From Antarctobacter heliothermus (GTDB taxonomy: Bacteria > Pseudomonadota > Alphaproteobacteria > Rhodobacterales > Rhodobacteraceae), in the NCBI RefSeq assembly GCF_900188425.1, contig NZ_FZON01000029.1, forward strand, positions 1 through 56,795: 56,795 bases of DNA, read 5' to 3'. The position numbers were made by a program, and so were the translations under genes. Shown piece after piece: positions 1 to 56,795 of this stretch (position 1 is the stretch's first letter; each line of letters starts with the position of its first letter). Below the pieces are notes generated by a model, which saw only the letters and a list, made by a program, of their open reading frames with translations, had not been told where the DNA came from and did no database searches.

Positions 1-51
1 ATGGAGCCGTTTCCTGCAATCTGGACGGGGCAAAAGGACCTGTTCGACTGA
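1..51 (+). CDS. 3' end of an unidentified gene (partial)
   Basis: An open frame enters at the window edge and closes with TGA at 49-51; the visible residues end in TGQKDLFD. Too little is present to name it, and it could equally be non-coding. The next 224 bases up to the response regulator stop show no gene. Confidence 0.2.
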   Translation: MEPFPAIWTGQKDLFD

Positions 52-275
52 CGTGAACGGCCCTCAGCCGACGCTCACCCTGCTTGGCTTGCTGACCCAC
101 ACTGAAAGCTAAGTTTAGCGAAAGTTTGAAAGGAGCTTGAAACCGCTTCCAGTCTTCGACCGCCACTTGATTGACGACATTACTATCTCTGGTTTAATCC
201 CAAATCCAAAGCTGTCGAGAATTTCGAGATGGGTTGCCGTTTCGGTCACCGCTACGGCGCCCTTGGCTTGAGTGC

Positions 276-920
276 CTAAAGCTGCGCTGATTGATCCAGA
301 AGGCCTTCTCGGAGGGCAAACGCCAAAAGCTCCGCGACGGAATGGACGCCGAGCTTGGCCATCAGCCGAGTCCTGTGATTGTCCACGGTTTTCGCGCTGA
401 TCGAAAGGCGTTCTGCGATCGCGGCGTTTGAGCAGCCCTGAGCGATAAGGTGCAGAACTTGGCGCTCGCGGGCAGTCAGCACTTGGATTTCGGCTTCGCC
501 TTCGAGGATGCCCGCCACGTCCCGGGCGATGAAGCGCCCGCCGCGCAGGATTGCCTCCAACCCGCGATGCATCACGTCCGGGTCACAGGATTTCAAGAAC
601 AGCCCGTCCACCCCGGCGTCGATCCATTCCGACAGGGTTCGCGCGGAGGTAAAACCCGTGACCACGGCAATCCGGGTGTCGGGCGACCATCGGCGCACCT
701 CGCCATAGACCTCCATCCCGCGCGACCGCGGCATGCCCGCGTCCAGCGTCATAAGGTCGGGCCGGATCTGACGCCCCAGCGCGATCGCCTCGAACCCGTC
801 CGCCGCCTCTCCCGCGATCTCAGCGCCATCGATGCGGGAAATAATATCTTTGAGACCCGACCGAACCAAGGCATGGTCGTCGGCGATTACGATTTTCCAG
901 GGACCCGATGCAGGAACCAA
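276..920 (-). CDS. LuxR/NarL-type response regulator
   Basis: Two-domain DNA-binding response regulator. A receiver domain covers about residues 8-125, with acidic pair DD at 14-15, phosphoacceptor Asp at 60 (in TLDAGMP) and the Lys in LFLKS. A C-terminal LuxR-type helix-turn-helix follows (LTARERQVLHLIAQG, then AIAERLSISAKTVDNH). No ATG lies upstream of the receiver domain. I chose the TTG at 920 because GGAG precedes it by 6 nt; a longer TTG start at 971 is possible. It is divergent from the adjacent histidine kinase, and the two 5' ends overlap by 13 nt, so the pair very probably forms one signalling system. The stimulus is unknown. Confidence 0.85.
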   Translation of the reverse strand: MVPASGPWKIVIADDHALVRSGLKDIISRIDGAEIAGEAADGFEAIALGRQIRPDLMTLDAGMPRSRGMEVYGEVRRWSPDTRIAVVTGFTSARTLSEWIDAGVDGLFLKSCDPDVMHRGLEAILRGGRFIARDVAGILEGEAEIQVLTARERQVLHLIAQGCSNAAIAERLSISAKTVDNHRTRLMAKLGVHSVAELLAFALREGLLDQSAQL

Positions 921-3037
921 ATCCGAACTCCAAGGCGAAACGCACGGCGCGCGTGCTGGTACTGGCGACAATCGCCATCATGGCTGCGATCCTGACGTGG
1001 CACAATACGTTGCGGCCGCAAGCCAGCGAGCCGGTGCCCAGCGGTGACTTGGTGGAGCTTGTACCGGGTGAAGCCGTCGGCGACCTTTACCGCCGCATGG
1101 TGCGCGTTCCCGATATCAACACGCCCTGCCCGGGCCCCTTGGGCGTTGCGCTGCTGGAGACCGAGATTCTGCCCCCCGACGGTTGGGCCTGCCTCAGGTT
1201 GGTCAACCGCTCAGAGGATCCCGGCGTCTGGCGCATCGACATGAACGGCATCAGCACCGGTTACGTTGTTTTCCACATCGTGCGCAAAACGAGCGAACAG
1301 CAGGTCCTGACCCATCTGCCGGAGACCGCCATTTCCGATCGTGAGACCGGAACAAGAAGGCTCGCGTCCGCGCCGTTTGCCGTGGCCGGTGGCGAAATGA
1401 TCGAGATCTGGGCAACCTTTCCCAATCCCGGCAATTTTCAAGTGACGACGCCAACGTTGCGGCCCGAGCTGGATTTCGACGCCGAGATGGTGGCGGACGC
1501 ACACACTTACGGCGGTCTTATGGGCGCGTCCGGGTTGCTGGCGGCGTTCTTCATTGCGTTCGCGGCTCTGCTGCAATCCAGACCGGCGCGGGTGTATGCC
1601 CTGTATTTCGGCTTACTGCTCCTGTTGATCGCCGTGCAGACAGGCTATCTCGCGAGCGTGCTGTCATTGCCGCTGGGACTAGCGACCGGCCCGTGGACAC
1701 TGCTCATTGGCATCATCATCGCGCTCGTTCATCTTCGGTTCGTCGCGGCGTTCGTTTTCGAAGCCTTGCCGGGCCATTATTTCGCACTGGTGGGCCGGCG
1801 GTTGCACCGCATCGCGCTTGTGCTTCTGGGCCTCAGCATCCTGATCATGCTCGCCGTGGCCGGGGTTGCCATTCTGACGCTGCTTGATGTGCTGACGTCG
1901 GTCGATCCGAATGTAGCGACACAGATTTTGTCAATTACCGTTCAGCTTTCCTCGTCCGCGGTTAGCGGCGGGTTCGCGCTGCTTGGCGCGCTCCATGCGA
2001 TCTGGGCGGGGCGCGTGCTGATTGGCGAACGCGCTCCGGGTGCGGGCCTGTTTGCTCTGGGCGCCGTGATGCTTCTGGGCGCGTCCATCATGGTGGCGCT
2101 CGGTCCTGTCCTCTCACCCGTCATTGATATTCAGATCGCCTTCTCCGTCATGCTCTTTGCGGATGCGCTGGTGTTTGCCGCCGCCATAGTGTTGCAGACG
2201 TTCGGTCTGCGGAGCCAGCGCGACAACGCAATGGAGGCGGAGTTGGCCGCCTCGCAGGAGCAGCTCCGACTGTCCGAGACGCTGCTGGCGGCGCATCAGG
2301 ACCTCGACCAGGCCCGACGCCTCGCGGAGACCCATCGCACCCGCCTTGCCCATACGAGCCACGACCTGCGACAGCCCCTTATGTCGCTACAGCTGGCCCT
2401 AACGGAAGCCGACACAGCGCCGTCGGCCCTGCGCGAGCGCCTTTCAAGTGGTCTCGACTATCTGCGCGAGGTGCTGAGCGAGAGCATGACCGACGGCCGA
2501 CCGGACACCGCAGTCAGTGGGACCGGCACCGACGGGTCCGCCGAGCCAGTGCCCTTGTCCCTGCTCATGACGAACGCCGTGCGGATGTTCGGCGATGAAG
2601 CGCGGGCGAAAGGCCTGACCCTCCGCGCCGTTGACAGCGAACTGTCCGTTCGTGCCGATCCCGTAGCGTTGATCCGGATGCTGTCGAACCTGGTCTCGAA
2701 TGCAGTGAAATATACCGACAAGGGCGCGGTGCTGATCGGGCCGCGGCGGAAGAATGGTTCGATTGCAATCGAAGTGCGAGATAGCGGGCCGGGAATGAGC
2801 GCCGAGGAAGTCGTGGCGATCCGCGAAAGCTACACACGCGGCGCACAGGCCCATGCCGCCGACGGGGAGGGGATCGGGCTGGCCAGCGTAGAGGCGCTGA
2901 CGCGCGAGAACGGGCTGTCCCTCACAATTCGCAGCGCTCCGGGGCGAGGCACCTGCATGGCGATCGAGGGGCTTGCAGCGGTCGACGAGCAGGAGGAGCA
3001 GGACGCGGGCGCAGCGGTCCAAGCGCTCAGCACCTAG
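908..3037 (+). CDS. 7TM-sensor histidine kinase
   Basis: Inner-membrane sensor kinase of 709 aa. An N-terminal membrane anchor (about 14-32) is followed by a periplasmic region of about 160 residues resembling the 7TMR-DISM extracellular domain. Next come seven hydrophobic segments (about 200-425), a short coiled coil, and the kinase core. Phosphoacceptor His485 lies in SHDLRQPL; the N box is NLVSNAVKY, G1 is DSGPGMS and G2 is GEGIGLAS. ATG 908 is preceded by AGGGA. It likely phosphorylates the divergent LuxR-type regulator next door. The ligand cannot be told from sequence. Confidence 0.88.
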   Translation: MQEPNPNSKAKRTARVLVLATIAIMAAILTWHNTLRPQASEPVPSGDLVELVPGEAVGDLYRRMVRVPDINTPCPGPLGVALLETEILPPDGWACLRLVNRSEDPGVWRIDMNGISTGYVVFHIVRKTSEQQVLTHLPETAISDRETGTRRLASAPFAVAGGEMIEIWATFPNPGNFQVTTPTLRPELDFDAEMVADAHTYGGLMGASGLLAAFFIAFAALLQSRPARVYALYFGLLLLLIAVQTGYLASVLSLPLGLATGPWTLLIGIIIALVHLRFVAAFVFEALPGHYFALVGRRLHRIALVLLGLSILIMLAVAGVAILTLLDVLTSVDPNVATQILSITVQLSSSAVSGGFALLGALHAIWAGRVLIGERAPGAGLFALGAVMLLGASIMVALGPVLSPVIDIQIAFSVMLFADALVFAAAIVLQTFGLRSQRDNAMEAELAASQEQLRLSETLLAAHQDLDQARRLAETHRTRLAHTSHDLRQPLMSLQLALTEADTAPSALRERLSSGLDYLREVLSESMTDGRPDTAVSGTGTDGSAEPVPLSLLMTNAVRMFGDEARAKGLTLRAVDSELSVRADPVALIRMLSNLVSNAVKYTDKGAVLIGPRRKNGSIAIEVRDSGPGMSAEEVVAIRESYTRGAQAHAADGEGIGLASVEALTRENGLSLTIRSAPGRGTCMAIEGLAAVDEQEEQDAGAAVQALST

Positions 3038-3065
3038 CGTTACGCGAGGTATCGGCTCAAAACGA

Positions 3066-3092
3066 CTGCGGCGCGGAAGATCCGCGTCGCAG
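3066..3092 (-). terminator. Hairpin terminator between convergent genes
   Basis: A 12-bp stem (3066-3077 with 3081-3092, one G-U pair) with an AGA loop lies between the kinase stop and the convergent small exported protein. Read on the minus strand it is followed by TTTT, so it best serves the minus-strand gene, though the stem could work both ways. Confidence 0.5.
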
Positions 3093-3127
3093 CGATAGTC
3101 TGAAATGTCTGGCGTGCCCGCCTCAGG

Positions 3128-3454
3128 TCAGCAGCGGTGCAGCCAGATCGTCCGGCTGCCGTCCTGCCAGGAGGCGTCCCCGTTCGAGAAGAACGAATAG
3201 ATCGCGCCGGTTTCGCCGACATAGCGATGGGTGTTGCGGACGCGGTCGTAGTAAAGCGAATTGCCCGGGCGACCGGCGGGATGTGCCCGGAAGCCCTCGC
3301 TCATATCACCGACGAAGACGTTGATGCCGTCGTTCTCGTAAAAGCAATATGTCTGCGCCTGCTGTGCCTGGGCGGGATCGGAGGTCACGGCAAGGCCTGC
3401 ACAGGCGAGACAAGCGGCGACAGCGATGTTGCGGATCATGTTAAGGGTGGTCAT
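3128..3454 (-). CDS. Small exported protein
   Basis: 108 aa with a clear signal peptide (hydrophobic stretch AVAACLACAGLAV, cut near AQAQQ). The mature part is about 75 residues, has two Cys (TYCFYEND and the terminal HRC) that could form a disulfide, and is rich in Tyr, Gly and Asn. ATG 3454 is chosen over upstream starts because GGAG lies 9 nt before it and the signal peptide begins there. I do not recognise the family. It is not obviously linked to the two-component pair. Confidence 0.65.
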   Translation of the reverse strand: MTTLNMIRNIAVAACLACAGLAVTSDPAQAQQAQTYCFYENDGINVFVGDMSEGFRAHPAGRPGNSLYYDRVRNTHRYVGETGAIYSFFSNGDASWQDGSRTIWLHRC

Positions 3455-3797
3455 CTTGGTTTCTCCATTGATTGAATGTTGCGATGACACTTTTCTAAAG
3501 ATCGCTCGCTGAGCAGGGTATAAGGTCAACACCCTAATCGATCGGGCTTTCCTGAGGGAGCCACCCCCGCCGTCGCCGCAATTCGAAGCCCATCCCGGCA
3601 CCATCGCGCTTTGACGGGCCAGCCTTCGTGCCCTGCGCGTCGGGATGGGTCGTAAGCGGGGCGGGGCCACCATCTGATAGCCAAAGTGCACTCCAGAAAA
3701 ACGGAGCACCGCATTCCGGTGTCGGATCAGGGTGCGCAATAACGCAACGATCCCACGGCAGTGCCGCGGGACCGGAACACAGGACGTTGGTGCGATA

Positions 3798-4262
3798 TCA
3801 GGGCTGCTGCGCGATGATCTCGCCCGTTGTCCGGTTTACGGTGATGTCCAGGGGGCGGCGGACGAAGTCTCCTCCGCTCCCATTACCCGGCTGTTGCACG
3901 TCGATCCGTAGGATCACCTCCGAGGGCGACGAAAGATGCAGGTCGAGCGTGTCGAAATATAGGCCGGAGAAGCCGAAGTTCGGACCGAGCCCGACGATTC
4001 CGCAGGCCTCATGGCCAGACTCCCCTCCGATCTCCACGAGCCGGACCGTCACCATCACAAGCGCCCATCCGAGGGCCGGCTCCCCGATGTCCAAGCCGAT
4101 GACCCGCACCCCCACATCGTCGAACGCGCTTTGGAACGCGGGGCCCATGGTATTCTGGGCGCTGGCGATCCGACCCTCGCAGGGCAGGACCACGGCGTCG
4201 TTGGCCGCAGCGGCGCACGGCAGCGCCAGAGCGGTTAGGATCGTGGCGAGAAAGCGTTTCAT
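3798..4262 (-). CDS. Exported protein of unknown function
   Basis: 154 aa beginning with a signal peptide (MKRFLATILTALALPCAAAA). The mature protein has two Cys (VLPCEGR and HEACGIV) and reads as a compact beta-rich domain; no family recognised. ATG 4262 is chosen because the signal peptide starts there; the open frame extends further upstream without coding character. It follows another exported protein of similar size on the same strand with a gap of 106 nt, so the two may be co-transcribed. Confidence 0.6.
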   Translation of the reverse strand: MKRFLATILTALALPCAAAANDAVVLPCEGRIASAQNTMGPAFQSAFDDVGVRVIGLDIGEPALGWALVMVTVRLVEIGGESGHEACGIVGLGPNFGFSGLYFDTLDLHLSSPSEVILRIDVQQPGNGSGGDFVRRPLDITVNRTTGEIIAQQP

Positions 4263-4368
4263 GGCAAATCCGTTTCGGTTGATGTGTTCGGTCCGGTCCC
4301 GCGATTTGACGGGGCGGATCCTGATGGGACAGGCGGGCCGCCGAAAGACAGGCGCGACCAGTATGATG

Positions 4369-4866
4369 TCAGTCGCAGTCCCTTGTTGCGAAACACCGGA
4401 GGGTGGCGGCGCTTTGCAAAGGCGTGCTGAGCGGGCGGATCGACCCACCGCAAAGGCCGCCATACCCGATCAGACCGTCTTCGCCCTCCCACAAGATGAA
4501 CGTGCGCAGTTGGAAGCGCCTGGGTGCGTGACCGCAGTATCCACTCTCGCAGGTCACATCCACGGTCACATCGACAAGGGCAGGCGTGGTTAAGCCGCCG
4601 TCGCCGGTCCGAACCCCCAGAAGGCGGTAGGTGACCGCGTAGGTTTGCATGTAGGGACTTGGCGGCGCCTGGTCGGTAACGCGCGCCTCCCCCCAATTGA
4701 CAATCGACACCGGTATTCCGGAGATGACCACCGGCTCAAACCCCGCCTCGAAGAGATCTCCGATCATCGCGGGTGCACCGTACATGCCGCAAATGGTGGC
4801 AAGAGCGGGCATCGGCGATAGAGCGAGTAGAAGGATCACTGCCTGTGCGGCTTTACGTAGCCCCAT
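4369..4866 (-). CDS. Exported Cys-rich protein of unknown function
   Basis: 165 aa with an N-terminal signal peptide (hydrophobic AQAVILLLALSPMPALA). The mature part carries six Cys (TICGMYG, VTCESGYCGH, GGLCGGS, LRCFATRDCD), consistent with a disulfide-stabilised periplasmic or outer-membrane-associated protein. Not recognised. ATG 4866 matches the signal peptide start. Upstream is non-coding DNA and then an IS110 scar. Confidence 0.6.
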   Translation of the reverse strand: MGLRKAAQAVILLLALSPMPALATICGMYGAPAMIGDLFEAGFEPVVISGIPVSIVNWGEARVTDQAPPSPYMQTYAVTYRLLGVRTGDGGLTTPALVDVTVDVTCESGYCGHAPRRFQLRTFILWEGEDGLIGYGGLCGGSIRPLSTPLQSAATLRCFATRDCD

Positions 4867-5146
4867 GGATTGGCTCCTGGTTTCGGCTCCGGGATGACCC
4901 GGGAGGGTTGCGATCGACTGCGACACGCGCAGGGCATTTCGAAGCAACGTCGCGGGCGGCATCGAGTTTAGCCCTTCGTACGACGGCACGATGTAAGATT
5001 ACGGGGCCGGGCTCCGCCAAACGATGAGGCTGCTCCCTCATACTGGCGGCTCATTCACCAACTCGGTCCGTAGGCCTGCGCAACCGGAGTCAACAGCGGG
5101 AAATCTAGGACGCGGTACTCTTTGTTTCGGGCTCAATCCCGATTTA

Positions 5147-5347
5147 CTACGCGGCGCGGCATCGCACCCGTAAAGGGCCGGTCTCCATGCCGACCCTCTC
5201 GAGGTCAGTGGTCCAGGTCGACAACCACTGGGTGATCGCATCCGGACTTGTCGTGACCTTGGACTCAGCCACGATTGCTCCATCATGGTCTACCACGCAA
5301 ATTGCCGTCTCATCCTGCGACACGTCGAGCGCTGCAAATATTGCCAT
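5147..5347 (-). pseudogene. IS110-family transposase, 5' fragment
   Basis: The first 55 or so residues match the start of IS110-type DEDD transposases: LDVSQDETAICVVDHDG with the first catalytic Asp, then ITQWLSTW and VGMETGPL. Homology stops after about residue 58 and the frame closes shortly after, so more than 80 percent of the enzyme is missing. The 5' flank contains the usual long non-coding leader of such elements. Only a scar remains. Confidence 0.65.
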
Positions 5348-6190
5348 CGTAACCTCCGAGTTTGATGCCTCGGCACCGCACCGAAGCAATAATCCCATCC
5401 TGAACCAAAAGTCGCAGAAGGGTGGATATGGCGATTACACTAAGTGGTGTAATTCCGACGGTAGCGCGGGCTGAGCGGAGCCACGCGTAGCTCAGGCGAA
5501 GCCCGCGCGGGTTGCTGAGCGGCCATGGACGTTCTCCGGTAGGGATTGGGTTGCACATGGGAACCTCCTGTCTGACGGTGGGAAAGACCCCAATCGTCAG
5601 CCCAGAAAGGCTAGCCACAAAGAAGAACAACGAAATGCACCCTAACGCTGCGACTGGACGCCAATGCCGCGGAGCGGCTTAGTCCTCCCGCCCCTCGTGT
5701 CGAATGCTGCGTCGCAGAAATTCGATAAAGCCGCGTCATGGCCGTTGTTGAGATGTGTTCCGATTTCAGTTCCATTTGACCGAACGAGACTGGCATCGAA
5801 GTCAGTTTGGACAATCAAAAAAATTGTTCCAAAACAAAACTTTACAACCTGAACACCAAAAAGACGTAGTCATCAGCTTCAGAGAACATTGGCCAAGAGA
5901 GAACAATTAAACGCCATTCCCAGCATTGGCGGTGCTTAGCCCCTCCCGCATAACCCTCGAAAACAACGGAAAAATCCGGCCGCAGCCGGATCAAGAGAAC
6001 ACTTTCGCGAGGGCAAGTGGCGGAGGGAACGGAACTGGCGGCCAACCCTCTCTACCCATTAAGTAATTGTAATCGTTGATTCTTATTAAGTTCGAACCTC
6101 ATCCGAGGTCGAACAACCCTCGCAGCGAACCAATCCACAAACGCTGTCACAACAACAAAAAAACCTTGTGCGTAGCGTGTACTGCCGATC
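5348..6190. other. Gene-free region, AT-richer than its surroundings
   Basis: About 840 bases without a convincing gene. The first 150 bases belong to the IS110 leader. The rest is visibly AT-richer than the flanks, with no frame of coding character, and probably marks acquired DNA before the toxin-antitoxin genes. Confidence 0.5.
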
Positions 6191-6229
6191 TTGTTGCAGC
6201 GCTATGCAAATTGTAGTAATGAGGCTACA
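6191..6229 (+). promoter_or_regulatory. Promoter and operator of the toxin-antitoxin pair
   Basis: TTGTTG at 6191-6196, 17 nt, then TAGTAA at 6214-6219 resembles a sigma-70 promoter. Inverted arms TGTAG (6212-6216) and CTACA (6225-6229) with 8 nt between them cover the -10 region, as expected for autorepression by the antitoxin. Sequence inspection only. Confidence 0.45.
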
Positions 6230-6247
6230 TGTGTTTTGGAGGATGCG

Positions 6248-6502
6248 ATGGGCGTACATACAGTCTCGAGCCGAGAGCTCAATCAGAATATCGGCCGAGC
6301 CAAGCGCGCAGCCGAAGAAGGACCCGTAGTTATTACCGACCGCGGGCGGCCGTCTTATGTTTTGCTCAGCTGGTCAGATTATCGTCGCATGAGCGGTGGC
6401 CCTCGCAACCTGGCAAAGGTTTTGGCAGCACCGGATCTGGCGGACATTCCGTTTGCGCCCGAAAAATCGGGGTTGAAGGCCCGCGAGGTTGACTTCAGCT
6501 GA
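6248..6502 (+). CDS. Phd/YefM-type antitoxin
   Basis: 84 aa. The N-terminal half is the Phd/YefM fold (SSRELNQNIGRAKRAAEEGP, VVITDRGRPSYVLLSW), which binds DNA; the C-terminal tail (ADIPFAPEKSGLKAREVDFS) is the kind of flexible segment that wraps the toxin. ATG 6248 has GGAGG 6 nt upstream; an upstream in-frame start lacks such a site. The stop overlaps the toxin start (TGATG), so the two are translationally coupled. Expected to neutralise the PIN toxin and repress the operon. Confidence 0.85.
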   Translation: MGVHTVSSRELNQNIGRAKRAAEEGPVVITDRGRPSYVLLSWSDYRRMSGGPRNLAKVLAAPDLADIPFAPEKSGLKAREVDFS

Positions 6503-6930
6503 TGTATCTTCTCGACACGAACGTGATCTCCGAACTCAGAAAGGTCGGGGACGGCAAGGCTGACGCTGCCGTTTTGGCATGGGTCAGCGGGATTGATGCG
6601 GGTGAAATGTTCATCTCGGCTTTGACCTTGATGGAGTTGGAAATCGGCATTCTGCGTATGGAACGGCGAGATGCGACGCAGGGTGAGCGGCTCCGTGCAT
6701 GGTTCGAAACCCAGGTCTGCCCCGAATTTAAAGATCGGACGCTTAGCATCGATGGTGCCATCGCCAGGCGCTGTGCCCAGTTGCATGTTCCCAACCCTAA
6801 ATCCGAGCGGGACGCGTTGATTGCCGCGACGGCGTTGGAGCATGGCCTGACTGTCGTCACACGCAATATGGCGGATTTTGCAGCAACGGGGGTTTCCTTG
6901 ATCAACCCGTGGCAGGATGTCACCGCATAA
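6502..6930 (+). CDS. PIN-domain toxin ribonuclease (VapC/FitB type)
   Basis: 142 aa covering a complete PIN domain. Acidic residues in the expected places are Asp5 (YLLDTNV), the Glu of LMELEIG, the Asp of SERDALIAATAL, and the late VTRN-ADF segment. PIN toxins cut tRNA or rRNA under Mg. It overlaps the antitoxin stop by one base. Nothing suggests damage; all four acidic positions are present, so the module may be active. Confidence 0.88.
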   Translation: MYLLDTNVISELRKVGDGKADAAVLAWVSGIDAGEMFISALTLMELEIGILRMERRDATQGERLRAWFETQVCPEFKDRTLSIDGAIARRCAQLHVPNPKSERDALIAATALEHGLTVVTRNMADFAATGVSLINPWQDVTA

Positions 6931-7001
6931 GCTTGGATCGCCAAGGCTGGCATTTTCCTCGGTCTTGAGGTCGCGCGGCAGTGTTTCAAAGAGTGAGCGA
7001 A

Positions 7002-7355
7002 ATGAATGAAATGGTGAGTATCCCCAAAGACGAATACATCCGCCTAAGGGCGATCGAGGAGGATATGGCCGACTTGAATAGTGTGGCCAAAGTCTTGGCC
7101 CGCATCAAAGCGGGAACCGAGGAGTTGATCCCGTCCGCTGTCGTCGATCGGATACTGGACGGTGATGCGCCCCTTATGGTTTGGCGCGAGCACCGCGGGT
7201 TGTCTCAAGCTGAATTGGCGCGCCAGTCGGACGTTAACCGCATCCAGATCATCGACATCGAAGCAGGTCGCAAAACTGGGTCCGCCGCCACCCTCAAGAA
7301 ACTGGCCACTGCGCTGCAAGTCGACATGGATGACCTGTTTGATGCCCAAGGCTAA
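7002..7355 (+). CDS. Xre-family regulator, orphan antitoxin-like
   Basis: 117 aa. The N-terminal half (IPKDEYIRLRAIEEDMADL) resembles the extension of Xre proteins paired with RelE/HigB toxins. The C-terminal half is an HTH-3 domain (VWREHRGLSQAELARQSDV, then GRKTGSAATLKKLATALQV). ATG 7002 is preferred to 6981 because GAGTGAGCGAA precedes it. No RelE/HigB gene lies next to it, so either it serves the VapC-type pair just upstream or its partner has been lost. Confidence 0.7.
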   Translation: MNEMVSIPKDEYIRLRAIEEDMADLNSVAKVLARIKAGTEELIPSAVVDRILDGDAPLMVWREHRGLSQAELARQSDVNRIQIIDIEAGRKTGSAATLKKLATALQVDMDDLFDAQG

Positions 7356-7407
7356 TGAGTTGAGCAAAGGCACCACTTCACTACTGCAAGGTAAGACCTA
7401 AAGCTCG

Positions 7408-8190
7408 ATGGACACCCTTTTCTTCATCTTTTCCAAGCTGGTTGGCCTATGCTTTCAAATCGAAACTTGGCTTGCTGTCACCCTGGCAATTGCTGCTTTT
7501 GCCGGTTTACTGGGCCGCAAACGTCTTTCAGCTTCACTCTCAGCCGCAGCTTTTGTCGCCGTGACCTTTATCAGTATTTTTCCGGTTGGCGAAGTTCTCC
7601 TCGCTCCGCTTGAGGCGGAGTATGTGGCCCAAAACATTCCAGAGCACATCGATGGGATCATAGTTCTCGGTGGCGTGGAATCCCCACGAAAAACGCTCCG
7701 ATGGAACCAGCCGCAACTGAATGATGCATCCGAGCGCTTGATAGCGACAGCGAGCTTGGCCATTGCTCATACCGAAGCCAGGATTGTCTATGCTGGCGGA
7801 AGCGGCAGATTGCTGGATACTGTTTCTGGGCGCGCACCTCTTCCACCAATCGCGATTGAAGTCTTCAGTTCGCTCGGGATCTATCCTGAGCGCATCATTT
7901 GGGAAGATCAGTCTCGGAATACAGCGGAAAATGCTCAGCTTTCATTCGACTTGGTCCAGCCGGCGCCAGGTGAAACTTGGATCCTGGTCACAAGCGCTTT
8001 TCACATGGGCAGAGCAATGGCGAGCTTCGAGGCCGCAGGCTGGCTTAACGTCGTTCCCTATCCCGTGGATTATAGAACAGGCAGTTTTACGGGCGGGATG
8101 GGTTGGGATTTCTCGTCCAACCTGGAAGACCTGAACACTGCCATCAAGGAATGGGTCGGCCGACTGGCCTATCAGTTGACGGGGCGCTGA
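7408..8190 (+). CDS. YdcF/SanA/ElyC-like membrane protein (DUF218)
   Basis: 260 aa. Two N-terminal membrane segments (about 15-35 and 43-65) are followed by the DUF218 domain: DGIIVLGGV, ARIVYAGGSGR, EDQSRNTAENAQ and LVTSAFHMGRAMASF. This is the usual order of the YdcF/ElyC family, whose members affect envelope polysaccharide or peptidoglycan metabolism. It converges on the galU remnant with only 3 bases between the stops. Complete and apparently intact. Confidence 0.82.
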   Translation: MDTLFFIFSKLVGLCFQIETWLAVTLAIAAFAGLLGRKRLSASLSAAAFVAVTFISIFPVGEVLLAPLEAEYVAQNIPEHIDGIIVLGGVESPRKTLRWNQPQLNDASERLIATASLAIAHTEARIVYAGGSGRLLDTVSGRAPLPPIAIEVFSSLGIYPERIIWEDQSRNTAENAQLSFDLVQPAPGETWILVTSAFHMGRAMASFEAAGWLNVVPYPVDYRTGSFTGGMGWDFSSNLEDLNTAIKEWVGRLAYQLTGR

Positions 8191-8193
8191 CGC

Positions 8194-8570
8194 TCAGACC
8201 AACCCGTCCCGTTGCGCCACGTGCATGATGGCCTGCAGGAACCCTTTGACAGACCCACAGTCAAAACGCTGGCCGTTGAGCGTCACGGCTTCAACTTGGC
8301 CAGCGGCGGCCTGCGTGTTGATGGCATCAGCCAGCTGGATCTCCCCACCCGCGCCGGGCGCTTGTCCACGTAGGATCTCGAAGATGTCGGGCGTCAGGAC
8401 ATAGCGACCGATAGATGCCAAGTTTGATGGTGCCTGCTCAAACGCGGGCTTTTCCACGAGGCCAGCGACGCTGCCAGCGGCTGCGCCAGGCTGTACCACA
8501 CCGTATTTCGAGATATCGGGGCCAGTGACCTCCATGACCGAAAGCTGCGTCCGACCGGAGGCCTCATATC
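8194..8570 (-). pseudogene. galU: UTP-glucose-1-phosphate uridylyltransferase, 3' fragment
   Basis: The reading frame from about 8570 down to the stop matches the C-terminal 40 percent of GalU: SKYGVVQPG, EKPAFEQAPSNLASIGRYVL, GAGGEIQLADAI and RFDCGSVKGF. The nucleotide-binding N-terminal half (about 170 residues) is missing. Upstream codons still read YEASGRTQLSVMEV, so GalU homology runs to about 8563-8570, where it meets the phage tape-measure sequence. GalU makes UDP-glucose; this copy cannot work unless an intact one exists elsewhere. Confidence 0.85.
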
Positions 8571-9404
8571 TTCCGCGTCAAGTCCAAGCGCCTGTAGGGC
8601 CCGGCTCTGGCCTGCCGTGGCGGCTTCGCCCTTTGTGAGCGCGGCCCCCATGTTGCGGAATGAGGTCGCAGCGACCTCGCTCTGCGCACCAGCCGCCAGC
8701 ATCGCCGAAGCGAAGGCAGCTGTCTGCTCAGCCGTGAAGCCAAACATGGTCGCCTGCGCGCCCACACGCTGGACCACGTCCAGAATATCCGCCGCACTTG
8801 AGGCCTGGCTGTTGGACAGATGGTTCATCGCATCCGCCAGCGACACCGTCTCGTCGATGGTGAGCCCGAGCGCCGTCATCAGGTTGGCCATCGAGCCACC
8901 CGCCTGCCCGGCGCTGATATCAAACGCCACCCCGATCCGGGCTGCGGCATCCGTGAAGCGGATCAGGTCCTGCCCGGCAATCCCGGCCTGACCCGCCGCC
9001 GCGGCAATCTCCGCAAGGCCCGTCACCGCGATGGGAATGTCGCGCGACAGCGCAAAAAGATCCTGCTGGAACTGCGCAAAGGCCTCAGGGCTTGGAAAGT
9101 CCACCACCTTGGCCACATCGGCCATGGCGCTTTCAAAATCCGAGGCCGCCTGGATCGGCGCGCCGATCGCACCGCGCAGGGCATAAAAGCTGGCCACCGC
9201 ATCCACCAGCCCACCACGCGCGTCAGCAAGCGCACGGTTGTTGCGCGTGATGGCCGCGTTCAGGCGATCCCCGAAGGTGATGGGCTGGCCATTGCTCTCG
9301 CGGACCGTGTTCGAGATGCCCGCCAGCGCATTGGCCGCCCGACGCGCCGGGCTGGTCACCCGGTCCAGCAGTTCGATGACCAGTTGGGATGTGAGCTGTG
9401 TCAT
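8563..9404 (-). pseudogene. Phage tail tape-measure protein (gpT), 5' fragment
   Basis: About 280 N-terminal residues of a P2-type tape measure. It opens with TSQLVIELLDRVTSPARRA, then FESAMADVAKVVDF and the long Ala/Gly-rich TP901-like core (GITGLAE-type repeats, NLMTALGLTIDETVSLADAM, QATMFGFTAEQTAAFASAML). Homology ends at GLDAEDM and the frame then runs out of register into galU. Normal proteins of this family are 700 residues or more, so the gene is cut at its middle. It is the last phage gene of the block. Confidence 0.85.
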
Positions 9405-9408
9405 CTGA

Positions 9409-9484
9409 TCACCTCATCTTCGCCGCCCGCGCGAGACAGCCTCCACGGCGTCGCGTCACCTCATTTTCGCCGCCCGCGCGAGAC
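9409..9484. repeat. Two 29-bp direct repeats at the E'/T boundary
   Basis: 9409-9437 and 9456-9484 are identical except for one base. The second copy is the end of the E' frame (residues RLARAAKMR and stop). The first lies between E' and the tape-measure start. A local duplication of the E' 3' end is the simplest explanation. Confidence 0.8.
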
Positions 9485-9874
9485 GACGGGCCTCGGCGTG
9501 CCAGAGCACCACCTCGGACCAGTCCATCTCGTCAAAAGCCGTGAGCGGCGTGTTCAGCCAGTGGGCGACCTCGGCAACGACCGATCGCCAGGAGGCGAAG
9601 CCGTGCCCTTGGGGAAAAAATCCGCAATCACCTCCGACAGCGCGGTGAAATCATCGGTGTCCAAGTCCTCGATCATCTCGACCGGATAGCCCGTCAGCGC
9701 CGAGGCCATGACAATGCCCTGGTCCAGGCGATCAGTGATGCCGTCGAGCGCGGCATTCATCCGCTTGAGGTCTTTGACCTTGGGCTTGGCGATGCGGATC
9801 TCGGTGATTTCGCGGCCCTCAAAGGTCACCGGCACGGACAGGGAAACGGTTTTTTGTTTTGCTGCGTCAGTCAT
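9456..9874 (-). CDS. Tail assembly chaperone gpE, with gpE-E' frameshift extension
   Basis: The zero frame (9554-9874, 106 aa) is the tail chaperone: SLSVPVTFEGREITEIRIA, KVKDLKRMNAAL, DTDDFTALSEVIADFF. Inside ADFFP the RNA reads GAT TTT TTC CCC, a canonical T TTT TTC slippery heptamer at 9614-9620. A -1 shift opens a second frame running to TGA at 9456-9458. That frame encodes SWRSVVAEVAHWLN, MDWSEVVLWHAEARRLARAAK, typical of E'. P2-like phages make gpE and gpE-E' this way to load the tape measure. Position (between FII and T) fits. Confidence 0.75.
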
Positions 9875-9882
9875 GGGTCACC

Positions 9883-10419
9883 TCAAAAGCCATTGGGAAG
9901 GCGCAAGATCGCGCGCTCATCTGCGTTTTGAGATGTGCCGTTGACGCGCCAATCGGTGGTGAAGAAGTCCCAGTAGTATTTCTCGGCCCCCTCGAAATAG
10001 AGTTCGTAATGCAGGATTTCGTTGATGGCGTAGTCAAAGCCCTGCAACTCACCACGCTGGAACGCCTCCGGATTGGCCGTGCCCAGACGCCCCTCCAGCA
10101 CCGCCTTGGCCTCGATGGCCACGCCGTTGCGCTTATCGCGCACCGAACCGTAAGCGGTGAACTTCTTGCGCGCCGTGGCCCCAAGACCAAACTGCGTCAG
10201 CAGGTCCGGATCCCAGCCCGCCAGCTTGAAGCTGGCCTCGAGCTTCTGGATGCCGAGCGCGACCTCGATCTGCACGCGCGAGCCGCCGGGATGATGGTCC
10301 TGAAACATCTCCTGCAGGTTGGGCAGCTGCAACTCGGTCAGCGTCAGGTGCTTGGAGGCCGTGGGGTTCTCATCGCCGCAAAACAGGTTTGCGGCCTCCA
10401 TGATGTAGATGTTGCTCAT
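9883..10419 (-). CDS. Phage major tail tube protein (gpFII)
   Basis: 178 aa with the P2 FII signature. It starts MEAANLFCGDE and continues HLTLTELQLPNLQEMFQDHH, EVALGIQKLEASFKLAGWDP and LLTQFG, ending in a segment found in tube proteins (ELQGFDYAINEILHYELYF). It forms the inner tube through which DNA would pass. It lies directly after the sheath gene with an 11-nt gap, as in P2. Intact. Confidence 0.9.
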   Translation of the reverse strand: MSNIYIMEAANLFCGDENPTASKHLTLTELQLPNLQEMFQDHHPGGSRVQIEVALGIQKLEASFKLAGWDPDLLTQFGLGATARKKFTAYGSVRDKRNGVAIEAKAVLEGRLGTANPEAFQRGELQGFDYAINEILHYELYFEGAEKYYWDFFTTDWRVNGTSQNADERAILRLPNGF

Positions 10420-10430
10420 GGTATTTCCCT

Positions 10431-11678
10431 TTATCCAGTAACGGTGCCGACCTGCGCCAGCAGATCATCGAGCAGCGCATCAAGCGCCGGGCGGTAACGC
10501 GCAGACTGAATGCCGAGATAGCGCAGCACTGGCGCCTCCTCAGCGGCAAAGCTGACCGTGAAGCGGCCCTGGCGAAGTTCCTCGGGCGTGTTCTGATCGC
10601 GGGTGAACTTCATCTCGAAGCCAAGGATATCGCCATCGGCCTTGAGATTGCGCAGGCCGGTTTCCATCGTGTTCAGGATCGCCTGGATGGTTTGGCCCGT
10701 GATGTTGAAGCGCCCGAGATAGAACCGCAGGGTGCGCAGCAGCATCAGGTGGATGAAGTCACGCCCGCGGGTCACGTTGTAAAACCGCCAGAGATCATCC
10801 TCGCCCGCGTTATCTGTGCCCACGAAGATGAACCCACCCTGGCCGATGGCACTTTCCACGCCCATTTCACCGCGCAGGAGCACGCCGACATTGGCCGACA
10901 GCAAGCGCTGCGCTTCGGTCGCGCCATCGGTGAGCGAGAAGTTGATGGGACGTGAGGGGCCAACAATACCCTGCACCGGCTGGTTGGCCCAGCTGTGGAA
11001 CGGGCGGCCCTGTTTTTCGTGGTCGCGGCGCACGCCGATGCCGATCACCGCAGGCGACAGCGGCTGAACGACACTCACCCCACCGTCAAACACCTTCACT
11101 GCAGGGTCGACTGGGATCAGGCGTTGCGAGGCAATCGTCTCACGCCAGTCGATGGCGTCCTGCTCGGTGGTGGCGGGGCCATCGACGACCGCATGCGCCA
11201 GAAGCTTTTCGCAGATCGCGGGCAGTGCCGCACAGACCGGGTTGGCCTCACCGACACCGCGCTGGCTGGTATAGCCCGGGGCACAGATGAGGCGCGGGAT
11301 GATGCCCAGTTCGGGACCTGCGGCGATGAACGCCTGCAGGCCGGTAGCGACACCGTGGCCGACGATATTGGAAATGGTCGCGTCCGTATCAGCGCCCTCC
11401 TCAACGCGCACGACCACGACCTTGGCGGCCACCTGGAACTCGCTAAGCTGCGCGTTGATCAGCGTGAGCGCATCACGCAGCGTGCCCGTTACGCCAAGCG
11501 CTGCCAGCTTGGTCGCGTCGTCCGAATAGAGAAAGACCGGCGTGTCAGCTGGGAACACCGATGCATCGGCATCGGGCGCCGTGCCGATCAGGCCCACAAC
11601 GGACATATCGCTCCAGACGGGCGGGCGCGGCTCAGTATCAATCCGCGTGATGGAAATCCCGAAGGTCGGGTCGGACAT
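10431..11678 (-). CDS. Phage tail sheath protein (gpFI)
   Basis: 415 aa contractile sheath. It shows FGISITRIDTEPRPP at the start, a KLAALGVTGTLRDAL segment, VVVRVEEGAD, LICAPGYTSQ, the core AVIGIGVRRDHEKQGRPFHSWANQ, and a C-terminal domain with FHSVSFAAEEAP-like content (RFTVSFAAEEAPVLRYLGIQ). ATG 11678 has AGGAG upstream; 11 extra residues upstream lack support. Sheath plus tube show that this was a myovirus-type tail. Intact. Confidence 0.92.
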   Translation of the reverse strand: MSDPTFGISITRIDTEPRPPVWSDMSVVGLIGTAPDADASVFPADTPVFLYSDDATKLAALGVTGTLRDALTLINAQLSEFQVAAKVVVVRVEEGADTDATISNIVGHGVATGLQAFIAAGPELGIIPRLICAPGYTSQRGVGEANPVCAALPAICEKLLAHAVVDGPATTEQDAIDWRETIASQRLIPVDPAVKVFDGGVSVVQPLSPAVIGIGVRRDHEKQGRPFHSWANQPVQGIVGPSRPINFSLTDGATEAQRLLSANVGVLLRGEMGVESAIGQGGFIFVGTDNAGEDDLWRFYNVTRGRDFIHLMLLRTLRFYLGRFNITGQTIQAILNTMETGLRNLKADGDILGFEMKFTRDQNTPEELRQGRFTVSFAAEEAPVLRYLGIQSARYRPALDALLDDLLAQVGTVTG

Positions 11679-11771
11679 GAGAAGGTCTCCTTGAATAGCC
11701 AAAACCCCCACGCGGCCCTCAGGCGCGCATGAAGGTATATTGGATGCTTGGGATCGGCGGCTGGCCGAGGT

Positions 11772-11996
11772 TCAGAACGACAGCGTCGGTGTCGTGATAT
11801 CGAGGTCAGTTTTCGTGTCGGACTGGATCTGGACCTCAAGGATCAGCACCGGGCCAGCAGATGCTGTGGGTTCCCCGAAGACCCGGATCGCGCGGACAAA
11901 GCCACCGGCACCGTCATCGACAACCTCACCCACCTGCACATCGCGCACATCGGTGATTCCCAGCTTGGTGCTAATCTGTGTCAGGTCGGATCGCAT
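11772..11996 (-). CDS. Small phage tail-region protein
   Basis: 74 aa (MRSDLTQISTKLGI to DLDITTPTLSF), preceded by an excellent GGAGGAGGT site. It sits between the fibre-like gene and the sheath gene. Its beta-rich pattern (VQVGEVVDDGAGGFVRAIRVF) suggests a small structural or adaptor protein. Family not recognised. Confidence 0.6.
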   Translation of the reverse strand: MRSDLTQISTKLGITDVRDVQVGEVVDDGAGGFVRAIRVFGEPTASAGPVLILEVQIQSDTKTDLDITTPTLSF

Positions 11997-12010
11997 TTGC
12001 ACCTCCTCCG

Positions 12011-12817
12011 TCAATACGTCCCGCCATCGACCAGATCGATCCGGCCTTGCAGCGCCGTCAGCGTTGATTGCAGGTTGGAGACCTGCGCAATCGTATGACC
12101 ATGGCTGCTGGCCGCTTTGCTCGCGAGCTGCGCCGTGAGGTTCGGAATATCCCCGATCCCAAGCGCCACTTCCCCGGCTTGGCCATTCACGGACGACACC
12201 GGCCCATTGGCCAGCACGCTTTCGGCAATATCCGCCGCGGCGGCCGCATCCTGTGCCGCCTGCTGGGCCAGGGCCAGAGCGCTCGAAACTGCAGCGGCCG
12301 TCTCGATCACGGAAGCTGCAAGGCCCGCGCTGGCAGAAATCACCCAATCGCCGTGCACGGCCGCCCCAATATCACCGTTGACGGCCACCACTTCGCCCGC
12401 CAGTCCGCCATTGGCGCGGGTGTAGCTATCGACCCGAAACACCGCCCAATCATTCAGGCTATCGTCAACATCGCGCGTCAGCACGACATAGGGCGTAGGC
12501 GCAAAGAGCGCCCGCGCAGGCGTGTCGTCGATCTCGAAGGTGGTCTGCAGGCCCACCGACACAGTAAGCGGCGTCGAGGATGTCGCCACCAGAAAGCCGT
12601 TTTCCGCTGCAGCTTGAGCCGCCGCCAGAGCCGGTCCAAGAACCTCGTTGACCCGCAACAGCCCCAGCGTCACCAGATTGTCACTTGCCGCATTCAGCCG
12701 TGCCAGCTGGCCATCGAGATCGCCAAGGCTCTCGGCAATCAACCGATACCGCCGGTTGAAGAAGTCCCGATCAAGACTTTGCCTGTCATTGACCCGAAGG
12801 TCCTCGAACCTCAGCAT
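12011..12817 (-). CDS. Tail fibre-like protein
   Basis: 268 aa. The N-terminal 75 residues look like a baseplate-attachment segment. A middle domain (TYVLTRDVDD-type, GDWVISASAGL) and an Ala-rich coiled region (SALALAQQAAQDAAAAADIAES) lead to a tail with SSVNGQAGEVALGIGDIP and a SHGHTIAQVSNLQSTLTALQGRID ending. SVNGQxGxVxL and H-x-H repeats are common in phage fibres. It would be the host-binding or fibre-shaft component. No chaperone gene was seen next to it. Confidence 0.6.
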   Translation of the reverse strand: MLRFEDLRVNDRQSLDRDFFNRRYRLIAESLGDLDGQLARLNAASDNLVTLGLLRVNEVLGPALAAAQAAAENGFLVATSSTPLTVSVGLQTTFEIDDTPARALFAPTPYVVLTRDVDDSLNDWAVFRVDSYTRANGGLAGEVVAVNGDIGAAVHGDWVISASAGLAASVIETAAAVSSALALAQQAAQDAAAAADIAESVLANGPVSSVNGQAGEVALGIGDIPNLTAQLASKAASSHGHTIAQVSNLQSTLTALQGRIDLVDGGTY

Positions 12818-12821
12818 GACG

Positions 12822-12992
12822 TCACCCCTTGTTCATCGGCTCTGCCGTGGCGATCGCCTCTGGGTGATCTGCCTTCAGCCCATCGTAGATTGCGGTCGTG
12901 ACAACATAGCGCGCGCCCGGGCGGAACCGCGCCCCGGCAAATTCAAGGGGACGGTTGACCGTCACCCGGTAGTGGGTCGGTTTGGATGCCAT
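12822..12992 (-). CDS. Short phage protein
   Basis: 56 aa, MASKPTHYRVTV through IATAEPMNKG, with GGAGG upstream of the start and tight packing between the DUF4815 gene and the fibre-like gene. The sequence (VNRPLEFAGARFRPGARYVV) is typical of short proteins in P2-like clusters that follow the fibre genes. Function unknown. Confidence 0.6.
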   Translation of the reverse strand: MASKPTHYRVTVNRPLEFAGARFRPGARYVVTTAIYDGLKADHPEAIATAEPMNKG

Positions 12993-13045
12993 GAGGCTGC
13001 CTCCAGAATTGGATGATACGTTGGTGACGTCATTGCGTGGCGGGA

Positions 13046-15352
13046 TCAGGACTGCGCGTATTCGATCAGCTCTCCGACCAAAAACGGCACCGCAGCACTC
13101 ACCGTCGAGCCCACGATCTTGACGGCATAGGTGCTGACCGAGGTCACGTTGAAGATCGAGGTCCGCCGCACCGAACCATCTGGCAGAACCATGTCCTCAA
13201 CCACATCGGCCGCCTCCACGCCGTCCAGCGTGGCCCCGGTCAACAGTGTGACCGTGCAATCGTGGGTCACGTCATTAAAGTGCTGCAGGTCCGTGACCAC
13301 CTTGACGCTGGTTGTGGGCGAGCCGAGCGTGCGCGCCTCCGACACCCAGGTAAAAGCCGTCTTGGGCCGCGTCACCACCGCTTGCGAGCCCGCAAGCCCA
13401 AAGCCGGGCATCAGGTCCGTGGTTCCGGTCAGGGTCATGCGCACCGGCAGCAGCGCTGGCAGGCCCGACAGGTTCGGGCCATTGCCCTCACCGTCCAGCG
13501 CGACCCAGGCCCCATTGACCTGAACCTCGATATCAATCCGGCACGCAGGCGGTGTCACGCCCGGATGCAGCACGTCAAGATCGAGGATACCGCCTGCGAG
13601 CTGGAACGCGGTCAGCTCGACAGAAACACGCGGGCGTTCAAACTTCGCAAAATAAAGACGCAACTTCAGGTCGTCGACAAGGTTGCCCGCAAAGAAAGCC
13701 CCGTCGGTTGAGACAAAGAAGGTGCCCTGAACCACCCCGTTGTCGGTATTGGTCATGGCGACATAGTGATCGCCAGTGGTAATCAGAACAATCGCGTAGC
13801 GCCGACCCGCCGTCAGGAAGGTCGGCGTGATCGCCAGCCGCGTCTCAACCAGCGAGGGCAGCCCCGCTTGGGTGGAAACCGCGCCCACCTGAATGTCCGT
13901 GGCCGGCAACGTTGTGCGCGAGATCACCCGCGACAGGTCTGGCATGCCAAAGGCGGTCTCGGTCACCAGAACCGTCACATCCCCAGCAGCGGCCTTGCGC
14001 GAGACGTAGAGCCCGATCTGGCTGAGCCAGCCGTCCTGGCTGTTAAGGAACGTCTGCGCGACCTGCTGGCCGTTGATCGTTTCGGTCGTTGTGACACGGT
14101 CCCAGTATTGCTCCTCATAGGTATCGATCCAGAATTGGCGCACCCGGATCCAATGCACATTGCCATTGGCCACCCGCGCGCCGTTGGGCATCTGGTCGGG
14201 CACGCCGTTGGTGACTTCCCAGGTCTCGCCTTCAGCGCGAAAGATGTTATTGGCCAAATCATACGTACCCTGCCGCCACCAGCGGGCATTGGTGCACACA
14301 ATCTTGCTTTCGCCATAGCGGCGCCGGGTCCGGGCCCGGCTCAGTCGACGGATTTGCGTCGCTTCAAAGGTATATTGGGCAAGCCGTGTTTCGGACGCGT
14401 AACCGGTCAAATCAAGCCGGAGCGCATGAGTGTAGTTGGGCAGGACAAAGCCGTCATTTTTGCTGACATAGACGTTATTGGGGTTCAAAAGCGCCAGCTG
14501 AGACGTCTGCGCGCCTGCACGCGGAAACCGGATGCCCTCCTCGACCACCGCATCAAACTCCGGATGATCGATCTGCGAGCCCTCGGCGGTCAGAAAGTGG
14601 TTTGTGCCATAAAAAATATAGGCCCCCGGTGCGTAAAGCTCCTGGCGCACCTCTTCGAGCTGCTCGGTCAATTCGACGATTTCGGCCTTGGTCGCATACC
14701 CCGCCATCCGGTCGGCCAAGGCTGAGAGGTCGGTGCGCAGCGTGTCCACCTGACCGCTGATCTGCCCGCGCCAGCTTTCGAGTGCGATTGTACGCTGCGA
14801 GATGTTGCGCAGGTTTGGCAGCTGCGTCGCCTGCCACTGCTCGATCGCCACGATCCCGGTGGTATCGAGCAAGACATAGGCGATGACGGTGACATTGGCA
14901 TCGGTCGCAGGATAGCCGGGATCGGGGCCTTCGGTGCCAGCCACGGTGGAAATCTCCGCGCGGCGCAGGCTTTCCATCGCGACTGATTGCGGCTCGGTGG
15001 TCCCGGTCTGTGCGTCGATCAGAAAGTCGCGCGGCTGGATATCGGTCTCGACCTCCTGGCCGAAGGTGACGATGGCCACACGCTTGCGCGTGACCAGGGG
15101 CAGCACATTGAACATATCCACGATGATGTCCTCGCCGCGCGCATAGACCGCACCACCCGCGTAGAGACGCCCCGAGGACAAGGTGATCTCGGTGGCCGCA
15201 GTCTTGGTGGCCGAAAAGCCGGAATAGGCCTTGCCGCTTTCAACCGCGTCCTTGACGATGTGATCCATGGCCGCGCGCATGAAGTCTTGCGTGTTGTTGA
15301 GATCGGCGGATTGGAGCTCCTGCCGGTCGCGGTAGATGACGGTGCTTTGCAT
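13046..15352 (-). CDS. Large baseplate/fibre protein, DUF4815-like
   Basis: 768 aa. The N-terminal part (YRDRQELQSADLNNTQDFM, LSSGRLYAGGAVYARGEDI, then VAIVTFGQEVETDI) matches the DUF4815 type of phage structural protein. The central part has Tyr/Trp-rich beta repeats and the C-terminus a beta-sandwich-like pattern. It sits between tail protein I and the fibre-like gene, where P2 carries its fibre gene H. It probably replaces H as the major receptor-binding or baseplate-spike component. Confidence 0.65.
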   Translation of the reverse strand: MQSTVIYRDRQELQSADLNNTQDFMRAAMDHIVKDAVESGKAYSGFSATKTAATEITLSSGRLYAGGAVYARGEDIIVDMFNVLPLVTRKRVAIVTFGQEVETDIQPRDFLIDAQTGTTEPQSVAMESLRRAEISTVAGTEGPDPGYPATDANVTVIAYVLLDTTGIVAIEQWQATQLPNLRNISQRTIALESWRGQISGQVDTLRTDLSALADRMAGYATKAEIVELTEQLEEVRQELYAPGAYIFYGTNHFLTAEGSQIDHPEFDAVVEEGIRFPRAGAQTSQLALLNPNNVYVSKNDGFVLPNYTHALRLDLTGYASETRLAQYTFEATQIRRLSRARTRRRYGESKIVCTNARWWRQGTYDLANNIFRAEGETWEVTNGVPDQMPNGARVANGNVHWIRVRQFWIDTYEEQYWDRVTTTETINGQQVAQTFLNSQDGWLSQIGLYVSRKAAAGDVTVLVTETAFGMPDLSRVISRTTLPATDIQVGAVSTQAGLPSLVETRLAITPTFLTAGRRYAIVLITTGDHYVAMTNTDNGVVQGTFFVSTDGAFFAGNLVDDLKLRLYFAKFERPRVSVELTAFQLAGGILDLDVLHPGVTPPACRIDIEVQVNGAWVALDGEGNGPNLSGLPALLPVRMTLTGTTDLMPGFGLAGSQAVVTRPKTAFTWVSEARTLGSPTTSVKVVTDLQHFNDVTHDCTVTLLTGATLDGVEAADVVEDMVLPDGSVRRTSIFNVTSVSTYAVKIVGSTVSAAVPFLVGELIEYAQS

Positions 15353-15355
15353 GGC

Positions 15356-16615
15356 TCAGACCTCTGTAAATGTGCCGATTGTGATCTCGCCGACCACGCG
15401 GCGGTCGCCCGCGCGGGGCAATCGATATGTCTTGGTGTTGATCAGGATTTTATCCCGAAGGGATTTGGCGACCATCACGGCCTCACGTGCATCCGCGATG
15501 GGTGCTTTGCTGGCCGCAACGATGTATCCGTTCACAAAGGCCCCTGCCGTGCGGGGATATCGCCGTCCCTTGATCCGCGTCAGGACCTCGGCATGGTAGG
15601 GCGGCATGCCCAGCCGTGTGGTGCCCAGATGGGTGGAGCGCTTGCGCGCATCCAGGCTTCGCTCCGGGTCATGGATATGCCAGCGCTCAAAGAGATGCTG
15701 CCAGGACAATGTCTGCGGCAGGCAGGCGCCGAGAATGCGCTGGCCGTCTGCCCCGGGAAACACCGAGGCCGATTGTGCCGGGTGGGTCTCGGCGATCATT
15801 TGCGGGCGCACATCGATCAGATCGCCTTTTGGCCATACGGTTGTGTATTGCTCGCGGCCCAGCCGGTAGCTGTAGGTCGTGGCCCGCGGGATTCGGACAA
15901 TGCGTTGGCGCACCCCCATATCATCGATGAGGAACGCGCGGGCTTTGGGCGCGGCATCAAGATGGATGGCTGCCGTGGGTTTTGGCGCAAGGACCACCTC
16001 GTCATAGGCAATCGCGTTGAAATCCCCAACGCGTTCTGGCGTTACCGAGCGGAGCGTCAGAGTCGTCTCGCGGCCGTGATCATGCAGCTTTGCAGTGCGC
16101 ACATAGCGCGTGCCCTGCACTGAGACCGGATTGTTTGGCCCGGCAAAGGCCGTGCCCGGGCCGTCTGGGGCTGACAGATACCGGGTGTTCCGGCCGGAGA
16201 CGCCGCGCTTGATGAAGGGATAGACCCGGAGTTGCGCGAAACGGTCGAGATAGGCGGCGCGTTCCTCATCCCTGAGCGCCTGTGTCATGAACGTCTTGGC
16301 AGGCGGCACGATGAACCGCCGCGCCTCGGCCCCCATGACGGCCAGAGCTTCCGCGAAGGCGGTCTGTGTGCCCTTGATCGCGTGAAACGGCAGTGATCGC
16401 GCGGTGCGCGCGCGTTTTGTCTCCTCCGGCCAGTCCTTGTCCCACAGATCGACCGAGAGGCCCCAGGCGAGCCAGGGCAAATGGCTGCTCGGGATCTGAT
16501 GCGGTTGCACCAGCGGACGCAACCCGATGGGCAAATCGGCAATGCGCGCGCCGGTGAGATCGACAGCCTCCTCGAAGGCTGTGCGGTTGTCCGGCAGCAG
16601 GGTCTCGCGGCTCAT
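15356..16615 (-). CDS. Phage tail protein I (gpI), long form
   Basis: The first 130 or so residues match gpI: LLPDNRTAFEEAVD, LPWLAWGLSVDLWDKDW, RARTARSLPFHAIKGTQTAFAEAL. At 419 aa it is more than twice the P2 length. The C-terminal 280 residues are an added domain rich in beta structure, with no obvious relative. gpI is a baseplate component assembled with gpJ, whose gene is just upstream. Start and stop are well packed with neighbours (3-nt gap to the DUF4815 start). Confidence 0.8.
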   Translation of the reverse strand: MSRETLLPDNRTAFEEAVDLTGARIADLPIGLRPLVQPHQIPSSHLPWLAWGLSVDLWDKDWPEETKRARTARSLPFHAIKGTQTAFAEALAVMGAEARRFIVPPAKTFMTQALRDEERAAYLDRFAQLRVYPFIKRGVSGRNTRYLSAPDGPGTAFAGPNNPVSVQGTRYVRTAKLHDHGRETTLTLRSVTPERVGDFNAIAYDEVVLAPKPTAAIHLDAAPKARAFLIDDMGVRQRIVRIPRATTYSYRLGREQYTTVWPKGDLIDVRPQMIAETHPAQSASVFPGADGQRILGACLPQTLSWQHLFERWHIHDPERSLDARKRSTHLGTTRLGMPPYHAEVLTRIKGRRYPRTAGAFVNGYIVAASKAPIADAREAVMVAKSLRDKILINTKTYRLPRAGDRRVVGEITIGTFTEV

Positions 16616-16626
16616 GGGCAGGGATC

Positions 16627-17514
16627 CTATTCATCGCGCAGGGCCGCGATCGTCACGGTGATCGCCTCCACCGCGTAAACCTCGGTCGGCCCGAGGACGA
16701 TATCAGCGGCGGGCGTAACAAGATCCACCGAATGCACGCCTTCGACATGCAACTTCGAGAAGATTGCCGAGCGGCGCAGGTTCATGCCAAGCATCCGATT
16801 GGTTTCCACCCAGTCAGATAAGGCTGACAGGGCGCGGTCGCGCACGACATTGCCATCAGGACCCGGATACAGCGTCAGCTTTGCCTCCACTGAGATCCGG
16901 TGGACCCGTGGCCCCAAGACCTCGACCATGTCGGTCAGCGGGCGCACGTCATTGTCGATCAGCGACAAGCGGATGGTTTCGCGTTCCGTAAGGCTGGGCA
17001 CCGGATCAGGTCCCGCCCGCAGGATCGTGACGCGCACCCGACCGGGCGTCGTCATGATGGCCGTGGCATCGCGTGCCCAAGGGGCCGCGGTGAGCGCATG
17101 ATAGACATACGCCCCTTCAGGTCCGGCCACGGAGAACGCCTCCGGGGCCAGCTGCACGCGACGGCGCAGGCGATCATCGTCCTCAAGCACCAGCACGCCG
17201 GTGTCGTCCTCGACCTGCATCCGCTGCGTGCCAAACAACGCCGCGAGGTGGTCGAGGTTCGAGCCATAGGCCGAAGCCAGTAAAACCGAACGGGCCGCAT
17301 CATTGATCCGCGCGCGCAGCAGCATCTCGCGATAGGCAAAGGCCTCGATCAGCTTGCGCGCGGGCTCACTTTCGAGATCAATGACGCCTGCGATGGCCGG
17401 AAACCGAGCGACCAGATCATCGCACATTTCAGTGACGATCGCCTCGTAGTCCAGCGTCTCGATCACGTCGGGCGGCGTCAGACCGGAGAGGTTGATGGCG
17501 GTGAAACGGCTCAT
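16627..17514 (-). CDS. Baseplate assembly protein J
   Basis: 295 aa with the gpJ signature throughout. It starts INLSGLTPPDVIETLDYEAI and continues FPAIAGVIDLESEPARKLIEAFAYREMLLRARIND, HLAALFGTQRM and a GRVRVTILRAGPDPVPS segment. Its start ATG overlaps the gpW stop by 4 nt (ATGA), showing translational coupling. It forms the wedge of the contractile baseplate. Confidence 0.9.
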   Translation of the reverse strand: MSRFTAINLSGLTPPDVIETLDYEAIVTEMCDDLVARFPAIAGVIDLESEPARKLIEAFAYREMLLRARINDAARSVLLASAYGSNLDHLAALFGTQRMQVEDDTGVLVLEDDDRLRRRVQLAPEAFSVAGPEGAYVYHALTAAPWARDATAIMTTPGRVRVTILRAGPDPVPSLTERETIRLSLIDNDVRPLTDMVEVLGPRVHRISVEAKLTLYPGPDGNVVRDRALSALSDWVETNRMLGMNLRRSAIFSKLHVEGVHSVDLVTPAADIVLGPTEVYAVEAITVTIAALRDE

Positions 17515-17936
17515 GGTTGGGCCTCGCGTTCCTCGATCAGCACCCCATCCGGGTTGGCATAGGCATTGATGCGGCGCGCGCCTTCAACCGTGAAGTCGCC
17601 ATAGGTGGCCCGTGGCCGGTACTCGCCCTCGAGGAAGAATTGCAGCCGTCCGTCGCGTGTCACCTCAACGATCTGAATGCGGGTCACGCGGTAGCGCGGC
17701 TCGAATTGCTCGATCGCAGAGGTCACCGCGGCAAACCACGGCGTCACCTCATTGGGCGTGATGGTGCGCCCCAGCAGGTTCGGGACAAACGATCCGTACC
17801 ATTCGCGCATGATCCGAGCCCCAAACCGCGTGGTGAAGATGTCCTGCAGGCTCTGGGCCACGTGTGGCCAGCCCTCAATCACACCGCCGGTGGCGGCGTT
17901 GAGACCGACGGACGGGTTTATGCTGCGCGTGGCCAC
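17511..17936 (-). CDS. Baseplate protein W (gpW/gp25 family)
   Basis: 141 aa. It contains INPSVGLNAATGGVIEGWPHVAQSL (seen in parts), QDIFTTRFGARIMREWYGS and VTRIQIVEVTRDGRL, the conserved order of gp25-like lysozyme-related wedge proteins. It follows a 92-aa phage protein with a 3-nt gap and overlaps gpJ. Role: baseplate wedge assembly. Intact. Confidence 0.88.
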   Translation of the reverse strand: MATRSINPSVGLNAATGGVIEGWPHVAQSLQDIFTTRFGARIMREWYGSFVPNLLGRTITPNEVTPWFAAVTSAIEQFEPRYRVTRIQIVEVTRDGRLQFFLEGEYRPRATYGDFTVEGARRINAYANPDGVLIEEREAQP

Positions 17937-17939
17937 CGG

Positions 17940-18218
17940 TTAGCCCGCATCATCAGCAGTGGCATGATCCGCACCAAGATCAGGTTCGATGCGCGATGGT
18001 TTCTTGGGCTTGCTTACCTTGGCCGCGGGCGTTTCTGCCAGCGCTTCATCTGTCTCTGGTTCGGCCGTCACCTGCGGCACATCGAGCCGACGCAGCGTGC
18101 CGAGGCGCAGCTCATGCTCCGCCTGCTTGGCAGTCAAGGTCAGGACTGTCCCGACCCCGGTGTTGTTCTGCCCGGCGACGAAGCGCCCGGCCTTCTCGGT
18201 GATAGCGTAACGCGGCAT
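17940..18218 (-). CDS. Small phage protein with acidic-Pro/Lys tail
   Basis: 92 aa. The N-terminal half (RYAITEKAGRFVAGQ, LTLTAKQAEHELRLGTLRRL) is an ordered small domain also found between gpV and gpW in related alphaproteobacterial tails. The C-terminal half is low-complexity (ETDEALAETPAAKVSKPKKP). It lies between the V and W genes and is probably a minor tail component. Function unknown. Confidence 0.6.
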   Translation of the reverse strand: MPRYAITEKAGRFVAGQNNTGVGTVLTLTAKQAEHELRLGTLRRLDVPQVTAEPETDEALAETPAAKVSKPKKPSRIEPDLGADHATADDAG

Positions 18219-18235
18219 TAATCTTTCCCTTCTGT

Positions 18236-18823
18236 TCAGTTGGCGGGAACGCCTGTTGTAGATGGGCCCGAAATCACCCCGCCGTGTATGTGTGTGGCGC
18301 CGATGTTCTTCCCGTTGTGCGTAACCGTGCCGCCGGTGATCTCCACGCCAGCGCGAGAGACGCTGAAGGTCACGTCGCCAACCGTGATCTGCGCCTGTGC
18401 GCTGGTGAACTCAAAGGTCAGCCCGCCGACTTCGCTGCGAACAAGATCGTCTGCCAGCGTCATGATCACGTTCCCGTAGGTCATGACGTTCTGATCTGCC
18501 GCTTCCGACGGGCTCGGGTTGCTGGCGTGGTGGGTGAGTGGCACCGCCACGGCCTGCTGGAAGTCGCCGGTGGGCGACATGGCCGTCAGCTGCTGGCCGA
18601 CGGTCGGCGGCGTGTGAACCTTTAAGGCTCCAGAAAACTGCGCGTAGGGCACCCACGGGGAAAGGAACTGCCCGTCCCGGCCATGTGCCAGGCCAAAATT
18701 CAGCCGGACCCGTTGCCGGGCAGGATCGACCTCGGCAACGGTGCCGTGGCGCATCATACCGGCAAGACGGCGTTCCAGATCGGTGACCCGCGCGACAAGC
18801 TCGACGATTTCGCGGATTGCCAT
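18236..18823 (-). CDS. Baseplate spike protein V (gpV)
   Basis: 195 aa. An N-terminal helix is followed by the OB-fold of gpV (GTVAEVDPARQRVRLNFG, WVPYAQFSGA, PTVGQQLTAMSPTGD). The C-terminal beta-helix part ends in HNGKNIGATHIHGGV, where the H-x-H motif usually binds the metal at the spike tip. This is the membrane-piercing tip of the tail. Intact. Confidence 0.9.
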   Translation of the reverse strand: MAIREIVELVARVTDLERRLAGMMRHGTVAEVDPARQRVRLNFGLAHGRDGQFLSPWVPYAQFSGALKVHTPPTVGQQLTAMSPTGDFQQAVAVPLTHHASNPSPSEAADQNVMTYGNVIMTLADDLVRSEVGGLTFEFTSAQAQITVGDVTFSVSRAGVEITGGTVTHNGKNIGATHIHGGVISGPSTTGVPAN

Positions 18824-18825
18824 GG

Positions 18826-19620
18826 CTATGATCCTTGCGGCTCAAAGACGACTGTCTGGTCAAAATCCAGAAACGTGATGTCCACGAGCGGTTGCGGATC
18901 CGCATCGAGGTCCTCGACCGGCCCGATGCCGATCTGGTTTGCCACTTCCAGCGGGACACCAAGGGTTTCCGCAGCCAAGCGCCAATCGGCAAGTGGTGTG
19001 CCATCCATCTCCGCGCGCAGTAGGCTTGCGATATTTGCCAGTATGGGATCGGCCTCCATAAGAGCCAGCGCATCCCCCCACGCGCTGTTCGACGTCACAG
19101 CCCCGCCAGAAACCGGCGTTTCCACCAGATCGCAGGTCAGCACCAGCTGCCGCGCAGCAAAGCGCACGCCGTTTTCGGCCGATGCGCCGCGCCGGGAGAG
19201 GCTGCGCGTGATCCGGGGGACCAGTTTCATCCAGGCGCGCGACCAGGCGGTGTCATCGCGGGTCAGGGCGCGGACCACCTGATGCTCCATGATGTCGAGC
19301 GTTAGCTCCATCCCTTCGTCCGTGTGCGGAATGGCAATGGTGATTTGACCGCCGTCCCCATCAGACGCGGGCACTTCGACCCGGGATGCAATGGCGATCT
19401 CGATTACCAGCTCGCAGCGATGGTTGCCGCTGCCGAGATCGCGCCCCGTCACCTCAAGCTCGTGCTCGTCGGTGGTGAGCACGATCAGCGGCTGGCGCTG
19501 TTCAGCGATGGTCTGGTCAATCGGGTCGACCGCGCTGTCGAAAACCCGCGGCCCGGCCAGGGTCCGGTCGAGCAGCGCACGGGCGGCCGCGAGGCGCATG
19601 GCAAGGCGGGTCAGGCTCAT
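18826..19620 (-). CDS. Phage protein of unknown function upstream of gpV
   Basis: 264 aa starting MSLTRLAMRLAAARALLD; ATG 19620 overlaps the stop of the preceding gene (ATGA), which decides the start. Contains DPIDQTIAEQRQPLIVLTTDE and a second half with TLGVPLEVANQIGIGPVEDLD. A gene of this size and position is common in P2-like prophages of Rhodobacterales, where it may belong to head-tail joining. I do not know its function. Confidence 0.55.
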   Translation of the reverse strand: MSLTRLAMRLAAARALLDRTLAGPRVFDSAVDPIDQTIAEQRQPLIVLTTDEHELEVTGRDLGSGNHRCELVIEIAIASRVEVPASDGDGGQITIAIPHTDEGMELTLDIMEHQVVRALTRDDTAWSRAWMKLVPRITRSLSRRGASAENGVRFAARQLVLTCDLVETPVSGGAVTSNSAWGDALALMEADPILANIASLLRAEMDGTPLADWRLAAETLGVPLEVANQIGIGPVEDLDADPQPLVDITFLDFDQTVVFEPQGS

Positions 19621-19951
19621 GACGGCAGGTCCTCCCAAACGAGAATAAGGTTCAGGTCGCCCATATCCGTGTGCTGGACTGAGGAGACCGCATAGGTCGG
19701 GCTGCCAGCCCGGCTGGTGAGTCTGATTGTATCGCCCTTGGCCGGAAGAGCGGTCAGCGCATCGACCTCGGCCTTGGCGATCCAGAACTCGGCGCTGGCC
19801 GATGCCACACGCGTCGTCCCCGAGAATTCGGAGCCCCGGGCGATCCCCTTCAGCCCGTCATCTGCAGGGCCAGCGGAAAACACCCCATGGATGAGATGCT
19901 GCGGCCGCTCCGGGTCGACTGCACGCTCGGTGTATTGGGCCGAAACGCGCA
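19617..19951 (-). CDS. Phage protein, 5' end lost at the island border
   Basis: The readable protein runs from SRLRVSAQYTERAVDPERP through SAGPADDGLKGIARG and ends VWEDLPS; about 110 residues. No start codon precedes the point at about 19951 where the sequence changes into a tetR gene on the other strand, although an internal GTG exists at 19883. It is therefore probably truncated. The size and position fit a head-tail joining or minor tail protein, but the identity is open. Confidence 0.5.
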
Positions 19952-20437
19952 GGCGTGAGTTTAGGTAATCTTTACAACCACTTCAGCGGAAAACACGCCG
20001 TTTTGGCAGAAGTCGCTACCCTGGAGCGCGAAGAGTTGCAGCCGTTCATCTCCGAGTTGAGGAACGATGTGGCACCATTGGAGGTTCTTGAAGATTTTGT
20101 GCGCAACTATCTCATCCACCTATCCGCACCAGAGAACGTGATTCTCAGCCTTGAGATCGCTAGCGAGGCAGTGCGGAAGCCTGACATCGCCAAAATGTTC
20201 TTGGAGAACCAAAATGCGTTGCTTGATGCATTGGCTGCCCTTTTGACGCGCGGAGTAAAAGAGGGTTGCTTCCGTTCGTTGCCTAACACGCGAGAGGCAG
20301 CGAGTTTGATCCTGGACGCGATGGAAGGCAAGGCGCTAAGGGCAACCTTGCAGACCAATAAAACTACAATTGATCACGCAGAGCTGTGGAACTTCATCAA
20401 AAGTGCCGTGATTAATCCGCGTGACTCACCGAATTGA
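19944..20437 (+). pseudogene. TetR-family regulator lacking the start of its HTH
   Basis: The frame enters at RAGVSLGNLYNHFSGKHAVL, the second half of a TetR helix-turn-helix, and continues through a normal ligand-binding domain to TGA at 20435-20437. The first 35 or so residues, including helices 1 and 2, are absent because phage sequence begins there. An internal GTG at 19955 could start translation, but the product would lack most of its DNA-binding fold. It is the right-hand scar of the tail block. Confidence 0.75.
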
Positions 20438-20704
20438 GCTTTCCAAGCTGCAGCGTTTTTGTCGTTTGATCCGGTTCATAGTGCATTGAACTTTTTTTGA
20501 GCTAGTGAAGCGGAGTTTTGTTGACGTTGCAGCATCATGTATTTTGGGCTCTTCTGAGTCCTTCGCCGTGCTCTGCACGAACGACTGCGACGCGCTAGCG
20601 TAGGATTCCACACTCTCCCGCAAACGACCCCAGGTACCTCCCCTTATTGGGGCAACAACGAGGTTGAACCTGATCGGGCCATTATTTCAAGACAAGCGGG
20701 CAAA

Positions 20705-21049
20705 TTAGCCAAACTTGATAGATTCGCCACAGCCGCACGCCTCGGTGACGTTGGGATTGCGGAACTTGAACCCGGATTCTAGCAGTGATGTCTCATAGTC
20801 GATTTCCGTGCCAAACAGGGACATCTGCGCCATCGGCGCGATCAGAACCCGTGCACCGTCTTGTTCAATGACTTCGTCATTGGCATCCGGTCCGTTCACG
20901 TATTCCATTGTGTATTCCATACCCGCGCATCCGCCCTTTTTGATTCCAATGCGAAGTCCCGTATGACCCGCTGAGGCCATCAGCTTGCTGATATGCTGGG
21001 CGGCTTTAGATGTGATGGTAACGGCTTGCTTTCCTGGGGTCGTAAACAT
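20705..21049 (-). CDS. A-type Fe-S cluster carrier (HesB/IscA/SufA family)
   Basis: 114 aa with the three conserved Cys of the family: Cys41 (GGCAGMEY) and Cys105/Cys107 (EACGCGESIKFG at the C-terminus). A-type carriers pass Fe-S clusters from the scaffold to apo-targets. ATG 21049 has GAGGAG upstream. It is separated from bolA by an IS6-type scar but runs in the same direction as the bolA-moaA-sigma-nfu-mrp-marR genes, so it probably belonged to the same transcription unit. Intact. Confidence 0.92.
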   Translation of the reverse strand: MFTTPGKQAVTITSKAAQHISKLMASAGHTGLRIGIKKGGCAGMEYTMEYVNGPDANDEVIEQDGARVLIAPMAQMSLFGTEIDYETSLLESGFKFRNPNVTEACGCGESIKFG

Positions 21050-21131
21050 TATTGATACTCCTCTTGCTGGAAAGATAGGCGTTGGCCAGCATTTCTCAAG
21101 CATTGGCGTCAGAATAAGTTTGCAGGAAGTC

Positions 21132-21400
21132 AGGGGCGTTCTGTCACAAATTTTGTAGCAGGCTGAGACTACTTGATCAGCAGCTAAGGCGATGCAGCGA
21201 GCGCTGCAAATTGCTGAAACGTGCAAGGATATTTCGCCGCAAACTTGCCCTTTCGGATCATGTGGGTAACCTCGATCCCAACAATGGTTGCTGTGGCAAA
21301 AATGGAAGACTTTGAAGCCCATTATTGGGCGGATGATACGTTTGATGAACCGATTTGAGCTGCTTCGCAGTGCATACGATCGCAGCATCGCTTCTTTAAC
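21132..21400 (-). pseudogene. IS6-family transposase, 3' remnant
   Basis: In pieces of two frames the minus strand reads FIKRIIRPIMGFKVF, then after a frameshift IVGIEVTHMIRKGKF and QQFAALAAS followed by a stop, matching the C-terminal end of IS6-type transposases. The sequence GTTCTGTCACAAATTT at about 21138 resembles the IS6 terminal repeat. Only one end and under a third of the gene remain. It lies between iscA-type and bolA genes of the Fe-S island. Confidence 0.65.
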
Positions 21401-21485
21401 AGGGACCGGAACGTAAGCGCGACAAGACCAGACTTCATAACGAGACAATGAACTGATGGCCGAAGCAGCACATGACGCGTTTTGA

Positions 21486-21800
21486 TCACCGCCGTGCGCC
21501 ACCACCCAGGCAAGGGGGCGATGCGGGTGCTTCTTGTGAAATGGACCATTCCTCTTTGGTCATCGTGTGCAACGCCAGCGCATGAATATGGGTGGAAAGG
21601 GTTTTTGCGAGAATGCCGTTGAGCAGCCGGTGGCGTGCCACCAGCTTCTTGCCTTCAAAGGCAGAGCTCACGATCACCACCTTGAAATGTGATTCTGCCC
21701 CCTCCGGCACATTGTGCTTGTGGCTTTCATTGATGACTTCCAGATGTTCAATCGACAATCCGAGACCGAGTTTGTCGATGATGTCCTGCCGTATTGTCAT
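21486..21800 (-). CDS. bolA: BolA-family protein
   Basis: 104 aa with the BolA fold: LSIEHLEVINESHKHNV, HFKVVIVSSAFEGKKLVARHRLL and the conserved HALALHTMT segment. BolA proteins work with monothiol glutaredoxins in Fe-S trafficking and in sensing Fe-S status. ATG 21800 is preceded by GGAGGAAGC, and the gene follows moaA by 70 nt. A C-terminal extension (SPPCLGGGARR) may come from sequence change at the IS6 scar. A glutaredoxin remnant lies at 34.5 kb in the same island. Confidence 0.9.
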   Translation of the reverse strand: MTIRQDIIDKLGLGLSIEHLEVINESHKHNVPEGAESHFKVVIVSSAFEGKKLVARHRLLNGILAKTLSTHIHALALHTMTKEEWSISQEAPASPPCLGGGARR

Positions 21801-21870
21801 GCTTCCTCCGAAAAATTGTTCTTTTACAGCGTGCCCTCATACGTCGATCCGTACAACAACGCCCCTGAGC

Positions 21871-22875
21871 TCAGCCGCCGGTATGGCTCATGTGGCGGAT
21901 GACCTGCCCGTCGACCTTCTGTCGTGAATAGTCGAAATCATGCCCTTTTGGTTTGCGGAGGATCGCGTCGCGGATCGCCTGCTGCAACATGGCATCATCA
22001 GCATGATCGCGCATCGGTTTGCGCAGATCTGCCATGTCTTCCTGCCCAAGGCACATGTACAATTCTCCGGTGCAGGTGAGTCGCACGCGGTTGCAGCTTT
22101 CGCAGAAATTATGCGTCAGCGGCGTGATAAAGCCGATTTTCTGGCCGGTCTCGTTGATCCGGACATAGCGGGCCGGGCCGCCTGTCTGCTCTGACAGGTC
22201 AGTGGTGGTAAAGCGCGTTTCAAGCTGCGCACGCAGGTCCTTCAGCGACCAATACTGGCCGATACGGTCCTCGTTCCCGAGATCGCCCATCGGCATCACC
22301 TCGATAAACGTCAGATCCATGCCTTCCTCGGCGCACCAATGTGCCAGCGTGAACAGCTCGTCCTCGTTGAAGTCCTTAAGTGCCACGGTATTGATCTTGA
22401 CCCGCAAGCCCGCCTTTTGCGCGGCGCGGATGCCCGCTAGCACTTGTGGCAGACGGCCCCAGCGTGTGATCTCGGCGAATTTCTTCTCGTCCAGCGTATC
22501 CAGCGAGACATTGATACGCTGCACGCCACAAGCCGCCAGATCGCTCGCAAATTTCTCCAGTTGCGATCCGTTTGTTGTGACGGTCAACTCTTTCAGTGCG
22601 CCGCTTTCAAGATGCCGCGTCATACCCTTGAAAAAGGTCATGACATCGCGACGCACCAAAGGCTCGCCCCCCGTTATCCGCAGCTTTTCCACTCCAAGAC
22701 CGACAAAGGTAGTGCACATACGGTCCAGCTCTTCCAGCGTCAGCAGTTCCTTCTTGGGCAGGAATGTCATGTTTTCGGACATACAATAGACACAGCGGAA
22801 ATCGCATCTATCAGTGACAGATACGCGCAGGTAAGAAATCGCGCGGCGAAACGGGTCGATCAATTTTGGTTCCAT
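21871..22875 (-). CDS. moaA: GTP 3',8-cyclase (molybdopterin step 1)
   Basis: 334 aa, full length. The radical-SAM motif is at Cys24-x3-Cys28-x2-Cys31 (RCDFRCVYC), [12 protein letters not shown] follows, and the second [4Fe-4S] site is in [15 protein letters not shown]. The end RKPKGHDF and HMSHTGG is typical of MoaA. It converts GTP to the precursor of molybdopterin and needs two Fe-S clusters. No other moa genes are in the window, which suggests a spare copy of an Fe-S enzyme rather than a pathway cluster. A TATC-N6-GATA palindrome lies just upstream of the start. Confidence 0.93.
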
Positions 22876-22988
22876 AGATAGTATCTCCTATGATAGTCAA
22901 ACGGCCGTTTTCTGAACAACTTTGCATTCAGTGGTGCCATTTTTTAGGCATGTAATTGCGCTCTGCGACAGAACATGGCTGTCTGCCT

Positions 22989-23849
22989 TTAGATGAAGTA
23001 CTCCAGCTCCAGATCTCGTTGCCCCATGGTGGTTCTCAGCCTCTCAAACCCGCGTTCGCGCAGCTGCCGCACGCGTTCCTTTGAGATTCCGAAGTGAATT
23101 CCGAGAGTTGTCAAAGTAGCCGGTGGGTCTTGGAGCTGCGTCGCTACTATGATCTCGCGCTCACGGTCGGGCAGAGCGCCAATCATCTCGACAAGAAGAG
23201 CGCGCAGCGTCTTGATATCGTGGCGGTTCATAGTATCTGCATCTTCCATGCTGACTGGATCGACGAGCCGCGCTATCCGGTCCTCTCCGTCATCACCGAC
23301 CGATGGTACGTTCAGCGAGAAGTCAGCACCGGAAACCTGCTCACGCAGATCGTTCAGCCTTCGGGGGCTAACGCCAAGCGCCCTGGCAACGCACGTATCG
23401 GCGTCGGCCCTACTGATAGTTGGATTGTTTAAAACGGTCTCGTCAAGCCGCGATAGGTTGGCGATGGATTTTCGGAGATCGACCGAATTTGGGCGCCGTA
23501 CAATCGATCTGTTTGCCAGCTTGTAGTCCTGAATTTCTGCACGGACCCACCAGACGGCATAGGTTGAAAAACGGTAGCCTCGGTCAAGATCAAAGCGGTC
23601 TGCCGCCTTCATCAGTCCAATATTTGCCTGCTGCACAAGATCGAATTCAGCCGTCTGCGACCCTGCCAATGCCCGTTTTGCCATTGCGCCGGCCATCGGG
23701 CTGAAGGCTGTGATTACCTTGTCGCGTGCGCGCTTGTCACCACGTTGTTGCCACGCCCGCAAAAGATGCAACTCGTCGCCGGCTCTGAGCATGTTCGGAG
23801 TGCGCTTGCGGCGCGGCTGTGTCCCCCAGTTTGATATTGGTTTGTTCAT
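22989..23849 (-). CDS. RpoH-like alternative sigma factor
   Basis: 286 aa sigma-70 family protein of the sigma-32 class: no region 1.1, region 2 (DLVQQANIGLMKAADRFD, RFSTYAVWWVRAEIQDY), region 3, and region 4 (LPDREREIIVATQ, TTLGIHFGISKERVRQLRERG). The N-terminal Arg/Lys-rich segment and the spacing are like RpoH. I start at ATG 23849; a TTG lies four codons upstream. It sits between moaA and the NifU-fusion gene and has palindromic operators over its probable promoter. It could direct island genes or a heat/oxidant regulon. Which promoters it reads is not known. Confidence 0.85.
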   Translation of the reverse strand: MNKPISNWGTQPRRKRTPNMLRAGDELHLLRAWQQRGDKRARDKVITAFSPMAGAMAKRALAGSQTAEFDLVQQANIGLMKAADRFDLDRGYRFSTYAVWWVRAEIQDYKLANRSIVRRPNSVDLRKSIANLSRLDETVLNNPTISRADADTCVARALGVSPRRLNDLREQVSGADFSLNVPSVGDDGEDRIARLVDPVSMEDADTMNRHDIKTLRALLVEMIGALPDREREIIVATQLQDPPATLTTLGIHFGISKERVRQLRERGFERLRTTMGQRDLELEYFI

Positions 23850-23862
23850 TGCACCGCTCAAC

Positions 23863-23930
23863 TTAGTTTCGAAACAAAACTAACTTACTTCAGGCCATCT
23901 TGTCAAATTGATTTCGTTTCGATACTAAAT
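23863..23930 (-). promoter_or_regulatory. Operators at the sigma-factor promoter
   Basis: Perfect inverted arms TTAGTTT-N7-AAACTAA cover 23863-23883, just before the sigma-factor start. A second related site, ATTTCGTTTCGATACTAAAT, is at 23911-23930. On the minus strand TTGACA (23904-23909) is 17 nt from the TTAGTT that begins the first site, so the palindrome would cover the -10. Both sites share the TAGTWTCG core with those at 34.2 and 43 kb. Confidence 0.5.
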
Positions 23931-24024
23931 ATTATGAACCATGGGTTGCCGTAAGGGGCAGGATAACGCAGCAAGAAATTCCAACCTTGCGGAAATCCAC
24001 CCCACGAACAATCTGCTCAGGCGA

Positions 24025-25284
24025 CTACTCTGAAGCAGTTTCCTGAATTTTTTCGAGCGTGGATGAGACTTCACCTAGAAGCCGTTCGTGAAAAGCACGG
24101 TCAGTTTCGCCATCCATGGGTCCACGTTCCAACGTCTGCGCCAGTTCAAAAAAGCCCTTGCCGGGGAGTTCATCCCCGCCGCGGCTGACGGCCCGCGCTG
24201 CGATGAAGGGTGTCGCTAACGCAGCATCCACGCGCATTGTGGCCTCGAGTGCGGAAGTCACTTTGGCGATCGAACCCGGTGCCCAATATCCAAGCGCGCG
24301 TGCAAGTTTTCCGTAGGTAATTGGCACTTTGTCTTCGGGCAGGTTCTGGAGGTATCGTCGAACTTGGTCAGCCAGCGTTTCCCCGACGGTGGCTTGAATT
24401 GGCCTTGCACGCGGCGGCGGAGCTTCGCGGGCTGTGCCATCAGCAAACACTTCTGCCGCCCAGGCTCTGACGGGGGTTCGCACTGTGATGCGTGTCTTTC
24501 CTGCGTGCTCTTCAGTCCCGGTTTCGGAGCTGCTGACGATGTCACCGTTGCGCATGCCTGCGCGCAAGGTGTCTGGCGTCAGCCCAAGTTTCGGTGCGAG
24601 GTATTCGGGATCTATGATGATCTGTCCGTCTTCCCAGTCGATCGTCCCAGGTGGCAGTGGCCGGTTTAGAGTTGGCGTATTTCCCGGTGTGCCAGTGTAG
24701 AAAGGGTTGGCTCCGGCTTCGTGGTCTGTCAGGTCGATGATTTCGCGAATTGCGGGAAGACCGGCGCGCAGCATGGTCTCAATACCCTGACGCAACGTGG
24801 CGGATGACGCGGCACATCCCTGACAGCCCCCAGACATGCGCAGATAGACATCACCGTTCTCAACGCGCTCTACGGCGACGCTACCGCCGTGGCTGGCGAT
24901 CGCTGGGTTCGCCTCGCGGTCGAGCAGATCAGCGACGGCCAGCAAAAGAAGCGCGTCTTCACCCTTAGGCGCTTCGCTCCGTTGTCCCAATGGTAAGGCT
25001 TCGCGATCCAGAACATCCCGAATTGCAGCCGCAATTGGGGCTTTCAATGCGGACCAATCCACATCCGTGCTGCGACTTACATAGATCGAAGCGCCGTCAA
25101 CCTCGACACGCTGCACACCCGAGATGGCAAATAGTGCCCGCGCCAGCGGGGCATCCGTGCTTGCATCGTCGTAGCAAACTGATGCGCTGTCTTGGACGGG
25201 TGCCTCGAGAATAAAGCGCATGGTTTGCGGGTCTTTTACCGTGGGCTGCACCCGAATGCGGCGGCGCGTTGCAGCTTCAGACAT
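24025..25284 (-). CDS. NifU-type scaffold fused to DUF6522 and an alkyltransferase-like domain
   Basis: 419 aa, four segments. (1) About 15-92: NFU N-terminal domain (MRFILEAPVQD, LARALFAISGVQRVEVDG, DVDWSALKAPI). (2) About 113-196: NifU C-terminal cluster-binding domain with Cys154-x2-Cys157 (GGCQGCAAS). (3) About 215-287: DUF6522-like (IDWEDGQIIIDPEYLAPKLG). (4) About 303-380: resembles the DNA-binding fold of O6-methylguanine methyltransferases (ITYGKLARALGYWAPGSI, FIAARAVSRGGDELPGKGF), but the catalytic Pro-Cys-His-Arg is absent. Start ATG overlaps the mrp stop by 8 nt. Likely an Fe-S donor; the role of the last two parts is open. Confidence 0.8.
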   Translation of the reverse strand: MSEAATRRRIRVQPTVKDPQTMRFILEAPVQDSASVCYDDASTDAPLARALFAISGVQRVEVDGASIYVSRSTDVDWSALKAPIAAAIRDVLDREALPLGQRSEAPKGEDALLLLAVADLLDREANPAIASHGGSVAVERVENGDVYLRMSGGCQGCAASSATLRQGIETMLRAGLPAIREIIDLTDHEAGANPFYTGTPGNTPTLNRPLPPGTIDWEDGQIIIDPEYLAPKLGLTPDTLRAGMRNGDIVSSSETGTEEHAGKTRITVRTPVRAWAAEVFADGTAREAPPPRARPIQATVGETLADQVRRYLQNLPEDKVPITYGKLARALGYWAPGSIAKVTSALEATMRVDAALATPFIAARAVSRGGDELPGKGFFELAQTLERGPMDGETDRAFHERLLGEVSSTLEKIQETASE

Positions 25285-26473
25285 CCTCAACCTCTACGCT
25301 TTGCATGGCGCGAAGGGCTTTGAATGTGTAGATTCCAGTGCTGTGGCCGTCACTGAAAGCCAGCCCAAGCGCATAATTCCCAAGGCTCCATATCCGCGTC
25401 GGTTTGATAGATTGCGGTACGTTGGAGGGATCAAGTATTGCCGCACCGCTCATCTCATCGCGACAAGCTGCACAGCGACAATTCAGCCGAAGATCGCGCG
25501 ACCCGATCAATTGTTCATGGCCGTCCTGCCAGCAGATTGTCAGCCCGATCTCATCATGATCAAGCGCTATGGCCACGTCAGCAGCACCACCGTAGCTGAA
25601 AGGTGCCGCGTCAGCAGGTTTGCCCGTGCCCTCGGACACATGCCAATCGAAGGGCAACGCAAGGCCGCCTTTCTCGGAACCGCCGCCAACAAGCGCCTCA
25701 GCAATCTTGACATAGACCTGCGCGGCGGGGCTGTCTGGATGGGCACTTACCATGGGTGTGCCCGCATCGCCTGTGTCAACAATTGCCGGCTCGATTGGAA
25801 CCGCGCCCAAAAACGGTACGCCGATTTCGCGCGCAATAGCTTCACCGCCCCCTTTGCTGAAGATATGCGTAATTTCACCGCAGGACCCGCATGCAAAGCC
25901 GCTCATGTTCTCGACGATCCCAAGAATCGGAACGTTGACCTGTTGCATCATGCGCAAGCCGCGCCGCGCGATTTTCAGGCTGACATCCTGCGGCGTGCTG
26001 ACGACGACTGCGCCAGTCAGCGGAAAGGCCTGTGCAAGCGTCAGCTGGATATCGCCAGTTCCCGGGGGAAGATCCAAAAGCAACACATCCAACTCGCCCC
26101 ACTCCACCTGAGCGACAAACATCTGCAAGTATTTGGTCACCATCGGGCCGCGCAGGATGGCAGGACTGTCATCATCCGACAGCATAGCCATCGACATCAC
26201 CTTTATGCCAAACGCCTGCGCAGGGATCACTTTTTTGTCCGGTGACATGACAGGCGGCTGATTACCCTTGATGCCCAACATGCCCGGGATGGAAGGCCCA
26301 TAAATATCGGCATCCACAACGCCGACCCGCAGCCCCATGCCCGCCATTGCAACCGCGATATTGGCTGTTACGGTTGATTTCCCGACACCACCCTTGCCAC
26401 TGCTGATAGCGAATAGCTTGCGTTCGTTATGACTGGAATTTGCAGCGTTTGCATGGGCGTCTTGTTGTGTCAT
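25277..26473 (-). CDS. Mrp/ApbC-family Fe-S carrier ATPase with C-terminal DUF971
   Basis: 398 aa. P-loop SSGKGGVGKST (deviant Walker A), VDADIYGPSIPGMLG, LLDLPPGTGDIQLTL, and CxxC (FACGSCGE) that holds a bridging Fe-S cluster in the dimer. The last 95 residues are a DUF971 domain (RLNCRCAACRDEMSGAAIL, ALGLAFSDGHSTGIYTF). It lacks the N-terminal MIP18-like domain often found in Mrp. It overlaps marR (ATGA) and the NifU fusion, so the three form one operon. Role: ATP-dependent delivery of Fe-S clusters. Confidence 0.93.
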   Translation of the reverse strand: MTQQDAHANAANSSHNERKLFAISSGKGGVGKSTVTANIAVAMAGMGLRVGVVDADIYGPSIPGMLGIKGNQPPVMSPDKKVIPAQAFGIKVMSMAMLSDDDSPAILRGPMVTKYLQMFVAQVEWGELDVLLLDLPPGTGDIQLTLAQAFPLTGAVVVSTPQDVSLKIARRGLRMMQQVNVPILGIVENMSGFACGSCGEITHIFSKGGGEAIAREIGVPFLGAVPIEPAIVDTGDAGTPMVSAHPDSPAAQVYVKIAEALVGGGSEKGGLALPFDWHVSEGTGKPADAAPFSYGGAADVAIALDHDEIGLTICWQDGHEQLIGSRDLRLNCRCAACRDEMSGAAILDPSNVPQSIKPTRIWSLGNYALGLAFSDGHSTGIYTFKALRAMQSVEVEDV

Positions 26474-27087
26474 TGCGCGCTACCTTTGCTCATTTCATCC
26501 GATAGAATTAGTGGGCGTGGCAGCACACCGCCACTGCTGAAATTCACACAAAGCTTGCCTAAGTCGATGGGCATGAGTTCTGCCGCGATACAGGCGCAAT
26601 AGCCCCTACCGTCCGATGATGTGTAATGAGTACAGGCTTCGCACGTGCCGAACGCCTGCGCGCCCTTCAGTCCCGCAAGGGTTTCGGACAGGCGCGACAG
26701 CGTCGCCAAGAATGCCGCACGTTCTTTCGGATTGATGACGTCTATCAGAGACATTAAATCTGCCAGCGGGTCCGCGTTAAGGGCTTCCTGCCCCTGCTCG
26801 GTGATCTCGAGGCGAACGCTCCTGCCATCATGATCAGAACGAAACCGCGCAAGAAGCCCTTTCTCCTCGAGGGTTTTGATCGTCTGGGAGGCCGTTCCAC
26901 GCGTGGTAACCTGAAAACTAGCGAACGCGGATGGTGTGCGCGACACGCGGTTGGCGCGCGCAAAAAACCGCAGGCAAGTCCATTGTGCCGCAGTCAGGGG
27001 GGACGCCAAGTCCTCACCACGCGAAGAGCGCCCAATATGAATAAGGAGTTCGGCGATTTCGTCAGAGCCGCTTGATGTATATGTCAT
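26470..27087 (-). CDS. MarR-family regulator with Cys-rich tail (copy 1)
   Basis: 205 aa. Winged HTH (LTAAQWTCLRFFARANR, TPSAFASFQVTTRGTASQTIKTLEEKGLL, DGRSVRLEITEQG). After the fold comes a tail with Cys149, Cys152 (FGTCEACTHY), Cys164, Cys166 (YCACIAAEL) and Cys180 (KLCVNF), a pattern that could bind an Fe-S cluster or zinc. The second copy, 15 kb away, keeps the same pattern. First gene of the marR-mrp-nfu operon; its stop overlaps the mrp start. Probably a repressor that senses Fe-S or redox status (inference). Confidence 0.82.
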   Translation of the reverse strand: MTYTSSGSDEIAELLIHIGRSSRGEDLASPLTAAQWTCLRFFARANRVSRTPSAFASFQVTTRGTASQTIKTLEEKGLLARFRSDHDGRSVRLEITEQGQEALNADPLADLMSLIDVINPKERAAFLATLSRLSETLAGLKGAQAFGTCEACTHYTSSDGRGYCACIAAELMPIDLGKLCVNFSSGGVLPRPLILSDEMSKGSAQ

Positions 27088-27097
27088 GGTCTTTTGA

Positions 27098-27113
27098 TAG
27101 CGAAGTCGAACTA
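27098..27113 (-). promoter_or_regulatory. Candidate operator of marR copy 1
   Basis: TAGCGAAGTCGAACTA, with arms TAG and CTA around a CGA-rich centre, lies 10 nt upstream of the marR start. It resembles the TAG-N8-CTA site at 34264-34279 (same outer bases, similar TTCGA core). Weaker match than the other island sites. Confidence 0.35.
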
Positions 27114-27437
27114 CTTATGCAATGCAAGGTCACTTTTTCTTTTGATGGGCTCTGGCCCTAGTTCCCAGATATGAGAACCCCGGTAATCTTTTGCGGCATT
27201 GAAAGCGTTTGTCTGCACAGGAGGATCGCTGACAGACGAGTACGGGCAGATGCTCGCCGTCCTTGTCGTTGCTGAATGGAGCCATTTGACCTGGGCTGAG
27301 CACTACAAAAATTGCGATCCTAATTTACCCTTCTGGTATTCAGAATGGATTGATCTGTATACCGCAGCAGATTTTGAATCAGTTTGTATTCTACCTGCGC
27401 GATCAACTGGATGCTATTTAGGGGTAGATTCCGGTAG

Positions 27438-28364
27438 GGGGCAGGATGACACCCTAAGGCCCTTGGTCACTGTTTTTCGCCGCCTGTATTTGCCTGTTGA
27501 GCGCGGTGTGAGCCCGCCCAGGGCGTCACACTGGACGGATGCCTGCAACAGCCTGCGAAGTTGGCAAGATATAGGGGGTGATTACTTCACATGCCAGTAC
27601 GGGGCAGGATTGTCTCACAAGGCGGCCACGGTGCGCTTTGTCCACCTGTATTCGCCTGTGAGGAGGATGTGGGCTCATCCGAGAGGCGAGATGTGCCCCA
27701 GAAGCTCGTCAGAGTCATCGAGTCCGACGCGTTTTCGTGCCGCCACTGCCTGCCCGAGGCGTTTGGTGTTCCAGTAGATGATTATGGCCGCCAGCAGGTT
27801 CAGCCCGGCCATTCGGTAGTGCTGACCTTCGACGGTCCGATCGCGGATTTCGCCCTGCCGCCCGATGCGCAGGGCGTTTTTCAGGGCGTGATGGGCCTCG
27901 CCCTTGTTGAGACCAATCTGGGCACGGCGCTGCATGTCGGCATCAAGCAGCCAGTCGACAATGAAGAGCGTGCGCTCGATGCGGCCGATTTCACGCAGGG
28001 CAAGTGCCAGCTCGTGCTGGCGTGGATAGGCTGCGAACTTTTTGAGCAACTGACTGGGCGGCATGATGCCCGCTGCCATCGTGGCCACGGCGCGTAGGAT
28101 ATCCGGCCAGTTCTGGATGATCAGGCCCTCTCTGATCTTACCGCCGATCAGACTGCGCAGCTCCTTCGGCGCGGCGGCTGGGTCGAAGAGATACAGCCGT
28201 TTCGAGGGGAGGTCCCGTATGCGCGGAATAAACCGGAAGGCCAGCAGCGAGGTGACGGCAAAGACGTGGTCGGTGAAGCCACCGGTGTCGGCATACTGCT
28301 CTTTGATCTTTCGGCCCGCTTCGTTCATCAGGAGCCCGTCCAAGATGTAGGGTGCTTCGCTCAC
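27438..28364 (-). pseudogene. Tn3-family transposase, 3' remnants
   Basis: The frame from 28364 to 27675 is the C-terminal third of a Tn3 transposase (YADTGGFTDHVFAVTSLL, LPSKRLYLFDP, HELALALREIGRIERTLF, YRMAGLNLLAAIIIYWNT). It ends at HISPLG with TGA where the family has Trp; the codons beyond still read AHILLTGEYRWTKRTVAAL, so a nonsense change ended the gene. A diverged copy of that last tail lies at 27438-27530 (STGKYRRRKTVTKG). Both copies are followed by GGGGCAGGAT on the plus strand. Not functional. Confidence 0.7.
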
Positions 28365-28499
28365 GGTGGCTGGAATGACCGCCGGGCAAGCCGCAAAACA
28401 ACTGGGTATCGCAAGATCAACAGCTTACAGATTGATCAAGCAAACAGCGGAAACATAAAAGTTCCCACATTGTTCCGCCTTAACGGGATCCTACGCACA

Positions 28500-28960
28500 A
28501 ACCTTCCGATGGGGCCTGCTGCACACATCGCGCCAGAGGCGCGTCTTCGACACGACGGGTCGGCTCTCACGCATCACCCTCACGTCCACATGATCGTGCC
28601 GGGTGGAGGCTTATCACACCCAACGGCACCCGTTGGGTCGCATGCAAGCCGGGGTTCTTCCTGCATGCGTGGGTTCTGTCTCGGCTCTTCCGCCGCCTGT
28701 TTATCGAAGGGTTGATAGCTCTGCACCGCGAAGGTGAACTCACCTTCTTCGGTGATCTAACTGGGCTGTCAGAGCCACAGGCCTTCGAAGCATATCTCGC
28801 CCCATTGCGCAAAACAGAATGGGTGGTCTATGCCAAACCACCCTTCGATGGCCCTGAGGCAGTGCTGGCTTATCTCAGTCGCTACACGCACCGGGTGGCA
28901 ATCTCGAACAGCCGAACCGCACACTCGCGGAACTCACCTTCTCGTGCATTTTCAATGCAC
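28500..28960 (+). pseudogene. IS91-family transposase, frameshifted remnant
   Basis: Two frames together read as an IS91-type (Y2) transposase. The first gives DGSALTHHPHVHMIVPGGGLS. The second gives TRWVACKPGFFL, VLSRLFRRLFIEGLIALHR, GELTFFGDLTGLSEPQAFEAYLAPLRKTEW and VLAYLSRYTHRVAISN (all seen in parts). The frame shifts near 28615 and the C-terminal zinc and catalytic part is missing. No stop separates this frame from the yeiH-like gene downstream, which has its own start at 29243. Confidence 0.75.
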
Positions 28961-29176
28961 TGTCAGGCAACGGGTGAATACGGCTTCGAGGTCTTCTTCT
29001 TTTGTGTCTGTTCCATAACGGGCAATTCTCCGAGAGTTTTGCCCTCCGGTAAACCCGGGGCGGTTCAATGTTCCAGAAAGTGGTACGATGTGAGCGCGCG
29101 TTCTTTGACGCAGCACTTACGTCGTGATGGTATTGCCATGTGTTTTCCAACGCATTACATTTTGCTCGCAGATACC

Positions 29177-29190
29177 TTGGCAAATGCCAA
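29177..29190. promoter_or_regulatory. Inverted repeat upstream of the YeiH-like gene
   Basis: TTGGCAAATGCCAA: 6-bp arms TTGGCA/TGCCAA around AA, 53 nt before the start. A site of this shape would suit a LysR-type regulator, which yeiH genes often have, but no such regulator gene is adjacent. Other binding factors are equally possible. Confidence 0.3.
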
Positions 29191-29242
29191 TTTAGCCATC
29201 TGCATACAGGCCAAACACTCATATAATTCCAAGGTTGCATAC

Positions 29243-30259
29243 ATGAATTTCTCCGGCTGGAACGCCCGCATCCAGACGCTTCTGCCTGGTGTGCTTGTGG
29301 CGGTTATGATCGCGCTGGCGAGCAAGTTCGTCTCAGAACAGTATGGCGCACCGTCGATGTTGCTGGCCCTTCTGTTCGGGATCAGCCTGAACTTTCTGTC
29401 CCGTGATGCGCGTTGTGGGCCGGGTATCGCGTTGAGTGCTCGGACGCTTTTGCTACTGGGCGTGGCGCTTTTGGGGCTTCGGATCAACTTTGATATGGTC
29501 GGGGCTATTGGTTGGCCCATCGTGGCGATGGTTGTGCTGATGGTGCCTGCAACAATTGGCTTTGGCCTTGCGACCTCGCGTTTATTCGGGTTCCGCTATC
29601 GCTTTGCCTTCTTGTCGGCAGGGGCTGTTGCAATTTGCGGAGCGTCAGCCGCGCTCGCGATTGCTGCGATCTTGCCAAAGGACGATAAGTCTGACGACAG
29701 GCTGGTGTTCACGGTTGTTGGCGTCACCATTCTGTCGACCATCGCCATGATCGTCTATCCGATCCTAAGCCAGGCCCTTGGCTTTGACGATGTAACGGCG
29801 GGCATTTACCTTGGCGCAACGATCCATGATGTGGCCCAGGTGGTCGGTGCGGGGTTTTCAATCTCTGAGGAGGCGGGCGAAACCGCTACCCTTGTAAAGC
29901 TTCTGCGCGTCGCGATGCTGGCTCCGGTGGTTATCATAGCGTCGGTCTTTTTGCGCAGCGTTTCGACCTCAGACCCCTCCGGCACACGGCCACCCATTAT
30001 CCCGGGTTTCGTATTGGCATTCATTCTGCTGGCGACGCTGAATTCCGCGGCGACCCTGCCTGCCCCACTGCTTGCGATTGCGGTCGACGGATCAGGCTGG
30101 TTGCTGCTGACCGCAATCGCGGCGGTCGGCCTCAAGACATGCCCCGCCGAGATCCTGAAGGTTGGAAAACTGGCGGCAGCCCTGCTAGTTGCCGAAACGC
30201 TTTTTCTGGCGGCGATGGTCGCACTTGCGCTGACGCAATTGCCTATTATCCCCACTTGA
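29243..30259 (+). CDS. YeiH/YadS-family (UPF0324) membrane protein, putative sulfate exporter
   Basis: 338 aa, about ten membrane segments. Family features: LLPGVLVAVMIALASK, ARTLLLLGVALLGLRINF, AGAVAICGASAALAIAAIL (the family's central motif), GATIHDVAQVVGAGFSIS and LKLLRVAMLAP-like helices. This family is annotated as sulfate exporters, which would rid the cell of sulfate made from sulfite or cysteine breakdown; direct evidence is limited. The frame extends upstream into an IS91 scar, but family length puts the start at 29243. Lies downstream of transposon scars inside the Fe-S island. Confidence 0.85.
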   Translation: MNFSGWNARIQTLLPGVLVAVMIALASKFVSEQYGAPSMLLALLFGISLNFLSRDARCGPGIALSARTLLLLGVALLGLRINFDMVGAIGWPIVAMVVLMVPATIGFGLATSRLFGFRYRFAFLSAGAVAICGASAALAIAAILPKDDKSDDRLVFTVVGVTILSTIAMIVYPILSQALGFDDVTAGIYLGATIHDVAQVVGAGFSISEEAGETATLVKLLRVAMLAPVVIIASVFLRSVSTSDPSGTRPPIIPGFVLAFILLATLNSAATLPAPLLAIAVDGSGWLLLTAIAAVGLKTCPAEILKVGKLAAALLVAETLFLAAMVALALTQLPIIPT

Positions 30260-30605
30260 TCCCTGCAACAACGCCTCGCATGTCTGCCTTTTGTCAAAAG
30301 TTGAAAACGACCATCTTTTATTGTGCTCAGCCTGACGGAACGCCCGCCACAATGGCCCTCAGCATGACCGCGTTGTGCCTCGCATTCGGTAGTCTCAAAT
30401 CATCATTCTCCTGGCCCGGCCCAGCCTCGACGGGTATCATGTACAGAAGCGGCTGAGGCGGGCGCAATTACACTGGAACAGATACGGTTAGCCGGCTTGG
30501 CACCGCAAAACAACTTGGCCCTGTACCCCGTGCAGACCACAGCACATTTTGATGCCGGTCGAAGGCGGCGTGCGCGCCATCAGATCACATCAAGACCAGG
30601 TCATT
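30260..30605. other. Gene-free region between yeiH-like gene and aconitase
   Basis: 346 bases between convergent genes. No frame with coding character, and no clear terminator beyond weak hairpins. It may contain further IS scar, but nothing was recognised. Confidence 0.4.
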
Positions 30606-32570
30606 TCAAGCCCCAGCTGCTAGTGATTTTCGTCGCCAGTTGATAAGGCCGCCTTCCAGAATCACAGCAATCTGCTTCTCGGTGAGGCTGGGATCGGTGA
30701 TAATAGAGTCCTTGCCCTGGATATCTAGAATGACATCGCCGTCATTTGCCAGCGTTTGATGCAGATCCCGCGCGATGAGGACATCACCTGTTTCAAGGCG
30801 TTCATAGTCCTTCGGCTCGGCAAATACGAGTGGCAGAACACCGTAATTGACCAGGTTCTGCCGATGGATGCGCGCAAAGCCTTTGGCCAGTACGAGCCTC
30901 AAACCGAGGTTGCGTGGTGCGACGGCCGCATGTTCGCGTGACGAGCCCTGGCCGTAATTGTCACCAGCGATCACGGAATGACCGGTTGTGCTACGCACGG
31001 AGCGCGCGTGCTCGACATAGCTCGTGTCGATACGCTCGAACGAGAAATCATCGATCTTCTGGATGTTCGAACGGAAAGGCAGCACCTTTGCGCCCGGTGG
31101 CATGATCTCGTCAGTCGAGATGTCATCGCCCATCTTGAGGATTACCGGCAGCTCTAACGTGTCAGGCAACGGGTCGAAATCGGGAAGCGATTTAATATTA
31201 GGACCCTTTACCACCACGACAGAACGCGACTCGTCCGGGTGGGGTGGTGCATCAATCATCGTCTCTGTCACGACAGTTTTCTCTGGGTATCTAAGCTGCG
31301 GGCAAGGCATATCGAGAGAGCGGGGATCGGTTATTTTGCCCGTAAGTGCAGACGCAGCGGCGGTCTCGGGAGAGCAGAGAAAAACAGAATCTTCCCTGGT
31401 CCCCGACCGGCCCGGAAAGTTGCGCGGCACTGTTCGCAGCGAATTCCGTCCGATCGCGGGGGCTTGCCCCATACCGATGCACCCGTTGCAGCCAGCCTGA
31501 TGTATCCGTGCCCCGGCGGCCACCATGGCACCAAGCCGACCGTCCGCGATCAGAGTTTCGAGAGTTTGGCGGGAGGACGGGTTGATGTCGAAGGAAACCG
31601 TCGGGGGGACCACCTGTCCTCGCACGATATCGGATACCACTGCAAAGTCACGCCAGCCCGGATTGGCCGACGATCCGATATAGGCTTGATAGATTTCTTC
31701 TCCCTCGACCTCACTAACAGGCACGACGTTACCTGGGCTCGATGGCTTGGCAATCAGTGGCACGAGAGTGGAGAGGTCGATCTCGTCGTGATGGTCGTAG
31801 GCGCAGCCGTCGTCGGCGGTGAGTTCGACCCAGTCCTCGGCTCTTCCCTTGCTCTCGAGAAAGCGCTTGACCTCTTCATCAGACGGAAAAACTGTCGTTG
31901 TCGCGCCCAATTCCGCGCCCATATTGGCGATGACATGACGATCCATTGCGGTTAGGTCAGCCAGGCCGGGACCATAGTATTCGATGATCTTGTCGATACC
32001 GCCCGAAACCCCGTGCCGACGCAGCATCTCGAGGATCACATCCTTGGCGCTGACCCAGTCGGGAAGTTTGCCTACGAGTTTGACGCCGAAAATCTCGGGC
32101 ATGGCCATCGCAAAAGTTTCACCCGACATGGCAAGCGCCACGTCGAGGCCGCCTGCCCCGATTGCCAGCATGCCAAGCGCGCCGGCCGCCGGCGTGTGGC
32201 TGTCAGCACCCAGGAGAGACGCACCGGTCCTCCCGAAGCGCTCCATATGCACCATATGGCTGATGCCGTTGCCTGGCCGCGAATACCAGACGCCAAGACG
32301 CCGGCAGATGCTTTCGAGGAACAAGTGATCGTCCGGATTCAGATTATCGATTTGAAGCAGGTTGTGATCGACATACTGGACGCTGACTTCGGTTTTTACA
32401 CGGTCGAGCCCGATTGCCTCCAGGGACAGCATGGCAAGGGTTCCTGTGGCGTCCTGGGTCAGCGTCTGGTCGATCCTGAGCTCAATTGGGGCACCCGGCG
32501 TCATCTCGCCAGCGACCAGATGCGATCGGATCAGTTTTTGTGCGGCATTGAAATTTTTGGCATTCTCCAT
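30606..32570 (-). CDS. Short-form aconitate hydratase
   Basis: 654 aa, shorter than the usual 890-aa AcnA and closer to the mitochondrial/Aquifex-type. It contains VQYVDHNLLQ, GNGISHMVHMERF, LLGADSHTPAAGALGMLAIG and the cluster motif GCNGCIGMG. The swivelling C-terminal domain has GDDISTDEIMP and AGDNYGQGSSREHAA. The third cluster Cys of classical aconitases (GSCTNS) is replaced by GSSANPG. ATG 32570 has GGAGGGGAG upstream; the 41 codons before it are unsupported. It converts citrate to isocitrate and would be a second copy of a TCA enzyme. Active-site Ser/Arg of SSRE are present. Confidence 0.87.
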   Translation of the reverse strand: MENAKNFNAAQKLIRSHLVAGEMTPGAPIELRIDQTLTQDATGTLAMLSLEAIGLDRVKTEVSVQYVDHNLLQIDNLNPDDHLFLESICRRLGVWYSRPGNGISHMVHMERFGRTGASLLGADSHTPAAGALGMLAIGAGGLDVALAMSGETFAMAMPEIFGVKLVGKLPDWVSAKDVILEMLRRHGVSGGIDKIIEYYGPGLADLTAMDRHVIANMGAELGATTTVFPSDEEVKRFLESKGRAEDWVELTADDGCAYDHHDEIDLSTLVPLIAKPSSPGNVVPVSEVEGEEIYQAYIGSSANPGWRDFAVVSDIVRGQVVPPTVSFDINPSSRQTLETLIADGRLGAMVAAGARIHQAGCNGCIGMGQAPAIGRNSLRTVPRNFPGRSGTREDSVFLCSPETAAASALTGKITDPRSLDMPCPQLRYPEKTVVTETMIDAPPHPDESRSVVVVKGPNIKSLPDFDPLPDTLELPVILKMGDDISTDEIMPPGAKVLPFRSNIQKIDDFSFERIDTSYVEHARSVRSTTGHSVIAGDNYGQGSSREHAAVAPRNLGLRLVLAKGFARIHRQNLVNYGVLPLVFAEPKDYERLETGDVLIARDLHQTLANDGDVILDIQGKDSIITDPSLTEKQIAVILEGGLINWRRKSLAAGA

Positions 32571-32975
32571 GTCTTCTACTCCCCTCCCGGTTGTTTCGGC
32601 AGTGTCAGCAACAGGATGCATCCTCCACCAGATTTTCTGCGCTAACGCTTTTCCAAGGTCAGTGTTCACACAATTGGCTCTGTTGCGGAGCACTTAACTT
32701 ATTCAATCAAAATCCTGCTATTTCTTTAGCCTAATTGGGAACCCAGCTTAGTTGAAAAATATTCCTCCCTCGCCCTGGCGGCAAATTCGAAGCGTGCGTC
32801 CATGATGATGGCGCCCGCTCGATAACGTTCCTGGCAGCAACCGTGTTGATGCATTTCGTCATATCCACATCGTAATGGTTGAATGGCGATGACAAGTGCC
32901 AAACGTGCGGCCTCGTACAGTCTGCAGGCGACACAATGCCCTGCACCATCCGCATACTACCGAAGAGCAGGCTCA
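32571..32975. other. Gene-free region upstream of aconitase
   Basis: 405 bases between the lipA stop and the aconitase start, both on the minus strand. A weak promoter-like TTGATT sits near 32710 on the minus strand, and ACTTAGTTGAAAAAT near 32748 resembles half of the island operator. No gene recognised. Confidence 0.35.
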
Positions 32976-33977
32976 TCATTGAACCATGGATTCAAGAGAT
33001 CCGTCTCGCTTGGCCGGTTGAGCATTGCTCCGGGCATCAAAAAGAAGTGCTTCGCGCGCGACCCGCAAGCGGGCGAAATCTTTGCCAGCATGGTAAGAGG
33101 AACGCGTCAGAGGCGAGGCCGAGACCGTGAGGAAGCCCTTAGAGTAGGCCATAGACTCAAAGCGTTTGAACTCGTCCGGTGTGACAAAACGATCGACGAC
33201 ATGATGCTTGGGCGTTGGCTGTAGATACTGCCCAATGGTCAGGAAATCGACATCGGCAGCACGCAGGTCATCCATGACTTGGAGCACTTCTTCGCCGCTC
33301 TCTCCCAAGCCGACCATGATGCCAGACTTGGTGAACATTGAGGGGTCCAATTTCTTGACCTGGTCGAGCAATCGGAGGGAGTTGAAGTAGCGCGCGCCTG
33401 GCCGAACCTCGGCGTAGAGCCTTGGCACAGTCTCCAGGTTGTGATTGAAGACATCCGGTTTGGCTGCAACGACGGTGCCTTCCGCACCATCTTTGCGCAA
33501 AAAGTCCGGGGTGAGCACCTCGATCGTCGTGTCCGGTGTTGTCTTTCGGATGGCTCGAATAACCGCCGCAAAATGCTCCGCGCCACCATCGGCCAGATCG
33601 TCCCGATCGACCGATGTAATCACGACATGCGCAAGCCCGAGACGCGCCACGGCTCTGGCGACATTGGTTGGTTCGAAGGGGTCAAGATGGCCCGGCTTCC
33701 CGGTCGCAACATTACAAAATGTGCACGCCCGAGTGCAGACCTCGCCCATGATCATCATGGTCGCGTGCTTCTTGGACCAGCATTCCCCGATGTTGGGACA
33801 GGCGGCTTCCTCGCACACCGTCTTGAGATTGTGTTCACGAACGATCTTGCGGGTTTCGTGATAGGTGTCCGAAGTAGGTGCCTTGACCCGGATCCAGGGG
33901 GGCTTGGGCTGAGTTGGATTGTCCGGTTTGTGAGCCTTTTCCGGATGACGCAGGCGGCCATCGGTCTCTAGTGTCAT
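32976..33977 (-). CDS. lipA: Lipoyl synthase
   Basis: 333 aa. Auxiliary cluster motif [13 protein letters not shown] and radical-SAM motif [10 protein letters not shown], then [22 protein letters not shown] and the C-terminal Ser of PLTRSSYHA that ligates the auxiliary cluster. It inserts sulfur into octanoyl groups to make lipoate, sacrificing its own second cluster. GAGGGGGTTCC precedes the start. No lipB nearby, so it looks like an extra copy. Transcribed from a divergent promoter at 34.2 kb shared with the sdhB/fdxA side; aconitase lies downstream. Confidence 0.95.
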
Positions 33978-34230
33978 TGGAACCCCCTCAACCCTTTCTC
34001 CGCCTGCGTAGCAGCAGTATGCTACCCGCTTTCTTTGGCCAACCTTCCATCACTTCGCTTCCTTCGCTGTAACGTTTTGTCTTTTTCTGTCCGGGAACAC
34101 TGAAATTACACCGAAAGGGTTGGCGAGAGAGAGAAACTGTCGCGCCGCTATCTGGCCCGAGGTAATCCACACTAGGCGGTTGATCAGTTCGATGGCCTCG
34201 CGCCCCTAAGTGTCCAGTTCCTCTCTAAAA

Positions 34231-34303
34231 ATGATATCGTTTCCATACTACATTGACAAGACCATAGTTTCGAATCTATATACATGTAGTTTCGTTTCGA
34301 TAC
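34231..34303. promoter_or_regulatory. Divergent promoters with three operator-like palindromes
   Basis: The plus strand has TTGACA (34253-34258), 18 nt, TATATA (34277-34282). The minus strand uses the same centre: TTGTCA (34259-34254), 17 nt, TATCAT (34236-34231). Three related sites lie on them: ATATCGTTTCCATACTAC (34234-34251), ATAGTTTCGAATCTAT (34264-34279, perfect around TTCGAA except one symmetric position) and GTAGTTTCGTTTCGATAC (34286-34303). One bound repressor could shut both directions: lipA (minus) and glx remnant-hyp-sdhB-fdxA (plus). Confidence 0.6.
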
Positions 34304-34449
34304 CATATATCAGCAGAAAAGGAAGTGGGGAAAAATGCAAAATAGCAGCAATGCCAATATGGGTTTCGAGACCCCGGACTGCCACCGTCCATGCAAGCAA
34401 CATCCTCGGCAATCGCGCCTATGCCATCACAACTTAAAGCAATAAAAAG

Positions 34450-34611
34450 GAGCTCCGCGAGGGAATCAAGGTATTTACTGACTGGCCCACGATCCCGCAA
34501 TTGTATGTAAAAGGAGAGTTTTTTGGCGGCTTCGACATCGTTTGCGAGGCTTATGAAAGCGGCGAGTTGGAACAGTTTCTGAAGGACAAGGGCCAGCTGT
34601 CACAAGACTAG
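34450..34611 (+). pseudogene. Monothiol glutaredoxin (Grx4/GrxD type), 3' remnant
   Basis: The frame gives [20 protein letters not shown], then [17 protein letters not shown] and [13 protein letters not shown], the C-terminal half of a Grx4-type protein. The N-terminal half with the CGFS active site is missing and TAA interrupts the frame at 34435-34437. A separate 36-codon frame (34335-34445, MQNSSNANMGFETPDCHRPC...) starts after the promoter but matches no glutaredoxin. Grx4 proteins hold an Fe-S cluster with BolA, so this was probably part of the island's Fe-S set. Confidence 0.7.
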
Positions 34612-34628
34612 CGAGAAAGGACATGCTG

Positions 34629-34967
34629 ATGACACCTGATACATCAACGATCAGTAAAAACACTGCAAATGACGGGTATGCTGGATGGCCGCCCCTGGCC
34701 TCATGGCACTTGTCAAAACCCGCCAATCCGGTGGTGAAAATCGCGGAGCAGGTCGTTTATGTCTGTTTTCCTGTTATTCTTCCGGGAGAAGACGGTCGCG
34801 TCATTCCCTTCGGCAGATATCATCTTGTAGCGCGTAACCAAAGCAGACCTCAACTCGGGCGGCCCCATCAGGCTATGCTAGTGAATGGAGACAACGGGGC
34901 GCGCATTGATCTATCTGCTCAGCAGTTAAACGCCATTGTTCAAGACCCCGATGTGGAGTTTTACTAG
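34629..34967 (+). CDS. Hypothetical protein directly before sdhB
   Basis: 112 aa. I start at ATG 34629 because AAAGGA lies 7 nt before it; ATG 34623 is the alternative. Contains [34 protein letters not shown] and a C-terminal [15 protein letters not shown]. No family recognised, no membrane segment, one Cys. The stop TAG is one base from the sdhB start, so it is co-translated with SdhB. Confidence 0.5.
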
Positions 34968-34968
34968 G

Positions 34969-35763
34969 ATGGTCCAGCTTCGCCTGCCAGCCAATTCACG
35001 GATGACCACTGGCCACATTTGGCCGAAACCGGTCGACGCCGTGAGAACGAAGTCTTTCAAGGTATACCGCTGGAACCCGGACGACGAAGAGAACCCCCGC
35101 ATAGACTCCTATGAAGTGGATCTCGACACCTGCGGCCCGATGGTTTTGGACGCTCTCATCAAGATCAAGAACGAGATCGACCCAACGCTGACTTTCCGGC
35201 GGTCCTGCCGGGAGGGCATTTGCGGCTCCTGTGCGATGAACATCGACGGCATCAACACGCTGGCGTGCATACAATCAATCAGTGACATCAGGAGTGACGT
35301 GAAAGTTTATCCGTTGCCGCATATGGAAGTCGTCAAGGACCTGGTGCCGGATCTGACACACGCTTACGCGCAATATGCGTCAATCGAGCCCTGGCTTAAG
35401 ACCGATACGCCGACGCCCGACCGGGAGCGCATACAGAGCCCAGCAGACCGCGATAAGCTAGAGGGTTTGGACAACTGCATTCTCTGCTTCTGCTGCACCG
35501 CTTCTTGCCCCAGCTACTGGTGGAACGGTGATAAAGACGGCACTGAGGAATTTCTGGGGCCAGCAGTGCTTCTGCAATCTTATCGCTGGATATCCGACAG
35601 CCGCGATGAGGCGATGGACGAACGGCTGGATGATCTTGAAGACCCGTTCAAGCTCTATCGCTGCCACACGATTATGAATTGTGTCGCTACCTGTCCCAAG
35701 GGCCTTAATCCGGCAAAAGCAATCGCTGAAATCAAGAAGCTTATGGTCAAGCGCAAGATGTAA
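34969..35763 (+). CDS. sdhB: Succinate dehydrogenase iron-sulfur subunit
   Basis: 264 aa. It has all three cluster motifs: [2Fe-2S] [15 protein letters not shown] and TLAC, [4Fe-4S] [12 protein letters not shown], and the [3Fe-4S] site [17 protein letters not shown]. SdhB passes electrons from the FAD subunit to quinone. There is no sdhA, sdhC or sdhD here, so this is a lone copy and must pair with subunits encoded elsewhere. ATG 34969 follows GGAGTTTTACTAG. The N-terminus (about 20 residues) is extended against E. coli SdhB. Sequence looks fully functional. Confidence 0.95.
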
Positions 35764-36186
35764 AACCCAATGCAACCGCTATGAAACTTCAGCGCGTCGC
35801 TTTGCTGATTGCACACGTCTTACTTCTCCGTGAACGGTCAAAGCCTCATTTCGGAGCCGACTCGCGCCAATTTTCGGAAGGTGCACCGCGTCTAGCACTT
35901 ATGATAGCGACCATCGCCCCCGGAAGCGAGAAAATGCTCATGGATCTTGTAACGATCAGGGCAAAGGCGCGCATCCCGTTGGTTGCCAAAACAATCTGGA
36001 CTACGGCGCTCGGTCTGACGATCTTGTTCCTGCTCGTCTGCAATCGCCGAAAGCCATTAACGACATCATGAAGTTGAAAGCGAAACGCCCGAAGTCAATG
36101 TCGAAAGGACCCTCTCAGATGATAAGCCCAAAAATGCCTCAGCGCGCTTTGGCAAGAGCGCTTCCGCCACAAATGAACGACCTCAG
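35764..36186. other. Region between sdhB and fdxA with no recognisable gene
   Basis: 423 bases. A 96-codon frame at 35781-36071 has a hydrophobic patch but atypical codon use and no Shine-Dalgarno site, and I do not accept it. The segment 36040-36180 has Lys/Pro-rich reading but no identity. Probably remnant sequence separating two island genes. Confidence 0.4.
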
Positions 36187-36516
36187 ATGACCTATGTGGT
36201 AACGGAATCCTGCATCAAGTGCAAATATACGGACTGTGTTGAGGTCTGCCCCGTCGATTGCTTTTACGAAGGCGAAAACATGCTCGTCATTCATCCGGAC
36301 GAATGCATCGATTGCGGCGTCTGCGAACCGGAATGTCCCGCAGACGCTATCCTGGCGGACACCGATCAAGGTGCCGAGGCTTGGCTTGAGCTCAACCGCG
36401 ACTTTTCCGCCAAATGGCCAAACATCATCCAGCAAGGCGAGGCTCCGGCAGATGCTGCCGAGTATGACGGCATGGAGAACAAGTTCGACAAGTATTTCAG
36501 CCCGAAGCCCAGATGA
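36187..36516 (+). CDS. fdxA: 7Fe ferredoxin (FdxA family)
   Basis: 109 aa. Cluster motifs [17 protein letters not shown] and [12 protein letters not shown] at the N-terminal half bind one [3Fe-4S] and one [4Fe-4S] cluster. The C-terminal extension ([28 protein letters not shown]) is typical of the alphaproteobacterial FdxA. It is an electron carrier, here a second copy in a Fe-S island. It follows sdhB on the same strand by 423 nt. Confidence 0.95.
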
Positions 36517-36532
36517 GGTGGTCCCGGACAAT

Positions 36533-36659
36533 TGGACAGTGGCTGGACTTACAACAACGACCGCCCGAACATGGGCATCGGCGGCATCACACCCGCCCAG
36601 AAACTGAGAATGGCTGCGTAAGTTCTACGACCATGTCCCGTTAAAAACAGGAGGATTAC
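36533..36659 (+). pseudogene. IS3-family transposase, 3' end and terminal repeat
   Basis: The plus strand reads DSGWTYNNDRPNMGIGGI, TPAQKLRMAA and TAA at 36619-36621, the last 25 or so residues of an IS3-type OrfB. TGTCCCGTTAAAAACAGGAG at 36633 is a plausible terminal repeat. Everything upstream is gone, and fdxA begins only 17 bases before the scar. Confidence 0.65.
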
Positions 36660-36991
36660 CTTCTTTCGCAACCTTACGACGATCAGCCTGATTTCGCGTC
36701 GTACCGCGATCCACCAAAGCCAAGCGGGCACATTTTTCAGACGCTTTGCGAAATATGATGCCGGTTGTTTTTCAGTTTCGGGCAGCTTTGAGTAACCAAT
36801 ATATGAAGTAGCGCTACCAATCGAAATTAGCCGAAAACGCGCTCTAATCCCACCCTCTTGACTAAGGGCTGATCCGGGAGTCCATTGCTAAGTGTAAACT
36901 TGGACGGCAGATCGTGTTGGTAGAAGATTTACGCACCAAATGCACGAAATTGGCCGTTAGGCCTGCGCAGATTGCGGGAAAGTTGATGTTT
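36660..36991. other. Non-coding region with probable mobile-element debris
   Basis: 332 bases with no credible gene. TTTCCCGC and TGCGCAGGCCTA near 36960-36975 (minus strand) recur near 5070-5105 in similar order, next to the IS110 scar, which suggests the same unidentified element in both places. Confidence 0.35.
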
Positions 36992-37258
36992 CTATCCATT
37001 GATATTGTCTGAAAATACGCAGCCCGGCGGATCGGCCTCACGCGGTTTGAGCTGGGGATCATAGCTAAACAAGGTCGCACAATAGGGACAGAGTATCGTG
37101 TCCGCCGCACCCATATTGAGATAGATATGCGGGTGATCCTGGGGCGCTGAAACGCCTGCGCATTTGAACTCTTTCACGCCAATTCGGATTTCGGGGACGC
37201 CCAGATCGTTCTTGAACTTTGCATAACTGTCACGCGTCATCGCGTCCGGCCAACTCAT
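36992..37258 (-). CDS. zf-CHCC zinc-finger protein
   Basis: 88 aa with Cys33-x8-His42-x14-Cys57-x2-Cys60 (EFKCAGV, QDHPHIYLNMG, LCPYCATLF), the zf-CHCC pattern related to the accessory NDUFS6 subunit of complex I. EADPPGCVF follows. ATG 37258 overlaps the previous gene by 29 nt; an ATG at 37240 is the alternative. Last gene of an nfuA-hyp-zf operon. A zinc or Fe-S related function would fit its neighbours. Confidence 0.8.
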   Translation of the reverse strand: MSWPDAMTRDSYAKFKNDLGVPEIRIGVKEFKCAGVSAPQDHPHIYLNMGAADTILCPYCATLFSYDPQLKPREADPPGCVFSDNING

Positions 37259-37442
37259 TCTCGATAATCCCCATTTCTGTAAGCTGATGCTCCAACGAAC
37301 GATCTGTCAGCATACCACTGTCAACAAGCTTCTGAAGCTCGGCAAGCTTCATTTTAAGTTCAGCCGCAGTGAATACTGCCCAAGCATTCCAGTCTTTTGT
37401 CGCTGCGCCCATTTCGCCTTTGATGTACTGTTTTGACGTCAT
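37230..37442 (-). CDS. Hypothetical protein between nfuA and zf-CHCC genes
   Basis: 70 aa, mostly alpha-helical (AAELKMKLAELQKLVDSG, LEHQLTEMGIIENELAGR). Its ATG overlaps the nfuA stop (ATGA) and its end overlaps the zf-CHCC gene, so translation of all three is coupled. No Cys and no recognised family. Confidence 0.6.
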   Translation of the reverse strand: MTSKQYIKGEMGAATKDWNAWAVFTAAELKMKLAELQKLVDSGMLTDRSLEHQLTEMGIIENELAGRDDA

Positions 37443-37990
37443 ACCGCTCGCACTTCGATCACTTCCGGGATGTAATGCCGCAACATATTCTCGATGCCCC
37501 CTTTCAACGTTGCCGTCGAACTCGGGCAGCCCGAGCAGGCGCCTTGCAGTTGCAGGTAGACGACGCCCCGCTCGAAACCGTGAAACAGGATGTCGCCGCC
37601 ATCTTGGGCGACAGCCGGGCGGACGCGCGTGTCCAGAAGCTCTTTGATCTGGGTTACCAGTTCGTCCTCATCATCCGATTCGGCATGGCTTGACGTACTT
37701 GCATCTGAGTTCAGCAGGGGTTGCCCGGACGTAAAATGTTCCATAATCGTGCCCAAGATTGCGGGTTTGATCGTCGTCCAGTTGATGTCATGGGTTTTGG
37801 TGACGGTAATAAAGTCACCGCCAAAGAACACGCCATCGACGCCGTTCACTTCGAAAAGTTGGCGGGCCAAAGGTGAGCGGGCGGCCTCTTCCCGCGTCGG
37901 GAAGCTTGCTGTTCCCTTGTCCATTACCTCGACGCCAGGAATGAACTTGAGCGTTGCCGGATTGGGCGTTTGTTCGGTTTGTATAAACAT
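37439..37990 (-). CDS. NfuA-type Fe-S scaffold/carrier
   Basis: 183 aa. The N-terminal Nfu domain (MFIQTEQTPNPATLKFIPG, SPLARQLFEVNGVDGVFFG) is followed by a NifU-like C-terminal domain with ACSGCPSSTATLKGGIE carrying the CxxC that binds the cluster. GAGAG precedes the start. Nfu proteins ferry [4Fe-4S] clusters to aconitase, LipA and SdhB, the very enzymes encoded nearby. Full length, so the island has two Nfu proteins counting the fusion at 24 kb. Confidence 0.94.
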   Translation of the reverse strand: MFIQTEQTPNPATLKFIPGVEVMDKGTASFPTREEAARSPLARQLFEVNGVDGVFFGGDFITVTKTHDINWTTIKPAILGTIMEHFTSGQPLLNSDASTSSHAESDDEDELVTQIKELLDTRVRPAVAQDGGDILFHGFERGVVYLQLQGACSGCPSSTATLKGGIENMLRHYIPEVIEVRAV

Positions 37991-38049
37991 GTTTCAACTC
38001 TCTTGTTTTGTTGGTTGCTCAGGCTGTAAACGGGGGAATCGCGGGATGG

Positions 38050-38250
38050 CCATGGAGCAAGCCGCCCGTAACACTCATATGTCGTGAAATTGCCGGTGTT
38101 TTTGTATGACGGTCGATAACAAAGTCATGGCCTTTCGGTTTGCGGGTGATCGGCTCACACGCTGACGCCAGCGGCGCAAAGATTGTTGGCGTAGCGTGCA
38201 AGTTGCGAGCCGTTGGTAGCAGAGTGAGTTCGTCGAGCGCACCGCTCTCC
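38050..38250 (-). pseudogene. Second moaA, 3' part, internally deleted
   Basis: The minus strand reads GALDELTL, then in another frame TNGSQLARYANNLCAAGVS, then [17 protein letters not shown] and ISRHMSVTGG, the end of MoaA. About 180 residues between these parts are missing and the frame shifts. The 5' part continues on the other side of IS66 (40978-41085). A dead copy of the moaA intact at 22 kb. Confidence 0.75.
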
Positions 38251-38335
38251 GTAAGCGCCGTCCCCGTCCCATTGATTTCCACGGTTCCGTTACGCTGATG
38301 GAGCAGCGAGTTTCCTTCTGAGATTTCAGAAGGAG

Positions 38336-38770
38336 ATGGCAATGGCGGACGGCGGGGATGGGTTTGATGGCTGCATTGAGGTTTTGCCGCGAACGCGGGG
38401 ATATCGACGCTGGCCGGATGAGGTGAAAGCCCGGATCGTGGCAGAGAGCTTTCAGCCTGGCGTGCGGGTCGTGGATATTGCCCGGCGGCATGGTCTGGTC
38501 GCGCATCAGCTGTCGGATTGGCGGCGGCAGGCTCGCTTGGGTAAGTTGGTTCTGTCGGCGGACGCCATGTCCGGAGTGTTGTCAGGTGTTTTACCGGCCT
38601 TCGTGCCGTTGTCTGTAGAGGATGAGAGTGTCGGTTTGTCAGTGGATGCCGGACCGATGTGCGGGATCATCACTATCGAGATGGGTGGCGACTTCGTGCT
38701 GCGGGTGCCGGGGGATGTTCCGGCAGAGCGGGCCGCAGCGGTGGCGCACGCATTGCGGGGGCTGGCATGA
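38336..38770 (+). CDS. tnpA: IS66 accessory protein TnpA
   Basis: 144 aa, HTH protein (WPDEVKARIVAESFQPGVRV, DIARRHGLVAHQLSDWRRQA) that acts with TnpB in IS66 transposition. AGGAG precedes the start. Its stop overlaps the tnpB start (ATGA). C-terminal half less conserved, as usual. Confidence 0.9.
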   Translation: MAMADGGDGFDGCIEVLPRTRGYRRWPDEVKARIVAESFQPGVRVVDIARRHGLVAHQLSDWRRQARLGKLVLSADAMSGVLSGVLPAFVPLSVEDESVGLSVDAGPMCGIITIEMGGDFVLRVPGDVPAERAAAVAHALRGLA

Positions 38771-39120
38771 TCGTCGCGGGACAGCGTCAGCCGATCCTGA
38801 TTGCGACACGTCCGGTGGACTTCCGCTGCGGGCATCGGGCGCTGGCACTGATTGTGCAGACCGAGCTGAAGCTGGATCCGCATTCCGGGGTGACGATCGT
38901 GTTCCGTTCGAAACGCGGCGACAGATTGAAGATTTTGGTTTGGGACGGAACAGGTCTCGTGATGGTCTACAAAGTTTTGGAACAAGGCAACTTTGCCTGG
39001 CCGAAGGTTCAGGACGGGACAATGCGGCTGTCGCGCGCCCAGTATGAGGCTTTGTTCGAAGGTCTGGACTGGCGCCGGATCGTTGCGCAGCGGGTCGCTC
39101 CACCCAGTGCAGCGGGATGA
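38767..39120 (+). CDS. tnpB: IS66 accessory protein TnpB (Orf2)
   Basis: 117 aa with the family pattern: ILIATRPVDFRCGHRAL, GVTIVFRSKRGDRLKILVWDG, LEQGNFAWPKVQDGTMRLS. Starts at ATG 38767, overlapping tnpA by 4 nt, which rules out the longer upstream frame. Required for transposition of IS66. Confidence 0.92.
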   Translation: MIVAGQRQPILIATRPVDFRCGHRALALIVQTELKLDPHSGVTIVFRSKRGDRLKILVWDGTGLVMVYKVLEQGNFAWPKVQDGTMRLSRAQYEALFEGLDWRRIVAQRVAPPSAAG

Positions 39121-39183
39121 TTTAATCAGCTGTTCTGGCGTTGTTTTATTGGCCTTTCCAGTCCGGATCGGCTATGAATCTGC

Positions 39184-40857
39184 ATGTCGCAGCCCTTCGA
39201 TCTCAGCCAGTTTCCAGACCTTCCATCCCAAGTGATGAAGGCCTTTGCCGCACAGTCTGCGGCACTGGATGCAGCACGGTTTGAAGCCTCTGTCGAGCGT
39301 GCGGCCCGCCTGCATGAACAGGCTGTGGGGGTTGAGAAAGACGCCTTCATCACCGAACTGACGGCACTGGTCGAAAAGCTGGAAGGTCAGGTCGGACAAT
39401 ACCGACATGCGAAGTTCGGGCCGAAATCGGAAAAGCTGGACCCCGCGCAACTCGAGCTGGCGCTGGAGGATCTGGAAGCCGCCATCGCGGAAACCCAGGA
39501 ACAGATTGCCGCGGTCGAGGAGAAAATTGCGGCCAGCGAGACCGATCCCGAGAAGAAGGCGCCGCGCAAGAAGCGCAAGGCGCGCGCCTTGCCGGAACAC
39601 CTGACGCGCGTCGAGCGCGTCATAGAGCCCGACAGCATCGTTTGCCCATGCGGTTGTGGGGACATGGTGCGGATCGGTGAGGATCGGGTCGATCGGCTGG
39701 ATTACATCCCGGCGCGCTATCAGGTCATCGTCACGATCCGCCCGAAATACGCCTGCCCCAAGGGGCGCACGGGTGTGGTGCAGGCGAAAGCCCCGGCGCA
39801 TCTTCTGGAGAGCAGCTGGCCCACCGAGGCGCTGCTGGCGCAGATCGCCGTGTCCAAGTATTCCGAACACATGCCGTTGAACCGGCAGGCGGTCGTTATG
39901 GCGCGGCTTGGTGTGCCGATCGACCGGTCGGTGCTGGCTGACTGGATGGGTCGGACGGGTGCATTGATCGCGCCGGTGGTCGACCACATGGCAGTGGCGC
40001 TGAAGCAGGGCAGCACGCGGCTCTATGTTGACGAGACGACCGCCCCGGTGCTGGACCCCGGGCGCGGAAAGACCAAGACCGGCTATCTGTGGGCGGTGTT
40101 GCGCGACGACCGCGGCTGGGGCGGCACCGCGCCGCCCGGCGTCGTGTTCCACTATCGACCCGGTCGAAAGGGTGAATACGCCGATGAGATCCTGGCCGAC
40201 TTCAACGGCACGATCCAGGTTGATGCCTATGGTGCCTATACCCACCTTGCCACGCCAAAACGCACGGGTGGCGATCCGTTACGGCTGGCTTTCTGCTGGG
40301 CCCACGGACGGCGCAAGCTGATCAAGGCCAAACCGAAGAAGGGCTCACCCATCGTCGATGAGGCGCTGGTGCGCATCGCAGCACTCTACAAGGTCGAAGA
40401 CGCGATCCGCGGATCAGCCCCCGATCATCGTCGTGCGGTGCGTCAGCAGGTCTCCCGCCCTCTCGTGGATCAGTTCTTCGCCTGGCTGGCCGCACAGGCT
40501 GCGCGCGTCTCGCGCAAGTCAGAGCTTGGGGAGGCTATGGCCTACATGCTGCGTCGCGAAGAGGGCTTCCGGTTATTCCTCGAAGATGGCCGGGTCGACA
40601 TCGATTCAAACCTCGTCGAAAACGCAATCCGCAGCCCGGCCATGAACCGCCGCAACGCGCTTTTTGCCGGCCACGATGAGGGTGGCCGTTCCTGGGCGCG
40701 CTTCGCCAGCCTGATCGGATCCTGCAAGATGAACGGCGTCGAACCCTATGCCTACCTGCGCGACCTCTTCACCAAGCTCGCCAATGGCCATCTCGACAAG
40801 AATATCGATGATCTGATGCCATGGGCCTATGCGGTGGATGCCAAACCCTCACAATGA
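39184..40857 (+). CDS. tnpC: IS66 transposase TnpC (DDE)
   Basis: 557 aa, full length. N-terminal coiled coil and Cys zinc-binding segment (VCPCGCGDMVRIGED), then the DDE domain: LYVDETTAPVLDPGRGKTK, QVDAYGAYTHLA, FCWAHGRRKL and the catalytic Glu region DSNLVENAIRSPAMNRRN. Ends near the right terminal repeat. Complete, so the element may still be mobile. Confidence 0.93.
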   Translation: MSQPFDLSQFPDLPSQVMKAFAAQSAALDAARFEASVERAARLHEQAVGVEKDAFITELTALVEKLEGQVGQYRHAKFGPKSEKLDPAQLELALEDLEAAIAETQEQIAAVEEKIAASETDPEKKAPRKKRKARALPEHLTRVERVIEPDSIVCPCGCGDMVRIGEDRVDRLDYIPARYQVIVTIRPKYACPKGRTGVVQAKAPAHLLESSWPTEALLAQIAVSKYSEHMPLNRQAVVMARLGVPIDRSVLADWMGRTGALIAPVVDHMAVALKQGSTRLYVDETTAPVLDPGRGKTKTGYLWAVLRDDRGWGGTAPPGVVFHYRPGRKGEYADEILADFNGTIQVDAYGAYTHLATPKRTGGDPLRLAFCWAHGRRKLIKAKPKKGSPIVDEALVRIAALYKVEDAIRGSAPDHRRAVRQQVSRPLVDQFFAWLAAQAARVSRKSELGEAMAYMLRREEGFRLFLEDGRVDIDSNLVENAIRSPAMNRRNALFAGHDEGGRSWARFASLIGSCKMNGVEPYAYLRDLFTKLANGHLDKNIDDLMPWAYAVDAKPSQ

Positions 40858-40977
40858 GCTCATCCGGGACTCCTCAGTGAGCTCATTGTGAGCAATCACG
40901 AGGGCGAAAATGTTAGCCGACATCGGCGCAAATCCAGCCTGCAAGCAAAATCCCAATGGGGCGGGAACGGCGCTTAC

Positions 40978-41085
40978 CGCTCTCCAGAAACCGCCCAAGA
41001 CGCTGGGACGGCCACAGGACGTTCTTGCAAACGAGAGGCTTGCCGCCGTTGAGTGGCAGCTTGCGCACCCTCCCGGCGGATGACG
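40978..41085 (-). pseudogene. Second moaA, 5' part
   Basis: Minus strand reads VRKLPLNGGKPLVCKN and QRLGRFLESG, matching MoaA around [12 protein letters not shown]. It would join SGALDELTL across the IS66 target site at CGCTCTCC. The first 70 or so residues with the radical-SAM cysteines are absent. Together with 38050-38250 this is one broken moaA. Confidence 0.65.
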
Positions 41086-41207
41086 GCGGTACACAGCCAA
41101 TCGAGTTCTTCGCTCCGTAAATCGAACGGTTATCAGGCACCAATTGGGTTGTATCGAAAGGAGTCATCGTTTTGCCTACTTGTTTGCGGTTCTCAGGGGT
41201 TGCGCCA

Positions 41208-41657
41208 TCATTGGCCTTCAATATGGAGAACGATTTCGCGGGCTCGCGGTGTCTGCCGATGCTCGAACAGGAAGATACCCTGGTAACGGCCCAAAAGCAG
41301 GTCGCCATCGCAGACCGGGATGGCAAGGTGCGTCTGCGTCAGCGCGCCTTTGATGTGGGCCGGCATGTCGTCAGCGCCTTCAGCGATGTGCCGGTAAAGC
41401 GTAGTGTCTTCCGGTGCCTGCGCTGCGAAGAAATCTTCCAAATCGCGCAGCACGTCCAGGTCATAGTTTTCCTGAATGAGAAGGGAGGCGGAGGTATGGC
41501 GCAGATAAAGAGTCAACAGTCCGGTCGTCACTTTCTGTGACTCGATCCAGGTCAGGATATCTCCTGTGATTTCGCAGAGACCTTGACGCGGTGCAGTCAC
41601 AGTGTGGCGGCCTTGCGTTAACTTTTTGACGTAAAGCGGAGCGGCTGAAATATCCAT
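41208..41657 (-). CDS. YjbQ-family (UPF0047) protein
   Basis: 149 aa with the family motifs LTLYLRHTSASLLIQEN, DMPAHIKGALTQTHLAIPV and LLGRYQGIFLFEHR. Homologues are described as having weak secondary thiamine-phosphate synthase activity; the true role is unsettled. AAGGAGG precedes the start. Last gene of the marR2-hyp-rhodanese-yjbQ group. A thiamine operon begins 2.6 kb away but in the other direction and under a riboswitch. Confidence 0.85.
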   Translation of the reverse strand: MDISAAPLYVKKLTQGRHTVTAPRQGLCEITGDILTWIESQKVTTGLLTLYLRHTSASLLIQENYDLDVLRDLEDFFAAQAPEDTTLYRHIAEGADDMPAHIKGALTQTHLAIPVCDGDLLLGRYQGIFLFEHRQTPRAREIVLHIEGQ

Positions 41658-41668
41658 TTTTGTCCTCC

Positions 41669-41998
41669 TTAATAGCGTGGCATGTCCGGCTCGATCAGCC
41701 GGGACCAGGCATCAATCCCGCCAGCCAGGTTCCAGGCATTTTCAAAGCCATTGTTGCGCAGGAATTCCGTCACCATGGCGCTGCGCACGCCGTGACGACA
41801 CTGCACAATAAGCGGGGACCCACGGGACAAGGCATCTATGTGTTGAGGAATGCTCTGCATGGGAATCCACTGGCTGCCCTCGATGGCGCAGGTCTCCACC
41901 TCAATTTGTTCGCGGATGTCGAGGACGGTGTGGGCGATCTCATCGGCACGCATCCCAGCCAGAGCGTGAACATCAATATCGTAAACTTGCATTTTCAT
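41669..41998 (-). CDS. Single-domain rhodanese-like sulfurtransferase
   Basis: 109 aa with TVLDIREQIE, GSQWIPMQSIPQHI and the active-site loop QCRHGVRSAMVTEFL, where the Cys would carry a persulfide. The order VLDIRE...VQCRHGVRSA is that of GlpE-like rhodaneses. Start ATG 41998, or two codons later. Located between a hypothetical gene and yjbQ in an operon headed by marR2. A sulfur donor for Fe-S, thiazole or other sulfur chemistry is plausible. Confidence 0.85.
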   Translation of the reverse strand: MKMQVYDIDVHALAGMRADEIAHTVLDIREQIEVETCAIEGSQWIPMQSIPQHIDALSRGSPLIVQCRHGVRSAMVTEFLRNNGFENAWNLAGGIDAWSRLIEPDMPRY

Positions 41999-42012
41999 AT
42001 GGTCGGTACCGT

Positions 42013-42354
42013 CTATTCAGGAGAGCTGGCGATGCTCTCGATTTCTTGGTACGAAGCCGCTCCGACAATGAAGGAACGCATCCTCCTGCGCTGTGAAGTT
42101 CGCCGTTCAAATTTCCGCAACCAATCGACGAGGCTACAATCTGAAATGAGTCGGAATCTGGGTTGCTTTGGTTTGAATGAACACACCTCAACTCTCGTTC
42201 TGCGATCAGTCTCTGCGACATCGGCAACAGGGCTGTTTCCCATATCTTCTTTCAAGGATTCGACGGAAAGGCTCAGTTTTGGTGCCCGCGCCTCGGCGTT
42301 GATCACGGCATCACGATCAACAATACTTGCAACTTCCGTGAAGGGATGGGTCAT
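42013..42354 (-). CDS. Hypothetical protein of the marR2 operon
   Basis: 113 aa, starting ATG 42354 in an ATGA overlap with the marR2 stop. Highly charged, mixed helix and strand (MTHPFTEVASIVDRDAV, LSLSVESLKEDMGN, SDCSLVDWLRKFERR). Two Cys (VEVCSFKP, SDCSL). No family recognised. Translational coupling argues that it is a real gene. Confidence 0.5.
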   Translation of the reverse strand: MTHPFTEVASIVDRDAVINAEARAPKLSLSVESLKEDMGNSPVADVAETDRRTRVEVCSFKPKQPRFRLISDCSLVDWLRKFERRTSQRRRMRSFIVGAASYQEIESIASSPE

Positions 42355-42947
42355 CGCAAGCCGACCCCAGCTTTGGGCGCAGGCTTTTCCGGAGTGAAAT
42401 CGATGCAGAGCCTGCCCAGATCTTCTTCCATGAGCGGTTCCTGCTGGAACGTGCATAGATGGATGGGCCGACCTTCCTCACAGCCGCCGCCGTCAGCGAA
42501 ATGCGCACAGCTTTCGCAAACGCCAAAATGCGGCTTACCCGTCGCAAGGGCGACGCGCCCCAACATGCGCTGTAGAATACTGGAAAAGCCTCCCCGGACG
42601 CCTGGAGGTAAAGCCTCCACCGCCTCGACCAGGACTTCGATTGGATCGTTGACCACCAAGGCTCTGGCCTTATTCGTCAAGCCCAATCGCACACTGCGTC
42701 CGTCGGCCTTGGATCGGGCCTGATGCAAATAACCCTGTGTCACCATGCTCTTGATAGCCTGGGAGGCCGAGCCGCGGGTTATGCCGTGAAACGCAGCAAA
42801 CGCAGATGGAGTCTGCGAAAAACGATTTGCGTGGGCGAAATATCTCAGAATAGCCCACTGGCCCGGCGTCAACCCCTCCACAAGGCCATCACCTGACACA
42901 ATTCGCCCGAGGTGCATCAGTTGTTCGGTGATAGTGCGGCTGTCCAT
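42351..42947 (-). CDS. MarR-family regulator with Cys-rich tail (copy 2)
   Basis: 198 aa, paralogue of the copy at 26.5 kb. Shared stretches include QWAILRYFAHANRFSQTPSA and DGRSVRLGLT. The tail has Cys144, Cys147 (FGVCESCAHF), Cys156, Cys165 and Cys181 (LGRLCIDF), the same pattern as copy 1. ATG 42947 follows GGAGG at 14 nt and family length supports it; the upstream open frame crosses the promoter and is rejected. A strong promoter and palindromes lie directly upstream, suggesting autorepression. First gene of the hyp-rhodanese-yjbQ operon. Confidence 0.85.
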   Translation of the reverse strand: MDSRTITEQLMHLGRIVSGDGLVEGLTPGQWAILRYFAHANRFSQTPSAFAAFHGITRGSASQAIKSMVTQGYLHQARSKADGRSVRLGLTNKARALVVNDPIEVLVEAVEALPPGVRGGFSSILQRMLGRVALATGKPHFGVCESCAHFADGGGCEEGRPIHLCTFQQEPLMEEDLGRLCIDFTPEKPAPKAGVGLR

Positions 42948-42982
42948 TTGAGACTCTTTCCTCCCGTATACATTAATGGAAA

Positions 42983-43059
42983 TATATAGCGTTTGCCCGC
43001 CGTATTGACAAGTATATAGTTTTGAATCCATACTATATTGGCTTTACTTTGATACTAAA
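42983..43059 (-). promoter_or_regulatory. Promoter and operators of marR copy 2
   Basis: Minus strand: TTGTCA (43011-43006), 17 nt, TATATA (42988-42983), close to consensus. Directly upstream are inverted arms ATATAGT and ACTATAT (43014-43020 and 43032-43038, 11 nt apart), and a further related site TTTACTTTGATACTAAA at 43043-43059. They share the TAGTAT core and TTTCG-like centre with sites at 23.9 and 34.2 kb. Confidence 0.6.
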
Positions 43060-43062
43060 CCA

Positions 43063-43248
43063 CTACCGACTTGCGTCGGTAGGATTAGCGATGTGATTTT
43101 GCAGGTACTGAAGTACGACGTCTTCGGTGATGGTGGCACGGCCCGCTGTTCCGATGGCGATCCAGCAATATAGTCGCGTCCCGGGCGAATGATTGATTTC
43201 CGCCTGGTAAGTCGAGCTGTTATTCGCTGTGTCATAGGAACCGGTCAT
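43063..43248 (-). CDS. Small hypothetical protein
   Basis: 61 aa starting MTGSYDTANNSSTYQAEINH and ending LQNHIANPTDASR. Has a plausible folded core (GTRLYCWIAIGTAGRA, TITEDVVLQYL) but no recognised family. The next upstream in-frame start adds 9 residues. It ends just upstream of the marR2 operators. Support is only length and amino-acid make-up. Confidence 0.35.
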   Translation of the reverse strand: MTGSYDTANNSSTYQAEINHSPGTRLYCWIAIGTAGRATITEDVVLQYLQNHIANPTDASR

Positions 43249-43853
43249 CGTTCTCAATCCGACCACTCGCCGCACATCCGTTTAATAACTGTTTTCATTC
43301 ACAGTGCGCTACCAACGGTGGCGCAACGCAGCTCCTGACCTGGCCCCCGAAAATTCCCTCAAATCACTAAGATCCTCAAAAACAGCCTCAACAAAAGCTG
43401 CTTTATGCGATCGCGTCCCAGCGAAGGTCACCAGACAAGGACGGAATTATGCCCCCTATTCAACCAATATAGACAGCCCTAAAGCACTTCCAAAAGGGCC
43501 TTCACGGATGGCAACCGCTCCATCGCTGCGTCCAAGTGAGCGCGCCAATGCGACGCAATCTTGCGGGCATCGCCGACAGACCGGTAAAGCACCCCAAGTT
43601 GGCCCTAAACGGCATACATGGACTTTTCGCAGAATGTTCAGCAAACATAACTTCACTCTGAAGCACCCCGAAACGCGGGGTAGTTGAGGTGGATGTTCAC
43701 TCGATCACATTTGGAAAATACATTCACACACACAAAAATTGGTGGAAATGGCGCAACGATACTTAGGCAAAGTTACGACCAGCTCAAGAAAAGAGCAGTA
43801 GCGCGTCAGAAGAGTGTTTGACTTTCAAATTGCTGACGGCTAGCCATCAGATA
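43249..43853. other. Gene-free region before the thiamine operon
   Basis: About 600 bases. A 127-codon plus-strand frame (43304-43687) has poor coding character and no Shine-Dalgarno site. The stretch from about 43690 is AT-richer and probably holds the thi promoter, but no clear -35/-10 pair was found. Confidence 0.4.
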
Positions 43854-43936
43854 TCCGTTGGGGTGCCGTCATGGCTGAGAGGTGAAAACCGACCCATCGA
43901 ACCTGATCCGGGTCATTCCGGCGTAGGGAACGGAGT
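43854..43936 (+). promoter_or_regulatory. TPP riboswitch (THI element)
   Basis: Contains the conserved THI core: GGCTGAGAGG, ACCGACCCATCGAACCTGAT, CCGGGTCATTCCGGCGTAGG and GGAACGGAG. P1 pairs TCCGTT (43854-43859) with AACGGA (43929-43934). It binds thiamine pyrophosphate and turns the thi operon off. AACGGAG (43929-43935) can alternatively pair with CTCCGTT (43965-43971), and a T-run (43990-43995) precedes the GTG start of thiD. This looks like a switch between two structures. Confidence 0.93.
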
Positions 43937-44011
43937 GTCGCTGTGACCAATACAGCCGTAAACCCTCCGTTTCTCAATGCGTCTGACCCTTTTTATTAAT
44001 GGGGGGCACGT

Positions 44012-44821
44012 GTGGCTTTTCAGGCGTTGACAATTGCAGGCTCCGACAGTGGCGGCGGCGCTGGAATTCAGGCTGATCTTAAAACTTTCAGCGCGCTCGG
44101 CGTCTATGGTGCCAGTGTCCTGACCGCGATTACTGCGCAAAATACCCGTGCCGTTACCGCCGTAACGATGCTGTCCCCCGAGATCATCCGCGCCCAGATG
44201 GATGCGGTTTTCGACGATCTGGCAATTGGTGCGATCAAGACCGGAATGCTCGGTGGGCCGGACGCGATTGGTGCCGTTGCAGAAGGGCTGGCGGCTTGCG
44301 CAGTGCCAGCACCAGTGGTTCTTGATCCGGTTATGGTTTCCAAATCAGGGGATGCGCTGTTGGCGGATGATGCAGTCGCCGTTTTGCGTGCACGGATGTT
44401 GCCATTGGCATATCTGCTGACCCCGAATCTTCCGGAGGCTGCGCGCCTGCTGGACACCTCCGAGGCAACAGACGAAACCCAGATGCGCGAACAAGGCCGC
44501 GCGCTTCTGGCGCTGGGTCCACGCGCCGTTTTGATGAAAGGCGGCCACGCAAGCGGTGCCGTTTGCATTGATCTGCTGGTCACGCAAGACGAAGCGTTGC
44601 GGTTGTCAGCCCGCCGCCACCCCACGCGCAACACGCATGGTACGGGTTGCACCCTGTCGGCTGCCATCGCCGCAGGACTGGCGCGCAAGATGCCACTGCC
44701 CACCGCGGTGGGCATGGCTCATACCTACCTGCAAGGGGCCATAGAGGCAGCTGACCGTCTGGATATCGGCCGCGGACATGGCCCCGTCCACCATTTCCAT
44801 AAGGTCTGGCCCAATGGTTGA
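44012..44821 (+). CDS. thiD: Hydroxymethylpyrimidine/phosphomethylpyrimidine kinase
   Basis: 269 aa ribokinase-fold kinase. It has TIAGSDSGGGAGIQADLKTF, GAIKTGMLG, LDPVMVSKSGDALL and HGTGCTLSAAIAAGLA with the anion hole and catalytic Asp/Cys region. It phosphorylates HMP and HMP-P. GTG start, preceded by GGGGGG and by the TPP riboswitch. First gene of the operon; overlaps thiO by 8 nt. No thiC lies in the operon, so HMP would come from salvage (see TenA, ThiY) or from a thiC elsewhere. Confidence 0.93.
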   Translation: MAFQALTIAGSDSGGGAGIQADLKTFSALGVYGASVLTAITAQNTRAVTAVTMLSPEIIRAQMDAVFDDLAIGAIKTGMLGGPDAIGAVAEGLAACAVPAPVVLDPVMVSKSGDALLADDAVAVLRARMLPLAYLLTPNLPEAARLLDTSEATDETQMREQGRALLALGPRAVLMKGGHASGAVCIDLLVTQDEALRLSARRHPTRNTHGTGCTLSAAIAAGLARKMPLPTAVGMAHTYLQGAIEAADRLDIGRGHGPVHHFHKVWPNG

Positions 44822-45794
44822 TGTGACCATCATCGGTGCAGGTGTTGGTGGTCTTTGGGCCGCGCGGTCCTGCCTCGCACGGGGCCTGCGCCCGCGTCTG
44901 GTGGACCGGTCCGGACCACCGGGGCCGCATACCTGTTCGTGGTGGGCGGGTGGCATGCTGGCCCCCGAATGCGAAGGTGCCACAGCAGAGCCCTCCGTCA
45001 TCACCCACGGGCGCAAGGCCGCTGCTTTATGGGGTGATGTCACCACCGTGAGCTCTCGAGGTACGCTGGTGCTTGCACCCGAGCGGGACCGCGCTGAACT
45101 GAACCGCTTTGCCGCGCGCGCCACCGCGCATGTCGCCTGCGATGATGACGCGATCGCTGTACTTGAACCCGACCTGGGGGCACGGCACAAACGTGGACTG
45201 TTCTTTGCCAAAGAGGCCCATCTGGACCCCCGTCAGGCCTTGAACGATCTGGTGCGCAGCCTTGCCGCCTTGGGCGTTGTCATCGAACAGGCGGAGATCA
45301 CACCGGATAACGTGCAAGGTCCAGTGATAGACTGTCGCGGTCTGGCCGCACAGGGTGATTTGCAGGGCCTGCGCGGGGTGCGCGGTGAAATGATTGTACT
45401 GCACTCTGACGAGATCATGCTGACCCGCCCCATCCGTCTGCTGCACCCGCGCCACCCGCTTTATGTTGTGCCGCGTGCGGACGGGGTGTTCATGCTGGGT
45501 GCAACCCAGATCGAAAGCGCGGCGCGCGGCCCTATGACAGCACGCTCGGCGCTTGAGCTTTTGTCGGCGGCCTATGCGCTGGATCCGCGCTTTGCCGAGG
45601 CGGCGATAGTCGAAATGGGTGCAGATCTGCGCCCGGCCTTTGCCGATAACGTGCCGCGCGTCGTGCAGCGGGGGCACGTGCTGCACCTCAATGGTTTGTT
45701 CCGCCATGGGTTCTTGATGGCACCGGCATTGGCCGAACAAGCGGCCGCGTTTCTTTCAACAAGCAAGACAGGGGATCTATTTCTTGAAAATTGA
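44814..45794 (+). CDS. thiO: Glycine/D-amino-acid oxidase for thiazole synthesis
   Basis: 326 aa FAD-dependent oxidase. N-terminal Rossmann motif GAGVGGLWAARSCLARG, then SWWAGGMLAPECEG, DLGARHKRGLFFAKEAHLDP and the C-terminal segment LHLNGLFRHGFLMAPALA. It oxidises glycine to dehydroglycine for ThiG. Start ATG 44814 overlaps the thiD stop by 8 nt; the gene overlaps thiS as well. Matches ThiO by operon place as well as sequence. Confidence 0.88.
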   Translation: MVDVTIIGAGVGGLWAARSCLARGLRPRLVDRSGPPGPHTCSWWAGGMLAPECEGATAEPSVITHGRKAAALWGDVTTVSSRGTLVLAPERDRAELNRFAARATAHVACDDDAIAVLEPDLGARHKRGLFFAKEAHLDPRQALNDLVRSLAALGVVIEQAEITPDNVQGPVIDCRGLAAQGDLQGLRGVRGEMIVLHSDEIMLTRPIRLLHPRHPLYVVPRADGVFMLGATQIESAARGPMTARSALELLSAAYALDPRFAEAAIVEMGADLRPAFADNVPRVVQRGHVLHLNGLFRHGFLMAPALAEQAAAFLSTSKTGDLFLEN

Positions 45795-45981
45795 AGTGAA
45801 CGGAGAGCCGCGCGAGATCAACACCACCGTTCTCAGCCGTGCCTTGACGGAATTAGGCTGGGGTGACGCGCGGGTCGCCACCGCGCTCAATGGGGTCTTT
45901 GTGCCTGCAGCTCTGCGTGATGAAACACCTCTTTCAGCCGGTGACCATATCGAAGTTTTAACCGCGATGCAGGGGGGGTAA
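45784..45981 (+). CDS. thiS: Sulfur carrier protein ThiS
   Basis: 65 aa ubiquitin-like protein ending in the required Gly-Gly (TAMQGG). Contains EINTTVLSRALTELGW and VATALNGVFVPAA. Adenylated at its C-terminus by ThiF and thiolated for ThiG. Start is TTG at 45784, overlapping the thiO stop by 11 nt; no ATG is available. Confidence 0.92.
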   Translation: MKIEVNGEPREINTTVLSRALTELGWGDARVATALNGVFVPAALRDETPLSAGDHIEVLTAMQGG

Positions 45982-45984
45982 GCC

Positions 45985-46746
45985 ATGCGTGATTTCTATG
46001 GGGTGGACTTGCAAACGCCCATGATGCTGGGCACTGCGCGCTACCCCTCGCCCGCCGTGATGGAGAACGCGTTCCGCGACAGTGGAGCGTCGGTTGCGAC
46101 TGTATCGCTGCGCCGTGAGCGTGGCGCGGGACAGGCATTTTGGGACATGGTACGCGGGCTAGGTGTCAATTTGCTGCCCAATACAGCAGGATGCCATTCA
46201 GCGCGCGAGGCGATCACGACGGCGCAGATGGCACGTGAGTATTTCCAGACTGACTGGATCAAACTTGAGGTGATCGGCAATTCCGACACGCTGCAGCCTG
46301 ACCCGTTTGGTCTGGTCAAGGCCGCCGAGGTACTGTGTGCTGATGGCTTCAGGGTGTTCCCTTACACCACCGAAGATCAGGTGCTGGCCGCGCGGCTGGT
46401 AGACGCGGGCTGCCGTGTGCTGATGCCTTGGGGCGCGCCCATTGGGTCTGGTATGGGGCTGAACAACATCCACGGGCTGCGCACCCTGCGCGCAGCATTT
46501 CCCGATGTGGCGATGGTGATTGATGCGGGTCTTGGCCTGCCAAGCCATGCGGCGCAAGCGATGGAGATGGGGTTCGATGCGATCCTTCTCAATACAGCCG
46601 TGGCCGAAGCGGATGATCCCGCGACCATGGCCCGCGCGTTTGCATTGGCCACTGAGGCCGGTGCGCTGGCAGCAACTTCTGGCCCCATGGGTATGCGCGA
46701 CATGGCCGTCCCATCCACCCCCCTCATTGGAAAGGCCTGGCTATGA
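45985..46746 (+). CDS. thiG: Thiazole synthase
   Basis: 253 aa TIM barrel with [18 protein letters not shown]-like start ([11 protein letters not shown]), catalytic Lys in [25 protein letters not shown] and the phosphate-binding [13 protein letters not shown]. Joins deoxyxylulose phosphate, dehydroglycine and ThiS-thiocarboxylate into the thiazole. Three bases after thiS; overlaps thiE (ATGA). Confidence 0.95.
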
Positions 46747-47339
46747 TATTGCCGCGATTCTACCCCGTCTTCGACAGTGCTGATTGGATTGCCCGCGCAG
46801 TCCCGCTTGGCGTGCGGCTGGTGCAACTGCGCATGAAAGACCGCGCCAATGACGCCTTGCACACAGAGATTGTCACCGCTCAGGCGCTGTGCCGACACCA
46901 CGGTGCCGCGCTGGTAATCAATGATCACTGGCAACTGGCGATTGATCTGGGGGCAGATTGGCTGCATCTGGGGCAAGAGGATCTGGACACTGCCGATATC
47001 GCAGCGATCCGTCGTGCTGGGATCAAGCTGGGTGTCTCAACCCATGACCTTGCCGAGCTAGACCGCGCGTTGGCGCTGGGTCCTGATTATATCGCCTTGG
47101 GCCCCGTCTATCCAACCATTCTCAAGCAAATGAAATGGACCGAACAAGGCCTTGACAGGCTGACAGAATGGAAAGCCCTGATCGGGGATATCCCGCTGTG
47201 TGCCATTGGTGGCATGTCGGTGGAACGCTCCACAGGGGCCTTTGCCGCAGGTGCGGATACGGTGGTGGCCGTGACAGACATCACCTTGCATGCTGATCCC
47301 AAAGCCCGCATTCACGCTTGGCTAGAGGCGACCGCATGA
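46743..47339 (+). CDS. thiE: Thiamine-phosphate synthase
   Basis: 198 aa. Carries [49 protein letters not shown] and [14 protein letters not shown], the ThiE order. It couples HMP-PP to thiazole phosphate. Short (about 10 residues under E. coli ThiE). Overlaps thiG and thiF through ATGA pairs. Confidence 0.93.
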
Positions 47340-48298
47340 GCCGCTACGCGCGTCAGATTGCGCTACCCGAAGTCGGAACCAAAGGTCAGCAACGTTTGCG
47401 CGCAGCCCATGTTCTGGTGGCCGGGGCGGGCGGTCTCGGGGTGCCGGTGCTCCAATATCTTGTGGGGGCTGGCGTGGGTACGATCACACTGATTGACGGC
47501 GACGCGGTGGCACAAAGTAACCTGCATCGCCAACCGCTTTACCGTATGGCAGACGTGGGCCGCGCCAAGGCGCAGGCCGCGGCCGATGCCATGGCCTCTC
47601 TGAACCCCGATGTTGCCCTGCACCCCATTGTTGACTGGCTCACACCAGCCAACGCACCCGCTTTGGTGGCGCAAGCGGATGTCGTGCTCGATTGCGCTGA
47701 TACGTTCGCCGCAAGTTTTACCCTGTCTGATGCCGCCCTTGCTGCAGGCAAACCGCTGATTGCAGCCTCTGCATTGGGACGAACAGGCTATGTGGGGGGA
47801 TTTTGCGCAACGGCACCCTCTTTGCGCGCCGTGTTCCCCGACCTGCCACGTCGTGCCGCAACCTGTGCAACTGCGGGGGTACTTGGCCCTGTGGTGGCCA
47901 CGATGGGCACGATGCAAGCACAGATGACTTTGAGCGTGTTGCTCGGGCTGACCCCCTCACCTTTGGGTCAGATGATGATCTTTGACGCCACAAACTGGCG
48001 CATGTCTGGATTTCGCTTTGACGCAGCACCAGAGCCTGCACGCCCCGCCCTTTTCATTGCCGAAAACCAGATCACGCCAACCGATCTTGTCATTGATCTG
48101 CGCGACGAGGCCCCTGCCCCGTTTCGCGATACCGCATTGCATCTGCAGACTGGTTCCATGCCCGATCTGGCATTGCCTCCGTCCGGTACCCGTATCGTAT
48201 TGGCCTGCCGTACGGGTTTGCGCGCGCATCATGCCTGCACCACATTACGCGACCGGTGGGCGGGCGATATCGCCCTGCTCGCCCTGCCTGAACAATAA
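47336..48298 (+). CDS. thiF: ThiF-type adenylyltransferase with rhodanese-like tail
   Basis: 320 aa. E1-like domain (about 1-230): RYARQIALPEVGTKGQQRL, VLVAGAGGLGVPVLQYLV, DGDAVAQSNLHRQPLY and VLDCADTFAASFTL. The last 75 residues form a rhodanese-like domain (TDLVIDLRDEA, VLACRTGLRAHHACTTL), which could hand persulfide sulfur to ThiS. The Cys pairs that bind zinc in MoeB appear absent. Start overlaps the thiE stop (ATGA); longer upstream frame rejected. Activates ThiS. Confidence 0.9.
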   Translation: MSRYARQIALPEVGTKGQQRLRAAHVLVAGAGGLGVPVLQYLVGAGVGTITLIDGDAVAQSNLHRQPLYRMADVGRAKAQAAADAMASLNPDVALHPIVDWLTPANAPALVAQADVVLDCADTFAASFTLSDAALAAGKPLIAASALGRTGYVGGFCATAPSLRAVFPDLPRRAATCATAGVLGPVVATMGTMQAQMTLSVLLGLTPSPLGQMMIFDATNWRMSGFRFDAAPEPARPALFIAENQITPTDLVIDLRDEAPAPFRDTALHLQTGSMPDLALPPSGTRIVLACRTGLRAHHACTTLRDRWAGDIALLALPEQ

Positions 48299-48330
48299 CT
48301 CACGCCTCAATCCACCTGACGGAGACATTC

Positions 48331-49278
48331 ATGAAACGTATTATTGCAACTCTCGCCCTCACGCTTATCACCACGCCTGTGCTTTCACAGGACCGCATGA
48401 CCATCATGCTGGACTGGTTCGTCAATCCAAATCACGGACCGATCATTCTGGCCCAAGAGCTGGGATATTTCGCCGATGCAGGTCTCGAGGTTGAGATAAT
48501 CACTCCTGCCGATCCCAACGATCCGCCGCGCATGGTCGCAGCAGGGCGCGTTGATCTGGCGGTCAGTTACCAGCCAGAACTACATCTCAACAGCCGCAAC
48601 GGGCTGGGACTTGTGCGCGTCGGCACTTTGATTGAGACACCAATGACCTGTCTTGTGGTGCGCGCTGATGGCCCCGTGCAATCGGTGGCCGATCTGGAAG
48701 GGCGCAAGGTGGGCTTTGCTGTTGCAGGGTTGCAAGAGATGCTGCTGGACGCGATGCTGACCCATAACGGCGTGTCCCCCGATGATGTGGAACAGATCAA
48801 TATCGGCTGGTCTATCTCGCCTGCTTTAATGTCCGGTCAGGTTGATGGCGTGATCGGCGCGTTCCGTAACTTTGAACTCAATCAGATGGACATTGAAGGC
48901 ATCGCAGGGCGTTGTTTTTATCCTGAAGCCGAAGGCGTGCCTTCCTATGACGAACTGATTTACGTGGCCCGCGCTGAAGGCCTCGACCGTGACAAGATTG
49001 CACGTTTTTTGCTAGCAACCGAACGCGCCACCGCCGATATTTTGAATGACCCGACAGGCATGGGCGAGGTCTTCTTTGCCACCAGCGCCGAGTTGCGCAA
49101 CGAGCTGAACACCCGTGCATGGGGCGATACATGGGCGCGGTTTGCCAGCCGCCCAGCTGCCGTGGATCATGGCCGCTACGCCCGTTTCGAGACATTTTTG
49201 GTCAATCAAGGTGCCGTTGATGTTGTAATACCTGCAGCCGATCTGGTTGTCGACGTGACGGCGCAGGTGGCTGAATGA
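48331..49278 (+). CDS. thiY: Thiamine-precursor (pyrimidine) binding protein, NMT1/ThiY-type
   Basis: 315 aa with a signal peptide (MKRIIATLALTLITTPVLS). Fold and motifs of ThiY/THI5: LDWFVNPNHGPIILAQELGYF, ITPADPNDPPRMVAAGRVDLA, GWSISPALMSGQVDGVIGAFRN. It would bind formyl-aminopyrimidine or HMP in the periplasm and deliver it to an ABC permease. GGAG precedes the start. It overlaps tenA by 4 nt. The partner permease gene is missing from this operon. Confidence 0.88.
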   Translation: MKRIIATLALTLITTPVLSQDRMTIMLDWFVNPNHGPIILAQELGYFADAGLEVEIITPADPNDPPRMVAAGRVDLAVSYQPELHLNSRNGLGLVRVGTLIETPMTCLVVRADGPVQSVADLEGRKVGFAVAGLQEMLLDAMLTHNGVSPDDVEQINIGWSISPALMSGQVDGVIGAFRNFELNQMDIEGIAGRCFYPEAEGVPSYDELIYVARAEGLDRDKIARFLLATERATADILNDPTGMGEVFFATSAELRNELNTRAWGDTWARFASRPAAVDHGRYARFETFLVNQGAVDVVIPAADLVVDVTAQVAE

Positions 49279-49958
49279 TCGCACCTGATTACGGGCATGC
49301 CTTTAGCCTGTGGCGTGCAGGTGCGGGACAGGATTGGATAGACTACACGCACCATGCCTTTGTCGAAGGACTGCGGGACGGGTCACTGGAGCAAGCCAGC
49401 TACCTGCACTATATGAGACAGGATTATGTGTTTTTAATCCACTTTGCCCGCGCGTGGGCGCTGGCGGCGGCCAAGGCTGAAACTTACGGCGAAATGGCGG
49501 CGGCCAGTGCGACAGTTCATGCGTTGGTGCATGTCGAGATGCCGTTGCATGTGGAAACCTGCGCGGCCCACGGCATTGACCGCACCGCCCTTGAAGCAAC
49601 GCCAGAAGCCGCCGGCAACCTCGCCTACACCCGCTATGTGCTGGAGGCAGGGTATTCCGGGGATTTTCTAGATATTCTAGCGGCACTGGCCCCATGCGTG
49701 CTGGGGTATGGTGAAATCGGGCGGCGGCTGGCGGGCAACACAGGCCCCTATGCACGTTGGTGTGATGCCTACGCAGGACCCGAATACCAAGCGCTTTGCC
49801 ATAGTGTCGGCGTGCTGTTAGACGGTGCGTTACTGCGACGGTTAGGGCCAGATTGGCACAGCCTGCCGCGTGCCCGCACCCTTCAATCAAGATTCAACAC
49901 CGCCACACAGCTGGAGATTGGGTTCTGGGACATGGCGCAAAATCCGGGCGGCACATGA
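49275..49958 (+). CDS. tenA: TenA-type aminopyrimidine aminohydrolase
   Basis: 227 aa all-helical protein with YLHYMRQDYVFLIHFARAWAL, the central HVEMPLHVETCAAHGI and the active-site Cys of ALAPCVLGYGEIGRRL. TenA hydrolyses aminopyrimidine from degraded thiamine to HMP. It follows thiY and overlaps thiZ (ATGA). Together with ThiY it shows that the operon is built for salvage. Confidence 0.88.
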   Translation: MIAPDYGHAFSLWRAGAGQDWIDYTHHAFVEGLRDGSLEQASYLHYMRQDYVFLIHFARAWALAAAKAETYGEMAAASATVHALVHVEMPLHVETCAAHGIDRTALEATPEAAGNLAYTRYVLEAGYSGDFLDILAALAPCVLGYGEIGRRLAGNTGPYARWCDAYAGPEYQALCHSVGVLLDGALLRRLGPDWHSLPRARTLQSRFNTATQLEIGFWDMAQNPGGT

Positions 49959-50869
49959 CCGCACCCGCCATTCAAATAAAGGGAGCTTTGCGCGCGGAGC
50001 AAACGCCCCTGATCGACAGCTTTGATCTGACCCTGCTTGCCGCGCGGTGGAGCGCACTTCTTGGACCCTCAGGCGTTGGCAAAACATCGCTGCTACGGTT
50101 GGTTGCCGGTTTGCCGTGTGCGGCGCATCTGGACGGACAGATTATTGCCGATGATGGCGTTCTCATCGCGCCGCGCGTGGCGATGATGGCCCAGGATGAT
50201 CAACTTCTGCCGTGGGCCAGCGCTCAGAACAACATTACGATCTGCGCACGCTTGCGGGGCGAACGCGCGCACTCCGATCGCGCACGCGCCTTATTGGAAG
50301 ATGTTGGTCTTGCAGGTTTTGAAGAGCGCAAGCCTGCCCAAATGTCCGCCGGACAACGCCAGCGCGTAACCCTCGCACGCACCCTCTATGAGGACCGCGC
50401 GATCGTTCTGCTGGATGAGCCGTTCTCGGCCCTTGATGCAATGACGCGGCACACGGTGCAGGATCTTGCGGTGCGGCTTCTGGCAGGGCGAACCGTTGTT
50501 CTTATCACCCACGACCCCGCCGAGGCAGTCCGGCTGGCGGATGATGCGTGGATGATCACCCGTGCAGGCATCACACCTTGCGCTCTGCCGCCGACACTGC
50601 CTCCACGTGCATCTGACGTCGTTGAAAACCTTGCTGCACAGGCAGCGCTGTTGCAGCGCATGCGCCGCAACCAAGGGGACCACGCCGTTGCCACAGAGGC
50701 GAAGCCGGTCCACCCGGTGGGCCAGCCCATCAGAGCCTCGACGAACAGCGGGTTCAAGGTCCGGCGCGCATCGGAGGTATCGGTCCCAGCCACCTGCGTC
50801 ACCAGGACCTGGCGGCCAAGCAGGCCGTTGACCGGCGTGTTCGCCAATGTCGTCGCGCCATCCTTGTGA
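49955..50869 (+). CDS. ABC transporter ATPase ThiZ-like, 3' end replaced
   Basis: ATPase for pyrimidine uptake: Walker A GPSGVGKTSLLRL, Q-loop MMAQDDQLLPWAS, signature MSAGQRQRVTLA, Walker B RAIVLLDEPFSALD and the His switch VLITHDP. Native homology ends at about QAALLQR (near 50660). The last 70 codons are the antisense of a DNA methyltransferase, so the true C-terminus is lost. The normally adjacent permease (ThiX) is absent. May still bind ATP but has no membrane partner here. Confidence 0.82.
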   Translation: MTAPAIQIKGALRAEQTPLIDSFDLTLLAARWSALLGPSGVGKTSLLRLVAGLPCAAHLDGQIIADDGVLIAPRVAMMAQDDQLLPWASAQNNITICARLRGERAHSDRARALLEDVGLAGFEERKPAQMSAGQRQRVTLARTLYEDRAIVLLDEPFSALDAMTRHTVQDLAVRLLAGRTVVLITHDPAEAVRLADDAWMITRAGITPCALPPTLPPRASDVVENLAAQAALLQRMRRNQGDHAVATEAKPVHPVGQPIRASTNSGFKVRRASEVSVPATCVTRTWRPSRPLTGVFANVVAPSL

Positions 50870-50990
50870 TCGCGCGCCGTCGGCGTCATCCACATGCGGC
50901 TGGCGTGTGTCAGGTCTGCTGTCTTGCGGTTCCCCGCGCTCGGTTTGCAGCCATCGTTCGCCATTGGCGCGAGCTTCGAGACGAACTTTT
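50655..50990 (-). pseudogene. DNA methyltransferase, 3' fragment
   Basis: Minus strand reads KLAPMANDGCKPSAGNRKTA, WMTPTARDHKDGATTLAN and LNPLFVEALMGWPTGW, TGFASVATAWSPWLRRM: the C-terminal target-recognition end of phage-type C5 methyltransferases. The N-terminal part with the PCQ motif is at 53.2-53.6 kb on the same strand. IS1380 and another gene lie between. The join with thiZ falls at its very end. Confidence 0.65.
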
Positions 50991-51189
50991 AACTATGGCG
51001 GCTGGCAAAAGAGCCTTGACCGAATCGCGTCGTGTCGATCATCATTAAAAAGAATCAAACCAACATTCCCCAAGTGGCCTGCGGTCTGGCAGCAGGTTCG
51101 CCTGAGTTTGCCATCTGATCAAGTGTTTTGCGCCCTGAGCGGCGCTTGAGTGCGCCAAGACGCCCGAATGTGGGCGGATCGGACTGCCA

Positions 51190-52729
51190 ACCCGCATCAC
51201 TCCGGCACAGTGGCGGCGTTTTTCAGCGCGTCGGACAGACCTGTCCTGCCACTTTCGTTCGGGTGGGCAGTTTCAGCATCATGCGCATGACGGCGGCGCC
51301 CGTAATCGGTGGATCGCGGCAAGGATGGCCTTGACCATGGCACCGGTGACGGCCACCTCGGCAAGTTGGAAGGTGATGGCACGGGCATGGCGCACGACGC
51401 GGGCCCCCATCTTGATCAGTTTCAATTGCAGGCTGGTCAGCGACCAGTCGGCCATCGCCTCGGGCAGGTCGACGCAGCGCAGGAATGTTGCCAGGTTGTA
51501 GGCCAGTGCGTGCAGTTGCAGCCGGACCTCGTTATCGCGGAACCGTTTGCATGACAGCCGCGTCCAGCGGAAGGCGTATTTGCCTTCCTTGATATGCTGC
51601 TCGGCGGTGCCACGCTGGTTGTAGAAGCGGACCACCCAGTCCGGGTCCATCGGCATATTGGTGACGATGAAGCCGACTTTTGGGAACAGCTCGCCCGGAT
51701 GCCATTCGATCTTGGCGATCACCCGGCGTGGCTTGTCCCAGCTTTGCGCCTGATACTCGAAGTCCTCGTAGAGACGCTTGACCTTGGTTAGCGACGGACG
51801 CCCCACGGGCCGGGTCATTCGGTGCGCTATCCTCGAACGCAGGACGGCATTGGAGGGCAACCGGATGGCGTAGAAATAGTCCGCTTCCTCCAGCCGCTCG
51901 TAGATCGCGGGGATCGCATAGGCGGCGTCGGCGCGGAAGAAGCGGCCACCAAGGTTGCGGCCAGCATAACGGGCGATGACGGGATCGAGGACATCCCGCC
52001 AGCCGTCGGCGCTGTGGACATTGCCGCGGCGCAGGGCGCAGCGTTCCAGCATGCCGAACTGGTTGAACAGGAAGTTCGGGTGGTAGCAGGTGCAGTCGAA
52101 ATGCCCGTTCCAGGCTGTGCCTTCCTGATCACCATGGGTCGGGCTGACCGAGCTGTCCATGTCCAGCACGATGTACTTCAGCCCGCGGCGATCGTGAAAG
52201 CGGTCAATCCACGTGCCGTTCAGATCGGCAAGCGCCTCCTGGTTCTCTGGCATGGCCAGCGTCTCGGTCTCGAACCGCCCCATCTGCGAGGCCGAGGCTG
52301 CCTGCGCATCGACTGCGCGTCCGCCCACCACCTGGCACATGACGGGATCAAGAGCCAGTCGGTCAGCGTCGTTGACGTCCTCGTAACCCGCAAGCCGACC
52401 ATAGACCGATTGTCGAAAAAGCCCGTCAAGCCGGTGAACGGTGTTCTTGCCCAGACGGTTGTCAGATAGCGCAGCTGACGCAAGATCAGACAGCCCGAGC
52501 ACGTCATCCAACTCGCGCATCACCAGCAGACCGCCGTCCGAACTGAGCTGCGTGCCACGAAATTCCAGCCGCACCCGGCGATCAAAACTAAGCCGCCCAT
52601 CACCCGTTTCGCTTGCACCCTCCGGGTGATCCATAATCCGCCACCTTCAGCCCAATTAACATGCTGAAATATAACACGTTACCGGCTTCCAGAGGTGCGA
52701 AAACGTCAAGTTACTTGGGAAATGCGGGT
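51190..52729 (-). mobile_element. IS1380-family insertion sequence (ends approximate)
   Basis: Contains one intact transposase gene. Opposed sequences ACCCGCAT at 51190-51197 and ATGCGGGT at 52722-52729 may be the terminal repeats; only 8 bp match plainly and no target duplication was seen, so the borders are provisional. Length of 1.5 kb is a little under the usual 1.65 kb. Lies inside the split C5 methyltransferase gene. Confidence 0.55.
51279..52634 (-). CDS. IS1380-family transposase
   Basis: 451 aa, DDE type. Family features: DRRVRLEFRGTQLSSDGGLL, FRQSVYGRLAGYEDVNDADRL, YIVLDMDSSVSPTHGDQEGT, FFRADAAYAIPAIYERLEEA and RFYNQRGTAEQHIKEGKYAF. Full length, no stops or shifts, and strong similarity in order to IS1380 enzymes, so it may be active. 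Confidence 0.92.
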   Translation of the reverse strand: MDHPEGASETGDGRLSFDRRVRLEFRGTQLSSDGGLLVMRELDDVLGLSDLASAALSDNRLGKNTVHRLDGLFRQSVYGRLAGYEDVNDADRLALDPVMCQVVGGRAVDAQAASASQMGRFETETLAMPENQEALADLNGTWIDRFHDRRGLKYIVLDMDSSVSPTHGDQEGTAWNGHFDCTCYHPNFLFNQFGMLERCALRRGNVHSADGWRDVLDPVIARYAGRNLGGRFFRADAAYAIPAIYERLEEADYFYAIRLPSNAVLRSRIAHRMTRPVGRPSLTKVKRLYEDFEYQAQSWDKPRRVIAKIEWHPGELFPKVGFIVTNMPMDPDWVVRFYNQRGTAEQHIKEGKYAFRWTRLSCKRFRDNEVRLQLHALAYNLATFLRCVDLPEAMADWSLTSLQLKLIKMGARVVRHARAITFQLAEVAVTGAMVKAILAAIHRLRAPPSCA

Positions 52730-52752
52730 CAAATGGGATGGGAGATCGTTGA

Positions 52753-53133
52753 ATGAGCGTTGCAGTTATGCCGGTGCAGTGGAGCGACTTTGATGATATC
52801 GATGATGTCGAGCCGCTTAATGTTAACGATGCTGATTGCCTAGCAGAAATAAGAGACGTTCTAAAAAAATATGGAATGGATCATCGTTTCGGCGTTGCGC
52901 TCCTGCATAAGCATTTTGATCTCGAAAGCGACGAGATCATGCTTGAAACGAGCGATCACGATGCGCGCAAGTTAGTCTTAGAGCCTACGAAAGTTTCCCA
53001 GGCTGGGGAAAATAACGTTGGAACTATCTTTGCGCTCCGGGACGGAGAGTTCGAGGTGATGAGTCACTGCCATCAATATTGTAAGCGCGGCATCATGGGA
53101 AATCACTTCGGTGCTCATCGAAAGATGAAGTAA
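52753..53133 (+). CDS. Hypothetical protein, low GC
   Basis: 126 aa, acidic (SDFDDIDDVEPLNVNDADC). The second half has VLLEPT-like strands and ends SHCHQYCKRGIMGNHFGAHR, with closely placed Cys and His that could bind metal. GGGAGATCG precedes the ATG. GC is clearly below that of the flanks, and it runs opposite to the phage genes around it, so it is probably cargo brought in next to IS1380. Family not recognised. Confidence 0.5.
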   Translation: MSVAVMPVQWSDFDDIDDVEPLNVNDADCLAEIRDVLKKYGMDHRFGVALLHKHFDLESDEIMLETSDHDARKLVLEPTKVSQAGENNVGTIFALRDGEFEVMSHCHQYCKRGIMGNHFGAHRKMK

Positions 53134-53164
53134 ACGTGAGAGTCACTTCGACTCGAGCCAAGTG

Positions 53165-53555
53165 AGCCTGTTTCAACTTCACCGACAATGCGCGCGACAT
53201 GCGGCCAGAGATGGCGCGGATCGTCAGTACCAAGGCGCTTGCCCGCGACCGAAAATGGCTGGCACGGATAGCCCGCACTGACGATATCCACAGCGCCGCG
53301 CCACGGTCGACCGTCAAAGGTTCCAACGTCGTCCCAGACAACAGCCTGATCCAGGGACGCGTCTTCCATCCGCGCCACGAGAGTGGCTGCGGCGAAGGTT
53401 TCCCGTTCGACATGGCCCACAGCACGATATCCGGGGATGGCGATGGTGAGCCCGAGATCAAGCCCACCGGCACCGGAACAGAGTGAGAGGCCGAACAGGC
53501 ATGCGTCTTCGGTTCCGGAAGCGCGTCCGGAGGGATGTAAAGCCAGGTCATGCAT
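53165..53555 (-). pseudogene. C5 cytosine DNA methyltransferase, 5' fragment
   Basis: About 130 residues: SAM motif FGLSLCSGAGGLDLGL, VERETFAAATLVARMED and the catalytic GYPCQPFSVAGKRLG. Homology stops after LWPHVARIVGEVE (near 53170), where unrelated sequence begins. ATG 53555 lies one base after the stop of the ParB-methylase gene. The remaining part is at 50.66-50.99 kb, so the gene is split and cannot make a full enzyme. Confidence 0.75.
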
Positions 53556-53556
53556 G

Positions 53557-54942
53557 TCACGCGGCGGATTTGGGTTTGCGGGCGGGTTCTGGGTCGGCTT
53601 CGCTGTCGGGCGTATCCGTGTCCATGGGCACGGCATCCCCGTCGCCCAGCCGCTCAATCCTTACTTGCGTAAAAGTTCGACCGTCGCCGTCAAGGATCGC
53701 GTCGCGACCGGTTTCGGCCTGCCAACGTTCAGCGGCGACGTCGATGTATGCTGGGCTGATTTCCATCGCGAACACCCGCCGCCCGTTGGCTTCGCCGGCC
53801 ATGATCTGCGAACCCGAACCACAGAACGGCTCATAGCAAAGCCCGCCCCGTGCCACATGCTGGCGCATCGGGATCCCGAACGCATCGAGCGGTTTCGGCG
53901 TCGGGTGGTCGGGCCGCTCATCTTTGGTGAAGCTCGGCAGAGCCCATGTGGACGGCAGGGTTTCCTCGGCCACCTTCGGCGGGCGGTTTGGGCGGCGCCA
54001 GCCCATGAAGCAGGGCTCGTGCTTCCAGAGGTAATGCGATCGGGTCAGGACGCCGCGGTCTTTCACCCAGATGATTTGCTGGTGGACGAAGGCCCCGGCT
54101 TTTTCCCAGCAAGCCTCCAGCATCGCCTGACGGCGCGAGGCGTGCCAGCAGTACCAGGCAGCGTCCTCGGTGATGGCCTCGGCCACGGCGGCGGAGATGA
54201 AGCCGTCGTAGAGTTCCGCGCCCTGCGAACTGTCGTCCCACGTGTTGCCGTAGCTCTGGCTCCAGTCCTTGTTGCGTGTCGGGTGGTTCGAGCCGTCGTA
54301 ATCCACAAGGTATGGCGGATCGGTCGCGAACAGGATCGCGCGCTCGCCATTCATCAGGCGGCGCACGTCCGTTTCGCTGGTGCTGTCGCCGCAGAGCAGC
54401 CGGTGATCACCAAGGATCCACAGATCGCCCGTCCGCGACGCCGGATTGCGCGGCGGTTCGGGGATCACCACCGGCGGCGTTGTGCTGCCAGCGCCACCAC
54501 TTTCTTCACCGTCATCCTCCGGCTCGAAGGCCAGCAGCTTGTCCAACTCGCCGTCGGAAAAGCCCACCAGCGACAGGTCGTAGTCGTCGGCCAGCAGCTC
54601 GTTCAGTTCCGCCGACAGCAGCGCCTCGTCCCATGTTCCGAGTTCGGTCAATTTATTGTCGGCCAAACGATAGGCCCGGCGCTGCGCCTCGGTCAGGTGC
54701 CCGAGCACGATCACCGGCGCCTCGGTCAGCCCAAGTTGCGTCGCGGCCAGCACCCGCCCGTGGCCGGCGATCAGCTCGCCGTCCTCGCCCACGAGGCACG
54801 GCACGGTCCAGCCGAACTCGGCCATGCTGGCAGCGAGCTTCGCGACCTGGTCGGCACCATGCTGCTTGGCATTGCGGGCATAGGGCTGGAGCCTGGCCAG
54901 CGGCCAGTGCTCGATCCGCTCGGGGGCGAAGGCGAGGGTCAT
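53557..54942 (-). CDS. ParB-domain DNA (adenine-N6/cytosine-N4) methyltransferase
   Basis: 461 aa. N-terminal ParB/Srx-like domain (LQPYARNAKQHGADQVAKLA, GELIAGHGRVLAA), then a beta-class methyltransferase with DPPYLVDYD (motif IV), HPTPKP, and YEPFCGSGSQI (motif I) in the phage order. Methylates DNA, probably to protect phage DNA from restriction. ATG 54942 is chosen on family length; a 34-residue upstream extension lacks support. Next gene is the split C5 methyltransferase. Confidence 0.87.
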   Translation of the reverse strand: MTLAFAPERIEHWPLARLQPYARNAKQHGADQVAKLAASMAEFGWTVPCLVGEDGELIAGHGRVLAATQLGLTEAPVIVLGHLTEAQRRAYRLADNKLTELGTWDEALLSAELNELLADDYDLSLVGFSDGELDKLLAFEPEDDGEESGGAGSTTPPVVIPEPPRNPASRTGDLWILGDHRLLCGDSTSETDVRRLMNGERAILFATDPPYLVDYDGSNHPTRNKDWSQSYGNTWDDSSQGAELYDGFISAAVAEAITEDAAWYCWHASRRQAMLEACWEKAGAFVHQQIIWVKDRGVLTRSHYLWKHEPCFMGWRRPNRPPKVAEETLPSTWALPSFTKDERPDHPTPKPLDAFGIPMRQHVARGGLCYEPFCGSGSQIMAGEANGRRVFAMEISPAYIDVAAERWQAETGRDAILDGDGRTFTQVRIERLGDGDAVPMDTDTPDSEADPEPARKPKSAA

Positions 54943-55549
54943 GTGCGTGTGATCCTGTTTGATCGGTTTCGGTGCAACGCAAAGCGCGACAGCAGCATGA
55001 AATCTTGTTACATTCGGATTCTGTATTGGTGCCCAGTGGCGCAACCGGAGGGGATGCGCTGCACGCTGCTATCGGCTTCGGTGGCATCGATACACTCAGG
55101 CGAGCGTGGGTTCGGCGGCAATTCTGGGAGGAGGTGTCGCCGAACCGGGCGCCAGGATGAATTCCTTCAGCGCGGACTTCACTGGACTCCAAGCTGGATT
55201 CCCGCTGGACTCCGGAGTCCAGGCTATCCACCGCGGAATCCACCCTCCAAGCCGCTGTTATTGCGTGGTTATTTCCGGTTTTAGGGGTGGACTCCACGCG
55301 GGGTGGACTCCCAAAAAAACGGCCCTGTCGCTGGCGAAATTGCGCGCTTCGCCCGCCAGCATACGAAAGTCGCCCGGAAGGAACCAAAAATTCAATGGCT
55401 TAGGCGACTGGACCCCGGCTGGACCCTTCGCTGGACCCCGGAAGCCAGCTGCGAGGCCTCTGCCTGCGCGCTCCTCTCCCGAGTATATCCAATTTGTAGC
55501 CTCATTCTCGAAATGTGTAAGGCCCAGCGATGTACACCCGAAAATTCCC
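54943..55549. other. Gene-poor region between phage genes
   Basis: 607 bases between the methyltransferase and DUF6362 genes. No frame shows coding character on either strand. It holds the TGGACTCC repeats listed separately. The upstream 150 bases may carry the methyltransferase promoter. Confidence 0.45.
55181..55445. repeat. Cluster of TGGAYYCC repeats with an 18-bp palindrome
   Basis: About ten copies of TGGACTCC or close variants (TGGATTCC, TGGACCCC, and the reverse GGAGTCCA) occur within 265 bases. CTGGACTCCGGAGTCCAG at 55205-55222 is a perfect 18-bp palindrome made of two facing copies. Spacing is irregular. Could be a protein-binding array such as a phage replication or packaging site, or a low-complexity relic. 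Confidence 0.6.
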
Positions 55550-55996
55550 TCACAGGACGATTGTTCTTGACAGGCGATTTGCATTTTCAATGACGAACCG
55601 CTGCGAGCGCCGGGCGGGAGGCAGGCGGCCATGGAGACGCCAGGTGATCACCGCGAGCCCGAACTGCCAGCGTTTGGCCACAGCTGTCCGGCTCAGCCCC
55701 ATCTCCCAGCAGATCGGTTTCCATGGGGTGCGTTCGGCACGCAGCCAGACGATCCGGGCATCATCCCGTTCCAGCCAGCGCAACCAGAGCAATGCCTCCT
55801 CGGCTTCGGTGATCTGTCGCGGGCCCGGCCGGGGCCGACGCATCTGCGGCTCTTGACCGACCTTGTCGGCGAAGCTGTGGAAATACTCGGGCCATGCGTT
55901 GAAAAAGCCCTGCGGCATGACGCCGGGCAATGTGCGGAAGACGTCGGCCGCGCTCTCCAGCCGGTCCTCCACCCGTGCGGTTGTCCACTCACCCAT
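55550..55996 (-). CDS. DUF6362-family phage protein
   Basis: 148 aa. Shows EWTTARVEDRLESAADVFRT, QGFFNAWPEYFHSFADK, then ALLWLRWLERDDARIVWLRA and the HTH-like CWEMGLSRTAVAKRWQFGLA, features of DUF6362 proteins found with terminase and methylase genes in Rhodobacterales prophages. ATG 55996 is preferred because family members begin EWT. Possibly a small-terminase-like or regulatory DNA-binding protein. Confidence 0.75.
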   Translation of the reverse strand: MGEWTTARVEDRLESAADVFRTLPGVMPQGFFNAWPEYFHSFADKVGQEPQMRRPRPGPRQITEAEEALLWLRWLERDDARIVWLRAERTPWKPICWEMGLSRTAVAKRWQFGLAVITWRLHGRLPPARRSQRFVIENANRLSRTIVL

Positions 55997-56192
55997 GGCG
56001 CATCTCCCGTTCCCGTTTGCCGTAGAGGCGCTCGCCAAGCTGCCGCACCAGTTCCCGCTCGGGCCAGGTCAGCCGGTCATCGTCAATGGCGACGGCCAGC
56101 AGCCCCTGTTCCTTCCAGCCGTCCCGTTTGACCTCGTCAGGCTTGCGGCGATGGCCGCCATAGCCCTTGGGCGTGAAGCGCATGCCGGTCAT
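55989..56192 (-). CDS. Small phage protein
   Basis: 67 aa, basic (MTGMRFTPKGYGGHRRKPDE...ERLYGKREREMRHG), overlapping both the RuvC-like gene upstream (ATGA) and the DUF6362 gene downstream. Family not recognised. Tight overlaps show that it is translated with them. Confidence 0.55.
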   Translation of the reverse strand: MTGMRFTPKGYGGHRRKPDEVKRDGWKEQGLLAVAIDDDRLTWPERELVRQLGERLYGKREREMRHG

Positions 56193-56725
56193 TGCGCACC
56201 TCCGTGGGTTTCCATGGCCCAGAGCAGGATCGCGATGGCGTCGGCCTCGTTGTCGTCAGCAGGGCTGAACCCGCGTGCCCGGGCCGCGGCGATCATGGCG
56301 TCCTTGTTGGCATTGCCCTTGCCGGTGGCGTGACGCTTGATGGTGCCGACTGGCACCCCCTCGTATGGCACGCCGCGCAACTCGGCCCATGCCGTCAGCG
56401 TGGCCATGAGGCCTCCATAGACGTGGGCCGCGTCGGTGCCCGCATGGCGGCGGACTTCCTCGAACCAGATGGCGGCGATAGGTCCGGACAACCGCTCCAA
56501 CTCGCCCAGCCAATTCGTGAAGCGCAGGTAGCGCATACCGCCGCCGTCGAACCGGCCATTGCGGAACGATGCTGTGCCGCTGGTGATCAGCCCATCCGCG
56601 CCATGCAGGGCCCAGCCGGTGGTCGTGCCGAGATCGAGCGCAAGCAATGTGCGGTTGGCCTGGAAGGCAAGCGGTAGATCGGGGATTGCCTCCTGCATCG
56701 TGGTGGTCAGAGTCGCTTCAGCCAT
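56189..56725 (-). CDS. RuvC-like Holliday-junction resolvase of phage type
   Basis: 178 aa RNase H-fold protein. First catalytic Asp in LLALDLGTTTGWAL, Glu in IWFEEVRRH, VPVGTIKRHATGKGNANKD, and the paired Asp of DDNEADAIAILLWA. Resolves branched phage DNA before packaging. ATG 56725 has GGAGA upstream. First gene of the minus-strand phage early operon visible here; the remaining 70 bases to the window edge show no separate gene. Confidence 0.82.
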   Translation of the reverse strand: MAEATLTTTMQEAIPDLPLAFQANRTLLALDLGTTTGWALHGADGLITSGTASFRNGRFDGGGMRYLRFTNWLGELERLSGPIAAIWFEEVRRHAGTDAAHVYGGLMATLTAWAELRGVPYEGVPVGTIKRHATGKGNANKDAMIAAARARGFSPADDNEADAIAILLWAMETHGGAQ

Positions 56726-56795
56726 CGTGGTCTCCTTTTCGGGTTGGCTGCGGGGGTGGAAGACGACGGCGGTCATGTGCTTGGCGGTACGAGCC

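Follow-up and report, generated by a model that had tools for sequence, protein, structure and literature searches.

Bacteria control their Fe-S assembly factors through cluster-sensing repressors such as IscR and SufR, and in isozyme switching of the SoxRS type, clusterless or tougher isozymes (AcnA, FumC) stand in for vulnerable ones. The locus described here lies in a 56,795-nucleotide stretch of DNA (the window) from the marine bacterium Antarctobacter heliothermus and shares something with both. As in the IscR and SufR circuits, a proposed cluster-sensing repressor presides over Fe-S assembly factors; the regulator, however, is a MarR-type domain with a four-cysteine tail and without an Rrf2 domain, and in its units Fe-S enzymes stand beside carriers and a sigma factor, without a desulfurase or scaffold among the proteins searched. 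As in SoxRS-type switching, cluster enzymes would be replaced at times of stress, but the island supplies mostly further Fe-S proteins and carriers, on mobile-looking DNA. A regulator of similar build is ArnR of Corynebacterium, which is reported to control nar and hmp, to join a MarR/ArsR-like winged helix to C-terminal cysteines (three conserved, at 179, 193 and 223) and to bind DNA in its Fe-S form (PMC12343034). Going by that description, the island regulators differ in the number and positions of their cysteines, having four that include a CxxC, and in their predicted targets. A search of the open-access literature found no description of the four-cysteine MarR family or of the island.

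A close counterpart of the island is on plasmid pOA238_160 of Octadecabacter arcticus 238 (NC_020910), where its genes are annotated singly and the group as a whole is left unnamed. Acn, SdhB, FdxA, MarR, Mrp, Nfu-DUF6522 and a sigma gene lie together there; main blocks are 84-88% identical to the island in DNA, and FdxA, SdhB, Acn, MarR1, Mrp and Nfu-DUF6522 are 89-93% identical in protein. The plasmid also carries a 35-aa zf-CHCC piece and predicted operator sites (see below) between SdhB and Acn and ahead of the sigma gene, with a fifth inside a hypothetical gene. Unlike the island, it is without LipA, MoaA, BolA, IscA, MarR2 and NfuA in the 40 kb read, cross-matches aside, and its sigma gene is only 39% identical to the island's.

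The island, at 20.7-43.1 kb, comprises 11 intact Fe-S or carrier genes, a sigma factor, two MarR genes and three remnants. Identities come from Pfam and NCBIfam profile searches, with 20 island proteins put to Pfam.

20705-21049, minus strand: A-type Fe-S carrier, SufA/IscA-like (PF01521; TIGR00049 above cut-off)
21486-21800, minus: BolA (PF01722)
21871-22875, minus: MoaA, candidate replacement copy (TIGR02666 above cut-off)
22989-23861, minus: sigma-32 (RpoH)-like factor (nearest NF005693, below its cut-off)
24025-25290, minus: Nfu_N, NifU and DUF6522 fusion (Pfam)
25277-26473, minus: Mrp/ApbC P-loop NTPase with C-terminal GBBH-like_N, DUF971-type (PF10609, PF06155)
26470-27087, minus: MarR1, four-cysteine regulator (C149, C152, C164, C180; PF12802)
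30606-32693, minus: aconitase, GSSANP motif with Ser at the ligand-Cys position (NF005558 and TIGR01342 above cut-off)
32976-33977, minus: LipA, candidate replacement copy (TIGR00510 above cut-off)
34450-34608, plus strand: Grx4 C-terminal remnant (tblastn, 74% over 53 aa)
34623-34967, plus: orf of 114 aa without family match (ORF list)
35002-35763, plus: SdhB without SdhACD (TIGR00384)
36187-36516, plus: FdxA ferredoxin (NF045490 above cut-off)
36992-37258, minus: zf-CHCC protein (PF10276), which we take to be NDUFS6-like
37230-37442, minus: orf70, neighbour of NfuA, without family match
37439-37990, minus: NfuA (PF08712, PF01106)
38061-38156, minus: MoaA C-terminal remnant (tblastn, 53% over 32 aa)
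38336-40857, plus: IS66-type element, its type named by eye (HTH_Tnp_1; long transposase-like ORF)
41208-41657, minus: YjbQ, UPF0047 (TIGR00149 above cut-off)
41669-41998, minus: rhodanese (PF00581)
42124-42354, minus: DUF6522 remnant (tblastn, 33% over 84 aa)
42351-42947, minus: MarR2, four-cysteine MarR (PF12802; start set by homology, ORF opening at 43031)

These searches bear out the clustering of Fe-S genes claimed in the initial annotation, whose named genes were recovered at their positions by Pfam and NCBIfam. Among the 20 proteins put to Pfam, SdhB is indeed without SdhA, SdhC or SdhD and MoaA without other moa genes, and the same set contains no cysteine desulfurase or scaffold (IscSU or SufBCDS). 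The sigma factor that had been named is sigma-32-like (199 bits to NF005693, against a cut-off of 315). Both remnants listed earlier, of Grx4 and a second moaA, were recovered by tblastn, which added the DUF6522 remnant as a third. The C-terminal GBBH-like_N domain of Mrp is the DUF971 of that list. A YeiH-type protein is also encoded in the island, as are transposase pieces of Tn3, IS91 and IS66 type. GC content is 52-59% in most 2-kb intervals, rising to 62% over the IS66-type element; the flanks have 61-64% at 8-20 kb and 58-64% on the right. The island DNA looks acquired.

Most of these genes have a second copy elsewhere in the genome, so they are not its only ones, and the claim that they are replacement copies stands to that extent; it does not extend to zf-CHCC, for which a search with a joined query found no second genome copy. 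Protein identity to the other copy is 79% for MoaA (contig C91), 73% for the A-type carrier (contig C78), 74% for LipA, 71% for SdhB, 68% for NfuA and 66% for FdxA. There are two more BolA genes, a second Mrp and a second Nfu-DUF6522, the last on contig C135. That contig may be shared mobile DNA, since it is 99.96% identical to a contig of Roseibaca ekhonensis and 97.5% to Roseisalinus antarcticus. The other aconitases, probably AcnA-type judging by ORF size, match the island aconitase only locally. Cysteines common to island and resident copies number 6/6 in LipA, 12/13 in SdhB, 9/9 in FdxA and 9/10 in MoaA. In trees, island LipA and SdhB fall outside the host-family clades (100/100 each, with only three and two family rows, respectively); LipA is weakly placed, its bootstrap not settled, and is probably foreign. 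The lone SdhB must join the resident SdhACD.

The two cysteine-rich repressors of the initial annotation are both MarR winged-helix proteins (PF12802 above cut-off) with conserved cysteines. Pfam assigns them only MarR, HTH_27 and SarA/Rot-type domains, and no Rrf2 domain was found in either. All four cysteines are invariant in 22 of 22 aligned homologues, at identities down to 29%, and likewise in a second alignment of 41 sequences; in both they lie after residue 145, and both are of chosen sequences rather than all matches. A check for the pattern over three sets of loci found it in 77/80, 19/24 and 27/30, and some distant MarR matches lack it. Two loci that fail this check, L117 and L122, nevertheless carry the four cysteines in the 41-sequence alignment. 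The AF2 model of MarR1 has a mean pLDDT of 80.4 (54.6 to 80.4 over five models), and each of the 50 listed Foldseek matches is either named as a MarR-type regulator or is an entry with the MarR fold. Sequence matches in the PDB end near position 139 of a profile 181 positions long, ahead of the cysteine region. Because the cysteines form a CxxC...C...C pattern and the neighbouring genes encode Fe-S carriers, the four residues most likely bind an Fe-S cluster; they could bind zinc instead.

The promoters of relatives' MarR loci yielded a 19-bp palindromic operator, with 142 sites spread over 78 of the 80 sequences used. The window was left out of this training set, and the genome's own contig C135 was included. 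Over 80 loci, 79 of which formed the training set, a PWM threshold of at least 16 returned 133 sites near MarR starts and three elsewhere in 1.23 Mb, against none for a reversed-matrix control. With up to two mismatches, the A. heliothermus genome contains seven sites, five in the island and two in the second MarR cassette on C135, and the control pattern none. This is the highest count among 248 family genomes. One other family genome has five sites. The island sites, to which no strand is assigned, are as follows.

23864-23882: predicted MarR operator (PWM 24.6, 2 mismatches)
23909-23927: predicted MarR operator (PWM 27.0, 1 mismatch), 45 bp from the preceding site
34232-34250: predicted MarR operator (PWM 21.2, 2 mismatches)
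34265-34283: weak MarR operator-like site (PWM 10.6, 3 mismatches)
34287-34305: predicted MarR operator (PWM 27.0, 1 mismatch)
43017-43035: predicted MarR operator upstream of MarR2 (PWM 20.9, 2 mismatches)

Predicted sites thus head the RpoH-MoaA-BolA-IscA unit, the divergent LipA-Acn and SdhB-FdxA units, and MarR2. Membership of the units downstream was judged from co-orientation; IscA and BolA are about 440 bp apart. The operator search, which is independent of gene names, is the ground for taking the clustering to be beyond chance. In relatives' loci the palindrome stands, as a family rule, at MarR's own and the divergent promoter, whereas MarR1's own operator is degraded in the window (PWM below 8). 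A wider regulon was considered and set aside: four further genome sites, each with three mismatches, lie in or beside TRAP-transporter-like, ABC-F-like and other ORFs (identified by eye) without an Fe-S theme. A weak operator-like site also occurs at 7450 of the window.

Conservation divides the island in two. Of the 80 relatives' loci searched by tblastn, 56 have Mrp, 59 Nfu/DUF6522 and 50 RpoH, the last near MarR on the opposite strand. By contrast, Acn, LipA, SdhB, MoaA, BolA and IscA occur in 0/80 loci within 10 kb of MarR and are absent from flanks of about 20 kb in six relatives. The joint conservation that the initial annotation looked for thus holds for the MarR-Mrp-Nfu(-RpoH) core, found in most loci; enzyme genes recur on the O. 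arcticus plasmid and in scattered fashion in other bacteria, and look like later additions to the MarR-Mrp-Nfu core. When ORFs from the 80 loci were clustered together with those of six further sequences, MarR, Nfu-DUF6522, RpoH and Mrp were again frequent members, in 35 to 43 loci, counts that fall below those of tblastn because gene calling was crude. A cluster of ABC-type ATPases, from 17 loci, also emerged, as did presumed antisense ORFs.

Together, these data lead us to favor, as the rather more probable reading, a horizontally assembled, inducible replacement set of Fe-S proteins and carriers under an Fe-S-type MarR. The two MarR repressors would bind the 19-bp palindromes at the promoters, as the placement of the sites suggests, and would release DNA when clusters are damaged or lost, as the cysteine pattern and Fe-S carrier neighbours suggest. 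Release would allow expression of the Mrp and Nfu-DUF6522 carriers, of MoaA, BolA and the A-type carrier together with the RpoH-like sigma factor, and of the LipA-aconitase unit and its divergent partner SdhB-FdxA. With these carriers and newly made Fe-S subunits, the cell could bring back the TCA cycle, lipoylation, molybdenum cofactor and electron transfer at a time when its resident copies fail. Part of the set may be unregulated now, given the three remnants, the IS66-type transposon within the MarR2 unit and the weak MarR1 operator. The backup Fe-S proteome proposed in the initial annotation is, as a whole, partly supported; what is new in its favor is the common operator before most units and the conserved cysteines of both regulators.

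A broader version is tentative, and we doubt it somewhat more than we believe it: that an unnamed family of four-cysteine, Fe-S-sensing MarRs with a conserved 19-bp operator rules a mobile emergency Fe-S proteome made up of carriers, a sigma factor dedicated to it and enzymes that are foreign and possibly tolerant of damage, including an aconitase clade with Ser for a ligand Cys, and that the spare enzymes placed under this common switch vary from one bacterium to another. If this is right, a complete set of parts for rebuilding Fe-S metabolism after cluster destruction can be taken up by bacteria, a strategy unlike that of clusterless isozymes, and the set comes with a defined operator and regulator open to direct testing. 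It would probably add a new class of Fe-S sensor to the very large MarR family, give a role to the Mrp-Nfu pair and to DUF6522, for which we found no paper in the open-access literature, and define an aconitase clade with an altered set of cluster ligands.

The island might instead be a decaying patchwork of plasmid-borne housekeeping copies that insertion sequences have gathered, in which only the conserved MarR-Mrp-Nfu core has a joint function. The transposase pieces, the Grx4, MoaA and DUF6522 remnants, the enzymes missing from the 80 relatives' loci and the degraded MarR1 operator all fit. We nevertheless consider it rather unlikely, as operator sites outside the training set stand at unit promoters, with none at up to two mismatches outside the island and second cassette; most cysteines of six copies are common to the resident ones; and the O. 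arcticus plasmid keeps much of the arrangement, its main blocks being 84-88% identical in DNA. An antibiotic from the host or a neighbour that attacks clusters is very improbable as the reason for the set. Self-resistance by duplicated targets is known, and the enzyme copies do differ in type or origin as it would have them, but no antibiotic-biosynthesis family appears among 40 window proteins put to Pfam (several ORFs matched nothing), and the presence of the core across many genera points to a stress that is common.

Two other alternatives concern the signal. CxxC-C-C patterns are equally common in zinc sites, and the four cysteines might form a structural or zinc-sensing site responding to metal, disulfide or reactive sulfur stress, with which the rhodanese and YeiH-type protein of the island would agree. 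The conserved downstream genes, however, encode Fe-S carriers rather than exporters of metals or thiols, and we think this improbable. A response to NO, in which the cluster is the NO sensor and the set stands in for enzymes that have been nitrosylated, in connection with denitrification, also seems unlikely. It draws on Rrf2-regulated homologous Mrp-NifU pairs, which have nirK nearby in Maritalea and DUF2249 genes nearby in both Maritalea and Defluviimonas, on a protoglobin gene adjoining the Agarilytica MarR, and on ArnR, which has a C-terminal [4Fe-4S] cluster and is reported to lose DNA binding on nitrosylation (PMC12343034). Yet the A. heliothermus genome has no Cu nitrite reductase, and no denitrification gene is prominent among recurrent MarR neighbours. 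A link between nirK and the cassette was rejected over 198 family genomes: nirK occurs in 1 of the 7 with a close MarR (at least 44% identity) and in 23 of the 191 others, and is not enriched with the cassette.

Sites in other bacteria vary. A Methylocystis plasmid with Acn (71%), NuoD, ETF-QO, an NDUFA9-like protein and DUF6522 gives no more than a hint of another such set, its whole record being free of operator sites; the Azotobacter and Defluviimonas records likewise had none. Cupriavidus has two sites and Maritalea one, all with three mismatches and away from the match. In Polaromonas a weaker site (PWM 16.2) lies between MarR and Acn, and in Bradyrhizobium sites lie between RpoH and MarR-FdxA. 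In the O. arcticus plasmid a hypothetical gene occupies the position that corresponds to the 114-aa orf. Finally, the order NfuA-orf70-zfCHCC recurs in relative locus L120, where orf70 has a 60% homologue in the same place and the DUF6522 remnant an intact homologue at the matching place.

The 22-kb island contains 11 intact Fe-S protein or Fe-S carrier genes, together with transposase pieces, an RpoH-like sigma factor, two MarR regulators, YjbQ, a rhodanese, a YeiH-type membrane protein and small unknown ORFs; Grx4, a second MoaA and DUF6522 persist as remnants. The Fe-S and carrier genes, the sigma factor, the MarR pair and the remnants listed in the initial annotation were all recovered. 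GC content is 52-59% in most island windows, compared with 61-64% at 8-20 kb. The IS91 piece shares one open frame with the YeiH-type transporter.

26470..27087, minus strand: MarR1, four-cysteine regulator
27675-30259: Tn3 transposase piece and IS91 transposase piece
30606-32693: aconitase
42351..42947, minus strand: MarR2, four-cysteine regulator

The proposal that these genes are second copies holds for nearly all of them. In the 5.17 Mb genome (159 contigs), resident copies are identical to the island ones at 79% for MoaA, 74% for LipA, 73% for the A-type carrier, 71% for SdhB, 68% for NfuA and 66% for FdxA; BolA has two further copies, and contig C135 holds a second RpoH / MarR-Mrp-Nfu/DUF6522 cassette. 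The exception is zf-CHCC, for which a joined query found no second copy in the genome at E 1e-5. The aconitase has only local matches (33-48%) to large ORFs on contigs C85 and C53 (917 and 969 codons), which by their size we take for AcnA-type enzymes; the island enzyme is of another type.

Where the copies came from was addressed with trees whose rows are mostly best matches, the host family (Rhodobacteraceae) being thinly represented. For LipA (n=33), the resident copy forms a clade with the only two further family members in the tree (100/100); the island copy falls outside this clade, in a weakly supported position, and the bootstrap of the tree had not settled. Among 190 alphaproteobacterial genomes, the top-scoring matches of the island LipA are in other families (76-78%) and the resident copy (74%) scores lower. 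For SdhB (n=12), a family pair (100/100) leaves out the island copy, which itself pairs (100/100) with one from the Octadecabacter arcticus 238 plasmid pOA238_160 (NC_020910). The island LipA and SdhB were probably acquired rather than duplicated at home.

The island aconitase belongs to a clade that reads GSSANP in 9/9 aligned members and in two more (Haladaptatus, Embleya), where mitochondrial aconitase has GSCTN, whose cysteine is ligand 358. These enzymes keep the CxxC pair, and two more distant members (Clostridia, Fusobacteria) read GSCTN. The clade with serine for the ligand cysteine spans Proteobacteria, a haloarchaeon and an actinomycete. With a cut-off of E 1e-150, the island type occurs in 4/385 class genomes, our own included. 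A Methylocystis heyeri plasmid carries it with NuoD, ETF-QO, NDUFA9-like and DUF6522 genes; the operator described below was not found anywhere on that record.

The set was also expected to be conserved in relatives, and this stood for its regulatory core. A genome-collection scan gave 271 relatives, and the best 80 loci, many of them cut by contig ends, were kept. By tblastn, these 80 include Mrp in 56, Nfu/DUF6522 in 59 and the RpoH-like factor in 50, with the RpoH-like gene on the opposite strand to MarR-Mrp-Nfu/DUF6522. The enzymes did not follow: Acn, LipA, SdhB, MoaA, BolA and IscA had no match within 10 kb in any of the 80, and FdxA had one (45% identity). The outcome did not change when six relatives were read with roughly 20 kb of flank in both directions. 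Only the O. arcticus plasmid departs from this: it carries FdxA, SdhB, Acn, MarR1, Mrp and Nfu-DUF6522 at 89-93% protein identity (84-88% DNA identity over the main blocks); its sigma gene is just 39% identical. Looser parallels are a Polaromonas plasmid, with Acn flanked by two four-Cys-type MarR genes, and a Bradyrhizobium plasmid with two RpoH-MarR-FdxA units, NuoB, SdhA and SdhD.

MarR2-type loci are found in 4 of the best 80. One of them, L120, has Grx4-BolA-Rrf2 facing MarR2-DUF6522-NfuA-orf70-zfCHCC-rhodanese-ThiD-TenA (Grx4, BolA, Rrf2, ThiD and TenA named by eye; the window relatives of ThiD and TenA have Pfam matches). The island thus appears to combine two kinds of locus, the MarR2 type and the RpoH/MarR-Mrp-Nfu type. 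Contig C135, which carries the second cassette, matches a Roseibaca ekhonensis contig at 99.96% identity over 13.8 kb and Roseisalinus antarcticus at 97.5% over 17 kb; by eye, the genes adjoining the cassette resemble phage or gene-transfer-agent tail genes.

MarR1 and MarR2 are 39% identical across the aligned part and have in common, past the winged helix, a C-x2-C pair and two further cysteines. All four cysteines are invariant in 22/22 aligned homologues, some just 29-34% identical, and in a second alignment (n=41). Across all fetched loci the pattern was present in 77/80, 27/30 and 19/24 of three sets; five loci of the last set lack it, among them that set's four weakest matches. PDB relatives span the MarR domain only. 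We infer that the four cysteines hold an Fe-S cluster. The family extends beyond Fe-S cassettes, and some matches lack the cysteine pattern. In Ruegeria, Phaeobacter and Leisingera (L029, L124 and L125), a distant four-Cys MarR is followed by MOSC-domain genes; operator scores before it reach 18.1 and 24.9 in the first two, and no site scoring at least 12 was found in L125.

Upstream regions of 79 loci and C135, with the window excluded, yielded a 19-bp palindrome, TRRTWTCGAWTCGAWAYYA, with 142 sites in 78/80 training sequences. Over 80 loci (1.23 Mb), 133 sites scoring at least 16 lay at MarR starts and 3 elsewhere, a count that gauges sharpness rather than prediction because these loci are largely the training set; two loci had none, and a reversed matrix gave 0. 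Two of the three precede a second Nfu/DUF6522 match in L118. Spacing was 43-46 bp in 49 of the 55 two-site loci, and TTGTCA or TTGCCA lay upstream in 65/80 (an uncontrolled count). The window has five strong sites and a weak one, against a mean of 0.33 sites scoring at least 12 in three Markov control sequences.

23864, 23909, 34232, 34287 and 43017: predicted operator sites, scores 20.9 to 27.0
7450: further weak predicted site, score 12.7

Allowing up to 3 mismatches, the pattern occurs at 13 places in the genome (backward control, 0); with up to 2, the 7 places are the five window sites and 2 in C135. This was the highest number among 248 family genomes (runner-up 5; 93 with any). On the O. 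arcticus plasmid, a further operator-like site (11343-11361 in locus L025, score 21.2) lies within an annotated hypothetical gene.

Predicted sites head RpoH-MoaA-BolA-IscA, lie in the gap between LipA-Acn and Grx4 remnant-orf114-SdhB-FdxA, and head MarR2 with rhodanese and YjbQ, from which an IS66-type element now cuts off NfuA-orf70-zfCHCC; MarR1-Mrp-Nfu retains only a decayed site. The regulators would repress these units and sense clusters, and the island would be induced under cluster damage, presumably with benefit.

Nitric oxide would be an attractive inducing signal, by analogy with ArnR and in view of the genes beside Rrf2-Mrp-NifU sets on two plasmids. In Maritalea and Defluviimonas an Rrf2 regulator, not MarR, precedes homologous Mrp-NifU pairs, and the neighbours of these sets are nirK, pseudoazurin and DUF2249 in the former, DUF2249/DUF6522 in the latter. 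However, nirK is absent from our genome and is not enriched in cassette genomes (1/7, against 23/191 others).

Each of the genome's two thiamine operons (window 43849-51149; C135 locus 605-8040) adjoins a four-Cys MarR cassette, and in L120 ThiD-TenA directly follows the MarR2 unit. The window operon, preceded by a TPP riboswitch, was confirmed to encode ThiD, a DAO-type oxidoreductase, ThiG, ThiF, an NMT1-type protein and TenA. Because ThiC is an Fe-S enzyme, thiamine salvage may be part of the Fe-S theme; thi genes lie near 6 of the best 80 of 271 loci, two of them via a distant ThiY match only. The window also carries contractile-tail genes.

15356-17936: Tail_P2_I, Baseplate_J and gp25-like contractile-tail genes
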